In this document: positions 1 through 64,000 of the stretch, in pieces | Layout: each line of letters opens with the position of its first letter | Numbering within the stretch: position 1 is the first letter of the stretch | Assembly: GCF_007991735.1 (NCBI RefSeq) | Contig: NZ_BJYX01000002.1 | Location: forward strand, 248,001 to 312,000 | DNA from: Terrabacter aerolatus | GTDB taxonomy: Bacteria; Actinomycetota; Actinomycetes; Actinomycetales; Dermatophilaceae | Length of the DNA: 64,000 nt | Direction of reading: 5' to 3' | The notes under the pieces: model-generated | What the model was told of the DNA's origin: nothing | What the model saw: only the letters and a program-made list of their open reading frames with translations | Database searches by the model: none | Made by a program: the position numbers and the translations under genes

Positions 1-329
1 GCACGCCCCCGGTCACGACGATGATCAAGGCCGACATGAAGTGTTCGTCGGTCGCCGCGGCCAGCGTGCTGGCGAAGGTGGAGCGCGACGCCATGATGGT
101 GGCGCTCTCGGCCGAGCACCCGGCATACGCCTGGTCGCTCAACAAGGGCTACTCGGCGCCCGAGCACATGGATGCCCTCGCGCGCCTCGGGCCGTGCGAG
201 CTGCACCGGCGGTCGTGGCGACTGCCCGGGGTCCACGTGGACGGGCCGGTCGGGGTGTTGAATGAGGGGACGGAGAACCTCGCTCCGGTGCCCACGACGG
301 CAGAGCAGACAGGGACGGCGATCAGGTGA
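1..329 (+). CDS. rnhB: Ribonuclease HII, C-terminal part (gene cut by window start)
   Basis: RNase HII cuts the RNA strand of RNA-DNA hybrids and starts removal of ribonucleotides misincorporated in DNA. Only the C-terminal third is present and the frame is open from base 3. The segment [21 protein letters not shown], near bases 27-89, is the family signature. Its first Asp corresponds to the fourth metal-binding acidic residue of the D-E-D-D active site. The family block [17 protein letters not shown] follows. About 30 residues trail after the conserved RRSW block, a non-conserved tail. The stop overlaps the GTG start of the DUF2469 gene by four bases, so the two are probably co-translated. 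Identity is secure; the N-terminal catalytic residues cannot be checked. Confidence 0.93.
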
Positions 330-646
330 GTTCGGAAGATCTCGAGAAGTACGAGACCGAGATGGAGCTCCAGCTCTACAAGGAGTACCGCGACGTCGTC
401 GGCCTCTTCACCCATGTCGTCGAGACCGAGCGCCGCTTCTACCTCGCCAACTCCGTCGACGTGAAGGTGCGCAGCGACGGGGGTGAGGTCTTCTTCGACG
501 TCACCATGGCCGACGCCTGGGTGTGGGACATCTACCGTCCGGCGCGCTTCGTCAAGAACGTGCGCGTCGTGACGTTCAAGGACGTCAACGTCGAGGAGCT
601 GCCCAAGCCCGACATCAAGCTCCCGGAGAGCGGCGACTTCAGCTGA
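326..646 (+). CDS. DUF2469 family protein
   Basis: A 106-residue acidic cytosolic protein starting at GTG 326, four bases inside rnhB (GTGA overlap). The opening [20 protein letters not shown] and the core [22 protein letters not shown] are diagnostic of DUF2469, a small family almost limited to actinobacteria and nearly always found directly after rnhB. No enzyme motif, membrane segment or cysteine pair is visible. Its biochemical role is not known. The fixed linkage to rnhB suggests a link with DNA or RNA metabolism, but that is inference. About 110 bases separate it from yraN; that gap holds one copy of the GTATGCCG octamer (692-699) and no clear terminator. Confidence 0.93.
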
Positions 647-757
647 CGCCGGGCTCCGCGTCCGGCTCGTCCACACCCCCTCACCGGTCACGTATGCCGT
701 CCACAGCCTGCCCCTGGGCGGTGTCCTCGCTGGGGTGGCGCCGCGAGGGTGGTCGTC

Positions 758-1123
758 ATGGACCTCTCCACCCGTGCCCTCGGCGACTACGGTGAACGCC
801 TCGCGTGCCGCTACCTGCTCGCGCAGGGGCTGACGATCCTCGACCGCAACTGGCGGTGCGCCCGCGGCGAGATCGACGTCGTCGCCGTCGAGGGCGGCGA
901 GCTCGTCGTCTGCGAGGTCAAGACCCGCACGAGCGAGGCCTACGGCGCCCCGTTCGAGGCGGTGACGTGGCGCAAGCAGCGACGCCTGCGACGTCTGGCC
1001 GGCCTGTGGCGCGACGACCACGACGCCCTCGCGCGAGGTCTCGCGCTGCGCATCGACGTCATCTCCATCCTGAGGCCGCCGGCAGGACGGGCGAGCCTCG
1101 AGCACCTGAGGGCGGTGTGCTGA
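758..1123 (+). CDS. yraN: YraN family (UPF0102) endonuclease-like protein
   Basis: A 121-residue protein with the restriction-endonuclease-like fold of UPF0102. Visible hallmarks are GDYGERLACRYL near the N-terminus, the catalytic-type series GEIDVVAVEGGELVVCEVKTR (E-x-D ... E-V-K), and RKQRRLRRLAGLW. ATG 758 is chosen because a GAGGG stretch at 745-749 is well spaced; GTG 749 in the same frame would add three residues. The TGA stop shares one base with the ATG of the yifB-like gene, so translation is likely coupled. Neighbouring yifB and dprA are DNA-handling genes, which fits the nuclease fold, but no substrate has been assigned to this family with certainty. Confidence 0.9.
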   Translation: MDLSTRALGDYGERLACRYLLAQGLTILDRNWRCARGEIDVVAVEGGELVVCEVKTRTSEAYGAPFEAVTWRKQRRLRRLAGLWRDDHDALARGLALRIDVISILRPPAGRASLEHLRAVC

Positions 1124-2676
1124 TGGCCCTCGGACGCACGCGCTCGGTCGGGCTGCGCGGGGTGCACGGTTTCGTCGTCGACGTCGAGGCGCACGTGACC
1201 CAGGGTCTGCCCGGCTTCGCCATCAGCGGCCTGGGTGACTCGGCGGTGAAGCAGTCGTCGGACCGCATCCGGGCCGCGGCCGCCCTCATCGAGAAGATGC
1301 CGGTGAGCCAGCGGCGGGTCACCGTCAACCTGTCGCCGGCGGGGGAGCGCAAGGTGGGCACCGGCTTCGACCTCGGCATCTTCATCGCCGTCGCGGCGGC
1401 GATGGACCTCGTGCAGGTGGGCGTCGTCCGCGACGTCGTGCACATCGGCGAGGTGGGCCTCGACGGGACGGTCCGTCCGGTGCCGGGTGTGCTCCCGCTC
1501 GTGCGCGCCGCCTCGCTGGTCGGGGTGCGTCACGTCGTCGTCCCGGTCGCCAACGCCGGCGAGGCCCGCCTCGTCTCGGGGGTGCACGTGCACCCCGTCG
1601 CCGACGTCACCGAGCTCGTCCGCCGCTACGGCGCGCTCGGCAAGGGGCACGGGGTCGAGGAGGTTCCGGTGCCCCTCGTCGCCGCCGCACCACCGGAGCC
1701 GGTGCGCGACCTCAGCGAGGTCATGGGGCAGGCCGACGCGAAGCTCGCCCTCGAGATCGCGGCGGCCGGCGGGCACCACCTGCTGTTCGCCGGGCCGCCC
1801 GGAGCCGGCAAGACGATGCTGGCCGAGCGGCTGCCGGGCCTGCTGCCGGCTCTCGGCGAGGCCGAGTCGATGGAGGTCACGGCCATCCACTCGGTGCTCG
1901 GGACGCTCGGCTCCGGCCACGAGGCGCGCCTCATCTCCCGTCCTCCGTTCGTGGCGCCCCACCACGGGGCGTCGCAGGCTGCGGTCATCGGCGGCGGCAG
2001 CGGCCACATCCGCCCCGGCGCCATCACCCAGGCCCACCACGGCGTCCTCTTCCTCGACGAGACCCCGGAGTTCGACAAGGGCGTGCTGCAGTCGCTGCGC
2101 ACGCCGCTCGAGCGCGGATCGGTCTCGATCGCGCGGGCACAGGAGACCGTCACCTTCCCGTCGCGCTTCCAGCTCGTCCTGGCGGCCAACCCGTGCCCGT
2201 GCGGCCACGGCTGGGGCAAGGGTCTCGACTGCACCTGCACACCGCTCATGCGCCGCTCCTACTTCGGCAAGCTCAGCGGCCCGTTGCTCGACCGCGTCGA
2301 CCTCCAGGTGCACGTGCAGCCCCCCGGGCTGTCGATGGCCGGAGCGCCGGCAGGGGAGTCCACCGCCTCAGTCGCGGAGCGGGTCGCCGCCGCGCGCACG
2401 GCGCAGGGGCAGCGGTGGCGCGAGGTGCTGGGGCGCCGCGGGGTCAACGCGGACGTTCCCGGCTCGGTCCTGCGCGGTCGTCCGTGGCGGCTGCCCACTT
2501 CCGCGACGACGACCCTCGACCGGGCCCTCGAGCGAGGCGCGCTGAGCTTGCGCGGCTACGACCGCACGCTGCGGTGCGCATGGACCATCGCCGACGTCCT
2601 GGGCCTGCAGCGCCCGGGCCTCGAGCAGGTCGACCTTGCCCTGTCCCTCCGCCACCGGGCGGGGGTCGCCGCGTGA
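1123..2676 (+). CDS. YifB/ComM family Mg-chelatase-like AAA+ ATPase
   Basis: 517 residues, a normal full length for the YifB/ComM family. Order of parts: an N-terminal Lon-protease-like ChlI domain (about 1-165), an AAA+ core with Walker A GPPGAGKT (224-231) and Walker B VLFLDE (about 308-313), then a cysteine-rich patch ANPCPCGHG...DCTC and a C-terminal Mg-chelatase domain. In naturally competent bacteria ComM is a branch-migration helicase that widens heteroduplex during transformation. The adjacent dprA supports a role in handling incoming single-stranded DNA. The gene starts within the yraN stop codon (TGATG). Confidence 0.93.
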   Translation: MALGRTRSVGLRGVHGFVVDVEAHVTQGLPGFAISGLGDSAVKQSSDRIRAAAALIEKMPVSQRRVTVNLSPAGERKVGTGFDLGIFIAVAAAMDLVQVGVVRDVVHIGEVGLDGTVRPVPGVLPLVRAASLVGVRHVVVPVANAGEARLVSGVHVHPVADVTELVRRYGALGKGHGVEEVPVPLVAAAPPEPVRDLSEVMGQADAKLALEIAAAGGHHLLFAGPPGAGKTMLAERLPGLLPALGEAESMEVTAIHSVLGTLGSGHEARLISRPPFVAPHHGASQAAVIGGGSGHIRPGAITQAHHGVLFLDETPEFDKGVLQSLRTPLERGSVSIARAQETVTFPSRFQLVLAANPCPCGHGWGKGLDCTCTPLMRRSYFGKLSGPLLDRVDLQVHVQPPGLSMAGAPAGESTASVAERVAAARTAQGQRWREVLGRRGVNADVPGSVLRGRPWRLPTSATTTLDRALERGALSLRGYDRTLRCAWTIADVLGLQRPGLEQVDLALSLRHRAGVAA

Positions 2677-2798
2677 TCCCCGAGGGCCGGGACCGGCCGA
2701 GGGTCCACGACGTGCCTCCGAAAGAGCTCACCACGGAAGGCCTTGCCGCGAAGGACCTCCCCACGGACGACAGGACGGAGACCGGCGATGGATGCTGA
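2673..2798 (+). CDS. Possible 41-residue small protein between yifB and dprA
   Basis: A short frame opens with GTG inside the last codon of the yifB-like gene (GTGA overlap) and ends 11 bases inside dprA, exactly bridging the gap. It encodes a hydrophilic, charged peptide with a loose repeat (PPKELTTEGLAAKDLPTDD). No signal peptide, membrane helix or known motif is visible, and there is no Shine-Dalgarno sequence. The end-to-end overlap with both neighbours is what a translation-coupling leader would look like, but an open frame of this size is expected by chance in such GC-rich DNA. Treat as a candidate only. Confidence 0.22.
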   Translation: MIPEGRDRPRVHDVPPKELTTEGLAAKDLPTDDRTETGDGC

Positions 2799-3894
2799 CC
2801 GGTTCGCCCGGGCGGCGCTGTCCCGCGTCGCAGAGCCGTGCGACAGGGAGGTCCCGGGCCTCGTCGCCGAGCTGGGTGCCGTCGAGACGCTCGAGCGCAT
2901 CCGGGCCGGTCGCGGCACGCTGGCGCGCTTCGCGGCGCGGCTGGCGGTGCTCGACACCGAGCGCGACCTCGACATCGCGGCCAAGGTCGGCGCACGGGTC
3001 GTCGTGCCCGACGACGACGAGTGGCCCGAGCGGCTCGGCCAGGTGCCGGTCCCGCCCTACTGCCTCTGGGTGCGCGGGCCGCTCGACCTCGCGGAGACCG
3101 TCGAGCGGTCCGTCGCCGTCGTCGGCTCACGGACGGCGACCGCCTACGGCGAGCAGGTCGCCGCCGACCTCGCCGCGGGCCTCTGCCAGCGGGGCTGGGC
3201 CGTCGTGTCCGGTGCGGCCTTCGGCATCGACGGGAGCGCCCACCGCGGCGCGCTGGCGGTCGACGGGGCCACGGTCGCGGTGCTGGCGGGCGGGGTCGAA
3301 CGCCCCTACCCGTCGGGGCACGCCGCGCTCCTGTCGCGGATCGCGAGGGACGGGCTCGTGGTCTCGGAGGTGGCGCCGGGGTCGGCCCCGATGAAGTCCC
3401 GGTTCCTGGCCCGCAACCGGCTCATCGCCGGGATGACGCGGGGCACGGTCGTCGTCGAGGCGGACCTCCGGTCGGGCTCGCGCAACACCGTCAAGCACGC
3501 GATCGAGGCCGGCCGGCACGTCGGTGCGGTGCCGGGTCCGGTCACGTCGATGACCTCGTCCGGCTGCCACCAGGAGATCCGTGACCAGAGGGCGGTGCTC
3601 GTCACCAGCGCCGAGGAGGTGATCGACCTCGTCGGCGACCTCGGCGACGACGCCCACGAACCCGGACGGGGACCGGTGCTGCCCGGCGACGACCTGTCCC
3701 CGTTCGACGCGGCGGTCCTCGAGGTCGTGCCGTTCCGCTCCGGGCTCACCCTGGACGCGGTCGTCCGGCAGGTGGCCCAGGCGCCCCTCACCGTCCGAGC
3801 GGCACTCGGACGTCTCGAGCGGCTCGGCCTCGTGGGCGAGTCCGCCGGGACGTGGCGCAAGCGACCCCAGCGGTCCCGGCTGCCACTCGGCTGA
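2788..3894 (+). CDS. dprA: DNA-processing protein DprA
   Basis: DprA (Smf) binds single-stranded DNA taken up by competent cells and loads RecA on it. The 368-residue product has the Rossmann-like core: [14 protein letters not shown] at the start of the fold, then [16 protein letters not shown], the block [18 protein letters not shown], and [21 protein letters not shown] with VPGPVTS. A winged-helix-like C-terminal domain occupies roughly the last 70 residues. ATG 2788 is chosen because GGAG lies at 2777-2780 and the protein then begins at the usual point (MDADRF); an upstream ATG at 2743 would add 15 arginine/threonine-rich residues of no family likeness. The gene follows the ComM-type ATPase, as in many actinobacteria. 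Confidence 0.93.
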
Positions 3895-3947
3895 GGCGGT
3901 GCGGCGCGGCACTTGCCAGCGGCCGACGGGTTTGCGATGGTGCGGGA

Positions 3948-4886
3948 GTGACGGATGTGGTGAACGCGGACGCCGACGTGCTCGAGAGGCACGCCGAGAT
4001 GCTCCATGCGTACGCCCGTCACCTCGGGGCCGAGCGCGGGCGCTCGGTGCATACTCGGCGTGCCTACCTCGGCGACGTCCGCCACCTGCTCGCCTTCGCC
4101 GCCGGTCGTGGCATCGAGGAGATCGGCGACCTGCGCATCGGTGACCTCCGGGCCTGGCTCGGCAGCCAGGCGGACGTCGGCGCCGCGCGCGCGACCCTCG
4201 CCCGCCGCGCCGCCTCGGCCCGGACGTTCCTGCGCTGGGCCGAGCACACGGGACGGATCACCTCGGACCCGTCGCTGCGCCTCGTGGCACCCAAACGTCA
4301 CGCGACCCTCCCCGGCGTCCTGCGCCAGGGGGAGGCGAGCGAGATGCTCGACCTCGCGGCCGTACGCGCCGACGACGCGGACCCGATCCACGTCCGCGAC
4401 CGCGCCGTGCTCGAGCTGCTCTATGCCAGTGGCATCCGCGTCGGCGAGCTGGCGGCGCTGGACATCGACGACGTGGACCTGGCCCAGGGTGTCGTGCGGG
4501 TCATGGGCAAGGGCGCCAAGGAGCGGATCGTCCCCTTCGGGGCGCCGGCCGGGCGCGCCATCGAGGGCTGGCTGGCGGTCCGGTCCCGCCTCGTCGGCGA
4601 GCACTCGGGGCCGGCAATGTTCCTCGGGCGACGAGGCCGGCGCGTCGACGCGCGCCAGGTGCGGTCCGCCGTGCACGAGCTGCTCTCGCACCTGCCCGAC
4701 GCCCCCGACCTCGGACCGCACGGACTGCGTCACAGCGCCGCCACCCACCTGCTCGAAGGGGGAGCGGACCTGCGCATGGTGCAGGAGATCCTCGGTCATG
4801 CCAGCCTGGCGACGACCCAGATCTACACCCATGTGTCCGTCGACCGCCTGAGGCGCAGCTACGAACAGGCTCACCCCCGGGCCTGA
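3948..4886 (+). CDS. xerC: Tyrosine recombinase XerC
   Basis: A 312-residue tyrosine recombinase that, with XerD, resolves chromosome dimers at dif near the replication terminus. The N-terminal SAM-like core-binding domain covers about 1-115. All catalytic residues of the C-terminal domain are visible: R164 (SGIRVGEL), K188 (MGKGAKER), H258-x-x-R261 (HGLRHSAA), H284 (LGHASL) and the nucleophile Y293 (QIYTHV). GTG 3948 is preceded six bases upstream by a -10-like GATGGT; GTG 3957 in the same frame is the alternative, with GGGAG at a good distance. A phage integrase was considered, but the position between dprA and the M23 gene is the usual chromosomal xerC site. Confidence 0.92.
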
Positions 4887-4913
4887 CGGCACCCGCAGGC
4901 GAGTGGGGTCAGG

Positions 4914-5456
4914 TCAGGGGAGTGGGAGCAGGATGACGCGGGCCCGGCCCACGAACGACAGCGGGTCGAGGTAGGTCTCGCCCCTGAGCACTCCCCAGTG
5001 GAGGCAGGTCCTCGGGGCGCAGTGCCCGGCGGTGCCGGTGATCTCGCCGACCCGGCCTCCACGCGGCACCGTCGTGCCCACGACGGGAGCGCCACCCACG
5101 GGCTCGAAGGTGCTCCGCAGTCCGTCGTCGTGGCTCACGACGACGACACCGCGTCCGGCGATGACGCCCGACCACGAGACGCGCCCGTCGGTCGGCGCGA
5201 GGACGGGTTGCCCGACCGACCCGGCGAGGTCCACGCCGCGATGACCCGGCAACCAGGGCTGGTCGGGCTGGTCGAAGCGCCGGACCACCTGCGGCCCCGG
5301 GTCCAGCGGCCAGGCCCAGCGACCTGCCGTCGCTGATGCGGTGACCTGGTGGGCACCGCCGACGGCCGGTGTGGGCGGAGCGGTGGAAACGGCGCCGGCG
5401 CCCGTCACCGACACGGCGGCGAGCACGGCACCCAGCAGGGTCGAGCCGAAGGACAT
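4914..5456 (-). CDS. Secreted M23 family metallopeptidase (LytM-like)
   Basis: A 180-residue exported peptidase convergent to xerC. Residues 1-25 form a small alanine-rich signal peptide without much positive charge. The M23 core runs from about residue 45. Zinc ligands H72 and D76 are in GHRGVDLAG, and H153 is in CLHWGV. The first histidine of the usual H-x-H pair is a cysteine here (C151), a variant common in actinobacterial relatives. M23 enzymes cut peptide cross-links of peptidoglycan or, when degenerate, activate amidases. The xerC-M23-rpsB neighbourhood is typical for actinobacteria. GACCAT ending six bases before the ATG suggests a leaderless transcript. Confidence 0.88.
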   Translation of the reverse strand: MSFGSTLLGAVLAAVSVTGAGAVSTAPPTPAVGGAHQVTASATAGRWAWPLDPGPQVVRRFDQPDQPWLPGHRGVDLAGSVGQPVLAPTDGRVSWSGVIAGRGVVVVSHDDGLRSTFEPVGGAPVVGTTVPRGGRVGEITGTAGHCAPRTCLHWGVLRGETYLDPLSFVGRARVILLPLP

Positions 5457-5615
5457 GGCCCCATGGTCGTTCCCGTCCGGACCTGACCGGATCGTGCGAC
5501 CGGCCGCCTGTGGAGGGTGCGCGCTGCGGGGCGAGGGTGTGGACGACGGGCGGCCAGCACGTGTGGCCGGGACGGGCGGGCACGGGCCGCTCGAGGCGTG
5601 GGGTTGCGATCGTCG

Positions 5616-6800
5616 TCAGGGGGTGGCGGAGGACCGTGCGCCGGTGCCTGCGCCGGCGAGGCGGCGGCTCGCCTCGAGCAGGACCTCATCCTTCTTGCAG
5701 AAGGCGAACCGCACCAGGGTGCGGGCCGCGTCCTGGTCGTCGTGGAAGACCGAGACCGGCACGCCGACCACCCCAGCGACCTCGGGCAGCCGTCGCGCGA
5801 ACTCCAACCCGTCGACCGCGCCGAGGGGCGCCGCGTCGGCGATGACGAAGTACGTGCCCGACGGCCGGGCCACCCGCAGCCCCGACGCCTCGAGGGCGGA
5901 GCACAGCAGGTCACGCTTGGCCTGCAGCGAGTCGCGCAGACCGGCATACACCTCGTCGCCGAGACCGAGGGCCAGCGCGACCGCGGGCTGGAACGGACCG
6001 GACGCGGCGTAGGTGAGGAACTGCTTGACCGTGCGCGCCGCCGCGACGGCTTCGGCGGGACCGCTCAGCCAGCCGACCTTCCAGCCGGTGGCGGAGAACG
6101 TCTTGCCGCCCGAGCTGATCGTGATGGTCCGATCGGCCATCCCGGGCAGGGTCGCCATCGGCACGTGCTCGGCGTCGTCGAAGACGAGGTGCTCGTAGAC
6201 CTCGTCGGTGACGACCCAGGCGTCGTGCTCGCGGGCCAGGTCGGCGACGAGCTCGAGCTCGGCACGCGAGAAGACCTTGCCCGTCGGGTTGTGGGGCGTG
6301 TTGAGCAGCACGAGCCGGGTGCGCGAGGAGAAGGCCGCCCGCAGCGACGCCTCGTCGACGGCGAAGTCGGGGAAACGCAGCACCGACGTGCGGCGGGTGG
6401 CGCCGGCGAGGGCGATCGTGGCGGCATACGAGTCGTAGTAGGGCTCGAAGGTGACGACCTCGTCACCGGGCTCGCACAGCGCGAGGACGACCGAGGCGAT
6501 CGCCTCGGTCGCGCCGGCGGTGACGAGCACCTGCGTGGCCGGGTCGAGCGAGATGCCGTAGAAGCGCTGCTGGTGGGCCGCGACCGCCTCGAGCAGCTCC
6601 GGCACACCGGGACCCGGCGGGTACTGGTTGCGACCGCCGTCGATCGCGGCCCTGGCCGCCTCGAGCATCTCGCGCGGGCCGTCGGTGTCGGGGAAGCCCT
6701 GCCCGAGGTTGATCGCACCGGTGCGCGTCGCGAGCGCCGACATCTCGGCGAAGATCGTCGTCCCGAACGGTTGCATGCGCGAGATCAGCGGCGAGCTCAT
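5616..6800 (-). CDS. PLP-dependent aminotransferase class I/II
   Basis: A fold-type I aminotransferase of 394 residues. The PLP lysine sits in SSGGKTFSATGWKVGW. Also visible are the NPTGKVFS turn that binds substrate, VTDEVYEHLVFD for the PLP-ring Asp and Tyr, and the N-terminal NLGQGFPDTDGP segment shared by DapC (N-succinyldiaminopimelate aminotransferase) and kynurenine/methionine aminotransferases. Substrate cannot be settled from sequence. ATG 6800 is favoured over a longer frame because the family begins here and TACGCT lies six bases upstream, predicting a leaderless message. The gene lies alone between two minus-strand genes. Confidence 0.88.
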   Translation of the reverse strand: MSSPLISRMQPFGTTIFAEMSALATRTGAINLGQGFPDTDGPREMLEAARAAIDGGRNQYPPGPGVPELLEAVAAHQQRFYGISLDPATQVLVTAGATEAIASVVLALCEPGDEVVTFEPYYDSYAATIALAGATRRTSVLRFPDFAVDEASLRAAFSSRTRLVLLNTPHNPTGKVFSRAELELVADLAREHDAWVVTDEVYEHLVFDDAEHVPMATLPGMADRTITISSGGKTFSATGWKVGWLSGPAEAVAAARTVKQFLTYAASGPFQPAVALALGLGDEVYAGLRDSLQAKRDLLCSALEASGLRVARPSGTYFVIADAAPLGAVDGLEFARRLPEVAGVVGVPVSVFHDDQDAARTLVRFAFCKKDEVLLEASRRLAGAGTGARSSATP

Positions 6801-6845
6801 GGCCCGAGCGTAGCCGTGGCGCGATCCGGCGCCGGACGCGCGAGA

Positions 6846-6860
6846 GCCCCCGCCGGGGGC
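6846..6860 (-). terminator. GC stem-loop between membrane protein and aminotransferase genes
   Basis: GCCCCC-GCC-GGGGGC, a perfect 6-bp stem with a 3-base loop, lies about 200 bases downstream of the membrane protein gene and 46 upstream of the aminotransferase start. An outer GAGCCC/GGGCTC pairing (to about 6876) may extend it. No T-run follows, as is usual in actinobacteria. It could end the upstream transcript; this is not certain. Confidence 0.4.
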
Positions 6861-6920
6861 ACGTCGGCGAGGGCTCCCACGACTCGCGACGTCTGTGGAG
6901 GGGTGTGTCGCGGGACGTAC

Positions 6921-7005
6921 GTGGAGATCCCACCCGGTCAGGGGGTCCGTGTGGGATCTCCACCCACACCATCGCTCACGGACGCAAAGCGTTACGCACC
7001 GTCCG
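6921..7005. repeat. Two intergenic stem-loops, one with perfect 13-bp arms
   Basis: GTGGAGATCCCAC (6921-6933) is repeated in inverted form at 6951-6963 with a 17-base spacer. A second, weaker inverted repeat, CGGACG/CGTCCG, lies at 6979-6984 and 7000-7005 around a loop containing GCGTTACGC. Both lie in the 259-base gap between the minus-strand membrane protein and aminotransferase genes. They could be terminators, an operator for a dimeric regulator or a structured RNA. No tRNA or known riboswitch is recognisable on either strand. Confidence 0.6.
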
Positions 7006-7059
7006 CGACGTGACGCGAGAGCACTCATCGGACAGCAGGGCGTATGCCGTGCCGCCGGC

Positions 7060-8976
7060 TCAGGAGGCGGCTGACGCGCCCAGCCCGCACCCGGTCACGC
7101 GGTAGAGCGTGTAGTTGCCGTCGGTGCGGACCGGCTCGACGCCGTCGACCTTGGCCAGGTCGGCGAGGCCGGAGGACCGCTCGGGCCGGTCGAGCCAGTA
7201 GACGTGCGTGGAGTCGATCGCCCACCGGATGTCGTGGCGGGCCATCGCCTCGCACACGTCCGGACGGTGGGCCATGTCGTTGAACCCGGTGCCGATGACG
7301 ATCTCGTCGCCCGTCGTCGGGATGGGGATGGACCGGTAGAGGGTGTTCGTGCCGAAGAGCGGCCACATCAGGGGCGAGCCGTTCTCGGGCCGGCCGACGA
7401 CGCCCTGGCCGGCGGGGATGAGCGCGGCGAGCCGGCGCAGCGAGTCCTGGCCGTCGAACGAGAGGATGACCCGCTCCGGCGCGCTCGGCCGGAAGAAGCC
7501 GCTCAGCATGCTGTTGCGGGTGCCCCCGTTGAGGCCCAGCGTCAGGAGCGGGAGCACGAGCACGGCGACGAGGCCGACGAGGACCGGACGCGACCCGAGG
7601 CCGGGCACCTTGCGCAGCAGCTCGCGCAGGGCGGGCGCGGCTGCCGCGACGAGGACGACACCGGGCACGGCGGCGAGCGAGGCGAGCCGGACCTTGTCGT
7701 TGTACCAGTAGCCGGTGACGAGCGAGGTCCACGACGCCGTCGAGGACGCCGCCATGACGTAGAGCAGGACGCAGGCCCCCCACATCGCCACGACCGGCAG
7801 CGCGGCCCGGACCCGAAGGGCGATCCACCCGATCCCGAGGGCGAGGAGCAGCATGAGGCCCCACAGCACGTCGGGGACCTGCAGCCGGCCGCCCACCACC
7901 TCGACGAGCGCGGTCCAGACCGACACCCGGTCCTTCCACTCGTAGGACTGGGTCGAGGCGAGCTGCGCGGAGACGATCGGGGCCGCGACCAGGCCCGCGA
8001 CCCCGACGACCGCGACGACCGCGAGGTCGCGCACGACGACCCACCACGAGAGGTGGCCGAGCAGGCCGGCGCGGAGGCGGGCCGTCACGAACCACACGAG
8101 CGCGAAGACGACGAGCGCGACGAGGGCGTTGGGCTGGATGAGGGCGAGGCCCGGCATCGCGGCGACGAAGCCGAGCCACTGCCCGACCCGCTTCGAACGC
8201 GCGGCCTGGAGCATGAGGGCCAGCGCACCCGGGGTCAGGGCCGTCGCCATGAGGTTGGGCCACAGCACGCCCCACCCGAGGAGGATCGTCGGGAAGGCGA
8301 TGAAGGCGGCGGAGGCGAAGCCTGCGGCATACGTCACGAGACGTGAGGTGCCGAGCGCGTGACGCACGAGCGCGACGCAGCCGAGGGGCCAGACCAGCGC
8401 CGCGAGGACGATGGTCGCGACGTTGGTGCCCGGGAGCACGTCGGCGACTCCCGGCAGCAGACCGGTCGCGACCCACGAGTGGAAGCCGTTGGGGTAGAAC
8501 GTCGGGTTGGCGATCGAGAAGTTGCCGGTCTCGAGGAAGGTCTTGATGCGGCTCAGGTGGTAGACCGCGTCGGGGGAGTCGACGAGCTCGTCGGGTCGGC
8601 CCATCGCCGGGAGGATCGTCACGAGGGCGAGCACGGCACCGATGACGATGGCCACGACGGCGTCGGGGCGGGGGCGGCCGAGGAGCCGGCGGGCCGTGCC
8701 GAGCTCCGGGTCGTGCCGACCGAAGAGCCGCATCCCGACCCAGGCGAGGGCGGTCACGACCAGCGTGACGACGAGGAGCGGCCCGAGCCCCCAGCGCACG
8801 CCCACGCGCTGGGCCACGGTCGCGAAGACGGCGATGAGGCCGGCGGAGACGGCGGGAGAGACCGCGAGCGCCTCGAGGCCTCGCGCCCCCAGCGCCCGCA
8901 CGACGAGCCAGCCGGGCAGGAACAGCACGACCGAGAGGACGACGAAGGCCGGGATCGTCTCCACCCAGTGCGCCAT
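7060..8976 (-). CDS. Large polytopic membrane protein, DUF6541-like
   Basis: A protein of about 638 residues with roughly a dozen hydrophobic helices followed by a soluble C-terminal domain of about 150 residues (from GTRNSMLSGF to the end). The pattern, including WVETIPAF at the N-terminus and YHLSRIKTFLETGNFSIANP in the first long loop, resembles the actinobacterial DUF6541 family. These proteins look like GT-C-fold glycosyltransferases that use lipid-linked sugars on the outer membrane face, but the function is unproven. ATG 8976 is chosen because CAGAAT ends seven bases upstream; ATG 8985 is equally possible. It is divergent from rpsB across about 290 bases that must hold both promoters. 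Confidence 0.72.
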   Translation of the reverse strand: MAHWVETIPAFVVLSVVLFLPGWLVVRALGARGLEALAVSPAVSAGLIAVFATVAQRVGVRWGLGPLLVVTLVVTALAWVGMRLFGRHDPELGTARRLLGRPRPDAVVAIVIGAVLALVTILPAMGRPDELVDSPDAVYHLSRIKTFLETGNFSIANPTFYPNGFHSWVATGLLPGVADVLPGTNVATIVLAALVWPLGCVALVRHALGTSRLVTYAAGFASAAFIAFPTILLGWGVLWPNLMATALTPGALALMLQAARSKRVGQWLGFVAAMPGLALIQPNALVALVVFALVWFVTARLRAGLLGHLSWWVVVRDLAVVAVVGVAGLVAAPIVSAQLASTQSYEWKDRVSVWTALVEVVGGRLQVPDVLWGLMLLLALGIGWIALRVRAALPVVAMWGACVLLYVMAASSTASWTSLVTGYWYNDKVRLASLAAVPGVVLVAAAAPALRELLRKVPGLGSRPVLVGLVAVLVLPLLTLGLNGGTRNSMLSGFFRPSAPERVILSFDGQDSLRRLAALIPAGQGVVGRPENGSPLMWPLFGTNTLYRSIPIPTTGDEIVIGTGFNDMAHRPDVCEAMARHDIRWAIDSTHVYWLDRPERSSGLADLAKVDGVEPVRTDGNYTLYRVTGCGLGASAAS

Positions 8977-9264
8977 GCGGGCCATTCTGTCGGGTCGCCA
9001 CGATTTCTCCACCACCCGGGTCAGGACGTACGATGGTCGGCGGTCACGTGTGCTCGTCACGCGGGACCGAAATTCGCGCGTCTTCTACCGGTCCGCCGGA
9101 CCGGGTCGCACCACGGCAGTCCCCCCGCTCGCGGAGGGGCGGGGTGCGTCAGGCGCCAGGAGTGAGGTCGTATGCCGCCCGCCGGGCCACGTCGTCTACG
9201 TGACCCTGTCGGTGACAGCGCCCACGCACAACTGACAACACACAACAGCTAGGGAGAACACGGC

Positions 9265-10188
9265 ATGGCCGTCGTCACCATGCGCCAGCTCCTCGAGAGC
9301 GGCGTCCACTTCGGGCACCAGACCCGTCGCTGGAACCCCAAGATGAAGCGCTTCATCATGACCGAGCGCAACGGCATCTACATCATCGACCTGCAGCAGT
9401 CGCTGACGTACATCAACAACGCCTACGAGTTCGTCAAGGAGACCGTCGCCCACGGCGGCAGCATCCTCTTCGTCGGCACGAAGAAGCAGGCCCAGGAGCC
9501 CATCGCCGAGCAGGCGACGCGCGTCGGCATGCCGTACGTCAACCACCGCTGGCTCGGTGGCATGCTCACCAACTTCCAGACGATCTCCAAGCGCCTCACG
9601 CGCCTCAAGGAGCTCGAGGAGCTGAACTTCGACGACGTGGCCGGCTCGGGCTACACGAAGAAGGAGCTGCTCATCCTCAAGCGCGAGATGATCAAGCTCG
9701 AGAAGACCCTCGGTGGCATCCGCACGATGTCCAAGGTCCCCTCGGCCGTCTGGATCGTCGACACGAAGAAGGAGCACCTCGCGGTCGACGAGGCTCGCAA
9801 GCTCGGCCTGCCGGTCATCGCGATCCTCGACACGAACTGCGACCCCGACGAGGTCGACTACAAGATCCCCGGCAACGACGACGCGATCCGCTCCGTCACG
9901 CTGCTGACCCGGGTCATCGCCGACGCCGTCGCCGACGGTCTCGTCCAGCGCTCGTCCGGCAAGTCCGGCTCCGACGCGCAGGCCGAGGAGCCGCTGGCCG
10001 AGTGGGAGCGCGAGCTCTACGCGGACGCCGCCGCCGCGACCGAGGCTCCGGCCGCCGAGGCGACCGAGGCTCCGGCCGCTGAGGCTCCCGAGGCTCCGGC
10101 CGCTGAGGCTCCCGAGGCCCCCGCCGCCGAGGCTCCCGCGACCGAGGCTCCGGCCGCCGAGGCGACGGCCGGTGCCGAGAAGGCCTGA
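9265..10188 (+). CDS. rpsB: 30S ribosomal protein S2
   Basis: S2 sits on the solvent side of the small subunit and joins late in assembly. The 307-residue product carries the invariant [22 protein letters not shown] opening, the [10 protein letters not shown] block, [10 protein letters not shown] and [12 protein letters not shown]. It is longer than typical S2 because of a low-complexity tail of about 55 residues after ERELYAD, built from A-A-E-A-P-E-A-P units. AGGGAG at 9251-9256 is a good ribosome binding site. The 200-base leader is long enough for autoregulatory structure, as S2 is known to regulate its own operon in some bacteria; no clear structure was identified. tsf follows after 71 bases. 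Confidence 0.98.
10030..10180 (+). repeat. Imperfect tandem repeat in the 3' end of rpsB
   Basis: Units encoding Glu-Ala-Pro-Ala-Ala-Glu-Ala recur about seven times. Several are near-identical at DNA level (gaggctccggccgctgag and variants). The tail is acidic and proline-rich, probably disordered. Copy number may vary between strains. Confidence 0.75.
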
Positions 10189-10259
10189 CGGCCTTCCGCA
10201 CCAGCCCGACCAGCTGACACACGAGTCAATCTCCACTGACGAAAAGAGCGATACAGAGC

Positions 10260-11090
10260 ATGGCGAACTACACCGCCGCTGACATCAAGGCGCTGCGCGA
10301 GCAGACCGGCGCCGGCATGATGGACGTCAAGAAGGCGCTCGACGAGGCCGACGGCGACCGCGCCAAGGCCGTCGAGATCCTTCGCGTCAAGGGCCTCAAG
10401 GGCGTCACGAAGCGTGAGGGCCGCTCGGCCTCCAACGGTCTCGTGGCGGCCTCGGCCACCGACGGCGTCGGCACCCTCGTCGAGGTCAACTGCGAGACCG
10501 ACTTCGTCGCGAAGGGCGAGAAGTTCATCGCCCTGGCCGACCAGGTCCTCACGCAGGCCGTCGCCGCCGGCGCCACCGACGCCGACTCGCTCCTCGCGAG
10601 CACGCTCGAGGACGGCAAGACCGTCAAGGAGCTGCTCGACGAGGCCAACGCCACCATCGGCGAGAAGATCGAGGTCCGCCGCGTGGCGCGCCTCGAGGGC
10701 GACAAGGTCGTGTCCTACCTCCACAAGACGAGCCCCGACCTGCCCGCGCAGATCGGCGTCCTCGTCGCGCTCGAGGGTGGCGACGAGACCGTGGGCCGCG
10801 ACGTCGCGATGCACATCGCGGCGTTCAGCCCGACCGTCCTGACGCGTGACGAGGTCCCGGCCGAGACGGTCGAGAACGAGCGTCGCGTCGCCGAGGCCAC
10901 GGCCAAGGAGGAGGGCAAGCCCGAGGCTGCTCTTCCCCGCATCGTCGAGGGTCGCGTCAACGGCTTCTTCAAGGAGAACGTCCTGCTCGAGCAGGCCTTC
11001 GCCAAGGACGCCAAGAAGACCGTCGGCAAGGTGCTCGAGGAGGGCGGCGCCACGGCGACGTCCTTCGCGCGCTTCCGCGTCGGCCAGTGA
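10260..11090 (+). CDS. tsf: Elongation factor Ts
   Basis: EF-Ts is the nucleotide exchange factor for EF-Tu. The 276-residue protein has the N-terminal UBA-like domain (ADIKALREQTGAGMMDVKKAL, about 6-26), the signature VEVNCETDFVAKGEKF around residue 80 that contacts EF-Tu, and the dimerisation core ending in FARFRVGQ. It lies 71 bases after rpsB, the near-universal pairing, and is followed by a strong stem-loop, so rpsB-tsf is a self-contained operon here. Ribosome binding is likely through GAAAAGAG near 10239-10246, somewhat far from the ATG. Confidence 0.98.
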   Translation: MANYTAADIKALREQTGAGMMDVKKALDEADGDRAKAVEILRVKGLKGVTKREGRSASNGLVAASATDGVGTLVEVNCETDFVAKGEKFIALADQVLTQAVAAGATDADSLLASTLEDGKTVKELLDEANATIGEKIEVRRVARLEGDKVVSYLHKTSPDLPAQIGVLVALEGGDETVGRDVAMHIAAFSPTVLTRDEVPAETVENERRVAEATAKEEGKPEAALPRIVEGRVNGFFKENVLLEQAFAKDAKKTVGKVLEEGGATATSFARFRVGQ

Positions 11091-11154
11091 GGTCCTGACC
11101 TCCCTCGTGCCACCGCAGCACGCGTAGCGCAGAACCCGCGCATCACGACGACGT

Positions 11155-11186
11155 ATGCCGGTCGCCCCCATCGGGGCGGCCGGCAT
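11155..11186 (+). terminator. rpsB-tsf terminator hairpin
   Basis: A 14-bp stem (11155-11168 with 11173-11186; one T-G wobble) closes a four-base loop CATC. It begins 64 bases after the tsf stop. The outer arm uses ATGCCGG from a copy of the GTATGCCG octamer. There is no T-run. Confidence 0.8.
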
Positions 11187-11244
11187 CGTCGCGTTCCGGG
11201 GCCGTCACCGGCTGTCCCGGGACCCAGTCCCCAGGAGGAGCTCC

Positions 11245-11844
11245 ATGAGCACCAGCACCGACACGCCCGGCGCCGTCGCGCAGGACGGCCCCCTGACCGT
11301 CTCGATCACCCGCCGCGTCGCCCCGGAGGACGAGCTGCTCATGCAGGCGTGGGTCCACGCGGGCACGTCGATGGCCGAGCGCTTCGAGGGCTTCCTCGGC
11401 GCCGGCTGGGTGCGGTCGGGCAGCGAGGACTGGCACATGCTCTACCGCTTCGACTCGCGCGCCCACCTCGACGCCTGGGAGCGCTCGCCCGAGCGGCTCC
11501 GGTGGCTGCGGTCGGCGGCCGACCTCGTCGAGCACCGACGCACGGAGTACCGCACCGGCATCGAGGGCTGGTTCGACGAACCGGCCTCGTCGTCGGTGCA
11601 CGAGCCCGGCGCGGGCGAGACGCCCGGCGCGACGGCGCCGCCTCGCTGGAAGCAGGCGAGCGTCATCTGGATCGCGTTCTTCCCCACGAGCCTGGCCCTG
11701 ACCTACCTCCTGCTGCCCGTCGCCGGTCACTGGCCGGTGGTGCTCCGGGTCCTCGTGACGACCCTCCTAGCGACGCCGTGGATGACCTACGTCCTCCTGC
11801 CGTTCGTGACCCGGCTCTTCGGCAGGTGGCTCCGGGGCGACTGA
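11245..11844 (+). CDS. Antibiotic biosynthesis monooxygenase-like membrane protein
   Basis: A 199-residue protein. Residues 15-110 match the dimeric alpha-beta barrel of ABM-domain proteins (TVSITRRVAPEDELLMQAWVHAG, then FLGAGWVRSGSEDWHMLYRFDSRAHLDAWERSPER). A linker is followed by two membrane helices near 133-152 and 160-185. This ABM-plus-two-helices form is usually annotated only as a hypothetical or ABM-domain protein; soluble relatives act on quinones or haem without a cofactor. The ATG has an excellent AGGAGGAG ribosome binding site at 11233-11240. It stands alone between the tsf terminator and the sulfur operon. Substrate unknown. Confidence 0.8.
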   Translation: MSTSTDTPGAVAQDGPLTVSITRRVAPEDELLMQAWVHAGTSMAERFEGFLGAGWVRSGSEDWHMLYRFDSRAHLDAWERSPERLRWLRSAADLVEHRRTEYRTGIEGWFDEPASSSVHEPGAGETPGATAPPRWKQASVIWIAFFPTSLALTYLLLPVAGHWPVVLRVLVTTLLATPWMTYVLLPFVTRLFGRWLRGD

Positions 11845-11940
11845 GGTCGATGTCGGGCAGATCCTGCGAAAGCCCTTGTGGTGCAGGCGTTTGTCTCGCA
11901 CGTCACAGCCGCGCTGTCTGGTGGCTCACAGCGCTCGGGA

Positions 11941-11954
11941 TACCCGTGGGGGTA
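11941..11954 (+). promoter_or_regulatory. CsoR/CstR-like operator overlapping the sulfur operon promoter
   Basis: TACCC-GTGG-GGGTA is a 14-bp inverted repeat of the kind bound by CsoR-family repressors, including persulfide sensors such as CstR (known operators have TACCCC/GGGGTA half-sites). Its right end overlaps a -10-like TACTTT (11953-11958), which ends six bases before the ATG at 11965. A repressor here would block a leaderless promoter of the sulfide:quinone oxidoreductase gene. No CsoR gene is in the window. Confidence 0.6.
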
Positions 11955-11964
11955 CTTTCGGATC

Positions 11965-13221
11965 ATGACCACCACCACGAGGTCGCTCGTGGTTCTGGGA
12001 GCGGGCACGGCCGGCACCATGGTCGTCAACAAGCTGAGGCACCGTCTCCCCACCACCGAGTGGCGCATCACCGTCGTCGACCGGGACGACGCCCACGACT
12101 ACCAGCCGGGCTACCTGTTCCTGCCGTTCGGGCTCATCGAGCCGGACCAGGTCAGGCGGAGCCGGCACGCGCTCATCACGGAGGGCGTCGAGCTCGTGCT
12201 CGGCGACGTCGACCGGGTGGACCCGACGGCGCGCGAGGTCTCCCTCCTGGACGGGCGCACCCTCCGTTACGACGAGCTCGTCATCGCCACCGGCACCACG
12301 CCACGCCCGGACCAGACGCCGGGCATGCTCGGGCCGGAGTGGCACCGCAGCGTCGGTGAGTTCTACACCTACGAGGGGGCGCTGGCGCTGCGTGAGTCGC
12401 TCGCCGCCTTCTCCGGGGGCCGGCTCGTCGTCCACGTCACCGAGATGCCGATCAAGTGCCCCGTGGCGCCGCTCGAGTTCACCTTCCTCGCGGACGACTT
12501 CCTGGGGCGTCGGGGTCTGCGTGACCGCACGGAGATCGTCTTCGTCACACCGCTCGACGGCGCCTTCACCAAGCCGGTCGCGAGTCGCGAGCTGGGTCAC
12601 CTGCTCGCGGACAAGAGGATCACCGTCGAGACGGACTTCCTGGTCGAGCACGTCGACCAGGAGCGCCGGGTGCTCGTGTCCTACGACGAGCGCGAGGTGC
12701 CCTACGACCAGCTCGTGACGGTCCCGCTCAACATGGGCGCCGACTTCGTCGCACGGTCGGGCCTCGGGGACGAGCTGAACTACGTCCCGGTCGACAAGCA
12801 CACGAGCCAGTCCACCGAGCACCCGTCGATCTTCGTCCTCGGCGACGCGAGCAACATCCCGACCTCCAAGGCAGGCTCGGTCGCGCACTTCTCCGTCGAG
12901 GTCTTCGCGGAGAACTTCGTCGAGCACGCCCGCGGCCAGGCGATGACGCACTCGTTCGACGGGCACGCCAACTGCTTCGTCGAGTCCGGCGGCGGCAAGG
13001 CCATGCTCCTCGACTTCAACTACGACACCGAGCCGCTCACCGGAACCTTCCCGCTGCCGCGCCTCGGCCCGATGACCCTGCTCAAGGAGTCGCGCGCCAA
13101 CCACCTCGGCAAGCTCGCGTTCCGACACCTCTACTGGAACCTCCTGCTCCCCGGACGACCTCTCGGCCTGCCCGCGCAGATGTCGATGGCGGGGAAGGTC
13201 CCCGCCGCCGTGAGCGCTTGA
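11965..13221 (+). CDS. Sulfide:quinone oxidoreductase-like FAD enzyme
   Basis: A 418-residue flavoprotein of the SQR/FCC-like family. It would oxidise sulfide, pass electrons to quinone at the membrane, and leave sulfane sulfur on an acceptor. Visible are the FAD-binding VVLGAGTAGTMV (9-20), YDELVIATGT, and the second FAD motif FVLGDASNIP (290-299). There are only two cysteines, C165 in IKCPVAPLE and C337 in ANCFVESGGG, matching the two redox cysteines of SQRs. A C-terminal amphipathic stretch (LLLPGRPLGLPAQM) could bind the membrane. TusE and DsrE2 genes follow 13 bases on, which supports a sulfur role over a generic NADH dehydrogenase. Confidence 0.85.
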   Translation: MTTTTRSLVVLGAGTAGTMVVNKLRHRLPTTEWRITVVDRDDAHDYQPGYLFLPFGLIEPDQVRRSRHALITEGVELVLGDVDRVDPTAREVSLLDGRTLRYDELVIATGTTPRPDQTPGMLGPEWHRSVGEFYTYEGALALRESLAAFSGGRLVVHVTEMPIKCPVAPLEFTFLADDFLGRRGLRDRTEIVFVTPLDGAFTKPVASRELGHLLADKRITVETDFLVEHVDQERRVLVSYDEREVPYDQLVTVPLNMGADFVARSGLGDELNYVPVDKHTSQSTEHPSIFVLGDASNIPTSKAGSVAHFSVEVFAENFVEHARGQAMTHSFDGHANCFVESGGGKAMLLDFNYDTEPLTGTFPLPRLGPMTLLKESRANHLGKLAFRHLYWNLLLPGRPLGLPAQMSMAGKVPAAVSA

Positions 13222-13234
13222 AAGGAGCGACCCC

Positions 13235-13549
13235 ATGCCCACCACGACGATCGCCGGCCATGCCGTCGAGGTCAACGACGAGGGCTTCCTGACCCGCCCG
13301 GACCAGTGGTCCGACGAGCTCGGCAGCGAGCTCGCGCGGCTCATCGGGATCGAGCTGACCGACGACCACTGGAAGCTCGTCCACTTCCTCCGCGACGACT
13401 TCGCGGAGCAGGGCGAGACCGCGACCCTGCGACGGGTCAGCACCCGGACCGGCACCCCGGTCAAGTCGCTCTTCGAGCTCTTCCCCGGCAAGCCGGCCAA
13501 GAAGATGGCCTACGTCGCAGGGCTGCCCAAGCCGAAGGGATGTGTGTGA
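13235..13549 (+). CDS. TusE/DsrC-family sulfur carrier with a single cysteine
   Basis: A 104-residue sulfur-transfer protein. Recognisable are EGFLTRPDQWSDELGSELARLIGIELTDDHWKLVHFLRDDF and the family C-terminus GLPKPKGCV, whose penultimate Cys103 carries persulfide. True DsrC has a second cysteine ten residues earlier; here that position is Tyr93, and no other cysteine exists. The protein is therefore of the TusE-like single-cysteine type and cannot form the DsrC trisulfide. There are no dsrAB genes or tusBCD in the window. Its stop shares a base with the start of the DsrE2 gene, so the two are translationally coupled. Likely acceptor of sulfur made by the upstream SQR. Confidence 0.9.
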   Translation: MPTTTIAGHAVEVNDEGFLTRPDQWSDELGSELARLIGIELTDDHWKLVHFLRDDFAEQGETATLRRVSTRTGTPVKSLFELFPGKPAKKMAYVAGLPKPKGCV

Positions 13550-14076
13550 TGACCACCCAGACCGACCGGACGCCCGAGACCGCACCGTTCGTGCCGTCGT
13601 TCGACGCGCCGGAGTCGCAGGGTCGCAAGCTCGCGATCATCTGCAGCAAGGGCAACCTCGACATGGCCTACCCGGGACTCATCCTGGCCAACGCCGCGCT
13701 CGGTGAGGGGGTGGAGACGCACCTCTTCTTCACCTTCTGGGGCTTCGACATGATCAACACGAAGACCTCCGGCGACCTGAAGTTCACGATGCTCGGCAAC
13801 ACCGCCACGCACCTGCCCCAGGGCCTCGGCGGCATCCCCGGGATGACGCACCTCGCCACCTCGCAGATGAAGAAGGCCATCGCCGACCTCGACGTCCCCG
13901 AGGTGCCGGAGTTCCTCGACCAGATCGTCGCCTCGGGCGGTCACCTGTGGGCCTGCCGCATGTCGGCGGACATGCAGCACCTGACGGAGGCGGACCTGCG
14001 CGACGACGTCGAGGGCATCATCTCCGCGTCCGACTTCATCGAGCTGACCGACGGGGCGCAGCTGCTCTTCATCTGA
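13549..14076 (+). CDS. DsrE2-like sulfur-transfer protein
   Basis: A 175-residue member of the DsrE/DsrF/DrsH-like superfamily, DsrE2 branch. Signature stretches are LAIICSKGNLDMAYPGLILA (about 28-47), THLFFTFWGFDMIN, and GGHLWACRMSADMQ. C32 and C136 are the candidate persulfide-carrying cysteines. DsrE2 proteins pair with rhodanese, TusA or DsrC-like carriers and move sulfane sulfur in the cytoplasm; some are membrane-bound, but no helix is evident here. It is the last gene of the SQR-TusE-DsrE2 operon and is followed by a hairpin at 14101. Confidence 0.9.
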   Translation: MTTQTDRTPETAPFVPSFDAPESQGRKLAIICSKGNLDMAYPGLILANAALGEGVETHLFFTFWGFDMINTKTSGDLKFTMLGNTATHLPQGLGGIPGMTHLATSQMKKAIADLDVPEVPEFLDQIVASGGHLWACRMSADMQHLTEADLRDDVEGIISASDFIELTDGAQLLFI

Positions 14077-14100
14077 GCGGCCGTGGGGGAGTGGAGTCGA

Positions 14101-14120
14101 CCGGGCCGGTGTGGGCCCGG
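14101..14120 (+). terminator. Terminator of the sulfur operon
   Basis: CCGGGCC (14101-14107) pairs perfectly with GGCCCGG (14114-14120) around a six-base loop, 25 bases after the DsrE2 stop. No T-run. Confidence 0.65.
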
Positions 14121-14126
14121 CCGACC

Positions 14127-14145
14127 TTCACACGATCTCCACACG
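14127..14145 (+). promoter_or_regulatory. PhoP-box-like direct repeat upstream of the two-component genes
   Basis: TTCACACG (14127-14134) and TCCACACG (14138-14145) recur with an 11-bp period, the spacing at which OmpR/PhoB-family regulators bind. The pair ends 30 bases before a -10-like TAGGCT (14176-14181), and the regulator gene starts at 14189. Autoregulation by the encoded response regulator is a reasonable guess. Confidence 0.4.
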
Positions 14146-14188
14146 TCGCACCCTCGCCGCCCCCGCGCCCGCTCCTAGGCTCGGGGAC

Positions 14189-14944
14189 ATGAACCAGGGG
14201 TATGCCGCATCGTCGGCGAGCGCCGCCGCTCCGACGCTGCTCGTCGTCGAGGACGACCCGACGATCAACCAAGCCGTCACCGATCGCCTTGTGGCTGAAG
14301 GCTTCCGGGTGGTCCAGGCCTTCGACGGCCCGGGCGCGGTCGCCGCTCACGGCGAGCACGCTCCCGACCTCGTCGTGCTCGACCTCATGCTGCCCGGCTT
14401 CGACGGCCTCGAGGTCTGCCGGCGCATCCAGGGCGAGCGCCCGGTGCCGGTCCTCATGCTCACGGCACGTGCCGACGAGACCGACCTGCTCGTGGGCCTC
14501 GGTGTCGGCGCCGACGACTACGTGACCAAGCCGTTCCGCATGCGCGAGGTCGTCGCCCGGATCCGGGCCCTGCTCCGGAGGGTGGACCGCGCCCGGGAGC
14601 TGGCCTTGGAGCAGCCGCCGGTGCTCGCCGTCGGTGACCTCTTCGTGGACCGCGGGTCGCGCCGCGTCACGGTGCGGGGGAGCGAGGTGCACCTGACCCC
14701 GCTCGAGTTCGACCTGCTGCTGGCGCTGGCCTCCGATCCCGGTGCCGTGCGAGGGCGTGACGAGCTGATGCGGGAGGTCTGGGGCTGGGCCGACGCCGGT
14801 GGCACGCGCACCCTGGACAGCCACGTGAAGTCCTTGCGCGCCAAGGTCGGTGGCGAGCGCGTGCGCACCGTCCACGGCGTCGGCTACGCGCTCGAGACCG
14901 GTCCGGTGGCCACCGACGAGCTGGACGGTCCGGTCCAGCCGTGA
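14189..14944 (+). CDS. OmpR/PhoB-family response regulator
   Basis: A 251-residue two-component regulator. The receiver domain (about 16-130) has acidic pocket E21-D22-D23, phospho-acceptor D65 in VVLDLMLPGFDG, T91 in MLTARADE and K113 in YVTKPF. The C-terminal winged-helix DNA-binding domain shows LTPLEFDLLLALASDPGAV, RDELMREVWG and LDSHVKSLRAKVGG...VRTVHGVGYAL. The kinase gene starts within its stop (GTGA overlap), so regulator and kinase form one coupled pair. TAGGCT ending seven bases before the ATG predicts leaderless transcription. The signal sensed is unknown. Confidence 0.93.
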   Translation: MNQGYAASSASAAAPTLLVVEDDPTINQAVTDRLVAEGFRVVQAFDGPGAVAAHGEHAPDLVVLDLMLPGFDGLEVCRRIQGERPVPVLMLTARADETDLLVGLGVGADDYVTKPFRMREVVARIRALLRRVDRARELALEQPPVLAVGDLFVDRGSRRVTVRGSEVHLTPLEFDLLLALASDPGAVRGRDELMREVWGWADAGGTRTLDSHVKSLRAKVGGERVRTVHGVGYALETGPVATDELDGPVQP

Positions 14945-17628
14945 ACGCCGACCGGCCCCTCGACGGCATCCGCTCGATCAAGGCCAAGCTCGGCCTGCTC
15001 GTCGCGGCCAGCATCGTGGCGGCCTCGCTCGTCTCGGTCATCGGCGACCGCGCCGGCGTGCCGGGCTGGTTGACCCTGCCCGTGACCATCGCCGCGGCAC
15101 TCGGGGTCACGCACTGGCTGGCCCGGGGCATGACCTCCCCGCTGCGCGAGATGACGGTCGCCGCGTCGCGGATGGCGACCGGCGACTACTCCCGCCGGGT
15201 CACGGCGACCTCGGCCGACGAGGTGGGTCTCCTCGCCGACGCCTTCAACACGATGGCCGCCGACCTCGCCGGGGCCGACCAGCAGCGACGCCAGCTCGTG
15301 GCGACCGTCTCGCACGAGCTGCGCACCCCGCTCACGGCCCAGCAGGCCCTCCTCGAGAACCTCGTCGACGGCGTCGTGCGCCCCGACGACGCGGTGCTGC
15401 GGACCGCCCTCGCCCAGGCTGAACGGCTCGGGACGCTCGTCGGCGACCTGCTCGACCTCAGCAGGGTCGACGGGGGACGGGCGCCGCTCGACCTCGCGCC
15501 GGTCGACGTCCGGGCGCTGGTCGACGGGGCGGTGGCCGAGGCCGGCGTCTCCCGCCGCGGCACCGTCCACGTCGTCGACGTGCCCGCCGACCTGCACGTC
15601 ACCGGGGACCGGGCCCGACTCGAGCAGGTGCTCGCCAACCTGATCGACAACGCCGACCGGCACAGCCCGCCCGGTGGCCGGGTCACCGTGAGCGCCGGTC
15701 CCGACGGCCCGGACCGCTGGTGGCTCATGGTCGCCGACGAGGGACCGGGCATCCCGCCCGAGCACGCACACCGCATCTTCGACCGGTTCGGCTCGGGTGA
15801 CGACGCGGGCGGCGGGACCGGCATCGGCCTCGCCATCGCGAGCTGGGTGTGTGAGCTGCACGGCGGGTCCATCGCCGCCGTCGCCCCACCGGGGAGTCAG
15901 GCGGGCGCGCGCATCCGCGCCGTCCTCCCGCGCACCCCCGTGCCGCCGACCCTGCCGGCTGCCGACCGTCACCCGTCCCCGCCGCTGCAGCCGCCCATCA
16001 CATCGACCCCGTCCACCGACGCCCCGACCGAGGAGGCCACCGTGCCTGCACCCGTCCCAGCCGCAGCCGGATCCACGCCACGCACGTCAGCCGGCCCCGG
16101 TCCCGGGCACACGGCATACGCGGGCGTCCCCACCGGTGTGCCCAGACCGGTCATCGACGGGCTCTTCGGTGACCTCTGGCCCGAGGCCGGCCTCCGGCCC
16201 CAGGTGCGCCTCCTGCTGCTGTGCCTCGGTGTCGGTGTCCTGTCGGGCGTGGTGCTGCCCTATCGCCGCATCGGTGTCGCGCTCTTCGTCGTGCTGCTCG
16301 TCGGTGGCGTCGTGCTGTGGCGCACCACCGAGCGTCGCAGGGAGCGGTGGTCGGTGCTCAGCAGCGTGCTGTGCGTGGCCCTCGCCTCGCTGTCGGTGCT
16401 GCGCGCCGCCGAGTGGCTGACCGTCATCGCCGTCCTGCTGGGCGTCGTCGTGCTGACGACGGCGCTCACCGATGCCAAGGGCCTGCTGTCCCTCGTGGCC
16501 GGCGTCGCGTCGTGGCCGCTCGCAGCCGTCCGCGGGCTGCCGCTGCTGGGACGCACCGTGGCCGTCACGAGCCGGATCCAGGTCCTGTGGCCCGTCGTGC
16601 GCACGGTGGCGATCTCGCTCGTCGCACTCGTCGTCTTCGGCGGCCTGTTCGCCTCCGGCGACGCGGTCTTCGGCTCGTGGGCCCAGGCGCTCGTGCCGCA
16701 GCTGGCCTGGGACGGCCTGACGTTCCGCTTCTTCGTCGGCTTCGTCATGGGCGGCGCGCTGCTCGCGGCCGGCTACGTCGCCCTCAACCCGCCACGCGTC
16801 GATCGGGTGGCCCTGCCGGGGGGACGCCCGGTCGTGCGGCTGTGGGAGTGGGTCGTCCCGGTCGGCCTCGTCGTCGCGCTCTTCGCCGCCTTCGTCGTGG
16901 CGCAGGCCGCAGCGCTCTTCGGTGGCCACGACTACGTGCAGCGCACGACCGGCCTGACGTATGCCGAGTACGTCCACGAGGGCTTCGGCCAGCTCACTAC
17001 CGCCACGGTGCTGACGCTCGCCACCGTCGCGCTAGCCGTGCGCAAGGCGCCGCGGTCGACGGCCCGCGAGCGGTTCGTGCTGCGGGTGGCGCTCGGCGCG
17101 CTCTGCGCCCTGACCCTCGTCGTCGTCGCGTCGGCCCTGCACCGGATGGACCTCTACCAGCAGGCCTACGGCTTCACCCTGCTCCGCGTGCTCGTCGACG
17201 CCTTCGAGCTCTGGCTCGGGCTGCTCGTCGTGCTCGTCCTCGTGGCCGGGGTGCGGCTGTCGGGATGGTGGCTGCCGCGTGCCGCGCTCGTCTCGGCCGC
17301 CGCGTTCGTGCTCGTCGGCGGCCTGGCCAACCCCGAGGCGTGGGTCGCCCAGCGCAACATCGACCGATACCAAGAGACCGGCAGGATCGACAGCGTCTAC
17401 CTCTCGACGCTGGGAGCCGACGCCGCGCCGACGATCGTCGGCGGTGGGCTGCCCACGGCGCTGGCGGACTGCATCATCAGCCACCAGGGGGCGTCGGGCC
17501 CGGACGACGGCCTGTCCTGGAACCTCGGTCGCAGCCGGGCGGCGGCCCTCCCGGGCCTCGCCCAGCCGGCGGCCGACTCGTCCTGCTCGACGTTCTGGCA
17601 GACGGACCGGCCGACCCCCGTCCCCTGA
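14941..17628 (+). CDS. Sensor histidine kinase fused to a DUF4153/DUF4173-like membrane domain
   Basis: An 895-residue protein combining two units in one frame. Residues 1-330 form a complete kinase: two membrane helices (about 17-36 and 44-62), HAMP (about 60-112), HisKA with H125 in SHELRTPL, and HATPase with N box NLIDNADRHS (233-242), DEGPGIPP (266-273) and GGTGIGLAIA (291-300). A Pro/Ala/Thr-rich linker follows (about 331-400). The rest is a polytopic domain of ten or more helices with GLTYAEYVHEGFGQL, the hallmark of DUF4153/DUF4173. The frame is continuous across the join with no internal stop or duplicated start. The membrane part may sense or be gated by the signal, but this is inference. 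Confidence 0.88.
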   Translation: MNADRPLDGIRSIKAKLGLLVAASIVAASLVSVIGDRAGVPGWLTLPVTIAAALGVTHWLARGMTSPLREMTVAASRMATGDYSRRVTATSADEVGLLADAFNTMAADLAGADQQRRQLVATVSHELRTPLTAQQALLENLVDGVVRPDDAVLRTALAQAERLGTLVGDLLDLSRVDGGRAPLDLAPVDVRALVDGAVAEAGVSRRGTVHVVDVPADLHVTGDRARLEQVLANLIDNADRHSPPGGRVTVSAGPDGPDRWWLMVADEGPGIPPEHAHRIFDRFGSGDDAGGGTGIGLAIASWVCELHGGSIAAVAPPGSQAGARIRAVLPRTPVPPTLPAADRHPSPPLQPPITSTPSTDAPTEEATVPAPVPAAAGSTPRTSAGPGPGHTAYAGVPTGVPRPVIDGLFGDLWPEAGLRPQVRLLLLCLGVGVLSGVVLPYRRIGVALFVVLLVGGVVLWRTTERRRERWSVLSSVLCVALASLSVLRAAEWLTVIAVLLGVVVLTTALTDAKGLLSLVAGVASWPLAAVRGLPLLGRTVAVTSRIQVLWPVVRTVAISLVALVVFGGLFASGDAVFGSWAQALVPQLAWDGLTFRFFVGFVMGGALLAAGYVALNPPRVDRVALPGGRPVVRLWEWVVPVGLVVALFAAFVVAQAAALFGGHDYVQRTTGLTYAEYVHEGFGQLTTATVLTLATVALAVRKAPRSTARERFVLRVALGALCALTLVVVASALHRMDLYQQAYGFTLLRVLVDAFELWLGLLVVLVLVAGVRLSGWWLPRAALVSAAAFVLVGGLANPEAWVAQRNIDRYQETGRIDSVYLSTLGADAAPTIVGGGLPTALADCIISHQGASGPDDGLSWNLGRSRAAALPGLAQPAADSSCSTFWQTDRPTPVP

Positions 17629-17655
17629 TGTCGCGCCCGCTGGCAGGATGGCCCG

Positions 17656-18807
17656 GTGCGTCGCGACATCGCCGAGCAGTTCGAGCTCGACCCAGGGCTG
17701 ACCCACCTCAACCACGGTGCGTTCGGCGCCGTGCCCCGGGCGGTCCGGCAGGCCCAGGACCGCGCGCGGGCCCGCATCGAGCGGGCGCCCATGCGCGCCT
17801 TCCGTGACGAGCTGCCCGAGCTCCTCGCCGCGGCGCGGGAGTCGGCGACCCGCTTCCTCGGGCTGCCCGCGGGGTCGACCGCCCTCGTGCGCAACGTCAC
17901 CGAGGCGGTCGGCGTGGTGCTCCAGGGCCTCGACATCGGTCCGGGAGACGACGTCGTCGTCAGCAACCACGGCTACCTCACCGCAGGCTGGTCGGCCGAG
18001 GCACGCGGCGCGACGTTGCGCACGGCGGTCTTCCCCGTGGACGCCGACCCCGACGCGGTGGTGGCGGCCTTCGTGGCCGCGCTGACCGATCGCACCCGGC
18101 TCGTCGTCATCGACCAGATCACCTCGCCCACGGCCCTCGTCCTGCCCGTGGCAGCGGTGGCGGCGGCCGTGGCGCCGGTCCCGGTCCTCGTCGACGCCGC
18201 GCACGTGCCGGGCGCCCTGCCCGGGCTCGACATCGAGGCGCTGGGCGTGGACTTCTGGGCGGGCAACCTGCACAAGTGGGCCTACACGCCGCGAGCGGCT
18301 GCGACGCTGTGGGTGGCAGCGGAGCACCGCGCGTCGATGCGTCCCCTCGTCACCTCGTGGAGCCACGGGCTGCCCTATCCCGAGCGGTTCGACCTCCAGG
18401 GCACGGTCGACCACTCGTCGTGGGTCGCCGTCCCCGACGGACTGGCCGCGTGGCGCGAGCTCGGCGGGTGGGAGCAGGTCGGGCGCAACGCGGAGCTGCT
18501 CGCGCGCGGCGCCGAGCACGTGCGCGCGGCGCTCGGCACCGAGCACCCGCAGGGCGGCACACCGTCGGCCCCGTGCCTGGGGCTCGTCGCTTTGCCGGAC
18601 GGCGTGGCCACGACGACGGAGGCCGCCGAACAGCTGTGGCAGCGCCTGTATGCCGTCGGGTTCGTCGTGCCTCCCATCGCCTTCGAGGGGCGCGGCTACC
18701 TCCGCCTCGCAGCGGCCCCCTACAACGACGAGAGCGACTACGAGCGCCTCGCCGCGGCCCTTCCCGCGGTCCTCGACACCGTCAGGGCCACGGTCGGCAC
18801 CCCCTGA
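17656..18807 (+). CDS. Class V aminotransferase-fold PLP enzyme (isopenicillin N epimerase-like)
   Basis: A 383-residue enzyme beginning [29 protein letters not shown], the opening of the isopenicillin N epimerase (CefD)-like branch of class V aminotransferases. The PLP lysine lies in [17 protein letters not shown], and [16 protein letters not shown] provides the ring-binding Asp and His. There are no beta-lactam genes nearby, so an epimerase or cysteine-desulfurase-related activity on another amino acid is more likely. GTG 17656 fits the family start; CAGGAT lies six bases upstream, predicting a leaderless message. The gene lies between the kinase and pyrH with no operon link visible. Confidence 0.85.
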
Positions 18808-18886
18808 GCCCGATGCTGTCGATGCAGCCGGGGTGTGGAAAGATCGACCGACCGCCGGAACGCTGCCCACGAGGAGGCCCTGCGCC

Positions 18887-19615
18887 ATGACCGACGCCCC
18901 GACGACCCCGTTCCACCGGGTCCTTCTCAAGCTCTCCGGCGAGGTGTTCGGGGGTGGCCGCATCGGCCTCGACCCGGCAGTCGTCGCCGGGATCGCCAAG
19001 CAGATCGCCGACGCCGTGCACGGCGGCGTCGAGGTGGCCGTCGTCATCGGCGGCGGCAACTTCTTCCGCGGGGCCGAGCTCCAGCAGCGCGGCATGGACC
19101 GCACCCGTGCCGACTACATGGGCATGCTCGGCACCGTCATGAACTGCCTCGCCCTGCAGGACTTCCTCGAGAAGGAGGGCGTCGAGACCCGGGTGCAGTC
19201 CGCGATCGCCATGCAGCAGGTCGCCGAGCCCTACATCCCGCGCCGCGCGATCCGCCACCTCGAGAAGAACCGCGTCGTCATCTTCGGTGCCGGCGCCGGC
19301 ATGCCGTTCTTCTCCACCGACACGGTCAGCGCCCAGCGCGCGCTCGAGATCAAGTGCGACGCGGTGCTCATCGCCAAGAACGGCGTCGACGGGGTCTACG
19401 ACTCCGACCCCCGCACCAACCCCGACGCCAAGAAGCTCGAGACGGTCACCTTCCAGGACGCCATCGTCGAGGGCCTCAAGGTCGTCGACGCCGCCGCCTT
19501 CAGCCTCTGCATGGAGAACAAGCTGCCCATGGTCGTCTTCGGCATGGAGGGCGCGGGAAACATCACGCGCGCCCTGCTCGGTGAGAAGATCGGCACGCTG
19601 GTCACCAACGCCTGA
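18887..19615 (+). CDS. pyrH: UMP kinase
   Basis: Phosphorylates UMP to UDP in pyrimidine nucleotide synthesis; the bacterial enzyme is a hexamer of the amino-acid-kinase fold. The 242-residue product shows [13 protein letters not shown] (phosphate-binding Lys), [42 protein letters not shown] and [15 protein letters not shown] 18887 follows GAGGAGG at 18871-18877. It precedes frr, as in most bacteria. Unlike the common order, tsf does not lie directly upstream: about 7.8 kb of accessory genes separate tsf from pyrH. Confidence 0.98.
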
Positions 19616-19702
19616 GCCCGGCCGCCGCGCCCGGTCGCGTGACCACGCGAGCAGCGCTGCACCGCATACGACGACGAACGAGGGACGAGGAACCGAAGAC
19701 CC

Positions 19703-20260
19703 ATGATCGAAGAGACGATGTTCGAGGCCGAGGAGAAGATGGACAAGGCCGTCGAGGTCCTCAAGGAGGACTTCGCGGGCATCCGCACCGGCCGCGCCAA
19801 CCCGGGACTGTTCAAGAAGCTGACGGTCGAGTACTACGGTGCGCCGACGCCGCTGCAGCAGCTCGCCTCGTTCCAGAACCCCGAGCCGCGCACCATCCTC
19901 GTCATCCCGTTCGACAAGTCCGCCATGCACGAGATCGAGCGGGCCATCCGCGACTCCGACCTCGGCGTCAACCCGAGCAGCGACGGCAACCAGATCCGGT
20001 GCGTCATGCCGGAGCTGACCGAGGAGCGCCGCCGCGAGTACATCAAGCTCGCCAACGGCAAGGCCGAGGACGCCCGGGTCTCCGTGCGCAACATCCGCCG
20101 CAAGGCCAAGACCGACATCGACAAGCTCGTCAAGGACGGCGAGGTGGGCGAGGACGACGGCACGCGCGCCGAGAAGGAGCTCGACGGGCTCACGAAGAAG
20201 CACACCGACCTCGTCGACGTCCTCGTCAAGGCCAAGGAGGCCGAGCTGCTCGAGGTGTGA
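19703..20260 (+). CDS. frr: Ribosome recycling factor
   Basis: With EF-G it splits post-termination ribosomes. The 185-residue length is exact for the family. Visible are [24 protein letters not shown] at the start of the long helical arm, [14 protein letters not shown] and [26 protein letters not shown] in the beta domain, and the coiled-coil return helices with [25 protein letters not shown]. The stop overlaps a GTG that starts cdsA in another frame. The order pyrH-frr-cdsA is standard for actinobacteria. Confidence 0.98.
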
Positions 20261-21246
20261 CCTCGATGCTCGACCCGATGATGACGACTGACTCCCCGTC
20301 GGACCCCGTGGACCCTGCGCCCGTCGCGCAGGGTGGCGACGACGGACCCGGTCCGCTCGATCCCGTCCCCTACGACCCGAGTCTCGACGACCTCGCCGGC
20401 CTGCCGGCCGAGGAGGTCCTCGAGAAGAAGCAGAGCCGCGCCGGTCGCAACCTGCCGGCCGCGATCGGGGTGGGGGTCGGCCTCGGCGTCCTCATCATCG
20501 CGACCCTGCTCATCCGCAAGGAGTCGTTCGTCGTCCTCGTCGCGCTCGCCGTGGCCGTGGGCATCTGGGAGCTGCGGGCGGCGCTGCGCAACGCGGGTGT
20601 CCACGCGCCGCTGGCCCCGCCGGTGGTCGGCATGGTCGGCATGCTGTGGGCGGCCTACGTCCACGGCCCTGCCGGCCTCGTCGTCGCCTGGGCGCTGACG
20701 TGCCTGGCGGTCGTGCTGTGGCGTGGCACGGGTCGCCTCGACGGGGCGGGCCGTGACGTGCTCGGCGGCGTCTTCGTCGCCACCTACCCGACGTTCCTCG
20801 TCGGCTTCGCCGTGCTGCTCCTCGCACCGGAGGACGGCGTGGGACGCATGTTCGTCTTCCTCATCACGACCGTCTGCAGCGACGTGGGCGGGTATGCCGC
20901 GGGCGTCCTCTTCGGCAAGCACCCCATGGCGCCGACCATCAGCCCCAAGAAGTCGTGGGAGGGCTTCGCGGGTTCGGTGCTCTTCTGCGTCGTCGGGGGC
21001 TCCCTCACCGTCCACCTCCTGCTCGACCACTCGTGGGTCATCGGGATCCTGCTCGGCGTCGGCGTGGCCGTGGCCGCCACCGTGGGTGATCTCATGGAGT
21101 CGCTCATCAAGCGCGACCTCGGCATCAAGGACATGTCCAACGTCCTCCCGGGCCATGGTGGCGTCATGGACCGCCTCGACTCGCTCGTCGTCGTCGCCCC
21201 GATCGTGTGGGCCGTGCTGACGCTGCTCGCCGCCAAGCCGGCCTGA
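20257..21246 (+). CDS. cdsA: Phosphatidate cytidylyltransferase
   Basis: Makes CDP-diacylglycerol from phosphatidate and CTP, the branch point for all phospholipids. A disordered acidic/proline N-terminus of about 60 residues precedes about eight membrane helices. The family motif is clear near the C-terminus: [14 protein letters not shown], then [36 protein letters not shown] 20257 overlaps the frr stop (GTGA) and is taken as a coupled start; ATG 20266 three codons later is the alternative. The protein is 326-329 residues long, typical for actinobacteria. Confidence 0.94.
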
Positions 21247-21289
21247 CCGTGCACCTCGACCGGTCGGGCGCCGCCGCGGGCGCCCCGGC

Positions 21290-22081
21290 ATGACCGCCTT
21301 CGACCAGGTCGGACGCGTCGCCCTCGTCACGGGGGCCGGCAGCCCCAGCGGGATCGGCCTCGCCACCGCACGCCTGCTCGGCAGCCTCGATGCCACGGTC
21401 GTCATCGCGGCCACGACGGACCGGGTCCACGTGCGGGTCGAGGAGCTGCGGCGCGAGGGGATCGCCGCGAGCGGGCACGTCGGCGACCTCACCGACGCCA
21501 CCGCGGCGCGCGACCTCGTCCGGTCCTGCATCGACGCGCACGGTCGACTCGACGTCCTCGTCGCCAACGCCGGCATGACCAGCGCCGCCGAACCCGACAC
21601 CCTCGGCGGCGACGCGGCGCGCACCGACCCGGAGCGCTGGCACCGGTCCCTCGCGCGCAACCTCGACACCGCCTACCTCGTGAGCCGGGCGGCCCTGCCG
21701 CACCTGCGCGCCTCGGGCGAGGGACGCCTCGTGCTCGTCAGCAGCGTGACCGGCGGCGTCATGGCGATGCGCGGCGAGGTCGCCTACGCCACGGCCAAGG
21801 CCGGCCTCCTCGGCCTGGCGCGGGCCCTGGCCGTCGACGAGGGCCAGCACGGCACGACGGTCAACGCCGTCGCGCCCGGCTGGGTCGCCACCGGCTCGCA
21901 GACCGACGACGAGGCGCGAGAGGGGCGGGCGACCCCGCTCGGACGGTCCGGGACCGCCGCGGAGGTCGCGGCTGCCGTCGCCTTCCTCGCGAGCCGCGAG
22001 TCCTCCTACGTCACCGGCCAGGTCCTCGTCGTCGACGGCGGCAACGGCGTCGCCGAGCAGCGCTCGCCCCGCACCGACTGA
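21290..22081 (+). CDS. Short-chain dehydrogenase/reductase
   Basis: A 263-residue classical SDR. The cofactor motif reads VTGAGSPSGIGLATARLL (about 13-30), the structural NAG motif is VANAGMTS, the catalytic serine sits in VLVSSVTGG, and the catalytic Tyr and Lys in VAYATAKAGLLGLARALA. The C-terminal block SSYVTGQVLVVDGGNG matches FabG-like members. An insertion around DTLGGDAARTDPERW is unusual. It is inserted between cdsA and rlmN, which are close neighbours in related genomes. Substrate cannot be inferred. Confidence 0.88.
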   Translation: MTAFDQVGRVALVTGAGSPSGIGLATARLLGSLDATVVIAATTDRVHVRVEELRREGIAASGHVGDLTDATAARDLVRSCIDAHGRLDVLVANAGMTSAAEPDTLGGDAARTDPERWHRSLARNLDTAYLVSRAALPHLRASGEGRLVLVSSVTGGVMAMRGEVAYATAKAGLLGLARALAVDEGQHGTTVNAVAPGWVATGSQTDDEAREGRATPLGRSGTAAEVAAAVAFLASRESSYVTGQVLVVDGGNGVAEQRSPRTD

Positions 22082-22170
22082 GCCGACGTCGCACCCTCCG
22101 GGAGGGCGGCATCCGTGCTCGGTCGCGCGGGTCGCCGCGTTTTGACTCCACCTGAGACACTGGAGGGGAG

Positions 22171-23370
22171 ATGACCGAGACCCCAGCCCCCGCCACCGAG
22201 GGTGCGCCCGTCGCGCTGCCCGAGCCGACGACCACCCGCCCCACCCCCGGACAGCTGACCTTCACGGCGCCGCGCCGGGGCAAGCCGCCGCGGCACCTCG
22301 CCGACTTCACGCCGGCCGAGCGCAGGGAGGCCGTCGAGTCGCTGGGGCACCCGGGGTTCCGGGCCAAGCAGCTCTCGACGCACTACTTCGAGCGTCTCCA
22401 GGACGACCCCGAGCAGATGACCGACCTGCCCAAGGCGATGCGGTCCGAGCTCGTCGCCGACCTGCTGCCGACGCTGCTCACCCCCATCGTCCAGCGCGTC
22501 GCCGACGACGGGAGGACGATGAAGTACGCGTGGCGCCTGCACGACGGGGCGATCGTCGAGTCCGTGCTCATGCGCTACCCGAAGCGCGTCACGATCTGCA
22601 TCTCGAGCCAGGCCGGCTGCGGCATGAACTGCCCGTTCTGCGCCACCGGACAGGCCGGCCTGACCCGCAACATGTCGGCCGGGGAGATCGTCGAGCAGGT
22701 CGTCTGGGCGGCCCGTGCGCTGCGACGCGGCGAGCTCGCCGGCGGAGATGACGGCGACCGCGAGGAGCCGTTGCGCGTCAGCAACGTCGTCTTCATGGGC
22801 ATGGGCGAGGCCCTCGCCAACTACAAGGCATCCGTCGGCGCGATCCGGCGCCTCACCGACCCCGCCCCCGACGGTCTCGGCATGTCGGCGCGCGGCATCA
22901 CGATGTCGACGGTCGGGCTCGTCCCCGGCATCGACAAGCTGACGGCGGAGGGCATCCCGGTGACGCTCGCGCTGTCGCTGCACGCGCCCGACGACGAGCT
23001 GCGCAACGAGCTGGTGCCGATCAACACCCGCTGGTCGGTCGACGAGGCGCTCGACGCCGCCTACCGCTACTTCGAGGCGACCGGGCGCCGTGTCTCCATC
23101 GAGTACGCCCTGATCCGCGACATCAACGACCAGGGCTGGCGCGCCGACCTGCTGGGGGAGAAGCTCAACAGGCGCGGGCGTGGCTGGGTCCACGTCAACC
23201 CGATCCCGCTCAACCCGACGCCCGGCTCGAAGTGGACCGCGAGCCGCCCCGGCGTCGAGCAGAACTTCGTCGAGCGCCTGCGCGCCCACGGCATCCCGAC
23301 GACGATCCGCGACACGCGCGGCCAGGACATCGACGGGGCCTGCGGCCAGCTCGCCGCCTCGACCGCCTGA
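22171..23370 (+). CDS. rlmN: 23S rRNA (A2503-C2) methyltransferase RlmN
   Basis: A radical-SAM enzyme that methylates A2503 of 23S rRNA and A37 of some tRNAs. In the 399-residue sequence the radical-SAM cysteines are in CGMNCPFC (CxxxCxxC). The SAM-binding GMGEALANY and the [28 protein letters not shown] and [13 protein letters not shown] blocks follow. The cysteine that forms the methyl-protein intermediate is near the end in DGACGQLA. The first 45 residues are Pro/Thr-rich and not conserved. GGAGGGGAG directly before the ATG is the ribosome binding site. A perfect hairpin follows at 23381. Confidence 0.97.
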
Positions 23371-23380
23371 CGCGCGTAGG

Positions 23381-23403
23381 CTGGGCAGGTCGGGCCTGCC
23401 CAG
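23381..23403 (+). terminator. rlmN terminator hairpin
   Basis: CTGGGCAGG (23381-23389) pairs perfectly with CCTGCCCAG (23395-23403) around TCGGG, 10 bases after the rlmN stop. A second inverted repeat, CCCCGCC/GGCGGGG (23440-23460), lies just before the next gene. Confidence 0.8.
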
Positions 23404-23494
23404 GGCCCCTCGCGACCTGGGGCGTCCGCGTCCGTGCGTCCCCGCCGCAGGCCGGCGGGGCAGGGTGCGTCCCGGCCCACCAGGAGGTTCGCGC

Positions 23495-24643
23495 ATGGTC
23501 CAGCTCAGCGTCGGAGTCACGGCCCGGTCGGCCAAGGAGAACGAGCACCGGCTGCCCCTGCACCCCAAGCACCTCCACCGCATCCCCGAGGCACTGCGGG
23601 CGGGGGTCTTCCTGGAGCACGGCTACGGCGAGCGCCACGGGGTGGCCGACGACCAGCTCGAGCGGTTCGTCGGGGGCTTCCGCAGCCGTCAGCAGCTCGT
23701 GGCCGAGTGCGACGTCATCCTCGCGCCCAAGCCGCTCCTCAGCGACATCTCCGCCCTCCGGGTCGGCCAGGTGCTCTGGGGCTGGCCACACTGCGTGCAG
23801 GACGCCGAGCTGACCCAGGTCGCCATCGACCGGCAGCTGACGCTCATCGCCTTCGAGGCGATGAACCACTGGAACAAGGACGGCTCCTTCAACCTGCACG
23901 TCTTCCACAAGAACAACGAGCTCGCCGGCTACTGCTCGGTGCTGCACGCCTTCTCGCTCGCCGGCATCTCCGGCGACTACGGCCCCCACCGGCGCGCCGT
24001 CGTCATCGGGTTCGGCGCCACGGCCCGTGGAGCCGTCACGGCCCTCAACGCGCTCGGCATCGGTGAGGTCGACGTGCTGACCCACCGGCAGAAGGCAGCC
24101 GTCGCGTCGCCCATCCACTCCGCCACGATCGTGCACTTCGACACCGACGAGACCACCTCGCGGGTGAGTCACGCCGTCACCGAAGACGGTGCGGTGGCAC
24201 TGGGCGAGTTCCTCGCCGAGCACGACATCGTCGTCAACTGCGTGCTGCAGGACACCGACGCGCCGCTGACGTTCATGACCGAGGACGACCTCAAGCGCAT
24301 GACGCCCGGGAGCCTCGTCATCGACGTGTCGTGCGACGAGGGCATGGGCTTCACGTGGGCGAAGCCGACCACCTTCACGGCGCCGACGTTCGTCGTCGGC
24401 GACCACGTGCTCTACTACGCCGTCGACCACAGCCCCTCCTACCTCTGGGACGCCGCGACGTGGGAGATCAGCGAGGGTCTGCTGCCCTTCCTGCCCACCG
24501 TCATGGCCGGCCCGGAGGCGTGGGACGCCAACCCCACGATCCGTCGCGCCATCGAGATCCGCGACGGCGTGGTCCAGAACCCGGCCATCCTGTCGTTCCA
24601 GGGCCGTTCGCCGTTGCATCCTCACCTGCCACTCGCCACCTGA
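23495..24643 (+). CDS. N5-(carboxyethyl)ornithine synthase / alanine dehydrogenase-family protein
   Basis: A 382-residue member of the alanine dehydrogenase/transhydrogenase fold. The N-terminal catalytic domain has TARSAKENEHRLPLHP (Lys and Arg for substrate carboxylates) and FEAMNHWNKDGSFNLHVFHKNNELAGYCSVLHA. The NAD(P)-binding domain has VVIGFGATARGAVTALNALG. The NKDGSFNLHVFHKNNE block matches proteins annotated as N5-(carboxyethyl)ornithine synthase, an opine-forming reductase that condenses ornithine with pyruvate. Specificity is not proven. CAGGAGG upstream of ATG 23495 supports the start. The gene sits alone between two terminator-like hairpins. Confidence 0.78.
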   Translation: MVQLSVGVTARSAKENEHRLPLHPKHLHRIPEALRAGVFLEHGYGERHGVADDQLERFVGGFRSRQQLVAECDVILAPKPLLSDISALRVGQVLWGWPHCVQDAELTQVAIDRQLTLIAFEAMNHWNKDGSFNLHVFHKNNELAGYCSVLHAFSLAGISGDYGPHRRAVVIGFGATARGAVTALNALGIGEVDVLTHRQKAAVASPIHSATIVHFDTDETTSRVSHAVTEDGAVALGEFLAEHDIVVNCVLQDTDAPLTFMTEDDLKRMTPGSLVIDVSCDEGMGFTWAKPTTFTAPTFVVGDHVLYYAVDHSPSYLWDAATWEISEGLLPFLPTVMAGPEAWDANPTIRRAIEIRDGVVQNPAILSFQGRSPLHPHLPLAT

Positions 24644-24659
24644 GCGGCCGGGGCCGCTC
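24642..24659. terminator. Bidirectional terminator between convergent genes
   Basis: GAGCGGCC/GGCCGCTC form a perfect palindrome overlapping the stop of the upstream gene, 43 bases before the end of the minus-strand AraC-family gene. Further GGGCG/CGCTC repeats lie to 24685. Confidence 0.55.
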
Positions 24660-24701
24660 GGGCGGCGCTCGGGCGTCGCTCGAACGGCGGTCAGGCGTCG
24701 G

Positions 24702-25706
24702 TCAGGCGGACTCGGCGCGGTACGTCCGGCGGTAGGCGAGCGGTGACACGCCGACCGCCGCGGCGAGGTGCTGGCGCAGGGACGCACCGGTCCCGAAACC
24801 GGCTGCGGCAGCGACCCGGTCGACGGGTAGGTCGGTCGTCTCGAGCAGGTGCCGGGCGCGGTCGACACGCGCGCGCGACAACCACGTGCCCGCCGTCTCG
24901 CCGGTCTCCTCGCGGAAGCGGCGGGTGAAGGTGCGCACGCTCGTCCCGGCGTGACGGGCCATGTCCGACAACGTGATCGGCTCGTCGAGGTGCTCGAGCA
25001 CCCATGCGCGGGTGGCCCCGGTGCCGGCCTCGGACTCGTCGGGCACCGGACGGTCGATGAACTGGGCCTGGCCGCCGGCGCGCCAGGGCGCGACGACCGC
25101 GCCGCGTGCGACCCGGTTGGCGGCCTCGGTGCCGAGGTCGGACCTCAGCACGTGCAGGAGCAGGTCGATGCCCGCCGCGTTGCCGGCGGAGGTCAGCACG
25201 TCGCCGTGGTCGACGTAGAGCACGTCGGGGTTGAGCCGGACGTGCGGGAAGTGCCGGCGGAACGCCTCGACGTGGCACCAGTGCGTCGTGGCCTCGCGTC
25301 CGTCGAGCTTGCCCAGCGCGGCGAGCACGAAGGCGCCGGTGCAGATGGAGATCCAGCGGGCGTCGGGCCGTGCCGTCGCGGCGAGCCGGTGCAGCGCCTC
25401 GGGCAGCACGCCGGTCCCGACGATGTCGCCGTTGATGCCCGGCACGACGATGGTGTCGGCCCGGGCGATCTCGGTGTTCGGGTGGGTGGGCACCACGGCA
25501 TACCCCGCGGACGTCGTCACCGGCCCGTCGTCGAGGGTCACGAGGCGCACGTCGTAGGGCGGGACCGCGCCGGTGGCCACCTCGGGCCCGCTCGGGTCGA
25601 GCGCACCGGCCCGGAGGAAACGGTGGGGGAGCCCGATCTCGAACGCGATGGCGGTCTCGAGGGCGAGGACGACGACGAGGTGTGATCGACCCGGCGCATG
25701 TCGCAT
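24702..25706 (-). CDS. GlxA-type AraC family transcriptional regulator
   Basis: A 334-residue regulator with an N-terminal DJ-1/PfpI-like ligand-binding domain (VVVLALETAIAFEIGLPHRF; ICTGAFVLAALGKLDGREATTHW) and a C-terminal AraC DNA-binding domain with two helix-turn-helix motifs (ITLSDMARHAGTSVRTFTRRFREETGETAGTWL and VDRVAAAAGFGTGASLRQHLAAAVGVSPLAYRR). The glutamine amidotransferase-like fold has Cys in the nucleophile-elbow position (ICTGA). ATG 25706 has AAGGA upstream; ATG 25724 is a longer option. It is divergent from an MFS transporter across 71 bases and is the likely regulator of that gene. Confidence 0.9.
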   Translation of the reverse strand: MRHAPGRSHLVVVLALETAIAFEIGLPHRFLRAGALDPSGPEVATGAVPPYDVRLVTLDDGPVTTSAGYAVVPTHPNTEIARADTIVVPGINGDIVGTGVLPEALHRLAATARPDARWISICTGAFVLAALGKLDGREATTHWCHVEAFRRHFPHVRLNPDVLYVDHGDVLTSAGNAAGIDLLLHVLRSDLGTEAANRVARGAVVAPWRAGGQAQFIDRPVPDESEAGTGATRAWVLEHLDEPITLSDMARHAGTSVRTFTRRFREETGETAGTWLSRARVDRARHLLETTDLPVDRVAAAAGFGTGASLRQHLAAAVGVSPLAYRRTYRAESA

Positions 25707-25777
25707 GGCCAGATCCTTGCACATGATGTCCTTCCGGCCACTCGTTCGCCGCGTGACGTGTGCCGCAGGCTTGACCC

Positions 25778-27145
25778 GTGAGCCTCACCGACCGACACTC
25801 CTCCGCCGACGAGACCCTTCCGTCCGCCACGCAGCCCGCCGCCTCCCCGCCCCGGATCCACCCGGCCTGGTGGGTCGCGGTGGTCACGTTCCTGACGATC
25901 ATCGGGGCCGCCGGCTTCCGCTCGACCCCGGGCGTGCTCATGACCCCGCTGCACGACGAGTTCGGCTGGCCCATGGGCGTCATCGGCGGCGCGGTCTCGG
26001 TCAACCTCGTGCTCTTCGGCCTCGCGGCGCCGTTCTCCGCGGCCCTCATGGAGCGGCTCGGCATCCAGCGGGTCATCGCCGTCGCGCTCCTGCTCGTCAG
26101 CGCCGGCTCGCTGCTGCCGATCTGGATGACGCAGTCGTGGCAGCTCGTGCTCTGCTGGGGAATCGTCGTCGGGATGGGCACCGGCGCGATGTCGATGGGA
26201 CTCGTCGCGACCGTCGCCGGCCGCTGGTTCGTCGCACGGCTGGGCCTCGTCACCGGCATCCTCACCGCTGCCGGCGCGACCGGGCAGCTCGTCTTCCTGC
26301 CGTTGCTCGCCTGGCTCGCGTCCGACCACGGGTGGCGCAGCGCTGCCGTCGCCACCTCCGTCGCCGCGCTGACCGTCGTACCGCTCGTGCTGTGGAAGCT
26401 GCACGACCACCCGAGCGTCCTCGGCCTGACGGCCTACGGCGCTCCCGCGGGCACCCCCGTGGCGCGTCCGCCGAGGCCGACGGGCCACCCCGCGCGCCTC
26501 GCCGTCGACACCCTGCGCCACGCCGCCCGCACCCGGGTGTTCTGGCTCCTCGCCGGAAGCTTCGCGGTCTGCGGGGCCTCGACCAACGGCCTCGTCGGCA
26601 CCCACTTCATCCCGGCCGCCCACGACCACGGCATGCCGACGACGACGGCGGCCAGCCTGCTCGCCCTGGTCGGGGTCTTCGACGTGGTCGGCACGATCTT
26701 CTCCGGCTGGCTCACCGACCGCGTCGACCCGAGGATCCTGCTCGCCGCCTACTACACGCTCCGCGGCGGCTCCCTCTTCCTGCTGCCCTCGCTCTTCAGC
26801 GACTCGATGCACGTCAACATGCTCGCTTTCGTCCTCTTCTACGGTTTGGACTGGGTGGCGACGGTGCCCCCGACGATCGCCCTGTGCCGCAGCGCGTACG
26901 GCGAGCGCGCCCCGATCGTCTTCGGCTGGGTCTTCGCCTCGCACCAGCTCGGTGCGGCCGCCGCGGCACTCGGCGCCGGGCTCGTGCGCGACCATCTCGG
27001 CACCTACACGCTGGCCTGGCACGTCGCCGGTGCCCTGTGCCTCGTGGCCGCCGTCATGTGCGTCGCGATCACGACCGCTCGTCTGTCAGATGCGTCACCT
27101 CGGCGCACGGCCTCTGGCGCGGAGGCCCCGCCGGCGGCACAGTGA
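25778..27145 (+). CDS. MFS transporter
   Basis: A 455-residue, 12-helix major facilitator. The first cytoplasmic loop is represented by SAALMERLGIQRV, and the equivalent loop between helices 8 and 9 is FSGWLTDRVDPRI. The N-terminal 28 residues are hydrophilic and variable. The first-helix region AGFRSTPGVLMTPLHDEFGWPMGVIGGAVSVN resembles the monocarboxylate/oxalate-formate branch of MFS. The gene starts at GTG 25778 without a Shine-Dalgarno sequence and is divergent from the GlxA-type regulator, so it probably responds to a ligand sensed by that protein. The propionyl-CoA synthetase gene begins four bases after its stop, so the two may be co-transcribed and the substrate may be a short-chain acid. 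Confidence 0.87.
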   Translation: MSLTDRHSSADETLPSATQPAASPPRIHPAWWVAVVTFLTIIGAAGFRSTPGVLMTPLHDEFGWPMGVIGGAVSVNLVLFGLAAPFSAALMERLGIQRVIAVALLLVSAGSLLPIWMTQSWQLVLCWGIVVGMGTGAMSMGLVATVAGRWFVARLGLVTGILTAAGATGQLVFLPLLAWLASDHGWRSAAVATSVAALTVVPLVLWKLHDHPSVLGLTAYGAPAGTPVARPPRPTGHPARLAVDTLRHAARTRVFWLLAGSFAVCGASTNGLVGTHFIPAAHDHGMPTTTAASLLALVGVFDVVGTIFSGWLTDRVDPRILLAAYYTLRGGSLFLLPSLFSDSMHVNMLAFVLFYGLDWVATVPPTIALCRSAYGERAPIVFGWVFASHQLGAAAAALGAGLVRDHLGTYTLAWHVAGALCLVAAVMCVAITTARLSDASPRRTASGAEAPPAAQ

Positions 27146-27149
27146 GCCC

Positions 27150-29075
27150 ATGAGCGAGCCCACGAGCGACGGCGCTGTGACGGCATACGAGAGCATCCAC
27201 GACGCGAGCCTGCGCGACCCCGAGGCGTTCTGGCGCACGGCGGCCGAGGGCATCGACTGGGTGACGCCGCCGTCACGGATCCTCGACGACTCGCGGGCAC
27301 CGTTCTACCGGTGGTATCCCGACGCCGAGCTCAACGTGTGCTTCAACGCCGTCGACCGGCACGTCGCTGCCGGACGGGGCGAGCAGGCGGCCATCCACTA
27401 CGACTCCCCGGTGACCGGGACCAAGAGCACGATGACGTATGCCGTGCTGCTCGAGCGGGTGCGCGCCGTGGCCGGAGGCCTGCGCGGCCTCGGTGTCGCC
27501 AGGGGCGACCGGGTCGTGATCTACATGCCGATGGTTCCCGAGGCCGTCATCGCCATGCTCGCCTGCGCCCGGATCGGGGCGATCCACTCCGTCGTGTTCG
27601 GGGGGTTCGCGCCGCAGGAGCTCGCGGCACGCATCGACGACGCCGCGCCCAAGGTCGTGCTGTCGGCGTCCTGCGGCGTCGAACCCACCCGGATCGTGCC
27701 CTACAAGCCGTTCCTCGACGAGGCGATCCGGCGCTCGGAGCACCAGCCGGAGCACTGTGTCGTCCTCCAGCGAGAGCAGCTCGTCGCCGAGCTCGGGGAG
27801 CGCGACCTCGACTGGGGCGACTTCGAGTCCGGTGACGCGGCCCGCGAGGGGAGCGAGTGCGTCACCGTCGCGGCGACCGACCCGCTCTACATCCTCTACA
27901 CGTCCGGCACGACGGGGAAGCCGAAGGGCATCTACCGCGACAGCGGTGGCTACGCGGTGGCGCTGCGCTGGTCGATGGCCAACCTCTACGACGTCGCACC
28001 GGGCGAGACGATGTTCACCGCGAGCGACGTCGGGTGGGTCGTGGGCCACTCCTACATCGTCTACGCGCCCCTGCTCACCGGCGCCACGACCGTGCTCTAC
28101 GAGGGCAAGCCGGTCGGCACCCCCGACGCCGGTGCCTTCTGGCGTGTCATCGCGGAGTACGGCGCCGTCTGCCTCTTCACCGCCCCGACCGCCTTCCGGG
28201 CGATCAAGAAGGACGACTCGAGCGCGTCGAAGGTCGCCGAGCACGACCTGTCACGCTTCCGCGCGCTCTTCCTGGCGGGGGAGCGCCTCGACCCCGACAC
28301 CTACGAGTGGGCCTCCGCCGCCCTGGGCAAGCCGGTCGTCGACAACTGGTGGCAGACCGAGACCGGATGGCCGATCGCCTGCAACCCCAAGGGGATCGGC
28401 CTGCTGCCGATCAAGGCCGGGTCGCCGACGGTGCCCGTTCCGGGCTACGACGTGCAGGTGCTCGACGGGGCGGGCACGCCGGTCGAGCCGGGTGTGGAGG
28501 GCGCGATCTGCATCAAGTTGCCGATGCCGCCCGGCACGCTGCCGACCCTGTGGGGCGACGACGACCGCTACGTCAGCTCCTACCTGTCGGCCTACCCCGG
28601 CTACTACCTGACCGGCGACGGCGGCTACCTCGACGAGGACGGGTACCTCTACGTCATGGGCCGCACCGACGACGTGCTCAACGTTGCCGGGCACCGCCTC
28701 TCGACCGGCTCGCTCGAGGCGGCCCTGGCCGGTCACGAGGCCGTCGCCGAGTGCGCGGTCATCGGCGTGCACGACGAGCTCAAGGGTCAGGTGCCGCGCG
28801 CCCTCGTCGTGCTGAAGTCCGGGGTCGACGCCGACGCCGACGGCGAGCGGATCAGGCGCGAGCTCGTGGCCCGGGTCCGCGCCGAGGTCGGCGCGGTCGC
28901 CGCCCTGCACCAGGTCGACATCGTCGCCGGGCTGCCCAAGACGCGCTCGGGCAAGATCCTGCGCAAGACGATGCGCGAGCTGGCCGACGGCAAGACGCCG
29001 GCGGTCCCTGCCACGATCGAGGACGCGTCGGTGCTCGAGACCCTGACCCCGGTGCTGCGCGGGCCCTCCGCCTGA
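27150..29075 (+). CDS. prpE: Propionyl-CoA (short-chain acyl-CoA) synthetase
   Basis: A 641-residue AMP-forming acyl-CoA synthetase. Motifs in order: the N-terminal acetyl-CoA-synthetase extension (SLRDPEAFWRTAAEGIDWVTPPSRILDD), the phosphate loop YTSGTTGKPKGIYRDSGGYA, the A5 motif NWWQTETGWPIACNP, the hinge TGDGGYLDEDGYLYVMGRTDDVLNVAGHRLS, and the acetylatable C-terminal lysine in TRSGKILRKTMR. The IYRDSGGYAVAL and NWWQTETGWP segments favour propionate (PrpE) over acetate (Acs, which normally has a longer C-terminus). It lies four bases after the MFS gene. Confidence 0.88.
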   Translation: MSEPTSDGAVTAYESIHDASLRDPEAFWRTAAEGIDWVTPPSRILDDSRAPFYRWYPDAELNVCFNAVDRHVAAGRGEQAAIHYDSPVTGTKSTMTYAVLLERVRAVAGGLRGLGVARGDRVVIYMPMVPEAVIAMLACARIGAIHSVVFGGFAPQELAARIDDAAPKVVLSASCGVEPTRIVPYKPFLDEAIRRSEHQPEHCVVLQREQLVAELGERDLDWGDFESGDAAREGSECVTVAATDPLYILYTSGTTGKPKGIYRDSGGYAVALRWSMANLYDVAPGETMFTASDVGWVVGHSYIVYAPLLTGATTVLYEGKPVGTPDAGAFWRVIAEYGAVCLFTAPTAFRAIKKDDSSASKVAEHDLSRFRALFLAGERLDPDTYEWASAALGKPVVDNWWQTETGWPIACNPKGIGLLPIKAGSPTVPVPGYDVQVLDGAGTPVEPGVEGAICIKLPMPPGTLPTLWGDDDRYVSSYLSAYPGYYLTGDGGYLDEDGYLYVMGRTDDVLNVAGHRLSTGSLEAALAGHEAVAECAVIGVHDELKGQVPRALVVLKSGVDADADGERIRRELVARVRAEVGAVAALHQVDIVAGLPKTRSGKILRKTMRELADGKTPAVPATIEDASVLETLTPVLRGPSA

Positions 29076-29086
29076 CGCCCGCTCGA

Positions 29087-29122
29087 GGTGGTCCCGGCGC
29101 GGACCTGGCTGCCGCGACCACC
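29087..29122. terminator. Inverted repeat between convergent genes
   Basis: GGTGGTC (29087-29093) and GACCACC (29116-29122) flank a 22-base GC-rich loop between prpE and the minus-strand LOG-family gene. It can serve both directions. Confidence 0.5.
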
Positions 29123-29127
29123 CCGGG

Positions 29128-30240
29128 TCACGGGTGGGGCGCCAGCAGGGGGAGCACCTCCTCCACCGAGTCGACGAGGTGGATGACCTCCGACATGGGG
29201 CGTCCGGCGGCGAGGGCCTGCAGAGCGCTCCAGACGGGCACGGTCTCGGTCCAGTGGGCGCGGCCCACGAGCACGAGCGGCGGTAGCGGGGAGCCCTCCG
29301 GTGCGTAGTAGAGCGGCGTCACGGCCTGGAAGATCTCCTGCACCGTCCCGGCCGCGCCGTCGAGCACGACGATGCCGGCGTTCGACCGCGCGAGCAGGCC
29401 CTCCTCGCGGATCGCGTTGGAGAAGTACTTCGCGATGACGTCGCAGAAGACGTTCGGCGGCTCGTGGCCGTAGAACCACGTCGGGATGCCGAGGGAGCGC
29501 GCCGACGGGCCGAGCGTCTCCGAGGGCAACTGCGGCTCGTCGCCGACGACGACCTCGCGGGCCGCGAGCGCCGTGGTGGCCCAGGACGTGACGTCGGGTC
29601 GGAAGCCGGGCACGCCGGCGATGCGACCGAGCGCCTCCTGGACGGCCTCCGCGGACCGGCACAGCGCCCCGAGGTTGGCCGCCTCCATCGCGCCCGGCCC
29701 GCCTCCGGTCGCGACGAGGTGACCCTCCTGCGCCAGCGCATGACCGAGCCCGGCTGCCCCCGCGTAGGCATGCGAGTCCCGTTGCAGCGCATGACCGCCC
29801 ATGATGCCGACGACGGAGCGTCCCTGCACGAACTCGTCGAGCTCGTCGGTCACGGAGTCGTCGTGGATGGCCCTGACGAGCGTGCAGTAGGCGTCGGTGC
29901 GCAGCCGGGCGTCGACGAACCAGTCGTAGGCGAGGGCGTCCGGGGTGGCTGGGTAGCCGCGCTCGATGTCGGCGTAGAGGTCGCTGGGGAAGTACAGCCC
30001 ACGCCAGGGGTCGACCGGCGCGTCGGCCACGCCGGGGAAGAGGATGGCGCCCCGCGTGAGCAGCAGCTCGGCCACCGCCACCGGGACGACGCCTCCGAGC
30101 ACGACGAGCCCGGTCAGGTCCCCGTGGGACGCGAGCCGGTCACCGTACGTCGTGAGGTCGAGGTCCTGCAGCCGCAGGCCGCGCAGGGATCCGTCGGAGT
30201 CGAGGTGGTCGTCCAGCTCTTCCAGCGTCTCGATCTCCAT
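29128..30240 (-). CDS. LOG family (Rossmann-fold nucleotide-binding) protein
   Basis: A 370-residue protein whose central half belongs to the LOG/TIGR00730-like superfamily, which includes cytokinin-activating phosphoribohydrolases. Visible are VGIMGGHALQRDS, VATGGGPGAMEAANLGA, and the altered active-site motif LDGAAGTVQEIFQ, where the canonical form is PGGxGTxxE. The catalytic-type Glu is kept, but the Pro-Gly-Gly turn is not. A 140-residue N-terminal region of no recognised family is present. ATG 30240 has CAGGAT six bases upstream. Its substrate is unknown; the PGG change argues against simple transfer of the LOG activity. Confidence 0.78.
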   Translation of the reverse strand: MEIETLEELDDHLDSDGSLRGLRLQDLDLTTYGDRLASHGDLTGLVVLGGVVPVAVAELLLTRGAILFPGVADAPVDPWRGLYFPSDLYADIERGYPATPDALAYDWFVDARLRTDAYCTLVRAIHDDSVTDELDEFVQGRSVVGIMGGHALQRDSHAYAGAAGLGHALAQEGHLVATGGGPGAMEAANLGALCRSAEAVQEALGRIAGVPGFRPDVTSWATTALAAREVVVGDEPQLPSETLGPSARSLGIPTWFYGHEPPNVFCDVIAKYFSNAIREEGLLARSNAGIVVLDGAAGTVQEIFQAVTPLYYAPEGSPLPPLVLVGRAHWTETVPVWSALQALAAGRPMSEVIHLVDSVEEVLPLLAPHP

Positions 30241-30321
30241 GGCCCCATCCTGCCCTCCGCGACCCGCCGAGGAGCGGACCCGCGCGACGCTCGGTGCTCC
30301 ACCGCTGCAAGGATCAGCGGC

Positions 30322-31260
30322 ATGGTCGGGGTGCTCGAGGGTTTCACGACGATCGCGATCATCGTCGCGGTCGGGTGGCTGCTCGCCGACCGTCGCGTCC
30401 TCGACGACTCGGCCCAGGTCAACCTCTCCCGCCTGGCGTTCCACGTCGCGTCCCCGGCGCTGCTGCTCACCGTCATGCAGCGCACGTCGCTCGCCGCGGT
30501 GCTGTCGGCCAACCTCGTGACCTCGCTCATCAGCTTCACCATCGTCGTCGGCGTCTACCTGGTTCTCGCCCGGTGGCGTTGGGCGGGAGGCGCGCTCGGG
30601 TCACGGCTCATCGGGAGCCTCTCGGCGGCATACGTCAACGCGGGCAACCTCGGCATCCCCATCGCCCTCTACGTCCTCGGAGACGTCGCCTGGGTGGCGC
30701 CCACCCTGCTCATGCAGCTGCTCATCATCACGCCGGTCTCCATGGCGCTCTTCGACAGCGACGCGCGCGGCGAGCGTCCGACGCTCGGCCGCAGCCTGCG
30801 CCGGATGTTCAGCAACCCCATCACCCTCGGCGCGGTCGCCGGCCTGCTCATCGCGGTCTTCGACATCCACCTGCCCCGCGTCGTCGCGGCGCCGATCGAC
30901 CTGCTCGGTGCCATGGCCGTGCCGTCGATGCTCGTCGCGTTCGGCATCTCGCTGCGGCGCGGGCCGCGTCCGGCGACCGGTCGCGCGGCGGGACACGTCT
31001 GGACCATCGTCGTCCTCAAGACCCTGCTCATGCCGGCCATCGCGTTCGGCGTCGGGATCGCCCTCGGGCTGCGCGGCGAGGCGCTCTTCGCCGTCGTCGT
31101 GACGGCCGCCCTCCCGACGGCGCAGAACATCTTCACGTATGCCGTCCGCTACCGCCGCGAGGTCAACCTCGCCCGAGACGTCATCTTCGTCAGCACCTTC
31201 GTCTCGGTGCCCGTGATCCTCGCGATCGCCGCCCTCTTCCACGGCTTCGCGGGAGTCTGA
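30322..31260 (+). CDS. AEC family transporter (auxin efflux carrier-like)
   Basis: A 312-residue membrane protein with about ten helices in two inverted halves, as in the bile-acid/auxin-efflux fold. Typical features are the discontinuous-helix Asn-Gly region AAYVNAGNLGIPIALYVLG in the first half and VVVTAALPTAQNIFTYAVRY in the second. Bacterial members export or import malate, malonate or other organic acids. The ATG at 30322 is divergent from the LOG-family gene across about 80 bases, and AAGGAT lies seven bases upstream. No substrate clue is available from neighbours. Confidence 0.88.
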   Translation: MVGVLEGFTTIAIIVAVGWLLADRRVLDDSAQVNLSRLAFHVASPALLLTVMQRTSLAAVLSANLVTSLISFTIVVGVYLVLARWRWAGGALGSRLIGSLSAAYVNAGNLGIPIALYVLGDVAWVAPTLLMQLLIITPVSMALFDSDARGERPTLGRSLRRMFSNPITLGAVAGLLIAVFDIHLPRVVAAPIDLLGAMAVPSMLVAFGISLRRGPRPATGRAAGHVWTIVVLKTLLMPAIAFGVGIALGLRGEALFAVVVTAALPTAQNIFTYAVRYRREVNLARDVIFVSTFVSVPVILAIAALFHGFAGV

Positions 31261-31317
31261 GGATCCTCGTCAGCCGATCCCATCTGCGAGGCCGCGCAGC
31301 GGCGTAGCCTCCGGTTC

Positions 31318-32052
31318 ATGGGGAGTCGCAGGGGTGTGGTCCGGTCGGTGTCGGTCGCGCTGGCGAGCGCGGTGGTGGCGATGACGGGAGCAGGGGCCGT
31401 CGCCGCCGAGCGGACGGTAACCGCTGCGGGACCGTGCACCTACGCGCACCTGTCGGTGCAGCCGAAGGTCGTGCTCTCCGTCCCGTACCGGACCCTGGCG
31501 GCGACGGTGACGACGGACTGCCAGGACTTCGAGTACTTCACCAACACGTGGGACTCGTGGGTCGGAGTCGCCGGCGGCGCCGTCCAGGGCACCGTCATCT
31601 TCACGACGTCCGCCAGCACCGTGACCCGGGGGATCGATGAGTACCCTCAGGTGCCGGACACCGCGCGGCTCGGTGTCTGGACGTGGACGCCTCAGCGCAC
31701 GCTGCCGCCCCTGGCACTCGCCGACCTCAACACGGTCCGGATGGACGTGCGGCTCGGGTCCGCCAGCTACGTCGCAGCCCGGCGCTCGGGCGCGACGGTG
31801 ACCGTCAGCACCCGCTCCTACCGCTACTGGACCTCGACGCACGCCTTCGGCCCGTGGGGCCGTGCCACGGGCGTCATCGAGTGGCGCACGACCGGGACGA
31901 CCGCCTGGCACGGCCTGAAGAACGTCTATGCCGACGACCTCGGGCGCTACTCCTACCGCTACACCGTCTCCGCCGTGCGGGAGTACCGCGTCCGGATGTT
32001 CGACCAGTCCTACGTCTGGGGCTTCCCCAGCGCGGCCCCGGCGCGCGCCTGA
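31318..32052 (+). CDS. Secreted protein of unknown function
   Basis: A 244-residue protein with a clear signal peptide: MGSRRG, a hydrophobic core (VVRSVSVALASAVVAMTGAGAVAA), and an A-x-A cleavage site near residue 30. The mature part is rich in Thr, Ser, Tyr and Trp and appears all-beta. It has two similar aromatic segments (EYFTNTWDSWVGVAGG and YRYWTSTHAFGPWGRATG), suggesting a duplicated beta-sandwich domain. The only cysteine pair, in GPCTYAHLS and TTDCQDFEY, could form a disulfide. I do not recognise a family. TAGCCT seven bases before the ATG predicts a leaderless message. Confidence 0.7.
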   Translation: MGSRRGVVRSVSVALASAVVAMTGAGAVAAERTVTAAGPCTYAHLSVQPKVVLSVPYRTLAATVTTDCQDFEYFTNTWDSWVGVAGGAVQGTVIFTTSASTVTRGIDEYPQVPDTARLGVWTWTPQRTLPPLALADLNTVRMDVRLGSASYVAARRSGATVTVSTRSYRYWTSTHAFGPWGRATGVIEWRTTGTTAWHGLKNVYADDLGRYSYRYTVSAVREYRVRMFDQSYVWGFPSAAPARA

Positions 32053-32073
32053 CGCGCAGGGACCCCACACGCG

Positions 32074-32136
32074 GGAGCGGCGTCCGATTCCGCAGGCCCG
32101 AACAGCCCGGGCACCGCTGGAACCGAACGCCGCTCC
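32074..32136. terminator. Long inverted repeat between convergent genes
   Basis: GGAGCGGCGT (32074-32083) and ACGCCGCTCC (32127-32136) are perfect 10-bp arms with a 43-base loop that contains a smaller GCCCG/CGGGC pairing. It lies between the secreted-protein gene and the minus-strand glycine-rich protein gene. Confidence 0.55.
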
Positions 32137-32157
32137 GGGCGTCGGGCTGCGGATCGG

Positions 32158-32859
32158 TCAGAAGCCGAAGTCCCCGCCGCCGAAGTCGCCCCCGAAGTCG
32201 CCTCCACCGGCGAAGTCCCCTCCGCCACCGAAGTCCCCGAAGTCGGACCCACCGGCGTCTCCGCCGGCGTCTCCACCGGCGTCTCTACCGGCGTCTCCAC
32301 CGGCATCTCCACCGTCACCGGCGTCGGCCGTCGCGCCACCGGCCTCCTGCGCCTCGGGGGAGGAGTCGTACCCGCCGAGCATCATGTCGGCGAGGGCGGA
32401 CCCGACGACGACGCCGGCGATGGTGCCGAGCATCGAGCCCGCGATCATCCCGCCCATGCCCATCCCGCCGGGCCGTCCGCCGCCGAACGCACCCTGGAGG
32501 TAGCCGGGGCGCCCCATCTCGGCACGGGTCGCGCTGCGGGCGAGGTCGGCGGGCTGGTCGCTGCGCGGCCGCTCGCCCTCGGGCAGGTCCTCGTTGAGGC
32601 GCTGGAGCACCATCTGGCGCTGCTCGGGCGACAGCGTGGCGAACGCCTCGGTGTGCACCCGCTCGATGTCCTCGGGAGGTGCGGTGCGCAGGAGGTACCG
32701 GTAGCGGGCGATGGCGCGCTCGTCCTCGCTGGAGGCGCCACCGTGGGGCGCGGGCACGGCATACGGCTGCCCGCTCGGGGGCTGTGGGGGCTGCTGCTGT
32801 GAGGGCTGGGTCTGCTGCTGGAGCGGTTCGCGTCCGAGCAGCTTGTCGAGGAATCCCAT
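32158..32859 (-). CDS. Actinobacterial protein with glycine/aspartate-rich tail, function unknown
   Basis: A 233-residue protein opening MGFLDKLLGR, then a Gln/Pro-rich stretch (12-45), a conserved helical region (ERAIARYRYLLRTAPPEDIERVHTEAFATLSPEQRQMVLQRLNEDLPEGER, about 47-98), a glycine-rich hydrophobic segment that could insert in the membrane (GMGMGGMIAGSMLGTIAGVVVGSALADMML), and a low-complexity tail of Gly-Gly-Asp-Ala and Asp-Phe-Gly-Gly repeats. Relatives are common in actinobacteria and are often misnamed cation-transporting ATPases; no ATPase motif is present. AGGAGA upstream supports the start. Confidence 0.72.
   Translation of the reverse strand: MGFLDKLLGREPLQQQTQPSQQQPPQPPSGQPYAVPAPHGGASSEDERAIARYRYLLRTAPPEDIERVHTEAFATLSPEQRQMVLQRLNEDLPEGERPRSDQPADLARSATRAEMGRPGYLQGAFGGGRPGGMGMGGMIAGSMLGTIAGVVVGSALADMMLGGYDSSPEAQEAGGATADAGDGGDAGGDAGRDAGGDAGGDAGGSDFGDFGGGGDFAGGGDFGGDFGGGDFGF
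32249..32308 (-). repeat. 12-bp tandem repeat, five units
   Basis: Units of ccaccggcgtct and close variants run from 32249 to 32308 inside the minus-strand glycine-rich gene. They encode repeated Asp-Ala-Gly-Gly. Each unit is a multiple of three bases, so copy-number change would keep the frame. Confidence 0.85.
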
Positions 32860-32969
32860 GTCGTCTCCTGGTGTCGGCGGTGCGTCGGCGTCGCACTCGT
32901 CGGGTACCTACCCCAACGAACGGCGGGTGGGAGCGTTCCGGCGGCGCACGGCCTGAACCCGCCGGGAAC

Positions 32970-33003
32970 GCACGAAGCCACCCGCGAACGGGTGGCTTCG
33001 TGC
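32970..33003 (-). terminator. Strong terminator of the aminotransferase operon
   Basis: A perfect 15-bp stem (32970-32984 with 32989-33003) closes the four-base loop CGAA, 50 bases after the stop of the class III aminotransferase. It is the most stable hairpin seen in the window. Confidence 0.85.
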
Positions 33004-33052
33004 CCGGCGACACCCCCCAACGGCATACGCACGGCGACGGGGACCTGCTGGT

Positions 33053-34492
33053 TCAGAGGTGGTTCTCGGCCTCCGTCAGCACCGAGCGCAGGCGCGACTC
33101 GATGTCGTCGAACTGCTCCGGACCCATGATGAGCGGCGGCGCGAGCTGGATGACGGGGTCGCCGCGGTCGTCGGCGCGGCAGTAGAGGCCGGCGTCGAAG
33201 AGGGCCTTGGAGAGGAAGCCGCGCAGCAGACGCTCGGACTCGGCGTCGTTGAAGGTCTCGCGGGTGGCTTTGTCCTTGACGAGCTCGATGCCGTAGAAGT
33301 AGCCCGCGCCTCGGACGTCACCCACGAGCGGCAGGTCGAGCAGCTTGTCGAGCGTCGCCTTGAAGATCGGGGCGTTCTGCTTGACCCGGTCGTTGAGGCC
33401 CTCGCGCTCGAAGATGTCGAGGTTGGCCATCGCCACCGCGGCGGAGACGGGGTGGCCACCGAAGGTGTAGCCGTGCGGGAAGTATGTCGTGCCCGACTTG
33501 AACGGCTCGAAGAGCCGGTCGCTCGCGATCATGGCGCCGATGGGGGAGTAGCCGCTCGTCATGCCCTTGGCGCAGGTGATGATGTCGGGCACGTAGCCGA
33601 AGTCGTCGCACGCGAACATCGAGCCGATGCGGCCGAACGAGCAGATGACCTCGTCGGACACGAGCAGCACGTCGTACTCGTCGCAGATCTCGCGGACCCG
33701 CTCGAAGTAGCCGGCCGGCGGCGGGAAGCAGCCACCGGAGTTCTGCACCGGCTCGAGGAAGACGGCGGCCACGGTGTCGGGACCCTCGAACTCGATGGCC
33801 TCGGCGATGCGGTCGGCGGCCCAGCGGCCGAAGGCCTTCTCGTCGCCCTGGAGGTGCTCGGGAGCGCGGTAGAGGTTCGTGTTCGGGACCTTGTGCGCGC
33901 CGGGCACGAGCGGCTCGAACATCTCCTTGGCCGCCGGGATGCCGGTGATCGACAGGGCGCCCTGGGGCGTGCCGTGGTAGGCGACGGCGCGCGAGATGAC
34001 CTTGTGCTTCGTCGGCTTGCCGGTCAGCTTGAAGTACTGCTTGGCCAGCTTCCACGCGGTCTCGACGGCCTCGCCGCCACCGGTGGTGAAGAAGACGCGG
34101 TTGAGGTCGCCGGGGGCGTGGCTCGCGAGCCGCTCGGCGAGCTCGATCGCCTTGGGGTGCGCGTAGCTCCACAGCGGGAAGAAGGCGAGCTCCTTGGCCT
34201 GCTTGGCGGCTGCCTCGGCGAGCTCCTCGCGGCCGTGGCCCACCTGGACGACGAAGAGGCCGGCGAGCCCGTCGATGTACTCGTTGCCGCGGTCGTCCCA
34301 GATCTTCCAGCCCTGGCCCTTGGTGATGATGGGGACCGTGTGGCCGAGGCCGCCGTCGCTGCGGTCCTCGAAGACCGAGTGGCGGGTGAAGTGCATCCAC
34401 AGGTGGTCGCGGGCCGCCTCCGAGTGGAGCGTGCCGGCCGGCGTGCGGTGGTCCGAGGTGGGTTCCCAGACCTCGTTCGGGTTGATGCTCAT
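33053..34492 (-). CDS. Class III aminotransferase, putrescine/4-aminobutyrate type
   Basis: A 479-residue PLP enzyme of the omega-aminotransferase group. Visible are GKGQGWKIWDDRGNEYIDGLAGLFVVQVGHG, the phosphate-binding TTGGGEAVETAWKLA, LLVSDEVICSFGRIG with the PLP-ring Asp, and a Lys in the PLP position (CAKGMTSGYSPIGA). The family includes putrescine, spermidine and GABA transaminases. Its place in a PotDABC cluster makes putrescine to 4-aminobutyraldehyde the likely reaction, though GABA to succinate semialdehyde would also fit the downstream dehydrogenase. It overlaps the lrp-type regulator gene by four bases (ATGA). Confidence 0.88.
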   Translation of the reverse strand: MSINPNEVWEPTSDHRTPAGTLHSEAARDHLWMHFTRHSVFEDRSDGGLGHTVPIITKGQGWKIWDDRGNEYIDGLAGLFVVQVGHGREELAEAAAKQAKELAFFPLWSYAHPKAIELAERLASHAPGDLNRVFFTTGGGEAVETAWKLAKQYFKLTGKPTKHKVISRAVAYHGTPQGALSITGIPAAKEMFEPLVPGAHKVPNTNLYRAPEHLQGDEKAFGRWAADRIAEAIEFEGPDTVAAVFLEPVQNSGGCFPPPAGYFERVREICDEYDVLLVSDEVICSFGRIGSMFACDDFGYVPDIITCAKGMTSGYSPIGAMIASDRLFEPFKSGTTYFPHGYTFGGHPVSAAVAMANLDIFEREGLNDRVKQNAPIFKATLDKLLDLPLVGDVRGAGYFYGIELVKDKATRETFNDAESERLLRGFLSKALFDAGLYCRADDRGDPVIQLAPPLIMGPEQFDDIESRLRSVLTEAENHL

Positions 34493-35001
34493 CGTGTACC
34501 CCAGTTGTAGAGCTGTTTGTTGAGTTTCAGGTAGACGAACGTCTCGGTGGCCGTCACACCCGGAAGGCGCCGGATGCGGCCCGTGAGCAGCTCGAGCAGG
34601 TGGTCGTCGTCCTCGCAGACGACCTCGGCGAGCACGTCGAAGCTGCCAGCCGTGGTGACGACGTAGCCGACCTCGTCGATGCCCGACAACGCGTCGGTCA
34701 CCGGCGTGATGTCGCCGGACACGCGCAGGCCGACCATCGCCTGGCGCTGGAACCCGACCTGCAACGGGTCCGTCACGGCGACGATCTGCATGACGTCGGC
34801 GTCGAGCAGGCGCTGCACGCGCTGGCGCACCGCCGCCTCGGAGAGGCCGACCTCCTGGGCGATGGACGCGTAGGACTTGCGCCCGTCGTGCTGGAGAAGC
34901 TCGATGATCGTCTTGCTCACGTCGTCGAGGTTGACCGAGGGTTTCTTGGCACCGTTGCCCCCGGAGCCGGCCGCGTTGGCCACGCCACGGATGGTCGTCA
35001 T
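34489..35001 (-). CDS. Lrp/AsnC family regulator of the polyamine cluster
   Basis: A 170-residue regulator. After about 25 variable residues comes the helix-turn-helix (LDDVSKTIIELLQHDGRKSYASIAQEVGLSEAAVRQRVQRLLDADVMQ), then the RAM ligand-binding domain (RQAMVGLRVSGD ... VGYVVTTAGSFDVLAEVVCEDDDHLLELLTGRIRRLPGVTATETFVYLKL). It is the first gene of a minus-strand unit with the aminotransferase and faces the gamma-aminobutyraldehyde dehydrogenase gene across 113 bases that contain a 9-bp inverted repeat. A CAAGAT six bases before the ATG predicts a leaderless message. A polyamine or its amino-acid product is the likely effector. Confidence 0.92.
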   Translation of the reverse strand: MTTIRGVANAAGSGGNGAKKPSVNLDDVSKTIIELLQHDGRKSYASIAQEVGLSEAAVRQRVQRLLDADVMQIVAVTDPLQVGFQRQAMVGLRVSGDITPVTDALSGIDEVGYVVTTAGSFDVLAEVVCEDDDHLLELLTGRIRRLPGVTATETFVYLKLNKQLYNWGTR

Positions 35002-35040
35002 GCGCCGATCTTGACGTGTGGAACACGCTGTTGGCAAGTC

Positions 35041-35094
35041 CCTTCGCAACTGATTCCGAAGTTTCTTGTCGCTAACTCTTCCTGATTGCGAAGG
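35041..35094. promoter_or_regulatory. Inverted repeat between lrp-type gene and polyamine operon, likely Lrp operator
   Basis: CCTTCGCAA (35041-35049) and TTGCGAAGG (35086-35094) are perfect inverted copies with centres 45 bp apart, about four helical turns; an extra CGAAG lies at 35057-35061. The right arm falls in the spacer of a predicted promoter whose -10 is TAGCAT (35103-35108), six bases before ATG 35115. This layout suits an octameric Lrp-type protein wrapping the divergent region. Confidence 0.62.
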
Positions 35095-35114
35095 TCTGCG
35101 TCTAGCATTCCCGC

Positions 35115-36563
35115 ATGACTTCCCAGCCCCGCCAGCTCCGCAACTTCATCGGTGGCCAGTACGTCGACCCCGAGGGCGACGCGACGACCGACATCGTCGA
35201 CCCGTCGACCGCCCAGGTCGTCGCCAAGGCCCCCGTGAGCACCCAGTCCGACGTCGACCGGGCATATGCCGCGGCGTCGACCGCGTTCGAGACGTGGGGC
35301 GACACGACCCCGGGCGAGCGCCAGGCGGCCCTGCTGAAGTTCGCCGACGCCATCGAGGCCCACGCCGACGACTTCGTGCGGCTCGAGGCCGAGAACACCG
35401 GCAAGCCGCACGCCCTGACGGCGAGCGAGGAGATCCCGCCGATGCTCGACCAGCTGCGCTTCTTCGCGGGTGCGGCGCGCGTGCTCGAGGGCAAGTCGGC
35501 CGGCGAGTACATGAAGGGCCACACCTCCTTCGTGCGGCGCGAGCCGATCGGTGTCGTCGGGCAGGTGACGCCGTGGAACTACCCGATGATGATGGCGATG
35601 TGGAAGATCGCCCCGGCGCTCGCCGCGGGCAACGCCATCGTCCTCAAGCCGTCCGACACGACCCCCGAGACGACGCTCCTGCTCGCCGAGCTCGCCTCGG
35701 AGTTCCTGCCCGCTGGCACCTTCAACGTCATCACGGGTGACCGCGAGACCGGCCGCATGCTCGTCGAGCACCCAACGCCCGCCCTCGTCGCGATCACCGG
35801 CTCCGTTCGGGCCGGCATGCAGGTGGCCGAGAGCGCGTCGCGCGACCTCAAGCGCGTCCACCTCGAGCTCGGCGGCAAGGCGCCCGTCATCGTCTTCGAC
35901 GACGCCGACATCGAGGCGGCCGTCGAGGGCATCGCCATCGGTGGCTACTTCAACGCGGGGCAGGACTGCACCGCCGCGACCCGCGTCCTCGCCGGTCCCC
36001 GGATCCACGACGACTTCGTCGCCGCGCTCGCCGAGTACGCCAAGAACTCGGCCAAGGTCGGCATGCCCGACGACCCGGACGCGCTCTTCGGCCCGGTCAA
36101 CAACCCCAACCAGGTCGCCCACGTCGGGGGCATGATCGACCGTCTGCCCGACCACGCCCGCATCGAGGCCGGCGGCCGCCGCGCCGAGGGGCTCGGTGAC
36201 GGCTTCTTCTTCGAGCCCACGGTGCTCGCCGGCCTCCGCCAGGACGACGAGCAGATCCAGAACGAGATCTTCGGCCCCGTCATCACGGTGCAGAGGTTCT
36301 CGGACGAGGCCGAGGCGCTCGCCTGGGCCAACGGGGTGCAGTACGGCCTCGCGTCGTCCGTGTGGACGCGCGACTTCGGCAAGGCCATGCGCATGAGCAA
36401 GCGGCTCGACTTCGGGTGCGTCTGGATCAACACCCACATCCCGGTCGTCGCCGAGATGCCGCACGGGGGTTTCAAGCACAGCGGCTACGGCAAGGACCTG
36501 TCGATGTACGGCCTCGAGGACTACACCCGCATCAAGCACGTCATGGCCAACATCGACTCCTGA
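35115..36563 (+). CDS. Gamma-aminobutyraldehyde dehydrogenase-type ALDH
   Basis: A 482-residue NAD-dependent aldehyde dehydrogenase. Catalytic C285 is in YFNAGQDCTAATR and general base E251 in HLELGGKAPVIV; the oxyanion Asn is in TPWNYPMMM. FNAGQDCTAATR is characteristic of gamma-aminobutyraldehyde and betaine-aldehyde dehydrogenases (PatD/YdcW-like). It would turn 4-aminobutyraldehyde into 4-aminobutyrate. It heads the plus-strand operon, is leaderless by prediction, and is separated from potD by a hairpin. Confidence 0.9.
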   Translation: MTSQPRQLRNFIGGQYVDPEGDATTDIVDPSTAQVVAKAPVSTQSDVDRAYAAASTAFETWGDTTPGERQAALLKFADAIEAHADDFVRLEAENTGKPHALTASEEIPPMLDQLRFFAGAARVLEGKSAGEYMKGHTSFVRREPIGVVGQVTPWNYPMMMAMWKIAPALAAGNAIVLKPSDTTPETTLLLAELASEFLPAGTFNVITGDRETGRMLVEHPTPALVAITGSVRAGMQVAESASRDLKRVHLELGGKAPVIVFDDADIEAAVEGIAIGGYFNAGQDCTAATRVLAGPRIHDDFVAALAEYAKNSAKVGMPDDPDALFGPVNNPNQVAHVGGMIDRLPDHARIEAGGRRAEGLGDGFFFEPTVLAGLRQDDEQIQNEIFGPVITVQRFSDEAEALAWANGVQYGLASSVWTRDFGKAMRMSKRLDFGCVWINTHIPVVAEMPHGGFKHSGYGKDLSMYGLEDYTRIKHVMANIDS

Positions 36564-36609
36564 CCGGGTCGCCACAGGGGCAGCAGCACCGACGGACAGA
36601 GACGTCCGA

Positions 36610-36635
36610 ACTCCCGGTCCGCTCGGACCGGGAGT
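36610..36635 (+). terminator. Intercistronic hairpin between ALDH and potD
   Basis: ACTCCCGGTCC (36610-36620) pairs perfectly with GGACCGGGAGT (36625-36635) around the tetraloop GCTC. potD begins only 27 bases later with its own AAGGAGA, so this may partly terminate or stabilise the message rather than fully end it. Confidence 0.7.
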
Positions 36636-36661
36636 GTTCACCAGCACGTGAAGGAGAAGGC

Positions 36662-37900
36662 GTGAACAGCCGTCGTCCCCCCTCGGACCCGGGTATCCGG
36701 TCCCTGATCTCCCTGGCCGCCTCGTCCGGCCTCTCCCGCCGCGGTCTGCTCGGGGGCGGCGCGGCCGGCCTCGCCGCCCTCGGCCTGTCCGCCTGCGCCC
36801 CTCCCGCGCCACCGAGCTCGGCTGGCGGGGCCCCGGTGCTCCAGCTGCCGAAGGACGTCTCGGACACCGAGAAGATCGTCAAGTTCGCGAACTGGACGGC
36901 CTACCTCGACTACGACGACAAGACGAAGACCTACCCCACGCTCGAGGCCTTCCAGAAGAAGACCGGGATCACGGTCACCTACTCGGAGGACATCGAGGAC
37001 AACGACTCCTACGAGACGAAGATCGAGCCGCAGCTGCAGGCCAAGCAGGACATCGACCGCGACATCTTCGTCTTCACCGACTGGATGGCCAACCGGATGA
37101 TCCAGCGGGGCTTCGTCCAGCCGCTCGAGCTGATCCGCATGCGCAACGCGGCGAACATCCGGCCCATCCTCCAGGACGTGTCGTTCGACCCGGGTCGCAA
37201 CCACTCGCTGACGTGGCAGAGCGGGTTCGCCGGCATCGGCTACCACAAGGGCAAGGTCGGTCGTGAGCTCAAGACGCTCGACGACCTCTTCGCTCCCGAT
37301 CTCAAGGGCAAGATCACCGCGCTGTCGGAGTTCCGCGACACCGTCGGCCTCATCATGCTGTGGCAGGGCGTCGACATCTCCCAGAGCTTCACCGAGGCCC
37401 AGTTCCAGAAGGCCGTCGACGAGGTCACGAAGCAGGTGTCCGACGGTCAGATCCGCCGCATCAAGGGCAACTCCTACCTCCAGGACCTCACGAGCGGCAA
37501 CGCCATCGCCGGCATCGTGTGGAGCGGCGACATCGCTCAGCTGCAGTCCAACACCAAGGACGACAACTGGACCTTCGTCATGCCCGAGAGCAAGGGCACG
37601 CTCTGGAGCGACAACATGATGGTCCCCATCACCTCGCGGCACCGTCGCAACGCCCAGAAGCTCATGGACTACTACTACGACCCCCTCGTCGCAGCGAAGG
37701 TCGCCGCGTACGTCGCCTACATCTGTCCGGTCGAGGGTGCCCAGGACCAGATGAAGAAGGTCGACCCGACCCTCGTCGACGACCCGATGATCTTCCCCAC
37801 GGAGGAGTACCTCAGGAAGGAGACGCGCAGCTTCCGGGCGCTGTCACCGGCCGAGGACCAGAAGTTCTCCCAGATCTGGAGCAAGGCGGTGGGCAACTGA
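36662..37900 (+). CDS. potD: Spermidine/putrescine ABC transporter substrate-binding lipoprotein
   Basis: A 412-residue extracytoplasmic binding protein. The N-terminus has twin arginines (SRRGLLGGG) and a lipobox LSAC with C45, so it is probably exported through Tat or Sec and anchored by lipid. The mature part follows the PotD/PotF pattern: VKFANWTAYLDYDD, the polyamine-cage tryptophan regions, DIFVFTDWMANRMI, and WSGDIAQLQ near the second lobe. GTG 36662 follows AAGGAGA. Its stop overlaps the ATG of potA. Confidence 0.92.
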   Translation: MNSRRPPSDPGIRSLISLAASSGLSRRGLLGGGAAGLAALGLSACAPPAPPSSAGGAPVLQLPKDVSDTEKIVKFANWTAYLDYDDKTKTYPTLEAFQKKTGITVTYSEDIEDNDSYETKIEPQLQAKQDIDRDIFVFTDWMANRMIQRGFVQPLELIRMRNAANIRPILQDVSFDPGRNHSLTWQSGFAGIGYHKGKVGRELKTLDDLFAPDLKGKITALSEFRDTVGLIMLWQGVDISQSFTEAQFQKAVDEVTKQVSDGQIRRIKGNSYLQDLTSGNAIAGIVWSGDIAQLQSNTKDDNWTFVMPESKGTLWSDNMMVPITSRHRRNAQKLMDYYYDPLVAAKVAAYVAYICPVEGAQDQMKKVDPTLVDDPMIFPTEEYLRKETRSFRALSPAEDQKFSQIWSKAVGN

Positions 37901-39036
37901 TGGCCACGAACACCCGCGAGGCGCACGGCGACCTCGTCCTCGAGAACGTCACCAAGGAGTTCGCCGACTTCACGGCGGTCGACGACCTGTCGCTCGTCGT
38001 GCCCCGTGGCTCGTTCTTCGCCCTGCTCGGACCGTCGGGCTGCGGCAAGACCACGACCCTGCGCATGGTCGCCGGTCTCGAGCAGCCCACCGGCGGAAGG
38101 GTGCTCATCGGCGAGACGGACATCACGGGGACCCGTCCGCACGAGCGGCCGGTCAACACGGTCTTCCAGAGCTACGCGCTCTTCCCGCACCTGACGGTCC
38201 GGGAGAACGTCGCCTTCGGGCCCAAGCGGCGCAAGGCCGCCGACGCGATGCGTCTGGCCGACGACGCGCTCGAGCTCGTCCAGCTCTCGCACCTGGCGGC
38301 CCGCAAGCCCGGTCAGCTCTCGGGTGGGCAGCAGCAGCGCGTGGCGCTGGCCCGAGCCGTCGTCAACCAGCCCGAGGTGCTGCTGCTCGACGAGCCCCTC
38401 GGTGCCCTCGACCTCAAGCTGCGCCGCCAGATGCAGGTCGAGCTCAAGCGCATCCAGAGCGAGGTCGGGCTCACCTTCATCCACGTGACGCACGACCAGG
38501 AGGAGGCCATGACCATGGCCGACACCGTCGCCGTCATGAACCGTGGCCGTATCGAGCAGATGGGACCGCCCGAGCGGCTGTACGACCTGCCGCAGACCGC
38601 CTTCGTCGCCAACTTCGTGGGGCAGTCCAACCTCGGGGTCGGACGCATCCACGGTACGGACGGTGACTTCATCGTCGCCGAGGTGAGCGACACGAAGGTC
38701 CGGATCCCCAAGCAGCGCAGCGAGATCCACGACGGCCAGGTGATGTTCGGAGTGCGTCCCGAGAAGGTGCGCATCCACGAGTCGCAGCCCGTCGGCACGG
38801 GCAACGACGTGCGGGCCGTCGTCACCGACGTCTCCTTCACGGGCGTGGCCACGCAGTACCTCGTCACCGTCCCGAGCGGCGCCAACTGGACCGTCTACGA
38901 GCAGAACCTCGACGTCGAGCCCATCAGCCTCCGGCCCGGCGACGACGTGTGGCTGTCGTGGGACCCGACGCACGCCTTCGGGGTCCCCGTCGACGAGGAC
39001 GGTCGCAAGGCCGCCCTCGCGGAGGACGGCGCATGA
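37900..39036 (+). CDS. potA: Spermidine/putrescine ABC transporter ATP-binding protein
   Basis: A 378-residue ATPase that powers polyamine import. Walker A GPSGCGKTT (near residue 45), Q-loop FQSYALFPHLTVRENVAFG, signature LSGGQQQRVALARAV, Walker B VLLLDEPLGALD and the switch His in HVTHDQEEAMTMAD are all intact. The C-terminal TOBE/MalK-like domain includes FGVRPEKVRI, where transporter activity is often regulated. The start lies within the potD stop (TGATG) and the stop overlaps potB (ATGA), so potABC are translated together. Confidence 0.94.
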   Translation: MATNTREAHGDLVLENVTKEFADFTAVDDLSLVVPRGSFFALLGPSGCGKTTTLRMVAGLEQPTGGRVLIGETDITGTRPHERPVNTVFQSYALFPHLTVRENVAFGPKRRKAADAMRLADDALELVQLSHLAARKPGQLSGGQQQRVALARAVVNQPEVLLLDEPLGALDLKLRRQMQVELKRIQSEVGLTFIHVTHDQEEAMTMADTVAVMNRGRIEQMGPPERLYDLPQTAFVANFVGQSNLGVGRIHGTDGDFIVAEVSDTKVRIPKQRSEIHDGQVMFGVRPEKVRIHESQPVGTGNDVRAVVTDVSFTGVATQYLVTVPSGANWTVYEQNLDVEPISLRPGDDVWLSWDPTHAFGVPVDEDGRKAALAEDGA

Positions 39037-39953
39037 CGACCGCCTTCGCTGCGAGTGCACGCGAGGCCGGTGACCCGCAGCTGACGCCGCCGCGCCGCGG
39101 GGGCAGGCGACGGGGATGGACCCCCTATCTGCTGCTCGTGCCCGGCCTGCTGTGGCTGACGCTCTTCTTCATCGTGCCGCTCGTCCAGCTCGGTTCGGCG
39201 AGCCTGCAGTCGCAGTGGCCCGGCGCGCCCGGCTACTACTACCGCGACGTCAACGTCGGCAACTACGTCGACGCCCTGAGCAGCTACGGGGTGCACTTCC
39301 TGCGCTCGCTGGCCTACGCGGGTCTGGCCACGGTGCTGTGCTTCGTCATCGCCTTCCCGCTCGCGTACGCCATGGCGTTCAAGGCCGGCCGGTGGCGCAA
39401 CGTCATGCTCATCCTCGTCGTGGCGCCGTTCTTCACGTCCTTCATCCTGCGCACCATCGCCTGGCGCCAGATCCTCGCCGACGACGCACCGCTCGCGCGG
39501 ACGCTCAACGCGCTGCACCTGCTGCCGGGTGGACACATCACGGAGACGTGGGTCGCGGTCGTGGCCGGCCTGACCTACAACTTCCTGCCGTTCATGGTGC
39601 TGCCGATCTACACGAGCCTCGAACGCGCCGACCCCCGTCTGCTCGAGGCGGGCCGCGACCTCTACGCCGACCGGCTCACGACGCTGCGGACGGTCACGAT
39701 CCCGCTCGCCGCGCCCGGCATCCTCGCCGGCACCCTGCTCACGTTCATCCCGGCGGCCGGCGACTACGTCAACGCCGAGCTGCTCGGCTCGGACACGAGC
39801 ACCAAGATGGTCGGCAACGTCATCAACAGCCAGTTCTTCACGGTGCTCGGTGGGTATCCCACGGCCGCGGCGCTCTCGATCAGCCTCATGATCCTGATCC
39901 TCGTGCTCGTCCTCGGCTACGTCCGCCGCTTCGGGACGGAGGAGGTCCTGTGA
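39033..39953 (+). CDS. potB: Spermidine/putrescine ABC transporter permease
   Basis: A 306-residue inner-membrane permease with six helices after a cytoplasmic basic N-terminus (PRRGGRRRG). First helix: PYLLLVPGLLWLTLFFIVPLVQLG. The EAA loop that docks on PotA reads LLEAGRDLYADRLTTLRTVTIPLAAPGILAG. The sequence TFIPAAGDYVNAELLG is typical of PotB. Overlaps both neighbours by four bases. Confidence 0.93.
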   Translation: MTTAFAASAREAGDPQLTPPRRGGRRRGWTPYLLLVPGLLWLTLFFIVPLVQLGSASLQSQWPGAPGYYYRDVNVGNYVDALSSYGVHFLRSLAYAGLATVLCFVIAFPLAYAMAFKAGRWRNVMLILVVAPFFTSFILRTIAWRQILADDAPLARTLNALHLLPGGHITETWVAVVAGLTYNFLPFMVLPIYTSLERADPRLLEAGRDLYADRLTTLRTVTIPLAAPGILAGTLLTFIPAAGDYVNAELLGSDTSTKMVGNVINSQFFTVLGGYPTAAALSISLMILILVLVLGYVRRFGTEEVL

Positions 39954-40762
39954 GTCGTACACGGTCCTGGGTCAGCGACCACCTCGCGATGATCATCGCG
40001 GTCGCCGTCCTCGTCTACCTCTTCCTGCCGGTGCTCTACACGTTCGTCTTCTCCTTCAACAACTACCGTCGGTCCAACATCACGTGGAACCCCGAGGGGA
40101 GCCCGACGTTGAAGCACTGGGCCAACCCGTGCGGCGCGCCCGGAGTCTGCCCGGCTCTCGTCGAGAGCATCAAGATCGGTGCCCTCGCGACGCTGGTGGC
40201 CACGATCCTCGGGACCCTCATCGCGTTCGCCCTCGTGCGCTACGTGTTCCGTGGCCGCAGCTCCACCAACGTGCTCGTCTTCCTGCCGATGGCGACCCCC
40301 GAGGTGGTGCTCGGGGCGAGCCTGCTGACGATCTTCATCCAGGGCTTCCGCATGGACCTCGGCTTCTGGACCGTCGTCATCGCGCACATCATGTTCTGCA
40401 TCAGCTTCGTCGTCGTGACCGTCAAGGCCCGGCTGCAGAGTCTCGACCCGCGCCTGGAGGAGGCGGCGTCGGACCTCTACGCCAACCCGAGGACGACGTT
40501 CCTGCGGATCACCTTCCCGCTCGCGCTGCCGGGCATCGTGGCCGCAGCGCTGCTGTCCTTCTCGCTGTCGTTCGACGACTTCATCATCACCAACTTCGTC
40601 TCCGGCAACGAGACGACGTTCCCGAAGTTCGTCTACGTGTCCTACACCCGCGGCATCCCGGCCCAGGCCAACGTCATCGGGTTCTCGATGTTCCTCATCG
40701 CCGTCCTCTGCGTCATCGCCGCCCAGATCATCGGGAGCCGACGTCGCGGGGTCGCGGCCTGA
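39950..40762 (+). CDS. potC: Spermidine/putrescine ABC transporter permease
   Basis: A 270-residue second permease subunit with six helices; the first is IIAVAVLVYLFLPVLYTFVFSF. The EAA loop reads LEEAASDLYANPRTTFLRITFPLALPGIVAA, and FSLSFDDFIITNFVSG is a hallmark of PotC. The periplasmic loop NPCGAPGVCPALVES has two cysteines that could form a disulfide. It starts at GTG within the potB stop (GTGA). Confidence 0.93.
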   Translation: MSRTRSWVSDHLAMIIAVAVLVYLFLPVLYTFVFSFNNYRRSNITWNPEGSPTLKHWANPCGAPGVCPALVESIKIGALATLVATILGTLIAFALVRYVFRGRSSTNVLVFLPMATPEVVLGASLLTIFIQGFRMDLGFWTVVIAHIMFCISFVVVTVKARLQSLDPRLEEAASDLYANPRTTFLRITFPLALPGIVAAALLSFSLSFDDFIITNFVSGNETTFPKFVYVSYTRGIPAQANVIGFSMFLIAVLCVIAAQIIGSRRRGVAA

Positions 40763-40774
40763 CCTCTGGAGTGA

Positions 40775-42028
40775 ATGTTCTTGCGTGTCCTCATGATCGG
40801 CTCCGGTGGGGTCGGTGACGCCGCTGCGCGCATCGCGTCCGAGCGAGACTTCTTCGAGCGCTGGGTCGTCGCCGACTACGACGTGACGCGTGCCGAGCGC
40901 ACCGTCGCCGCCGTGGTCGGACGGCGTGCGGGGGAGGGGCGTTTCGTCTCGGCCCAGGTGGACGCGTCGTCGGCCGAGGCCGTGACGCAGCTCGCCCTGG
41001 AGCACTCGGCGACGCACGTCTTCAACGCCGTCGACCCGAAGTTCAACATGTCGATCTTCGACGGGGCCAGGGCTGCCGGCGCCGACTACCTCGACATGGC
41101 GATGAGCTTGTCGCAGCGTCACCCGGAGCGCCCCTACGAGGAGGTCGGCGTCATGCTCGGCGACGAGCAGTTCGCCGTCGCGGACGAGTGGGAGGCCGAG
41201 GGGCGTCTCGCCCTCGTCGGCATCGGTGTCGAGCCGGGCCTGTCGGACGTCTTCGCCCGGTATGCCGCCGACCACCTGTTCGAGCAGATCGACGAGCTGG
41301 GCACGCGCGACGGCGCCAACCTCGTCGTGCACGACGACGACGGCAACGAAGTCTTCGCCCCGAGCTTCTCGATGTGGACGACGATCGAGGAGTGCCTCAA
41401 CCCACCCGTCGTGTGGGAGAAGGGCCGGGGGTGGTTCACGACCGCGCCGTTCAGCGAGCCCGAGGTCTTCGACTTCCCGGAGGGGATCGGGCCGGTCGAG
41501 TGCGTCAACGTCGAGCACGAGGAGGTCCTGCTCATGCCGCGCTGGGTCGACGCCCGGCGCGTCACCTTCAAGTACGGCCTCGGCGATGAGTTCATCGGCA
41601 TCCTCAAGGTGCTGAACACGCTCGGCCTGGACCGCACGTCGCCGATCACCGTCAAGGGCGTCGAGGTCTCGCCGCGCGACGTCGTCGCGGCCGCCCTGCC
41701 CGACCCCGCGACCATCGGACCGCGCATGACCGGCAAGACGTGCGCGGGGCTCTACGTCACCGGCACCGGCAAGGACGGCCGGCCGCGCCGGACGTACCTC
41801 TACCACGTCGTCGACAACGCCGAGACGATGGCGGGCTACGACGCCCAGTGCGTCGTGTGGCAGACGGCGGTCAACCCCGTCGTCGCCCTCGAGCTGCTCG
41901 CCCGCGGCACGTGGAAGGGTGCGGGCGTCCTCGGGCCCGAGGCCTTCGACGCGGTGCCGTTCCTCGACCTGCTGGCCGCCGCGAAGCCGGAGGGCTACGG
42001 CTCTCCCTGGGGCATCGACGAGCGCTGA
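40775..42028 (+). CDS. Saccharopine dehydrogenase-family protein in the polyamine cluster
   Basis: A 417-residue oxidoreductase. The N-terminal Rossmann motif is VLMIGSGGVGDAAARIA (about 5-21) and the domain continues with THVFNAVDPKFNMSIFDGARAAGADYLDMA. Saccharopine dehydrogenase and carboxynorspermidine dehydrogenase share this fold. The C-terminal substrate domain has PITVKGVEVSPRDVVAAALPDPATIGP and YLYHVVDNAETMAGYDAQCVVWQTAVNPV. It starts 12 bases after potC, so it is co-transcribed with the importer, and a hairpin follows. A polyamine-derived opine or secondary amine is a likely substrate; the classical putrescine route has no step that needs it. Confidence 0.8.
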   Translation: MFLRVLMIGSGGVGDAAARIASERDFFERWVVADYDVTRAERTVAAVVGRRAGEGRFVSAQVDASSAEAVTQLALEHSATHVFNAVDPKFNMSIFDGARAAGADYLDMAMSLSQRHPERPYEEVGVMLGDEQFAVADEWEAEGRLALVGIGVEPGLSDVFARYAADHLFEQIDELGTRDGANLVVHDDDGNEVFAPSFSMWTTIEECLNPPVVWEKGRGWFTTAPFSEPEVFDFPEGIGPVECVNVEHEEVLLMPRWVDARRVTFKYGLGDEFIGILKVLNTLGLDRTSPITVKGVEVSPRDVVAAALPDPATIGPRMTGKTCAGLYVTGTGKDGRPRRTYLYHVVDNAETMAGYDAQCVVWQTAVNPVVALELLARGTWKGAGVLGPEAFDAVPFLDLLAAAKPEGYGSPWGIDER

Positions 42029-42041
42029 GCGGGCACGTCCC

Positions 42042-42061
42042 GCCGGCCCCGCAGGGCCGGC
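42042..42061 (+). terminator. Terminator after the pot operon
   Basis: GCCGGCCC (42042-42049) pairs perfectly with GGGCCGGC (42054-42061) around CGCA, 13 bases after the stop of the saccharopine dehydrogenase-like gene. The next gene has its own predicted promoter (TAGGGT at 42085-42090). Confidence 0.75.
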
Positions 42062-42097
42062 GACGACCACCACGACGACAGGATTAGGGTTTCAGTC

Positions 42098-43567
42098 ATG
42101 GCAGCGGTGACACAGAAGTCAGTGATCGACGCAGTGCCCAAGGGCCTGCTCATCGGTGGGCAGTGGCGGGACGGCAGCGACGGGGAGACCATCGCGGTCG
42201 ACGACCCCTCCAACGGCCGGCTGCTCACCCACGTCGCCGCAGCGTCGGTCGCGGACGGTCGGGCCGCCCTCGACGCCGCCGTGGCGGCGCAGGCCGACTG
42301 GGCCCGGACGGCACCGCGCGAGCGTGGCGAGCTGCTGCGCACGGCATACGAGAAGATCACCGAGCGCGCGGAGGAGTTCGCGATGCTCATGACGCTCGAG
42401 ATGGGCAAGACCCTCGCCGAGAGCCGCGGTGAGGTCGCCTACGGCGCCGAGTTCTTCCGGTGGTTCTCCGAGGAGGCCGTGCGCATCTCGGGCCGCTGGT
42501 CGACGGCGCCCAACGGCGCGACCCGCCTCATGACGATGAAGCAGCCGGTCGGCCCGACCCTGATGATCACGCCGTGGAACTTCCCGCTCGCGATGGGCAC
42601 GCGCAAGATCGGTCCGGCCATCGCCGCGGGCTGCACCATGGTCGTCAAGCCGGCGAGCCAGACACCGCTCACGATGCTCGCCCTCGCCGAGCTGCTCCGC
42701 GAGTGCGGCCTGCCCGACGGCGTGCTCAACGTCGTCATGACGACGCACGGCACCACCGGTGACGTCATGGAGCCCCTCATCCGCGACCCGCGCCTGCGCA
42801 AGCTGACCTTCACCGGGTCGACGCCCGTGGGCCGCTCGCTCATGGAGCAGGCCTCGCAGGGCATCCTGCGCGTCTCGATGGAGCTCGGCGGCAACGCCCC
42901 GTTCCTCGTCTTCGGCGACGCCGACGTCGACCAGGCCGTCGAGGGCGCGATGCTCGCCAAGATGCGCAACATGGGCGAGGCGTGCACCGCCGCGAACCGC
43001 TTCTACGTCCATGAGTCGCTCGCCGACGAGTTCAGCGCCAAGCTGGCGCGCCGGATGGGGGCCCTCACCCTCGGCAAGGGCACCAAGGACGGCGTCGACG
43101 TCGGCCCCCTCGTCGACGAGAAGGCCCGCGACAAGGTCTCGGCGCTCGTCGACGACGCCGTCGCCAAGGGCGCCAAGGTCCTCGTCGGGGGTTCGGCGCC
43201 GGAGGGCCCCGGATGGTTCTACAACCCGACCGTGCTCGCCGACGTCCCGGCCGACGCCGACATGGCGCGCGAGGAGATCTTCGGTCCCGTCGCGCCCGTG
43301 ACGACGTTCCGCACCGACGCCGAGGCCATCCGCCTCGCGAACGACACCGAGTACGGCCTCGTCGCCTACCTGTTCACCAAGGACCTCTCCCGCGCCATCA
43401 CGATGAGCGAGGCCCTCGAGTACGGCATGGTCGGCGTCAACCAGGGCATCGTCTCCAACCCGGCGGCTCCCTTCGGCGGCGTCAAGGCCTCGGGGGTCGG
43501 CCGCGAGGGCGGTTTCGAGGGCATCGACGAGTACCTCGAGACGAAGTACGTCGGCATCGCCCTCTGA
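42098..43567 (+). CDS. gabD: NAD(P)-dependent succinate-semialdehyde dehydrogenase
   Basis: A 489-residue aldehyde dehydrogenase of the GabD type. Catalytic C296 is in MGEACTAANRFYVHE, E262 in VSMELGGNAPFLVF, and the oxyanion Asn in ITPWNFPLAMGTRK. The NMGEACTAANR stretch and the KQPVGPTLMITPWNFP opening are typical of succinate-semialdehyde dehydrogenases. It completes breakdown of polyamines to succinate. A TAGGGT hexamer ending seven bases before the ATG suggests its own leaderless promoter after the pot-operon terminator. Confidence 0.87.
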   Translation: MAAVTQKSVIDAVPKGLLIGGQWRDGSDGETIAVDDPSNGRLLTHVAAASVADGRAALDAAVAAQADWARTAPRERGELLRTAYEKITERAEEFAMLMTLEMGKTLAESRGEVAYGAEFFRWFSEEAVRISGRWSTAPNGATRLMTMKQPVGPTLMITPWNFPLAMGTRKIGPAIAAGCTMVVKPASQTPLTMLALAELLRECGLPDGVLNVVMTTHGTTGDVMEPLIRDPRLRKLTFTGSTPVGRSLMEQASQGILRVSMELGGNAPFLVFGDADVDQAVEGAMLAKMRNMGEACTAANRFYVHESLADEFSAKLARRMGALTLGKGTKDGVDVGPLVDEKARDKVSALVDDAVAKGAKVLVGGSAPEGPGWFYNPTVLADVPADADMAREEIFGPVAPVTTFRTDAEAIRLANDTEYGLVAYLFTKDLSRAITMSEALEYGMVGVNQGIVSNPAAPFGGVKASGVGREGGFEGIDEYLETKYVGIAL

Positions 43568-43624
43568 CGGGGCACCTTCGCCGAACCGGCCCGTCACCGT
43601 GCCGCGCTGTGGTCCAATCTGCGC

Positions 43625-44641
43625 ATGGTGACACCAGCCGGTCCGCGTGACGCCGGATCCCTGCGTCCGCTCGATGCCCTCCTCAGCGAGACGGACGAGG
43701 TCCTGCGTCGTGGCGCCCCGGCCGGCGCGCGCGTCTGGTCGACCGGCTTCGCGGCGCTCGACACCGTGCTCACGGGAGGCTTCCGCTCCGGCGAGCTCGT
43801 CCTGCTCGGCGGGCCGGCAGGCCACGGCAAGACGACGCTCGGCGTCCAGCTCGCCCGCAACGTCGTCGCCGCAGGCTCGACCGCCCTCGTCTTCTCCTAC
43901 GAGCACGAGAGCCACACCCTGCTCGAGCGACTCATCTCGATGGAGGCGGCCGAGGGCGACCCCGGCGAGGTGGCGGGCGTCATCGACGTGCGCCGGGCGC
44001 TGGAGACCGCCCTGGACGGCGCGTCGCTCGACGCGCTGCTCGGCGGCCTGCCCGGGGGGTCCCGAGCGCACGCGGCGCTCGTCGGCTACGGCGACCGGCT
44101 CCAGATCCACGAGTCGTCCGGGGCGACGACGACGCTCGAGCAGATCCGGGCGACCGTCGACCGCGTCACCGAGGCGACGGGCCAGGCCCCCTTCGTCCTG
44201 CTCGACTACATCCAGAAGCTGCCCGTCGACCGGGACGGTGAGGACGAGCGCATCACGGCGGCCGCCGAGGGCCTCAAGGACCTTGCCCTGTCGGCACGGG
44301 TGCCCGTCGTCGCGATCTCGGCCGCCGACAAGGACGCCCTGGCCGCGGGCCACCGGATGCGCACCCACGACCTGCGTGGCTCGTCGGCGCTCGCCTTCGA
44401 GGCCGACGTCGTGCTCATCGTCAACGACAAGGTCGACATCGTCTCGCGCGAACACCTCGTCTACGACCTCGGCAACATCCAGCGCTTCCGCGGTTGGTCG
44501 GTCGTCAGCGTCGAGAAGAACCGCCACGGCAAGGCCCACGTCGAGCTCGAGTTCGCCAAGGACTTCGAGCACGGGCGTTTCCACACCGAGGGCCAGGAGG
44601 TCACCGAACGGCTCATCGACGACCGGGTCTTCGTCTCCTGA
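43625..44641 (+). CDS. Stand-alone DnaB-like helicase C-terminal domain ATPase
   Basis: A 338-residue RecA-fold ATPase resembling the C-terminal half of DnaB without the N-terminal primase-binding domain. Motifs: the initial W-STGFAALDTVLTGGFRSGELVLLGG block, Walker A GGPAGHGKTT (62-71), the Glu in FSYEHES that positions water, Walker B VLLDYIQKLP (191-200), and a DnaB-like H4 loop (MRTHDLRGSSALAFEADVVLIVND). It could act as a hexameric translocase or a RadA/KaiC-like regulator. It stands apart from replication genes, between gabD and the barnase/barstar pair. Replicative DnaB must be elsewhere. Role unknown. Confidence 0.82.
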   Translation: MVTPAGPRDAGSLRPLDALLSETDEVLRRGAPAGARVWSTGFAALDTVLTGGFRSGELVLLGGPAGHGKTTLGVQLARNVVAAGSTALVFSYEHESHTLLERLISMEAAEGDPGEVAGVIDVRRALETALDGASLDALLGGLPGGSRAHAALVGYGDRLQIHESSGATTTLEQIRATVDRVTEATGQAPFVLLDYIQKLPVDRDGEDERITAAAEGLKDLALSARVPVVAISAADKDALAAGHRMRTHDLRGSSALAFEADVVLIVNDKVDIVSREHLVYDLGNIQRFRGWSVVSVEKNRHGKAHVELEFAKDFEHGRFHTEGQEVTERLIDDRVFVS

Positions 44642-44653
44642 CCTCGGTCGGTC

Positions 44654-44717
44654 GTATGCCGTGTCGCGAGGACGTGCGAGAACGGCACCCTCGTGCGACG
44701 GCCCCGTGACGGCATAC
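44654..44717. terminator. Convergent-gene stem-loop with the GTATGCCG octamer as both arms
   Basis: GTATGCCGT (44654-44662) and ACGGCATAC (44709-44717) are inverted copies of the dispersed octamer. Inside them GTCGCGAGG (44663-44671) pairs with CCTCGTGCGAC with a two-base bulge. The structure lies exactly between the DnaB-like gene and the convergent barstar gene and can act on both transcripts. Confidence 0.6.
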
Positions 44718-44728
44718 GCACTCGGGCG

Positions 44729-45076
44729 TCAGCGGGTGACGACGGTGACGTGGAGGTCGTCCCGTTCGTCGGCGACCTGCTCGAGGATCTCCACGACGGT
44801 GTCGTAGGCGTCGCGGTCCTGCTCCCGCAGCGTGGCCGCGTGGTCCCAGACGAGCTCGATGGGCACACCTCGCGCGCCGTCGAGGTCGCGCAGCGCGTCG
44901 AGGAGGGCGTCCCAGTTGTGCCCGAACCAGTCGGGCAGGTCGAGCCCGGAGGCGAAGGCCTCGAGCACGCCGGCCTTGTCGCCGCCGCCGGAGACGACGC
45001 GCACGTCATGGCCCAGCCAGCGCAGCTGCGCGATGTGGTCGTCGGCCTCGCTGTGCCGGCCGAGGAACGTCGTCAC
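44729..45076 (-). CDS. Barstar family RNase inhibitor
   Basis: A 115-residue cytosolic protein with the barstar fold. The hallmark DLPDWFGHNWDALLDALRDLDG covers the helix that plugs the RNase active site; the Asp in its loop corresponds to the key inhibitory Asp of Bacillus barstar. The rest alternates helices and strands, ending DDLHVTVVTR. GTG 45076 overlaps the stop of the upstream RNase gene by four bases (GTGA), so inhibitor synthesis is tied to that of the RNase. It would protect the producer from its own enzyme. Confidence 0.9.
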   Translation of the reverse strand: MTTFLGRHSEADDHIAQLRWLGHDVRVVSGGGDKAGVLEAFASGLDLPDWFGHNWDALLDALRDLDGARGVPIELVWDHAATLREQDRDAYDTVVEILEQVADERDDLHVTVVTR

Positions 45077-45540
45077 GTGCCCTCCCTGATGCGGCTGAAC
45101 GACGCGTAGTGGTCGTCGGTCCAGTACGTCTCGCCCCGGCTGCCCGTGATGATGCGTCGGGCCCCGCGGTCGGCCGATCCCGGTGTCACGACGGTGAACT
45201 CGCGGTAGTAGCCGCGGGCCTTCGCCGGCAGCAGGCCCTCCCGGTTGGTGAAGGTCTGGTTGTCGCTGCGCGGGTAGGGGAAGGGGCCGCCGGCGCGGAT
45301 GAGGGCCAGGGTGTCCTGGGCCTGTCGCGGCAGGGCCGACTCGTTGACCCACGGGAGTCCCGAGTCGGGGTCGGTCCCGGAGGGGCGAGGCGTGGGACCG
45401 GCGGTGGCGGCCGCCCCCTGGCCACCCGGCGTCGACGGCGAGGTCGGCCCCTGGGCGCCTCTGACGACGATCCAGGCCAGCACGACGAGGGCCACGGCGA
45501 GGACGCCGAGCAGCACCTGACGCGAGCCGAGCGTCTTCAC
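45073..45540 (-). CDS. Secreted or membrane-anchored guanyl-specific ribonuclease (barnase-like)
   Basis: A 155-residue RNase of the N1/T1/barnase family. A hydrophobic helix at about 8-26 (VLLGVLAVALVVLAWIVV) is a signal peptide or anchor; a Pro/Thr/Gly linker reaches residue 60. The catalytic domain has all barnase residues in place: E114 (YYREFTV), R125 and R129 (ADRGARRII) and H144 (DDHYASF). GTG 45540 has GATGAGGG upstream. Barstar follows with a four-base overlap. A role against competitors or in nutrient RNA use is likely; the set is too simple for a classic toxin-antitoxin control circuit. Confidence 0.9.
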   Translation of the reverse strand: MKTLGSRQVLLGVLAVALVVLAWIVVRGAQGPTSPSTPGGQGAAATAGPTPRPSGTDPDSGLPWVNESALPRQAQDTLALIRAGGPFPYPRSDNQTFTNREGLLPAKARGYYREFTVVTPGSADRGARRIITGSRGETYWTDDHYASFSRIREGT

Positions 45541-45615
45541 GCCCTCATCATGCCCCAGGCGCGAAAACCGGGAATCCTCTGACGGGTGCGGCGCGCTGGG
45601 GGGAGACTGCCGGGC

Positions 45616-46926
45616 GTGAGCCTTCTGCGCGACCTCTTCGGGGACCGGGGCGGTCGCCGTGACGAGCCGGCCCCAGCCGTCGTCGTGCGCGACGTCGGTC
45701 ACCGGGTCTTCATCGAGCGTCCTCCTGCGGAGGTCTGGCCGCACCTCGTCGCCCCGGAGCCGGGCGCCGAGCTCGGCGTCGACTGTGTGCGGGTGCTCGC
45801 GCTACCGGCCCCGGGCCCCGCCGCGCTGCCCGAGTTCGCCGGTGTGTGGCGGCGGTCCAACGGCCGGCTCTGGGTCGGGCTCGCGACGGTCGTCGACGTC
45901 GAGCACGGCGTGCAGGTCGTCTCCCGGTCGGCGGACGGCGCGACGGCGCTCACCCTGACCACGACGGTGGAGGCGCTCGACGGGGGCTGCGTCGTCGCCC
46001 AGCGGCTCGACGGTCTCGCGCCGACCGACGCCGTCGCGGAGTTCGCGCGGGCCTGGATGGCGCGGGCGCTGCTCGGGCTCAAGGCCGACGTCGAGGGCAC
46101 CGCGCGCAGCCGGACGGCCGACCCGACGGCCGACGGACCCGTCGCGGACGCGATGGCGAGCGGCTTCGTCGGCCACGGCGTCGCCACAGCCGGCGGGCCA
46201 GGGGTCATGCCCGTGCGCGAGACCGCGTCGATCGAGATCGCCGTCGCACCCGACCGGCTCCGGGAGCTGCTCGAGCAGCCCTCGGCCGAGCAGCTGCTCA
46301 AGCCGTCGCTCGAGCAGCTCGTGCGACTCGAGCTCGCGGACGAGCCAGGACGCGAGCACGTGCTCGCCGTCCACCGCCAGGCCGACGGGCGCCGGGCGTG
46401 CTCGGTCTCGCTCCTCACCCCGACGTCCGAGGCCGGGCGGACCGTCGAGCGCGACCTCACCTCCTCCCACGAGGCCGACGTCGTCACGACGGTCGAGGCG
46501 TGCGAGGGCGGGACCCGCCTCACCGAGACCTTCACGGGGTGGCTGCCCGCCGGGCCGGGACGGGTCGTCGACGGATCCGGCATCGCCGCGCTGATGGCCA
46601 CGCGCCTCGCCGTCGTCAAGAACCTCGCCGAGGCCGGTGTGGTGCCGCAGCGGGACCCGAGCACCGGATTCCTGCCGCCCGGTCAGGTGCCCGACCTGCC
46701 TGCCCCCACGGGCGCCCCGTCGAGCGACCTGCCGAGCCCGATGACGCGTCCGCAGGTGCCCGCGGGTCCGGGACCGGACCCGGTCGTGGCTCGCCCGTCC
46801 GTGCCGTCGAGCGTCCTGCTTCCGCCGCCCCACGTCGCGGCGCCGGCCGCCGGCTACGACGTCGGGCCGTGGCGGCTGTGGACCGATGACGGCTTCTACG
46901 CCGCCGGCGAGGCCTCGTGGTGGTGA
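45616..46926 (+). CDS. Hypothetical protein, possible double SRPBCC-like domain
   Basis: A 436-residue protein that I cannot place with certainty. Two segments of similar pattern (VGHRVFIERPPAEVWPHLVAPEPG..., about 28-170, and RETASIEIAVAPDRLRELLEQPSA..., about 200-350) look like a duplicated lipid-binding SRPBCC/polyketide-cyclase fold, with the second ending in the usual long helix (ALMATRLAVVKNLAEAG). The last 85 residues are Pro-rich and end in DDGFYAAGEASWW. No signal peptide or membrane helix. GTG 45616 follows GGGGAGA. It is divergent from the barnase gene across 75 bases. Confidence 0.6.
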   Translation: MSLLRDLFGDRGGRRDEPAPAVVVRDVGHRVFIERPPAEVWPHLVAPEPGAELGVDCVRVLALPAPGPAALPEFAGVWRRSNGRLWVGLATVVDVEHGVQVVSRSADGATALTLTTTVEALDGGCVVAQRLDGLAPTDAVAEFARAWMARALLGLKADVEGTARSRTADPTADGPVADAMASGFVGHGVATAGGPGVMPVRETASIEIAVAPDRLRELLEQPSAEQLLKPSLEQLVRLELADEPGREHVLAVHRQADGRRACSVSLLTPTSEAGRTVERDLTSSHEADVVTTVEACEGGTRLTETFTGWLPAGPGRVVDGSGIAALMATRLAVVKNLAEAGVVPQRDPSTGFLPPGQVPDLPAPTGAPSSDLPSPMTRPQVPAGPGPDPVVARPSVPSSVLLPPPHVAAPAAGYDVGPWRLWTDDGFYAAGEASWW

Positions 46927-46988
46927 CGCACTCGAGGGCCACCACGACGACGGGGTGCGCCGTCGGTGCCAGGCGCTAGCGTCGGAGG

Positions 46989-47510
46989 ATGCTCGAGACA
47001 CCTGACGAGACGGCCGCCCTCCAGGCGCTGCTCGACGCCTCGCACGCACGGGCGTCGGGTCACCTGCGCAGCATCATCGACGACGACCGCACCCTCACCG
47101 CCGAGCAGCTGGTCGCGCTGCTGACCGGCATGAAGGTGCTGTCCGTCGCCACCGTCACCGCGGCGGGAGAGCCGCGCATCAGTGCCCTCGACGGGCACTT
47201 CCTCCACGGGACGTGGACGTTCGGCACCGCCGGCACGTCGGCCAAGGCGAAGCACCTCGCGGCACGGCCCGCCGTGAGCGTCGCCCACGTCGACGGCGAG
47301 GAGCTCGCGCTCTTCAGCCACGGCCGTGCCGAGCTCATCGGACCCGGACCGGACCGGGACGAGGTCGACGCGCACTGGACCGCGCACTACGGCAGCAGCC
47401 CGTACTCCTGGGGCGACGACATCCGGATGTACCGCCTGCGCATGACCTGGGCCGTCGCCTACGCCTTCAAGCGCGACGAGCTGCTCCGGACCAGGGGAGT
47501 GGCCGACTGA
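46989..47510 (+). CDS. Pyridoxamine 5'-phosphate oxidase-fold protein
   Basis: A 173-residue flavin- or F420-binding split-barrel protein. The core is LTAEQLVALLTGMKVLSVATVTAAGEPRISALDGHFLHGTWTFGTAGTSAKAKHLAARPAVSVAHVDGEELALFSHGRAELI; the short N-terminal helix region is variable. Residues for the flavin phosphate (TSAKAKHL) are visible. Members range from FMN to F420 binding; the substrate is unknown. TAGCGT and GGAGG both precede the ATG closely. Its stop lies inside a short tandem repeat before dxr. Confidence 0.85.
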   Translation: MLETPDETAALQALLDASHARASGHLRSIIDDDRTLTAEQLVALLTGMKVLSVATVTAAGEPRISALDGHFLHGTWTFGTAGTSAKAKHLAARPAVSVAHVDGEELALFSHGRAELIGPGPDRDEVDAHWTAHYGSSPYSWGDDIRMYRLRMTWAVAYAFKRDELLRTRGVAD

Positions 47511-47561
47511 CCCGCGCTGACCCGCCGGTTGACCCGCCGCTGACGCGCCGCTGACTCGTCG
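47507..47561 (+). repeat. Short tandem repeat before dxr, about five units
   Basis: Five imperfect 10-12 bp units of the type CTGACCCGCCG (47507, 47517, 47528, 47540, 47551) run across the stop of the preceding gene to 16 bases before the predicted dxr -10 (GACAAT at 47577-47582). The TGAC-CG core on one helical turn could bind a regulator. Confidence 0.65.
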
Positions 47562-47588
47562 CACCGTGGCCTGCGCGACAATGCCGGG

Positions 47589-48788
47589 GTGACTGACATC
47601 TCGGCCCACCGGCGCATCGTCCTGCTCGGCTCGACCGGCTCGATCGGCACGCAGGCGATCGACCTCGTCCAGCGCAACCGTGACCGGTTCGAGGTCGTCG
47701 GGCTCTCGGCCGGGGCCAACCTCCGGCTCGTCGCCGAGCAGGCCGTCGCCCTCCGCGTCCCCGTCGTCGCGGTCGCGAGCGGGACGCACGACGACCTCGC
47801 CACAGCGCTCGCCGACGCGGCCGACGCGGCCGGCGTGACGGCATACGACCCCGAGCTGCTCGTGGGCCCCGAGGCCAGCACGACGCTCGCCGCCCGGGAG
47901 GCCGACGTCGTCGTCAACGGCATCACGGGGGCCATCGGGCTCGAGCCGACGCTCGCCGCCCTGCGCGCCGGGACGACGCTCGCGCTCGCCAACAAGGAGT
48001 CGCTCATCATCGGCGGCCCGCTCGTCAAGGCGCTCGCGGCTCCCGGCCAGATCGTCCCCGTCGACTCGGAGCACAGCGCCATCGCCCAGTGCCTGCGCGG
48101 CGGACGCGCCGAGGAGGTGCGCCGGCTCGTCGTCACCGCGAGCGGCGGCCCGTTCCGCGGTCGCAGCCGCGCCGAGCTCGCCGACGTCACGCCCGAGCAG
48201 GCCCTGGCGCACCCGAACTTCTCGATGGGCCGGGTCATCACGACGAACTCCGCCACCCTCGTCAACAAGGGTCTCGAGGTCATCGAGGCGCACCTGCTCT
48301 TCGACATCCCCTTCGAGCGCATCGACGTCGTCGTGCACCCGCAGCAGATGATCCATTCCATGGTCGAGTTCGTCGACGGCTCGACGATCGCCCAGGCGGG
48401 GCCGCCGCGGATGCTCGTGCCGATCGCCCTCGGCCTGAGCTGGCCCGAGCGCATCGCGGACGCCGACGTCCCCGTCGACTGGACCCGGGCACAGTCGTGG
48501 GACTTCGAGCCGCTCGACGACGAGGCCTTCCCGGCCGTCGCGCTCGCCCGCCGGGTGGGCGAGGCCGGAGGCACGTGGCCCGCGGTCTACAACGCGGCGA
48601 ACGAGGTCGCGGTGGACGCCTTCCACGAGGGTCGCATCGGCTTCGTCGACATCGTCGACACGGTGTCGCAGGTGGTCGACGCGTATGCCGCCGAGCCGGC
48701 CTCACGGGTCACCGACCTGTCGCTCGCCGACGTCCTCGGCGCCGACGACTGGGCCCGCTCGGCGGCCCGTCACGTCATCTCCGGCTAG
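47589..48788 (+). CDS. dxr: 1-deoxy-D-xylulose-5-phosphate reductoisomerase
   Basis: The second enzyme of the non-mevalonate (MEP) isoprenoid pathway, making MEP from DXP with NADPH, and the target of fosmidomycin. In 399 residues: NADPH loop [15 protein letters not shown] (11-25), [13 protein letters not shown], metal site [14 protein letters not shown], the flexible loop [46 protein letters not shown] and [21 protein letters not shown] 47589 has GACAAT seven bases upstream, predicting a leaderless message. ispG of the same pathway lies 1.5 kb downstream after rip1. Confidence 0.97.
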
Positions 48789-48874
48789 GCCCGGGGTGAA
48801 GGTGTCCTGGGTCGCCCGTCGCCGCGGACCACGTCGACACCGGAATCACAGGGAGACGATGTGACAATGAAGGG

Positions 48875-50221
48875 GTGCTGTTCTTCCTAGGGGTCCTGGT
48901 CGTCGTCGTCGGCGTGGCGCTGAGCATCGCGCTGCATGAGATCGGCCACCTCGTGCCGGCCAAGAAGTTCGGGGTCAAGGTGACCCAGTACATGGTCGGC
49001 TTCGGTCCGACCGTCTGGTCGCGCAAGCGCGGCGAGACCGAGTACGGCATCAAGGCGATCCCGCTCGGCGGCTACGTGCGCATGATCGGCATGCTCCCGC
49101 CCCGACCCGGCGACAAGCCCGGTGAGCTGCGCACCCTCTCGACCGGACGCTTCAGCCAGATGGTCGACCAGGCCCGCGCCGACTCGATGGAGGAGGTCCA
49201 GCCGGGCGACGAGGACCGCGTCTTCTACAAGCTGAGCCCGGGCAGGAAGATCGTCATCATGCTCGGCGGCCCGGTGATGAACCTCCTCATCGGCTTCGTG
49301 CTCATCACCGGCGTCATCACGCTCTACGGCCTGCCCCAGGTCGCCCCGAAGGTCGGCGCCCTCTCCGCCTGCGTCCCGACGACGGCCCCGACGGTGCAGG
49401 TGCCCCAGCCGACGTGCAAGCCGGGCGACCCCGTCGCCCCGGCCAAGGCCGCCGGCCTGCAGGCGCGCGACCGCATCGTCTCCATCGACGGCACGGCCGT
49501 CACCACGTGGGACCAGGTCACCACGGCGATCCGCGACAGCAAGGGCCGCACCATGACGTGGGTCGTCCAGCGCGGCGACAAGGACGTCTCGATCTCGATC
49601 ACGCCGGCCGTCCTCGAGCGCGCCACCTACGACGCTCAGGGCGAGCCCGTCGCCAAGGACGGCAAGCCCGTCCTCGCGTCGATGGGCTTCGCGGGGATCA
49701 CCCCCGGCCAGGAGCTCGTGCGCACGCCCATCGCCGAGGCTCCCGGGTTCGTCTGGGCCCGGGTCGTCGACACGGCCTCGATCATCGTCAAGATCCCCGA
49801 GAAGATGACGGGCGTCTTCCAGGCCGCCTTCGGTTCGGAGGCCCGAGACCCCAACGGCCCCATCTCCGTCGTCGGCGTGGGGCGCATCGGCGGCGAGGTC
49901 GCCGCGCTCGACATCCCCGCCGACGAGGGCGGCAACTGGGTCAAGCTCGCCCAGCTCGTCCTGCTCATCGCGTCGCTCAACCTCGCGCTCTTCGTCTTCA
50001 ACCTCGTGCCCCTGCTGCCCCTCGACGGCGGACACGTCGCCGGCGCGATCTGGGAGGCGGTCAAGAAGGGCTGGGCGCGCCTGCGCAACCGCCCCGACCC
50101 GGGCTTCGTCGACGTGGCCAAGGGTCTGCCGATCGCCTACGGCATGAGCCTCGTGCTCATCACCATGTCGGTCCTGCTCATCTACGCCGACATCGTCAAG
50201 CCGATCAAGCTCTTCGGCTGA
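48875..50221 (+). CDS. rip1: Site-2 protease family (RseP/Rip1) intramembrane metalloprotease
   Basis: A 448-residue M50 protease that cuts transmembrane anti-sigma factors and other substrates. Zinc motif HEIGH at 21-25 in the first helix; a PDZ domain near 190-260 ([24 protein letters not shown]); the third zinc ligand in LLPLDGGH near residue 388. Four membrane helices are evident. Between dxr and ispG is the standard actinobacterial location. GTG 48875 has GACAAT and GAAGGG directly upstream. Confidence 0.94.
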
Positions 50222-50273
50222 GGGGCAGTTCGGCGGGGCCGGCGCACGGGCGCTCCGGGGGCTTTCGGGGGTG

Positions 50274-50294
50274 CTCGGGGGCCGAGGCCCCGAG
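50274..50294 (+). terminator. Terminator after rip1
   Basis: CTCGGGG (50274-50280) pairs with CCCCGAG (50288-50294); the stem can extend inwards through GCC/GGC. It lies 52 bases after the stop in an extremely G-rich stretch. Confidence 0.6.
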
Positions 50295-50300
50295 GGCGGT

Positions 50301-50306
50301 CATAAT
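50301..50306 (+). promoter_or_regulatory. -10 element of a leaderless ispG promoter
   Basis: CATAAT, one of the most AT-rich hexamers in the window, ends six bases before ATG 50313, placing the expected transcription start at the initiation codon. No good -35 is visible. Confidence 0.6.
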
Positions 50307-50312
50307 GGCCAC

Positions 50313-51473
50313 ATGAGCGTCTCCCTCGGTATGCCGCCCCTGCCCCCGCCGGTCCTCGCCCCGCGGCGCCAGACCCGCCAGATCCAGGTCGGCAAGGTCG
50401 GGGTCGGGAGCGACTTCCCGGTGTCGGTGCAGTCAATGACGACGACGCCCACGACCGACATCAACGCCACGCTCCAGCAGATCGCCGAGCTCACGGCCAG
50501 CGGCTGCGACATCGTGCGCGTCGCGTGCCCGAGCCAGGACGACGCCGACGCGCTGCCCGCCATCGCGCGCAAGAGCCAGATCCCGGTCATCGCCGACATC
50601 CACTTCCAGCCGAAGTACGTCTACGCGGCCATCGAGGCCGGCTGCGCGGCCGTGCGGGTCAACCCCGGCAACATCCGCCAGTTCGACGACCAGGTCAAGC
50701 AGATCGCGCGCGAGGCCAAGGACGCCGGCGTCTCGATCCGCATCGGCGTCAACGCCGGCAGCCTCGACAAGCGGATCATGGAGAAGTACGGCAAGGCGAC
50801 GCCCGAGGCGCTCGTCGAGTCGGCCGTCTGGGAGGCGAGCCTCTTCGAGGAGCACGACTTCCACGACTTCAAGATCTCGGTCAAGCACAACGACCCCGTC
50901 GTCATGGTGCGTGCCTACGAGCTGCTCGCCGAGCGCGGCGACTGGCCGCTCCACCTCGGTGTCACCGAGGCCGGCCCCGCCTTCCAGGGCACCATCAAGT
51001 CGGCGACGGCCTTCGGCGCGCTCCTCTCGCGCGGCATCGGCGACACGATCCGCGTCTCCCTCTCGGCCCCGCCGGTCGAGGAGGTCAAGGTCGGCATCCA
51101 GATCCTCCAGAGCCTCAACCTGCGCCCGCGCAAGCTCGAGATCGTGTCGTGCCCGTCGTGCGGCCGCGCTCAGGTCGACGTCTACACGCTCGCCGACCAG
51201 GTCACCGCCGGGCTCGAGGGCATGACCGTGCCCCTGCGCGTCGCCGTGATGGGCTGCGTCGTCAACGGCCCGGGCGAGGCCCGCGAGGCCGACCTCGGCG
51301 TGGCCTCCGGCAACGGCAAGGGCCAGATCTTCGTCAAGGGCGAGGTCATCAAGACCGTCCCCGAGGCGCAGATCGTCGAGACGCTCATCGAGGAGGCCAT
51401 GCGCCTCGCCGAGGAGATGGGCGAGCCGGTCGACGAGGAGTCGGCCGGGGCCCCCAGCGTCACCGTCAGCTGA
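50313..51473 (+). CDS. ispG: (E)-4-hydroxy-3-methylbut-2-enyl-diphosphate synthase
   Basis: The penultimate MEP-pathway enzyme, a [4Fe-4S] protein that converts MEcPP to HMBPP. The 386-residue sequence starts [20 protein letters not shown] and continues with the TIM-barrel block [45 protein letters not shown], and the cluster domain with [10 protein letters not shown] and [17 protein letters not shown] supplying the three cysteine ligands. A flavodoxin or ferredoxin is the usual electron donor. The small kinase gene starts two bases after its stop. Confidence 0.97.
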
Positions 51474-51474
51474 G

Positions 51475-52152
51475 GTGCGTGCGCCCGTCCGCTCCACCGA
51501 GCGGTATGCCGTCCTGCGCGACCTCGCGGACCGGGTCGTCGCGCTGCGGCCGGGCGAGCGCGTCGCTGTGGCGGTCGACGGGTTCGACGGTGCCGGCAAG
51601 ACGGTGCTCGCCGACCAGCTCGCCGAGGTCATCGGTGGGGTGGCACCGGCGCGTGACGTGCTGCGCGTCTCGATCGACGGCTTCCACCGGCCGCGGGAGC
51701 AGCGCGTCGCTCGGGGCCGCGGCCCGGAGACGTTCTACGAGGACTCCTACGACTACGACGCGTTCCGGCGCGCCGTCGTCGAGCCGTTCCGTCGTGGGGA
51801 GCCGGTGACACCCGCGGTCAACGACGTCGACGCGGACGCGCCCGTGCACCCCGACCCCGTCGCCGTCGGGACCGACACCGTCCTGCTCGTCGACGGGATC
51901 TTCCTCCAGCGACCGGAGCTCGCCGACGTCTGGGACGCAGCCGTCTGGGTCGACGTGCCCTTCGCCGTCTCGGTGCCCCGGGGCAACGCCCGCTTCGGCG
52001 ACGGTCACGACCCCGACCCGGAGGCCGAGCCCAACCGACGCTACGTCGACGGGCAGCGTCTCTACCTCGCCGCCGTCGACCCCCGGTCGCACGCGACGTG
52101 GGTGCTCGACAACACCGACCTCGAGCGACCGGTGCTGCACGCCGCCGGCTGA
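51475..52152 (+). CDS. Uridine kinase-like P-loop protein
   Basis: A 225-residue P-loop kinase with Walker A DGFDGAGKT (35-43), a phosphate-acceptor-type Asp in RVSIDGFHRPREQRV, a Lid-like FYEDSYDYDAFRRAVVEPFRRG segment, VLLVDGIFLQRPELADVWDAAVWVDVPFAVSVPRGNARFG, and the family end THVLDN-type ATWVLDNTDLERP. It resembles uridine kinases and phosphoribulokinases but is shorter than Udk, and specificity is open. GTG 51475 lies immediately after the ispG stop (GAG between), so the two are likely one transcript. Confidence 0.8.
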   Translation: MRAPVRSTERYAVLRDLADRVVALRPGERVAVAVDGFDGAGKTVLADQLAEVIGGVAPARDVLRVSIDGFHRPREQRVARGRGPETFYEDSYDYDAFRRAVVEPFRRGEPVTPAVNDVDADAPVHPDPVAVGTDTVLLVDGIFLQRPELADVWDAAVWVDVPFAVSVPRGNARFGDGHDPDPEAEPNRRYVDGQRLYLAAVDPRSHATWVLDNTDLERPVLHAAG

Positions 52153-52205
52153 CACCGAGCGCCCTGTGACGCGTTCGTGAGGCGCGCCGGGGTGACACCC
52201 GGCCC

Positions 52206-53072
52206 GTGGACAGGCACTCTTGGGAGGTGCTCCGACAACGCCTCCCCGTGCGCCCGCTGTCGGCGGCCGACCACGACGTTGCGCTCGAGGTCTGCGCGCG
52301 TGACCGCGTGGCCAACGCCTTCGTCGCGGCGCGCATCGTCGAGGGGTCCCTGCGCACGTCACCCGGCTCGTTCCTCGGCCACTGGGCCGACGGTGAGCTG
52401 CGTGGCCTGGCCTGGGTGAGCGCGAACGTCGTCCCGGTCGAGCTCGACGAGGAAGGGGTGGCCGCCGTCGCGACGCGCATCATGCGCATGCGTCGACAGT
52501 GCGCCTCGATCTTCGGCCCGAGCGACCAGGTCATGGGCCTCTGGGGCCGGCTCGGTCCGACGTGGGGACCGGTACGGGCCATCCGCACCCACCAGCCCCT
52601 GCTGACGACCCGGACGCTGCCCTCGGTCCTCGGGCTCGACGTCGACCCCGACGTCCGGCCGGCGCGCGTCGACGAGGTCGACCTCGTGCTGCCGGCGGCG
52701 GCCGCCATGTTCACGGAGGAGATCGGCTACCCGCCCTACTTCGGCTCCGACCGCAGCTACCGAGCGAGCATCGCCTCCCTCGTCCGGGCTCGGCACACGT
52801 TCGTCAAGGTCGAGGACGGCGAGGTCGTCTTCAAGGCCGACGTCGGCTCCCTCGCGCTGGGCTGTGCCCAGGTGCAGGGGGTCTGGCTGCACCCGCGCCT
52901 GCGTGGACAGGGGCTCTCGGTGCCGGCGATGGCGAGCGTCGTCGAGCAGGTCCTGTCGGGCATGGCCGACGAGGTCTCGCTCTACGTCAACGACTTCAAC
53001 GTCGCGGCCCGGACGACCTACGCGCGCTGCGGGTTCCACGACGTCGGCGCGTTCACCACCGTCCTGCTCTAG
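52206..53072 (+). CDS. GNAT acetyltransferase with N-terminal DUF4081-like domain
   Basis: A 288-residue protein with two parts: an N-terminal DUF4081-like half (LSAADHDVALEVCARDRVANAFVAARI to about residue 130) and a C-terminal GNAT half with the acetyl-CoA-binding VWLHPRLRGQGLSVPAMASVV (R-x-x-G-x-G/A type) and SLYVNDFNVAARTTYARCGF. This two-part protein directly after ispG is conserved in actinobacteria (Rv2867c in M. tuberculosis). Its target is not established. Start is GTG 52206 without Shine-Dalgarno. Confidence 0.9.
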   Translation: MDRHSWEVLRQRLPVRPLSAADHDVALEVCARDRVANAFVAARIVEGSLRTSPGSFLGHWADGELRGLAWVSANVVPVELDEEGVAAVATRIMRMRRQCASIFGPSDQVMGLWGRLGPTWGPVRAIRTHQPLLTTRTLPSVLGLDVDPDVRPARVDEVDLVLPAAAAMFTEEIGYPPYFGSDRSYRASIASLVRARHTFVKVEDGEVVFKADVGSLALGCAQVQGVWLHPRLRGQGLSVPAMASVVEQVLSGMADEVSLYVNDFNVAARTTYARCGFHDVGAFTTVLL

Positions 53073-53097
53073 CGGGCCGGGCGCCTAGGGTGGGCCC

Positions 53098-53508
53098 ATG
53101 AAGACCGCGACCAACGCACCGCTCGGCAAGGACGTCATCGGCCTCGCCGCCCTCTTCCTGACCTCAGGCACGATGCACTTCGTCAAGCCCGAGCCGTTCG
53201 AGGCGATGGTGCCCCAGCAGCTCCCGTCACGCAGGGGTCTGGTGTATGCGTCCGGCGCCCTTGAGATCGCTTGCGCGGTGGGCCTTTTCGTCCCGCGCAC
53301 CCGACGGGTCGCGGGCCTCGTCTCGGCGGCCCTCCTCGTCGCCGTCTTCCCGGCCAACGTCACGATGACGGGCCAGGCCAAGCGACGGCTCGACCGCGCC
53401 CCGGACGACGCGAAGCGGCAGGGCTACCTCGCCGCGACCGTGGCCCGGCTACCGCTCCAGTGGCCGATGATCCGCACGGCTCTGCGCGCCGGCGGGGTCA
53501 TGCGCTGA
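53098..53508 (+). CDS. DoxX-like small membrane protein
   Basis: A 136-residue protein with about four hydrophobic helices (IGLAALFLTSGTMHFVKP; LVYASGALEIACAVGLFVP; VAGLVSAALLVAVFPANVTM) and a basic C-terminal tail. The GxMHFxxP motif near the first helix is typical of DoxX/DUF417-related proteins of unknown function, some tied to redox balance. TAGGGT ends six bases before the ATG, predicting leaderless transcription. Its last 60 bases overlap, antisense, the end of the next gene. Confidence 0.75.
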   Translation: MKTATNAPLGKDVIGLAALFLTSGTMHFVKPEPFEAMVPQQLPSRRGLVYASGALEIACAVGLFVPRTRRVAGLVSAALLVAVFPANVTMTGQAKRRLDRAPDDAKRQGYLAATVARLPLQWPMIRTALRAGGVMR

Positions 53509-54383
53509 CGGGTCCGTCGCGAACGCGCCGTTCGCCGACGAGAAGACGATGCTGATGTTGTCACCGACCCTGCGGTACCCCAGCGCCCGGTAGATGGCGT
53601 TGGACGTCGGGTTGGCGAGGTCCGTGAAGAGCATGCACGCCTCACCCCGGTCCATCCGGGCGCTGCTCAGGGCGGCGACGACGGCGCTCGCGTAACCGTG
53701 GCCACGCCGGCCGGGCGGGGTCCACACCCCCGAGATGCGCGTGACCCCTCCGCTGGCCGGCGAGGCGTACGCCATGGACACCGGGCGCCCGTCGACCTCC
53801 CACAGCCCGACCCGTCCGTCCGCGACGTGACGCTCCAGCGAGGAGGCGGCGCGGCCCCCGCCCTCGATGGCGTCGACGAAGTCCTGGTGCCACAGCTCGA
53901 GCAGGGCCGCGTCCGCGACGGTGGCCGGCCGGAAGGACCCCGCGACGGCGAAGGGCACCCGAGGACGCACCGGCAGGTCGAAGCGCCCCACCTCCATGGT
54001 CACCGTCGCGCAGGCGCCCGTGCGTGCGGTCCACTCGTCGGCGAACGCCTCGGCCGCCCCGCGCAGACCGCCCACGCCCGGCGGCCGGTCGCCGGTCCCT
54101 GCGAGGTGGGCGGCCAGAGCCCGTGCCTGAGCCGGCGTCGCCAGCGCGACGTGCAGCGGGTGCGGCGGGGTGTGCATGAAGGCGGCGACGACCTCGCCGG
54201 CCGGGTCCACCCCCGCCCACCACCGGGCGCGCCGACGTGGTGGTCGGGATCCGCGACGAGGGCGCCGGTCACGCTCGCGAGGACGCTCAGCGCCTCCGGC
54301 TCGGCGGCGACGAGGCCGGCGAAGCGCGTCTGTGCGGCGGCCGGCTCGGTGACGAGCTCGAACGTGCAGGAAGGGGACGGCAT
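53449..54383 (-). pseudogene. GNAT acetyltransferase interrupted by a frameshift
   Basis: Two frames together make one protein of about 310 residues. The first opens at ATG 54383 (MPSPSCTFELVTEPAAAQTR ... ALVADPDHHVG). At about 54222-54232, in a GC-rich run, homology moves to another frame that continues RWWAGVDPAGEVVAAFMHTPPHPLHVALAT and holds a normal GNAT domain (GVWTPPGRRGHGYASAVVAAL; NPTSNAIYRALGYRRVGDN). The net change is one base missing or two extra. The C-terminus runs 60 bases into the convergent DoxX-like gene. It is either a recent pseudogene or a sequencing error in a GC run. A copy of GTATGCCG spans the start codon. Confidence 0.8.
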
Positions 54384-54436
54384 ACGCCCACTCTGGCAAA
54401 CCTGCAGCGGCGCCCGCGAGCGCATTTGCCCGCGGG

Positions 54437-55240
54437 TCAGACGTGCGCGACGACCTCGGCGTGGGTCATCGCGAACCACGCGTCCGGGTGCACCGACCAG
54501 GCCTGCCAGGCCGCACCGACCTGCGCCAGCTCGGCGCGGTCGAGCAGGCCTTGGTCGAGGGCCTCGGTGGCGAAGGTCGACTCGAGCGCCCGGCGGGCCC
54601 ACGTGGCGCCCCACCACGCGCACTGCTCCGGCGTCGCGTACGTCCACAGGGAGGCCGACGACGTGAGCCGGTCGAGACCCGCGGCGTGCGCCCACGCGAC
54701 GAGGTGCCGCCCGGCGTCGGGCTCCGCGTGGTTGAGGCGCGCCAGACGGCGGTAGACCTCGAGCCAGCGGGTCATCCCGTCTGACGCCGGGTGCCACACC
54801 ATCGAGTCGTAGTCGACGTCGCGCAGCGCCACGATGCCGCCGGGACGCGTCACCCGCGACATCTCCCGGAGGGCTCCGACGGGATCGGTGAGGTGCTGGA
54901 GCACCTGGTGGGCGTGGGCGACGTCGAAGGACTCGTCGGCATGCGGCAGCGCCATGACGTCCGCGAGCTCGAAACGCGTCCGTGTGTCGCCCCGGGCTGC
55001 TGCGTGCCCGCGCGCGTGCTCGAGGGGGCCGGCGACGTTCTCGATCCCGACGACCTCGCCCGTGGGACCGACTGCCTCGGCGAGGTCGAGCGTGATCGTG
55101 CCGGGACCGCAGCCCACGTCGAGGACCCGGAGGCCCTCGCGCAGGTGGGGGAGCAGGTAGGCCGCCGAGTCGGCGGCGGTGCGCGCACCGTGGGAGGCAA
55201 GGACGCTCGCGTGGTGCCCGTGGACGTAGACATCGGCCAT
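54437..55240 (-). CDS. SAM-dependent methyltransferase
   Basis: A 267-residue class I methyltransferase of the UbiE/arsenite-methyltransferase-like kind. Motif I is VLDVGCGPGTITLDLAEA (about 39-56), followed by VGIENVAGPLEHAR, FELADVMALPHADESFDVAHAHQVLQHL and VTRPGGIVALRDVDY. The C-terminal third is helical with many Trp residues (WWGATWARRALE), probably substrate binding. Substrate not predictable. TAGCGT six bases before the ATG predicts a leaderless message. The frameshifted acetyltransferase gene starts 53 bases after its stop on the same strand. Confidence 0.87.
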   Translation of the reverse strand: MADVYVHGHHASVLASHGARTAADSAAYLLPHLREGLRVLDVGCGPGTITLDLAEAVGPTGEVVGIENVAGPLEHARGHAAARGDTRTRFELADVMALPHADESFDVAHAHQVLQHLTDPVGALREMSRVTRPGGIVALRDVDYDSMVWHPASDGMTRWLEVYRRLARLNHAEPDAGRHLVAWAHAAGLDRLTSSASLWTYATPEQCAWWGATWARRALESTFATEALDQGLLDRAELAQVGAAWQAWSVHPDAWFAMTHAEVVAHV

Positions 55241-55280
55241 GACGGGACGCTACGCCGCTCGGGACGGGGTGGTGGCGCCT

Positions 55281-55310
55281 GTCCACGCCGGTCCACGCCG
55301 GTCCACGCAG
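55281..55310. repeat. Three 10-bp tandem repeats upstream of the methyltransferase gene
   Basis: GTCCACGCCG occurs at 55281 and 55291 and as GTCCACGCAG at 55301. Lying 41-70 bases upstream of the minus-strand methyltransferase start with a one-helical-turn period, they could be regulator sites. Confidence 0.6.
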
Positions 55311-55328
55311 GCCCGGGCGGAGCACGAC

Positions 55329-55358
55329 GAAGGCCCGCCCCTGACGGGACGGGCCTTC
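55329..55358 (-). terminator. Terminator of the gguA-gguB-chvE operon
   Basis: GAAGGCCCG (55329-55337) pairs with CGGGCCTTC (55350-55358), with an inner CCC/GGG pairing and loop TGAC, about 30 bases after the chvE stop. Confidence 0.8.
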
Positions 55359-55387
55359 ACCGAGAGCGGTGGTGCAGCTGAGTCAGC

Positions 55388-56491
55388 TCACTTGGTGAGC
55401 GGCTCCAGCGTGGGGTCGTTCGCGTAGGCCTCGGCCGCGTTCTCCTTGGTCACGATGACCGGCGGGAGCAGGTTGGCCGGGACGACCTTGACACCGTTGT
55501 TGTAGGACGTGGTGTCGTTGACGGTCGGCTTCTGGCCCTTCTGGAGGGCGGAGACCATGGCGATGGTCTCCTTGACGAGCTTGCGCGTGTCCTTGTTGAT
55601 CGTCGAGTACTGCTCGCCGGCCATGATCGACTTGACCGACTCGACCTCGGAGTCCTGACCGGTGACGACCGGGACGGGCTTGCCGGCGGCCTTGACCGAC
55701 GTGATGATCGCGCGGGCCAGCGTGTCGTTGGGCGACAGGACGCCGTCGAGCGCAGCGCTCTGGTAGTTGGCCGACAGGAGCGTGTCCATGCGCTTCTGCG
55801 CGTTCTCGGCCTTCCAGCCCTGCGTCACGACCTGGTTGAAGTCCTTCTGGCCCGAGACGACCTTGAGCGTTCCGGCGTCGATCTTCGGCTTGAGCACCTT
55901 CATGGCGCCGTCGAAGAAGACCTGGGCGTTCGCGTCGTCGGGCGAGCCGGCGAAGAGCTCGATGTTGTACGGGCCGTTCGGCTTCTTCTTGGCCATGCCG
56001 TCGAGCAGGGCCTGGCCCTGCAGCTCGCCGACCTTGAAGTTGTCGTAGGCCACGTAGTAGTCGACGGCCGCCGTGTTCTTCACGAGACGGTCGTAGGCGA
56101 TGACCGTGGCGCCGGCGTCCTTGGCGGCCTTGAGCTGGGTGCCCAGCTGCGAGCCGTCGATGGCGCCGACGACGATGACCTTGGCGCCCTTGGTGACCAT
56201 GGCCGAGATCTGGTTCTGCTGCTCGGACACGCCACCGTTGGCGAACTGCACGTCGCCCTTGAAGCCCGCCGCGGACAGGCCGTCCTTGAACAGCTGCTCG
56301 GCGAGCACCCAGTTCTCGGACGTCTTCTGCGGCAGCGCGATGCCGATGACCGCGTCGGCGGGGAAGCCGGCCGCGGCCGCGCCCCCGTTGGATGCGCCCG
56401 GCGTCGTGCCGGTGTCGCTGCTCCGACCGCAACCGGTCAGAACAAGGGCGGCCACAGCCGTGACGCCCAGCACCTTGGTGAAGGTACGCAT
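55388..56491 (-). CDS. chvE: Multiple-sugar ABC transporter substrate-binding lipoprotein
   Basis: A 367-residue periplasmic-binding protein of the ribose/galactose fold. Signal peptide and lipobox LTGC (Cys at 21) anchor it to the membrane. Strand and ligand segments are typical of ChvE: IGIALPQKTSENWVLAEQLFKDGL, GAKVIVVGAIDGSQLGTQL, VIAYDRLVKNTAAVDYYVAYDNFKVGELQG, AGSPDDANAQVFFDGAM and VVTGQDSEVESVKSIMAGEQYSTINKD. ChvE-type proteins bind xylose, arabinose, galactose or glucose. It is the last gene of the operon, separated from the permease gene by a hairpin. Confidence 0.92.
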   Translation of the reverse strand: MRTFTKVLGVTAVAALVLTGCGRSSDTGTTPGASNGGAAAAGFPADAVIGIALPQKTSENWVLAEQLFKDGLSAAGFKGDVQFANGGVSEQQNQISAMVTKGAKVIVVGAIDGSQLGTQLKAAKDAGATVIAYDRLVKNTAAVDYYVAYDNFKVGELQGQALLDGMAKKKPNGPYNIELFAGSPDDANAQVFFDGAMKVLKPKIDAGTLKVVSGQKDFNQVVTQGWKAENAQKRMDTLLSANYQSAALDGVLSPNDTLARAIITSVKAAGKPVPVVTGQDSEVESVKSIMAGEQYSTINKDTRKLVKETIAMVSALQKGQKPTVNDTTSYNNGVKVVPANLLPPVIVTKENAAEAYANDPTLEPLTK

Positions 56492-56610
56492 GTGCTCTCT
56501 TTCCTCTCATCGCGTCCGGGCGGAACGCGGATCCTTCTCGGTCTCGGGCGGCGCCCTGACCGGGTCTGTGGGTGGTGCGTTTTCAGTGGGTCCCGGTGTC
56601 GGCCGGGGTG

Positions 56611-56635
56611 GGCCGGCGGCGGGAGGCCGCCGGCC
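56611..56635 (-). terminator. Intercistronic hairpin between permease and chvE
   Basis: GGCCGGCGGC (56611-56620) and GCCGCCGGCC (56626-56635) are perfect 10-bp arms around GGGAG, just 10 bases after the gguB stop. chvE starts about 120 bases further on. It may attenuate, or protect the message 3' end, so that the binding protein and transporter are made in different amounts. Confidence 0.7.
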
Positions 56636-56644
56636 CGGGATCCG

Positions 56645-57937
56645 TCAGCTGGACTGACGGATGGTCTCGCTGACGGGCGTCGTCTCGGTCGCCGCCGACG
56701 GGGGCGGCGGGGCAGAGGAGTCGTCGTCGTTGCGGCGGAAGTTCTTCATCATCATCCCGATGAGCGAGGCCCGTCCCTGCGACTTGTTGTAGACGTCGAA
56801 GGCGACGGCGACGAGCAGGACGAGCCCCTTGATCATCTGGGTCGCGTCGGCGCCGATGCCCTGCAGCTGCAGGCCGTTGTTGAGCACGGCCATGACGAGG
56901 CCACCGACGATCGAGCCGACCACGGTGCCGACACCACCGGTGACGGCCGCGCCACCGATGAAGACGGCGGCGATGGCGTCGAGCTCCCAGCCGACGCCGT
57001 CGGAGGGACCAGACGCCGTCGAGCGAGCCACGAAGATCATGCCGGCCAGGGCCGCCAGGATCGACATGTTCATCATGACGAGGAAGTTGACCTTCTTGCT
57101 CTTGACGCCGGACAGCTCGGCCGCGTGCCGGTTGCCACCGACCGCGTAGATGTGACGGCCGATGACGGTGCGGTTGGAGATGAAGCCGTAGAGGAGCACG
57201 AGCACCGCGAGGATGATGCCGGAGATCGGGAACGACGTGCCGGGACGGCCAGAGCCGAAGAGCAGCGTGGCGCCGATGATGGCCGCGCAGATGAGCCCGA
57301 GGCGCACCCACATGATCCAGGCCTCCTCGACCTCGGCGCCGAGCTTGACGAGCGCGCGTCGGCTGCGCATCGCACCGATGACGATGCCGACCGCGAGCAG
57401 CAGGCCGATGAGCACCGTGAGGTTGTTGTAGCCGGTGTTCGGGCCGATCTCGGGCAGGTAGCCGCCGCCGATGACCTGGAAGTCGTCGGACACCGGCACC
57501 GAGTTCGACTTGCCGACGTACTGGTTGGCGCCGCGGAACAGGAGCATGCCCGACAGCGTGACGATGAAGGCGGGGATGCCGACGTACGCGGTCCACAGGC
57601 CCTGCCAGGCGCCGACGAGGGCGCCGATGCCGAGGCCGAGCAGGATGCCCACCCACCAGCTGAGGTTCCAGTCACGCATCGCGATGGCCACGCAGATGCC
57701 GACGAACGCCGCGACGGAGCCGACGGAGAGGTCGATGTGGCCGGCGATGATGACGAGCACCATGCCGATGGCGAGCACGAGGATGTAGGAGTTCTGCTGG
57801 AAGATGTTGATGACGTTGTCCGGTGTGAGCGTGAGCCCGCCGGTCCAGATCTGGAAGAAGATGATCAGCGCCACGAGGGCGAAGATCATGCCGAGCTGAC
57901 GGGTGTCGCCACCGAAGATCTTCTTGACCTTGTCCAT
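56645..57937 (-). CDS. gguB: Multiple-sugar ABC transporter permease
   Basis: A 430-residue permease of the ribose/xylose type (RbsC/XylH-like) with about ten helices. Recognisable are NSYILVLAIGMVLVIIAGHIDLSVGSVAAF, PAFIVTLSGMLLFRGANQ, the cytoplasmic GGNRHAAELSGVKSKKVNF and AIAAVFIGGAAVTGGVGTVVGSIVGGLVMAVLNNGLQLQG. The acidic/proline tail is variable. ATG 57937 has AGGA eight bases upstream. A GTG at 58000 in the same frame overlaps the gguA stop (GTGA) and would add 21 Pro/Thr-rich residues; coupling makes that start equally plausible. Confidence 0.92.
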   Translation of the reverse strand: MDKVKKIFGGDTRQLGMIFALVALIIFFQIWTGGLTLTPDNVINIFQQNSYILVLAIGMVLVIIAGHIDLSVGSVAAFVGICVAIAMRDWNLSWWVGILLGLGIGALVGAWQGLWTAYVGIPAFIVTLSGMLLFRGANQYVGKSNSVPVSDDFQVIGGGYLPEIGPNTGYNNLTVLIGLLLAVGIVIGAMRSRRALVKLGAEVEEAWIMWVRLGLICAAIIGATLLFGSGRPGTSFPISGIILAVLVLLYGFISNRTVIGRHIYAVGGNRHAAELSGVKSKKVNFLVMMNMSILAALAGMIFVARSTASGPSDGVGWELDAIAAVFIGGAAVTGGVGTVVGSIVGGLVMAVLNNGLQLQGIGADATQMIKGLVLLVAVAFDVYNKSQGRASLIGMMMKNFRRNDDDSSAPPPPSAATETTPVSETIRQSS

Positions 57938-57996
57938 GGGTGCAGTCCTGGCTGTCTTGGAGGTGGATGGGGGAGTGGTCGGCGTCGGCGCGGCGC

Positions 57997-59643
57997 TCAC
58001 GCGCTCTCGCGCGTTTCGGTGGTCGCCTGCGAGCCGCCGTGGGTCCGCCGGGTCATGAGGCGCATCAGGGACTCCTGATCCGCCTCCTCGCGGGAGAGCA
58101 CGCCGGTGACCGCACCCTCGGCGATGGTGTAGATGCGGTCGGACAGGCCGATCAGCTCGGGCAGCTCGGAGGAGACGAGGATGACGCCCTTCCCCTCCGA
58201 GGCCATGCGCTGGATGATCCCGTAGATCTCGAACTTGGCGCCGACGTCGATGCCGCGGGTCGGCTCGTCGAGGATGAGCAGGTCGGGCTCGGTGAAGAGC
58301 CACTTGGCGAGCACGACCTTCTGCTGGTTGCCGCCGGAGAGCTTGGCGACGCCCTCGTCGACGTTCGGGGCCTTGGTGCGCAAGGACTTCCGGTAGGACT
58401 CGGCGAAGTTGTACTCCTCCCGCTCGTCGACGACGAAGCCGCGGGTGATGCGCTTGAGCCGCGCAGACACCGTCGTGCGCTTGATGTCGTCGAGGAGGTT
58501 GAGGCCGAGGGTCTTGCGGTCCTCGGTGACGTAGGCCAGCCCGGCGTCGATGGCGTCGGAGACGGACCGGAGCCGGAGCTCGTGGCCGTCCTTGATGATC
58601 TGCCCCTCGACGTAGGTGCCGTAGGAGCGGCCGAAGAGGCTCCGCATCAGCTCGGTGCGACCGGCCCCCATGAGTCCGGCGAAACCGACGATCTCGCCGC
58701 GGCGGACGAAGAAGTCGCTGTGCTTGGCCACGAGGCGGTCGGGCACGCTCGGGTGCCGGACGGTCCAGTTCTTCACCTCGAAGAAGACCTCGCCGATCTC
58801 CGGCGTGTGGTCGGGGAAGCGCGACTCGAGGTCGCGCCCGACCATGCCGCGGATGATGCGGTTCTCGTCGACGCCGTCCTCCTTGACGCGCAGGGTCTCG
58901 ATGGACCTGCCGTCGCGGATGATGGTGATGGAGTCGGCGATCTGCTCGATCTCGTTGAGCTTGTGGCTGATCATGATGCAGGTCACGCCCTTGGAGCGCA
59001 GACCGGCGATGAGGTCGAGCAGGTGCTGGGAGTCGCCCTCGTTGAGGGCTGCCGTCGGCTCGTCGAGGATGAGGAGCTTGACGTCCTTGGAGAGAGCCTT
59101 GGCGATCTCGACGAGCTGCTGCTTGCCGACGCCGATGTCGCGGATCTTGGTGTCGGGCTCCTCCTCCAGGCCCACGCGGGCGAGCAGCTCGCGCGCCTTG
59201 ACGCGGGTGGCCAGCCAGTCGATGACCCCGCCGGAGGCGGTCTCGTTGCCGAGGAAGATGTTCTCGGCGATCGACATCTCCGGGATGAGCGCGAGCTCCT
59301 GGTGGATGATGACGATGCCGGCGTGCTCGCTGTCGCGGATGTTGTTGAACTCGCACAGCCGACCCTCGAAGTGGATCTCACCGTCGTAGGTGCCGGCGGG
59401 GTGCACCCCGGAGAGGACCTTCATGAGGGTGGACTTCCCGGCGCCGTTCTCCCCGCAGATCGCGTGCACCTCGCCTCGGCGGACCGCCATCGAGACGTCG
59501 GAGAGGGCCTTGACGCCCGGGAACTCCTTGGTGATGGATCGCATCTCGAGGATGACGCTCCCGGGCGGGGTGACCTCGGTCGCCCCGGCGCCGGTCGCGT
59601 CGGCACCCGATGACCCAGGAGCCGGGATGGAGGGGTTGCTCAT
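57997..59643 (-). CDS. gguA: Multiple-sugar ABC transporter ATPase (two nucleotide-binding domains)
   Basis: A 548-residue duplicated ATPase as in RbsA/XylG/GguA. First domain: Walker [11 protein letters not shown]-loop [21 protein letters not shown], signature [15 protein letters not shown], Walker [12 protein letters not shown]. Second domain: degenerate Walker [10 protein letters not shown], then [26 protein letters not shown] and [12 protein letters not shown]. The GLMGAGRTE loop is normal for the second half of this family. It is the first gene of the sugar operon, divergent from proS across 330 bases, with AAAGGAG about 15 bases before the ATG. Confidence 0.94.
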
Positions 59644-59973
59644 CTGGTCGTCAACACTCCTTTGTGGTGTTCGTGAGGCGCAAAGGCCCGTCCTGATTGT
59701 TCCTCACGGCTCGGGCCCACGTGGCCGAACACCGCGTCGTTTCGTCACAAGGACGTCACGATCTCTGGACGAGGTCTGCCGTCACCGTCCGGCACGGTCA
59801 CTGAACCGGTGGTCGTGCTCGCGGTCAAGGACATGACCACTTCTTGTCCGGTCCGGACAATGACCGGACACGGCGCTGGCCAGCGGCCTCTCGGGACGGC
59901 CGATATCCTTCCAAGGTTCCGCACCTGCGCGCGTGAGACTCGCCGTGCAGCCAGCACCACAAGAGGAGACCCG
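59644..59973. other. 330-base divergent control region between gguA and proS
   Basis: No gene is visible. It holds an inverted repeat CGTGAGG/CCTCACG (59672-59678, 59702-59708) just upstream of gguA, four GTCAC pentamers on the plus strand (59744-59801; the first two, in CGTCAC, have an 11-bp period), the strong palindrome at 59844-59860, and a possible proS -10 in GATATCCT (59902-59909) with GAGGAG as ribosome binding site at 59963-59968. A clear -35/-10 pair for gguA was not found. Confidence 0.6.
59844..59860. promoter_or_regulatory. Palindromic operator TTGTCCGG-T-CCGGACAA
   Basis: A 17-bp palindrome with perfect 8-bp arms, followed by a third half-site CCGGACA at 59864-59870. It lies 184 bases upstream of gguA and 114 upstream of proS. 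Its size and symmetry suit a dimeric LacI-, ROK- or GntR-family regulator of the sugar operon. No regulator gene is adjacent. Confidence 0.6.
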
Positions 59974-61752
59974 GTGGCCCTGCACATGTCGTCCCTGTTC
60001 CTGCGAACCCTTCGCGAGGACCCGGCGGACGCAGAGGTCCCGAGCCACCGCCTGCTCGTCCGGGCCGGCTACGTGCGACGCGTCAGCCCCGGCGTCTACA
60101 CGTGGCTGCCGCTCGGACTCCGCGTGCTGCGCAACGTCGAGAAGATCGTGCGCGAGGAGATGGACGCGATCGGCGCCCAGGAGCTGCTCTTCCCCGCCCT
60201 TCTTCCTAAGGAGCCCTTCGAGGCCACCGGCCGCTGGACCGAGTACGGCGACAACATCTTCCGCCTGCAGGACCGCAAGGGCGCCGACCACCTGCTCGGC
60301 CCGACCCACGAGGAGATGTTCACCCTCACGGTCAAGGACCTCTACAGCTCCTACAAGGACCTGCCGCTGTCGATCTACCAGATCCAGACGAAGTACCGGG
60401 ACGAGGCACGTCCCCGTGCCGGCGTGCTCCGGGGCCGTGAGTTCGTCATGAAGGACAGCTACTCCTTCGACGTCGACGCCGCCGGCCTCGACAAGAGCTA
60501 CCAGCTGCACCGCGAGGCCTACGTCCGCATCTTCGACCGCCTCGGCTTCCACTACGTCATCGTCGAGGCGATGGCGGGCGCCATGGGTGGCAGCAAGAGC
60601 GAGGAGTTCCTCGCCACGGCCGAGGTCGGCGAGGACACCTACGTCCACTGCACGAGCTGCGGGTATGCCGCCAACGTCGAGGCCGTGCGCGTCCCCGCTC
60701 CCAGCCCGGTCGGGTGGGAGGACGTGCCGGCCGCGCACGCCGAGGACACCCCCGACACCCCCACCATCGACACGCTGGTGACCCACCTCAACGAGCGCTT
60801 CCCGCGGGACGACCGTCCGTGGGAGGCCGGCGACACCCTGAAGAACGTCGTCGTCACCCTGGTCAACCCCGACGGCACGCGCGAGCCGCTCGCGATCGGC
60901 GTCCCCGGCGACCGCGAGGTCGACGAGAAGCGCCTCGGGGCCCAGGTCGAGCCGGCCGAGGTGGAGGCCTTCACCGAGGCCGACTTCGCCGCCAACCCGG
61001 CGCTCGTCAAGGGCTACATCGGCCCGGGCGCCCTGGGTCTGGAGGGCTCGTCCGGCATCCGCTACCTGCTCGACCCCCGCATCGCCGAGGGGACCCGGTG
61101 GGTCACCGGGGCCGACGTCGCCGGGCAGCACGTCATCGACCTCGTCGCCGGCCGCGACTTCTCCGCCGACGGCACCATCGAGGCGGCCGAGGTGCGCCCC
61201 GGAGACCCGTGCCCCACCTGCGACCACACGCTCTCCGCCGCCCGCGGCATCGAGATGGGCCACGTCTTCCAGCTCGGCACGAAGTACGCGGAGGCGCTCG
61301 ACCTCAAGGTGCTCGACCAGAACGGCAAGCTCGTCACCGTCGTCATGGGCTCCTACGGCGTCGGCGTCTCCCGCGCGGTGGCCTGCGTCGTCGAGGGCAA
61401 CCACGACGAGTCGGGCATCATCTGGCCCCGCGAGCTGGCGCCCGCCGACGTGCACGTCGTCGCAGCCGGCAAGGACGAAGCCCTCTTCGTCAAGGCCGAG
61501 GAGATCGCCCGCGAGCTCGAGGTGCAGGGCCTCTCCGTCCTCGTCGACGACCGCAAGGGCGTCAGCCCCGGCGTGAAGTTCAAGGACTCCGAGCTCATCG
61601 GCATCCCGACGATCCTCGTCATCGGCCGCGGGCTCGCCGACGGCAAGGTCGAGATCAAGGACCGCCGCAGCGGCGAGCGACGCGAGGTCGCCGTCGACGA
61701 CGCCGTCGCGGCCCTGACGGCCGAGGTCACGGCCGAGGTCGAGCGCTCGTGA
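59974..61752 (+). CDS. proS: Prolyl-tRNA synthetase, bacterial type
   Basis: A class II aminoacyl-tRNA synthetase of 592 residues. Class II motif 1 region ([20 protein letters not shown]), motif 2 ([26 protein letters not shown]) and motif 3 ([16 protein letters not shown]) are visible. The INS editing domain (about 230-390) removes mischarged alanine. The C-terminal anticodon-binding domain follows. GTG 59974 is chosen because GAGGAG is six bases upstream and the product then starts with [21 protein letters not shown], the normal opening. Its stop overlaps the HAD gene (GTGA). Confidence 0.97.
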
Positions 61753-62534
61753 CGGCGTCGCCCCGGCCCGTCGAGGCGGTGGTCTTCGACTGGGGAGGCA
61801 CGCTGACGCCCTGGCACGAGGTCGACCTCCCGCAGCAGTGGCGCGTCTTCGCCCGCACGGTCCACGGTCTCCCCGTCGAGGACCCGGCCATGCCTGCCGA
61901 GGACCTCGCCGAGGCGGACTCCCTCGCGATGCGCATCCACGACGCCGAGGAGCGCGCCTGGCGACGGGGACGCGAGACGCACGAGAGCGCATCGATCGCC
62001 GCGATCCTCGAGGCTGCCGGTGTCGACCCGGAGCACGACCGGCACCACCTCGCGCTCGCGGCCTACCAGCGCTTCTGGGAGCCGCACACCCACACCGACG
62101 AGCAGGTGCGCCCTTTGTGGGAGTCCCTGCAGCGCAAGGACATTCGCGTCGGTGTGCTGTCCAACACCATCTGGACCCGCGACTACCACCGTGAGGTCTT
62201 CGAGCGCGACGGGGTGCTCGACCTGCTCGATGCCGACGTCTACTCCTCGGAGATCCACGTCGTGAAGCCGCACCCCGACGCCTTCCGGGCGGTGTGCGAG
62301 GCCCTGGACGTCGTCCCGGAGCACGCGGTCTACGTCGGGGACCGGATCTTCGAGGACGTCCACGGCCCACAGCAGGTCGGGATGCGCGCCATCCTCGTGC
62401 CCCACTCCGACATCCCGGCCAACCAGCGCACGGCGGTCGACGCGCGCCCCGACGCCGTCGCCCACGAGCTGCTCGACGTCGCCGGCATCGTCGCCCTCTG
62501 GAACCACGAGGCCAGGGAGGCGGGTGAGGCGTGA
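61749..62534 (+). CDS. HAD-superfamily hydrolase lacking the second motif I aspartate
   Basis: A 261-residue HAD protein. Motif I reads [12 protein letters not shown] with nucleophile D14, but the usual second Asp (DxD) is Gly16, which argues against simple phosphatase activity. Motif II is VGVLSNTIW, motif III the Lys in [10 protein letters not shown] and motif [19 protein letters not shown]. The cap domain is helical (about 20-110) with many charged residues. It is translationally coupled to proS and to the TauE-like gene. Substrate unknown; dehalogenase-like or phosphonatase-like chemistry is possible. Confidence 0.85.
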
Positions 62535-63313
62535 GCGACCCCACGCTCACGACTCTGGCCCTGCTCGCCGCCGCAGCGTTCGTCGCCGGCTGGATCGATG
62601 CCGTCGTCGGGGGCGGCGGCCTCGTGCAGCTCCCGGCCCTCCTCATCGGCCTGCCCGGTGCCTCGCCTGCGCAGCTGCTCGCCACGAACAAGTTCGGCTC
62701 GATCTTCGGCACGGCGACGAGCTCGGTGACCTACTACCGCCGGGTGCGGCCCGACCTGCGCACGGCCCTGCCGATGGCCGCCGTCGCCTACGTCGGGTCC
62801 ATCGGTGGGGCGCTCATCGGGCTGCACATCCCCAAGGCCGCCTTCAACCCGATCATCCTCGTGCTCCTCGTCCTCGTCGGCGCCTACACGCTCTTCAAGC
62901 CCGACCTCGGGTCCGAGTCGATCCGACGCTTCCACGGCGCCCGGCACACCGTCCTCGCCATGCTGACCGGCTTCGTCATCGGAGCCTACGACGGGGCGCT
63001 CGGCCCGGGCACCGGCAGCTTCCTCGTCTTCGCCCTCGTCGGACTGCTCGGCTACAACTTCCTCGAGGCGAGCGCCAAGGCGAAGATCGCCAACTTCGCC
63101 ACGAACCTCGGAGCGCTGACCGTCTTCGCCCCCATGGGTCTCGTCATCATCAAGGTCGGCCTCGTCATCGCCGGGGCCAACCTGCTCGGTGGCTACGTCG
63201 GAGCCCGGACCGCGGTGGCGAGGGGGAGCGGTTTCGTCCGGGCGGTCTTCGTCCTCATCGTCAGCGCCTTCATCGTCAAGATCGCCGGGAGCCTCGTCGG
63301 CTGGTGGCCCTGA
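62531..63313 (+). CDS. TauE/SafE family permease
   Basis: A 260-residue membrane protein with about eight helices in two related halves. FVAGWIDAVVGGGGLVQLPALLIGLPGASPAQLLATNKFGSIFGT is the first half-motif, and GFVIGAYDGALGPGTGSFLVFALVGLLGYNFLEASAKAKIANFATN the second. The family exports sulfite, sulfoacetate or other small anions. GTG 62531 overlaps the HAD stop (GTGA), making a coupled proS-HAD-TauE run. A link with the sulfur operon 50 kb away cannot be argued from position. Confidence 0.9.
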   Translation: MSDPTLTTLALLAAAAFVAGWIDAVVGGGGLVQLPALLIGLPGASPAQLLATNKFGSIFGTATSSVTYYRRVRPDLRTALPMAAVAYVGSIGGALIGLHIPKAAFNPIILVLLVLVGAYTLFKPDLGSESIRRFHGARHTVLAMLTGFVIGAYDGALGPGTGSFLVFALVGLLGYNFLEASAKAKIANFATNLGALTVFAPMGLVIIKVGLVIAGANLLGGYVGARTAVARGSGFVRAVFVLIVSAFIVKIAGSLVGWWP

Positions 63314-63440
63314 CGGGTCCGGGTCACGCCGTGCCACGGGTGAGTACGTCGGCTCACCACGCGCCCGGCGCCCTCACCGTAAACTTCCGGCACGGCTCCA
63401 CCGGGAGAGCGTCGCAGAGCCAGGGGAGGGGCAGGACAAC

Positions 63441-64000
63441 ATGTCCGTTCGCATCGCCGGCGTGAGCGCCCACGTCGCCGAGAACGCCCTGACGATCGAC
63501 GAGGTCGAGGCCCGCATCAGCCAGTCCAGTGACGGGTTCCTCCCGCCCAGTGGGGTCCTCGGCCGCCTGACCGGCGTGCGGCGCATCCACCACGCCGGGA
63601 CCGAGACCCAGGCGTCCGACCTCGCCGCCGCTGCGGCTCGCACCACCCTGGCCTCGCTCGGCCTCGACGTCGCCGACGTCGACCTGCTCGTGTTCGCGTC
63701 GGCATCACAGGACATGGTCGAGCCCGCCACGTCGCACATCGTGGCCGACCTGCTCGGGGGCCGCTGCCCCGTCATGGACGTCAAGAACGCCTGCAACTCG
63801 TGGCTCAACGGGGTGCAGGTCGCGGAGGCACTCATCGCGATGGGGCAGTACCACCGCGTCCTCGTGGTCACCGGTGAGATGCCGTCCCGCGCCGCCAGGT
63901 GGAGCGTGCGTGACGCGGCCCAGTTCGTCGAGTCGGTGCCCGGCTACACGATGAGTGACGCCGGCGCCGCGTGCCTCGTCGAGCGAACCTCGCCTGGAGA
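63441..64000 (+). CDS. 3-oxoacyl-ACP synthase III family protein, N-terminal part (cut by window end)
   Basis: The frame from ATG 63441 stays open to the end of the window (about 186 residues). It reads MSVRIAGVSAHVAENALTID, then LGRLTGVRRIHHAGTETQASDLAAAAART, LLVFASASQDMVEPATSHIVADLLGG and VMDVKNACNSWLNGVQVAEALIAMG, where C118 is the thiolase-fold nucleophile. The residues fit FabH-like condensing enzymes; the ACNSWLNG context and the long N-terminus also recall OleA, which starts olefin synthesis in related micrococci. The catalytic His and Asn lie beyond the window. CAGGGGAGGGGCAGG precedes the start. Confidence 0.85.
   Translation, partial: MSVRIAGVSAHVAENALTIDEVEARISQSSDGFLPPSGVLGRLTGVRRIHHAGTETQASDLAAAAARTTLASLGLDVADVDLLVFASASQDMVEPATSHIVADLLGGRCPVMDVKNACNSWLNGVQVAEALIAMGQYHRVLVVTGEMPSRAARWSVRDAAQFVESVPGYTMSDAGAACLVERTSPG

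Follow-up and report, generated by a model that had tools for sequence, protein, structure and literature searches.

Why should one octamer, GTATGCCG, recur in the genome of Terrabacter aerolatus far more often than its base composition predicts? The question is raised by a 64-kb stretch of this genome (the window), in which an earlier note had seen at least 30 copies, 16 in one orientation and 14 in the other, where base composition would give about two. Exact counting gave the same coordinates and strands (30 copies, 16 on + and 14 on -, spanning 121 to 60670; Table 1), and the expectations computed for the window were 2.17 from base composition and 1.47 from an order-3 Markov model, with a mean of 0.77 and a maximum of 3 copies in dinucleotide shuffles. 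The whole genome (4.42 Mb, 62 contigs) contains 2163 copies, compared with 195 of the reversed octamer used as a control. Within 463 kb of this genome there were 249 copies against an order-3 expectation of 11.8, or of 1.6 after masking the copies during model training. The octamer also has an extended form, C-GTATGCCG-T. The high iteration is confirmed as real; the excess held against Markov models of orders 0 to 3 and against codon choice, and explanations from base composition, Markov structure and codons were rejected using masked models and synonymous shuffles.

Table 1 Copies of GTATGCCG and associated features in the 64-kb window
Feature	Position	Strand	Remarks
comM/yifB-like Mg-chelatase-family ATPase gene	1117..2676	+	TIGR00368, 419.4 bits (cut-off 362.4)
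dprA	2788..3894	+	TIGR00732, 222.9 bits (cut-off 191.15); PF02481
GTATGCCG copy	121..128	-	within gene
GTATGCCG copy	692..699	+	intergenic
GTATGCCG copy	5942..5949	-	within gene
GTATGCCG copy	6422..6429	-	within gene
GTATGCCG copy	7042..7049	+	intergenic
GTATGCCG copy	8325..8332	-	within gene
GTATGCCG copy	9170..9177	+	intergenic
GTATGCCG copy	11153..11160	+	intergenic
GTATGCCG copy	14200..14207	+	within gene
GTATGCCG copy	16112..16119	-	within gene
GTATGCCG copy	16959..16966	+	within gene
GTATGCCG copy	18648..18655	+	within gene
GTATGCCG copy	20892..20899	+	within gene
GTATGCCG copy	25496..25503	-	within gene
GTATGCCG copy	27181..27188	-	within gene
GTATGCCG copy	27437..27444	+	within gene
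GTATGCCG copy	30626..30633	-	within gene
GTATGCCG copy	31137..31144	+	within gene
GTATGCCG copy	32757..32764	-	within gene
GTATGCCG copy	33021..33028	-	intergenic
GTATGCCG copy	41260..41267	+	within gene
GTATGCCG copy	42342..42349	-	within gene; identical in G012 and G015 (76-77% nucleotide identity)
GTATGCCG copy	44654..44661	+	intergenic, convergent genes; left arm of inverted pair; identical in 7/7 congeners
GTATGCCG copy	44710..44717	-	intergenic; right arm, paired with 44654..44661; identical in 7/7 congeners
Predicted hairpin on inverted pair 44654/44710	44652..44719	.	fold energy -32.7
GTATGCCG copy	47839..47846	-	within gene, presumably dxr-like; identical in G012, G015 and Knoellia flava
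GTATGCCG copy	48683..48690	+	within gene
GTATGCCG copy	50329..50336	+	within gene, Gly-Met-Pro phase; identical in G012, G015 and Knoellia flava
GTATGCCG copy	51504..51511	+	within gene; reads GGATGCCG in the GGATGCCG-dialect genome G034
GTATGCCG copy	54378..54385	-	intergenic
GTATGCCG copy	60663..60670	+	within gene; identical in G012, G015 and Knoellia flava

The earlier note further claimed that the octamer reads TAT-GCC or GCA-TAC in genes, with one copy in another phase, and that seven copies are intergenic. By our own gene calls, 22 of the 30 window copies are genic, 15 of them reading as Tyr-Ala, 6 as Ala-Tyr and the one at 50329 as Gly-Met-Pro, and the intergenic copies number 8 rather than seven. 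A codon-pair or amino-acid preference, or a mutation bias, could produce such a pattern without any recognition of DNA, and it is true that Tyr-Ala or Ala-Tyr hosts most coding copies and that the Tyr-Ala dipeptide is itself slightly over-represented (351 vs 294). However, TAT is used in 129 of the 351 Tyr-Ala dipeptides (124 of them as TAT-GCC) and for only 36 of 1950 other Tyr residues, and the coding copies in 463 kb occupy five codon phases. Genic copies in the same 463 kb amounted to 176, whereas 50 synonymous shuffles within genes left 15 on average and never more than 24. Like the eight window copies, 70 of the 249 in 463 kb are intergenic, at a threefold density (1.38 per kb intergenic vs 0.43 per kb genic). 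The shuffles and the intergenic excess contradict a mere preference, which we consider to have almost no chance of being right, and they uphold the claim that coding choice is bent to keep the octamer. A polar signal for replication or segregation (Chi, KOPS or AIMS) deserves equally little credit. AIMS comprise thousands of short sites, a number similar to that seen here, but strand balance contradicts polarity, as the earlier note had argued: 1072 copies lie on + and 1091 on -, all nine 40-kb bins examined (360 kb) are near even (the most uneven being 7 to 12 and 9 to 14), and the strand counts are also nearly equal in other word-bearing Dermatophilaceae genomes.

The placement of the intergenic copies is not uniform. 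Their density is 3.05 per kb between convergent genes, compared with 1.32 between tandem and 0.87 between divergent genes. In 541 kb, 13 pairs of copies had starts no more than 60 bp apart, and 10 of them were in the + then - order, where chance would give 1.97 per orientation; all ten are predicted to fold as hairpins, nine lie outside called genes, and for six of these nine a stop codon lies no more than 40 bases away. For example, two convergent genes flank the hairpin in the window, ending 12 and 11 bases away from it. Ten other genome sets gave 18 +- and 18 -+ pairs (about 11 expected per orientation) and 12 direct pairs (about 23 expected), and five of the 18 +- pairs represent one orthologous site. 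The hairpin-pair signal is clear only in the T. aerolatus genome and weak in the other sampled genomes. In addition, the copies are spaced more regularly than random (variance 5.9, mean 10.8 per 20 kb).

Comparison with related genera, as the earlier note had proposed, showed that 115 of 186 Dermatophilaceae genomes are rich in GTATGCCG or its variant GGATGCCG by thresholds of our own choice, which leave out g51 (51-77 copies per Mb, exceeding the control by a factor of 4.0-4.6) and admit G023 despite its weak excess (1142 vs 453). The highest copy number among the 186 genomes was 4724 (G015), and 22 genomes from 19 other families of the order hold 2-167 copies. Related genera carry one-letter variants of the octamer. 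GGATGCCG occurs 3816-4480 times in G024, G071, G034 and G082 and 3619 times in G083; G084 and G085 carry GTATGCCG and GGATGCCG together, and genus g54 has both dialects in differing proportions. The dialects GTATGCCG, GGATGCCG, GAATGCCG, GTATG[A/C/G]CG and GTATGCGN, the last three known from samples of 30-80 kb, share ATG at positions 3-5, and the sampled dialects exceed synonymous shuffles and show an intergenic excess. Losses within genera were also observed: G126, G065 and G150 hold 19, 37 and 50 copies, compared with 1062-3681, 1251-1660 and 394-1901 in their respective congeners, and no clear replacement word appeared in 20 kb each of G126 and G065. The word was absent from the top octamers of a 40-kb sample of G013 (9 copies), although its whole genome contains 939. 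The gene caller was trained on the T. aerolatus genome and covers the lower-G+C genomes G022, G027 and G010 poorly, so the assignment of no word there rests on Markov scans. GTACGNCG, found in G031, G032 and Kribbella (L122), exceeds shuffles (e.g., 28 vs 9.6 in G031), but it spells favoured codons and was not taken as a dialect, its status being judged unproven.

Individual sites follow the dialects. Within the genus, 69 of 94 aligned GTATGCCG sites were identical, against a background of 0.35-0.44 (0.41-0.51 if the octamers compared contain three A/T). In G012 and G015 (76-77% identity), 9 of 10 sites were identical (background 0.20; 0.22-0.23 for three-A/T octamers), whereas none of 10 was identical in G034, which has 82% identity and the other dialect (background 0.29; 0.33). 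Sites are thus conserved across genera of the same dialect and lost in a closer genus of another. A word-bearing Ornithinimicrobium, however, kept none of three aligned window sites.

The window also carries dprA, a recombination mediator of natural transformation that we infer to be part of an uptake route, and it is adjoined by a comM/yifB-like gene. The T. aerolatus genome contains ComEA, ComEC, DprA and two Tad clusters, both likely homologous to the two clusters of Micrococcus luteus. ComEC was dropped as a discriminator of word-bearing genomes, being present in all 36 Dermatophilaceae genomes searched, and the T2SSE ATPase family taken together is no guide either (some match in 31 of 31 genomes). 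Only its tad-1 branch separates word-bearing from word-less genomes, and weakly. A TadA match at E <= 1e-60, a line that also admits another Flp-type TadA so that some matches (e.g., in G117) are possibly paralogues, was found in at least one genome of all 33 word-bearing genera and was missing in 6 of 20 word-less genera (Fisher p 0.0017, ignoring kinship). TadA is not sufficient for the word, because 57 of 71 word-less genomes have a match; conversely, 4 of 115 word-bearing genomes lack one, two of them incomplete and two complete (G154 and G160). A third cluster, of the classic Flp kind, was no longer considered necessary, since TadA of that class, in a classification of our own read off the scores, is missing in word-bearing G011, G012, G019, G030 and G034. 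A lamin-tail-domain protein adjoining tad-1 is unlikely as a general receptor, because it occurred in T. aerolatus and G024 only among 17 stretches compared, of which G025 proved not to be tad-1 and G034 and G028 were disrupted.

We propose, with a probability of roughly 0.7, that GTATGCCG is a putative actinobacterial DNA uptake sequence in T. aerolatus and much of the Dermatophilaceae, and most likely a "self" tag that would aid the uptake of DNA of its own kind. Copy number, strand neutrality, chromosome-wide spread, dialects with a shared core and competence genes all agree with known uptake sequences; the intergenic excess with terminator-like inverted pairs does so in T. aerolatus, the pair excess being weak elsewhere. 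A surface component of a Tad/Flp-type competence pilus, still a hypothetical receptor, may bind word-bearing DNA, which the pilus, ComEA and ComEC, whose genes were found, would import and DprA and RecA would recombine into the chromosome. Because uptake and recombination would favour tagged DNA, alleles with a tag could spread by drive and fill the tolerated places where copies are observed, namely synonymous positions, intergenic regions and inverted pairs, and the latter may double as terminator hairpins. A shift in receptor preference could let a genome drift to a one-letter variant, giving the observed dialects.

The earlier note had instead compared the octamer with HIP1 of cyanobacteria and suggested upkeep by methylation, repair or a structural protein. 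Its genome-wide, strand-neutral, coding-bent and non-polar site stands, but its comparison with HIP1 and the upkeep by methylation are not supported. In copy number and genome-wide spread GTATGCCG resembles HIP1, also an iterated octamer, and passages of PMC4390886 describe alternate forms in some cyanobacterial genomes. However, HIP1 is the palindrome GCGATCGC or an alternate palindrome and goes with dedicated methyltransferases, whereas GTATGCCG differs from its own reverse complement, and PF01555 (N6_N4_Mtase), PF02384 (N6_Mtase) and PF00145 (C5 DNA_methylase) gave no match in T. aerolatus (G000), G007 and G015. Sites made or kept by methylation and methylation-dependent repair are unlikely for these two reasons, at long odds in our estimate, even though a search of these three families may have missed an enzyme, for example one of the D12/Dam type. 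Targeted repair also predicts a strongly depleted precursor one base away, and none was found: one-mismatch octamers as a class are not depleted (304 observed, 216 expected, masked order-3), the lowest common ones being GTCTGCCG (28/39) and GTACGCCG (15/20), or, at order 2, GTCTGCCG (28/50), GTACGCCG (15/35) and GCATGCCG (47/78). A chromosomal protein that binds the octamer for nucleoid organisation, domain boundaries or a non-polar recombination hotspot, and keeps the sites spaced, has better prospects but is still improbable. Even spacing, strand neutrality and high site conservation suit such a protein, whose specificity could also change, but inverted pairs near stop codons and the convergent-gene excess of the T. 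aerolatus genome, dialects that differ by one letter and replace each other's sites between close genera, and the within-genus losses fit uptake better. A DNA uptake sequence is favoured over a HIP1-like element by the dialects, by the inverted copies paired near the ends of genes and by the connection with a competence pilus.

Sorting of self from foreign DNA at uptake is named as known only for two proteobacterial families, Neisseriaceae and Pasteurellaceae, in passages of PMC12616744. The DUS of Neisseriaceae, as portrayed in parts of PMC3630211, likewise has thousands of copies, terminator-linked intergenic inverted pairs and family-wide dialects with a shared inner core, including two dialects in one genome and members without any. 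It differs in phylum and motif (the dialect core here is ATG), and Neisseriaceae use a type IV pilus with ComP, whereas the candidate machine here is a Tad/Flp pilus known from its genes. The USS of Pasteurellaceae is also a short, non-palindromic, genome-enriched word with lineage-specific types (PMC12616744, in part), but its motif is unrelated to GTATGCCG. In Micrococcus luteus, two Tad clusters with a gene order like that in T. aerolatus are needed for transformation and ComEA/ComEC are present, according to portions of PMC4322843; the term "uptake sequence" occurs 0 times in its main text, and a 16.6-kb Micrococcus locus (L147) holds no GTATGCCG. Among the open-licence PMC matches listed, none that combined competence with Dermatophilaceae names (12 of 14) looked like an account of uptake or transformation there, and titles and abstract beginnings described no uptake sequence in Actinobacteria. 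If our reading is true, a Gram-positive phylum using another type of pilus would provide an independent third case and demonstrate repeated evolution of the trait, and new receptors would await discovery. It would also help to explain how Dermatophilaceae genera exchange or refuse DNA, and could offer a simple tag for transforming their strains. The dual dialects of g54 and the within-genus losses make the origin, switching and death of uptake words directly testable. We lean slightly towards a wider proposal, in which self-specific uptake arose a third time in Gram-positive actinobacteria via a Tad/Flp pilus, its signal would be old in Dermatophilaceae, with ATG-core dialects and kin outside the family (Cryobacterium), and mobile elements would counter the system through insertions in tadA, the gene of the pilus ATPase. 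In two loci of Cryobacterium the word A[AG]CGGATG, mostly followed by C, occurs on both strands, with 18 and 16 copies in 21 kb.

Exactly 30 copies of the octamer GTATGCCG were counted in the window, 16 on the forward and 14 on the reverse strand, which agrees with the at least 30 copies and the 16/14 split of the earlier note. Its figure of about two copies expected from base composition was also reproduced (2.17), and dinucleotide shuffles and an order-3 Markov model gave 0.77 on average and 1.47, respectively. In the whole genome (4.42 Mb), GTATGCCG occurs 2163 times compared with 195 times for the reversed octamer used as a count control, and the equal use of both strands proposed earlier was maintained at this scale (1072 vs 1091) and was nearly even in every one of nine 40-kb bins. 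The excess is also far above the order-3 model in 463 kb of the genome (249 copies vs 11.8 expected, or 1.6 when the copies were masked from the model). The consensus can be extended to C-GTATGCCG-T, with the preceding C in 61% and the trailing T in 53% of copies. Uptake sequences are strand-neutral and evenly spaced; the copies per 20 kb were likewise distributed more evenly than random (variance 5.9, mean 10.8, 23 bins). The longest GTATGCCG-free gap in the window spans 8.2 kb, partly of lower G+C, and its genes presumably encode a dehydrogenase and a polyamine-type ABC transporter.

Neighbouring copies not more than 60 bp apart, start to start, were mostly arranged in + then - order (10 of 13 pairs in 541 kb; 1.97 expected per orientation). 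All ten of these pairs gave a hairpin fold, with the stem extending beyond the octamer in some; nine are located outside called genes, and six of the nine have a stop codon no more than 40 bases away. The pair signal was weak across ten further genome sets, including a pool of seven congeners: 18 +- pairs, five of them a single orthologous site, and 18 -+ pairs were found vs about 11 expected per orientation, and direct pairs numbered 12 vs about 23 expected.

By our own thresholds, GTATGCCG or its one-letter variant GGATGCCG is abundant in 115 of 186 family genomes (33 genera), and 71 are word-less. All nine genomes of genus g1 bear the word, and low GTATGCCG counts occur within bearing genera in G126, G065 and G150. 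Elsewhere in the order, 22 genomes representing 19 families contained 2 to 167 copies of GTATGCCG, 0.5 to 4 times the number of reversed octamers, and 78 other named actinobacterial loci outside the family had 0 to 3 copies each. The Knoellia flava locus, with 17 copies in 21 kb, and an Ornithinimicrobium locus, with 8, were grouped with the bearers; NCBI places these genera in Intrasporangiaceae and Ornithinimicrobiaceae, respectively. The family surveyed here is probably the Intrasporangiaceae/Dermatophilaceae group.

Different dialects of the word are used within the family. GGATGCCG takes the place of GTATGCCG in five genomes (G024, G071, G034, G082 and G083), both are abundant in G084 and G085, and the genome of the window itself shows a mild excess of GGATGCCG (104 vs 44-49 expected in 463 kb). 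In samples of 30 to 80 kb, we also found GAATGCCG in G020, which has 1025 copies of GTATGCCG as well, GTATGACG and GTATGGCG alongside GTATGCCG in G011, and GTATGCGN in G028; these sample dialects exceeded synonymous shuffles and were in excess between genes. ATG at positions 3-5 is common to every dialect. Outside the family, a repeated word present on both strands, A[AG]CGGATG, usually with C as the next base, resembles the GGATGCCG dialect; it has 18 and 16 copies in 21 kb in two Cryobacterium stretches (L150 and L151), and CGGATGC is in milder excess in three further stretches (L156, L157 and L180).

Codon choice can be ruled out as the source of GTATGCCG. Coding copies in our gene calls numbered 176, whereas 50 within-gene synonymous shuffles averaged 15 and never exceeded 24; the coding copies occupy five codon phases, and genes contain 0.43 copies per kb compared with 1.38 per kb between them (convergent 3.05, tandem 1.32, divergent 0.87), which bears out the view that codon or dipeptide preference alone is insufficient. 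Coding choice is instead bent to keep the octamer, as had been suspected: TAT is the Tyr codon in 129 of 351 Tyr-Ala pairs, 124 of them TAT-GCC, compared with 36 of 1950 other Tyr codons. The protein sequence is also bent slightly toward GTATGCCG, with Tyr-Ala at 351 vs 294 and Ala-Tyr at 352 vs 296 in residue shuffles. The earlier comparison with cyanobacterial HIP1 holds for genome-wide iteration, but upkeep by repair appears unlikely. If a repair system converted one precursor into GTATGCCG, one-mismatch octamers might be expected to be rare; a few are low at order 2 (e.g., GTACGCCG, 15 of 35), but as a class they are not depleted (304 vs 216 expected at order 3), which speaks against such a system. 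Regarding methylation, the three methyltransferase families searched, PF01555, PF02384 and PF00145, had no match in the window's genome, G007 and G015; overall, matches were obtained in 12 of 30 genomes for the first family, 14 of 20 for the second and 7 of 20 for the third.

We propose that GTATGCCG probably works like an uptake sequence (probability roughly 0.7), because its features match those described for the Neisseriaceae DNA uptake sequence (DUS). In PMC3630211, the DUS likewise shows thousands of copies per genome, intergenic excess, hairpin pairs and dialects sharing a core, with two dialects within one genome and some members without it. Among the matches listed, the open-licence literature, as far as its text was available, contains no report of uptake sequences in Actinobacteria.

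Sites were compared over about 34 kb of the window around a gene we take to be ispG. Among seven congeners, 69 of 94 aligned GTATGCCG sites were identical (background 0.35-0.44 for all octamers, 0.41-0.51 for those with three A/T), and G012 and G015, at 76-77% identity, kept 9 of 10 (background 0.20). Knoellia flava kept 3 of 4, Janibacter massiliensis, with the same overall identity and no copies in its 21-kb locus, 0 of 6, and the word-bearing Ornithinimicrobium 0 of 3. G034, of the other dialect, kept 0 of 10 at 82% identity despite 45 GGATGCCG in that 40 kb. Dialects differ mostly through site turnover, since only one of 23 aligned GGATGCCG of G034 lies opposite GTATGCCG and five lie opposite GGATGCCG.

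The window's genome encodes ComEC (PF03772, 154.6 bits, cut-off 23), ComEA (HHH_3 and SLBB above cut-off) and, inside the window, DprA; the NCBIfam ComEA and ComEC models scored under their curated cut-offs. A tad-1-like cluster contains tadA, tadB, tadC, a small pilin, TadE, a TadF-like protein with no family match and a TadG-like protein, and its neighbours are presumably prfB and ftsE. A tad-2-like cluster has a TadA above the heli_sec_ATPase cut-off. The tad-1/tad-2 assignment was made from gene order and by-eye comparison of pilin sequences (N-termini from PMC6370729). According to PMC4322843, both transformation and pilus formation in Micrococcus luteus depend on two such clusters. At E <= 1e-60, a cut-off that lets in a paralogue, 18 of 186 family genomes had no TadA match: 14 of 71 word-less vs 4 of 115 word-bearing genomes (p 0.0005), or 6 of 20 vs 0 of 33 genera (p 0.0017), with phylogeny uncorrected in both. 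The word-bearing genomes G154 and G160 of genus g69 are both complete and have no such match, perhaps through recent loss or interruption.

In four genomes, tad-1 tadA is split, with 5 to 11 kb between its two parts. The G005 insert (about 5.4 kb) encodes a serine recombinase with Resolvase, Recombinase and zinc ribbon domains, and we take its insertion point to be the Walker A motif. These interruptions would fit, without proving, tad-1 as a competence gene, because PMC4774983, PMC11472951 and PMC12955456 discuss mobile elements that insert into competence genes. Further family genomes have partial tadA matches only, some at contig ends. G034 (L191) and G028 (L204) likewise have a tad-1 cluster that is broken after or within tadC, and most pilin genes had no match in these stretches; in G028, the genes that come next presumably encode transposases.

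Locations of split tad-1 tadA genes and other features
Feature	Location	Stretch compared
Split tad-1 tadA	G005:C6:341001-348500	L227:1215-6650
Split tad-1 tadA	G006:C8	
Split tad-1 tadA	G001:C13	
Split tad-1 tadA	G015:C43	
Lamin tail domain protein		L185:14960-15418
1454-aa protein		L185:5079-9443
Longest GTATGCCG-free gap	window 33029-41259	

The gene immediately behind tad-1 in the window's genome encodes a lamin tail domain (PF00932) protein whose N-terminus is signal-like, and G024 has a homologue after tad-1. The gene for the 1454-aa protein, presumably an FtsK/EccC-type ATPase with a forkhead-associated domain, is divergent from tad-1 and has matches in most tad-1 stretches compared.
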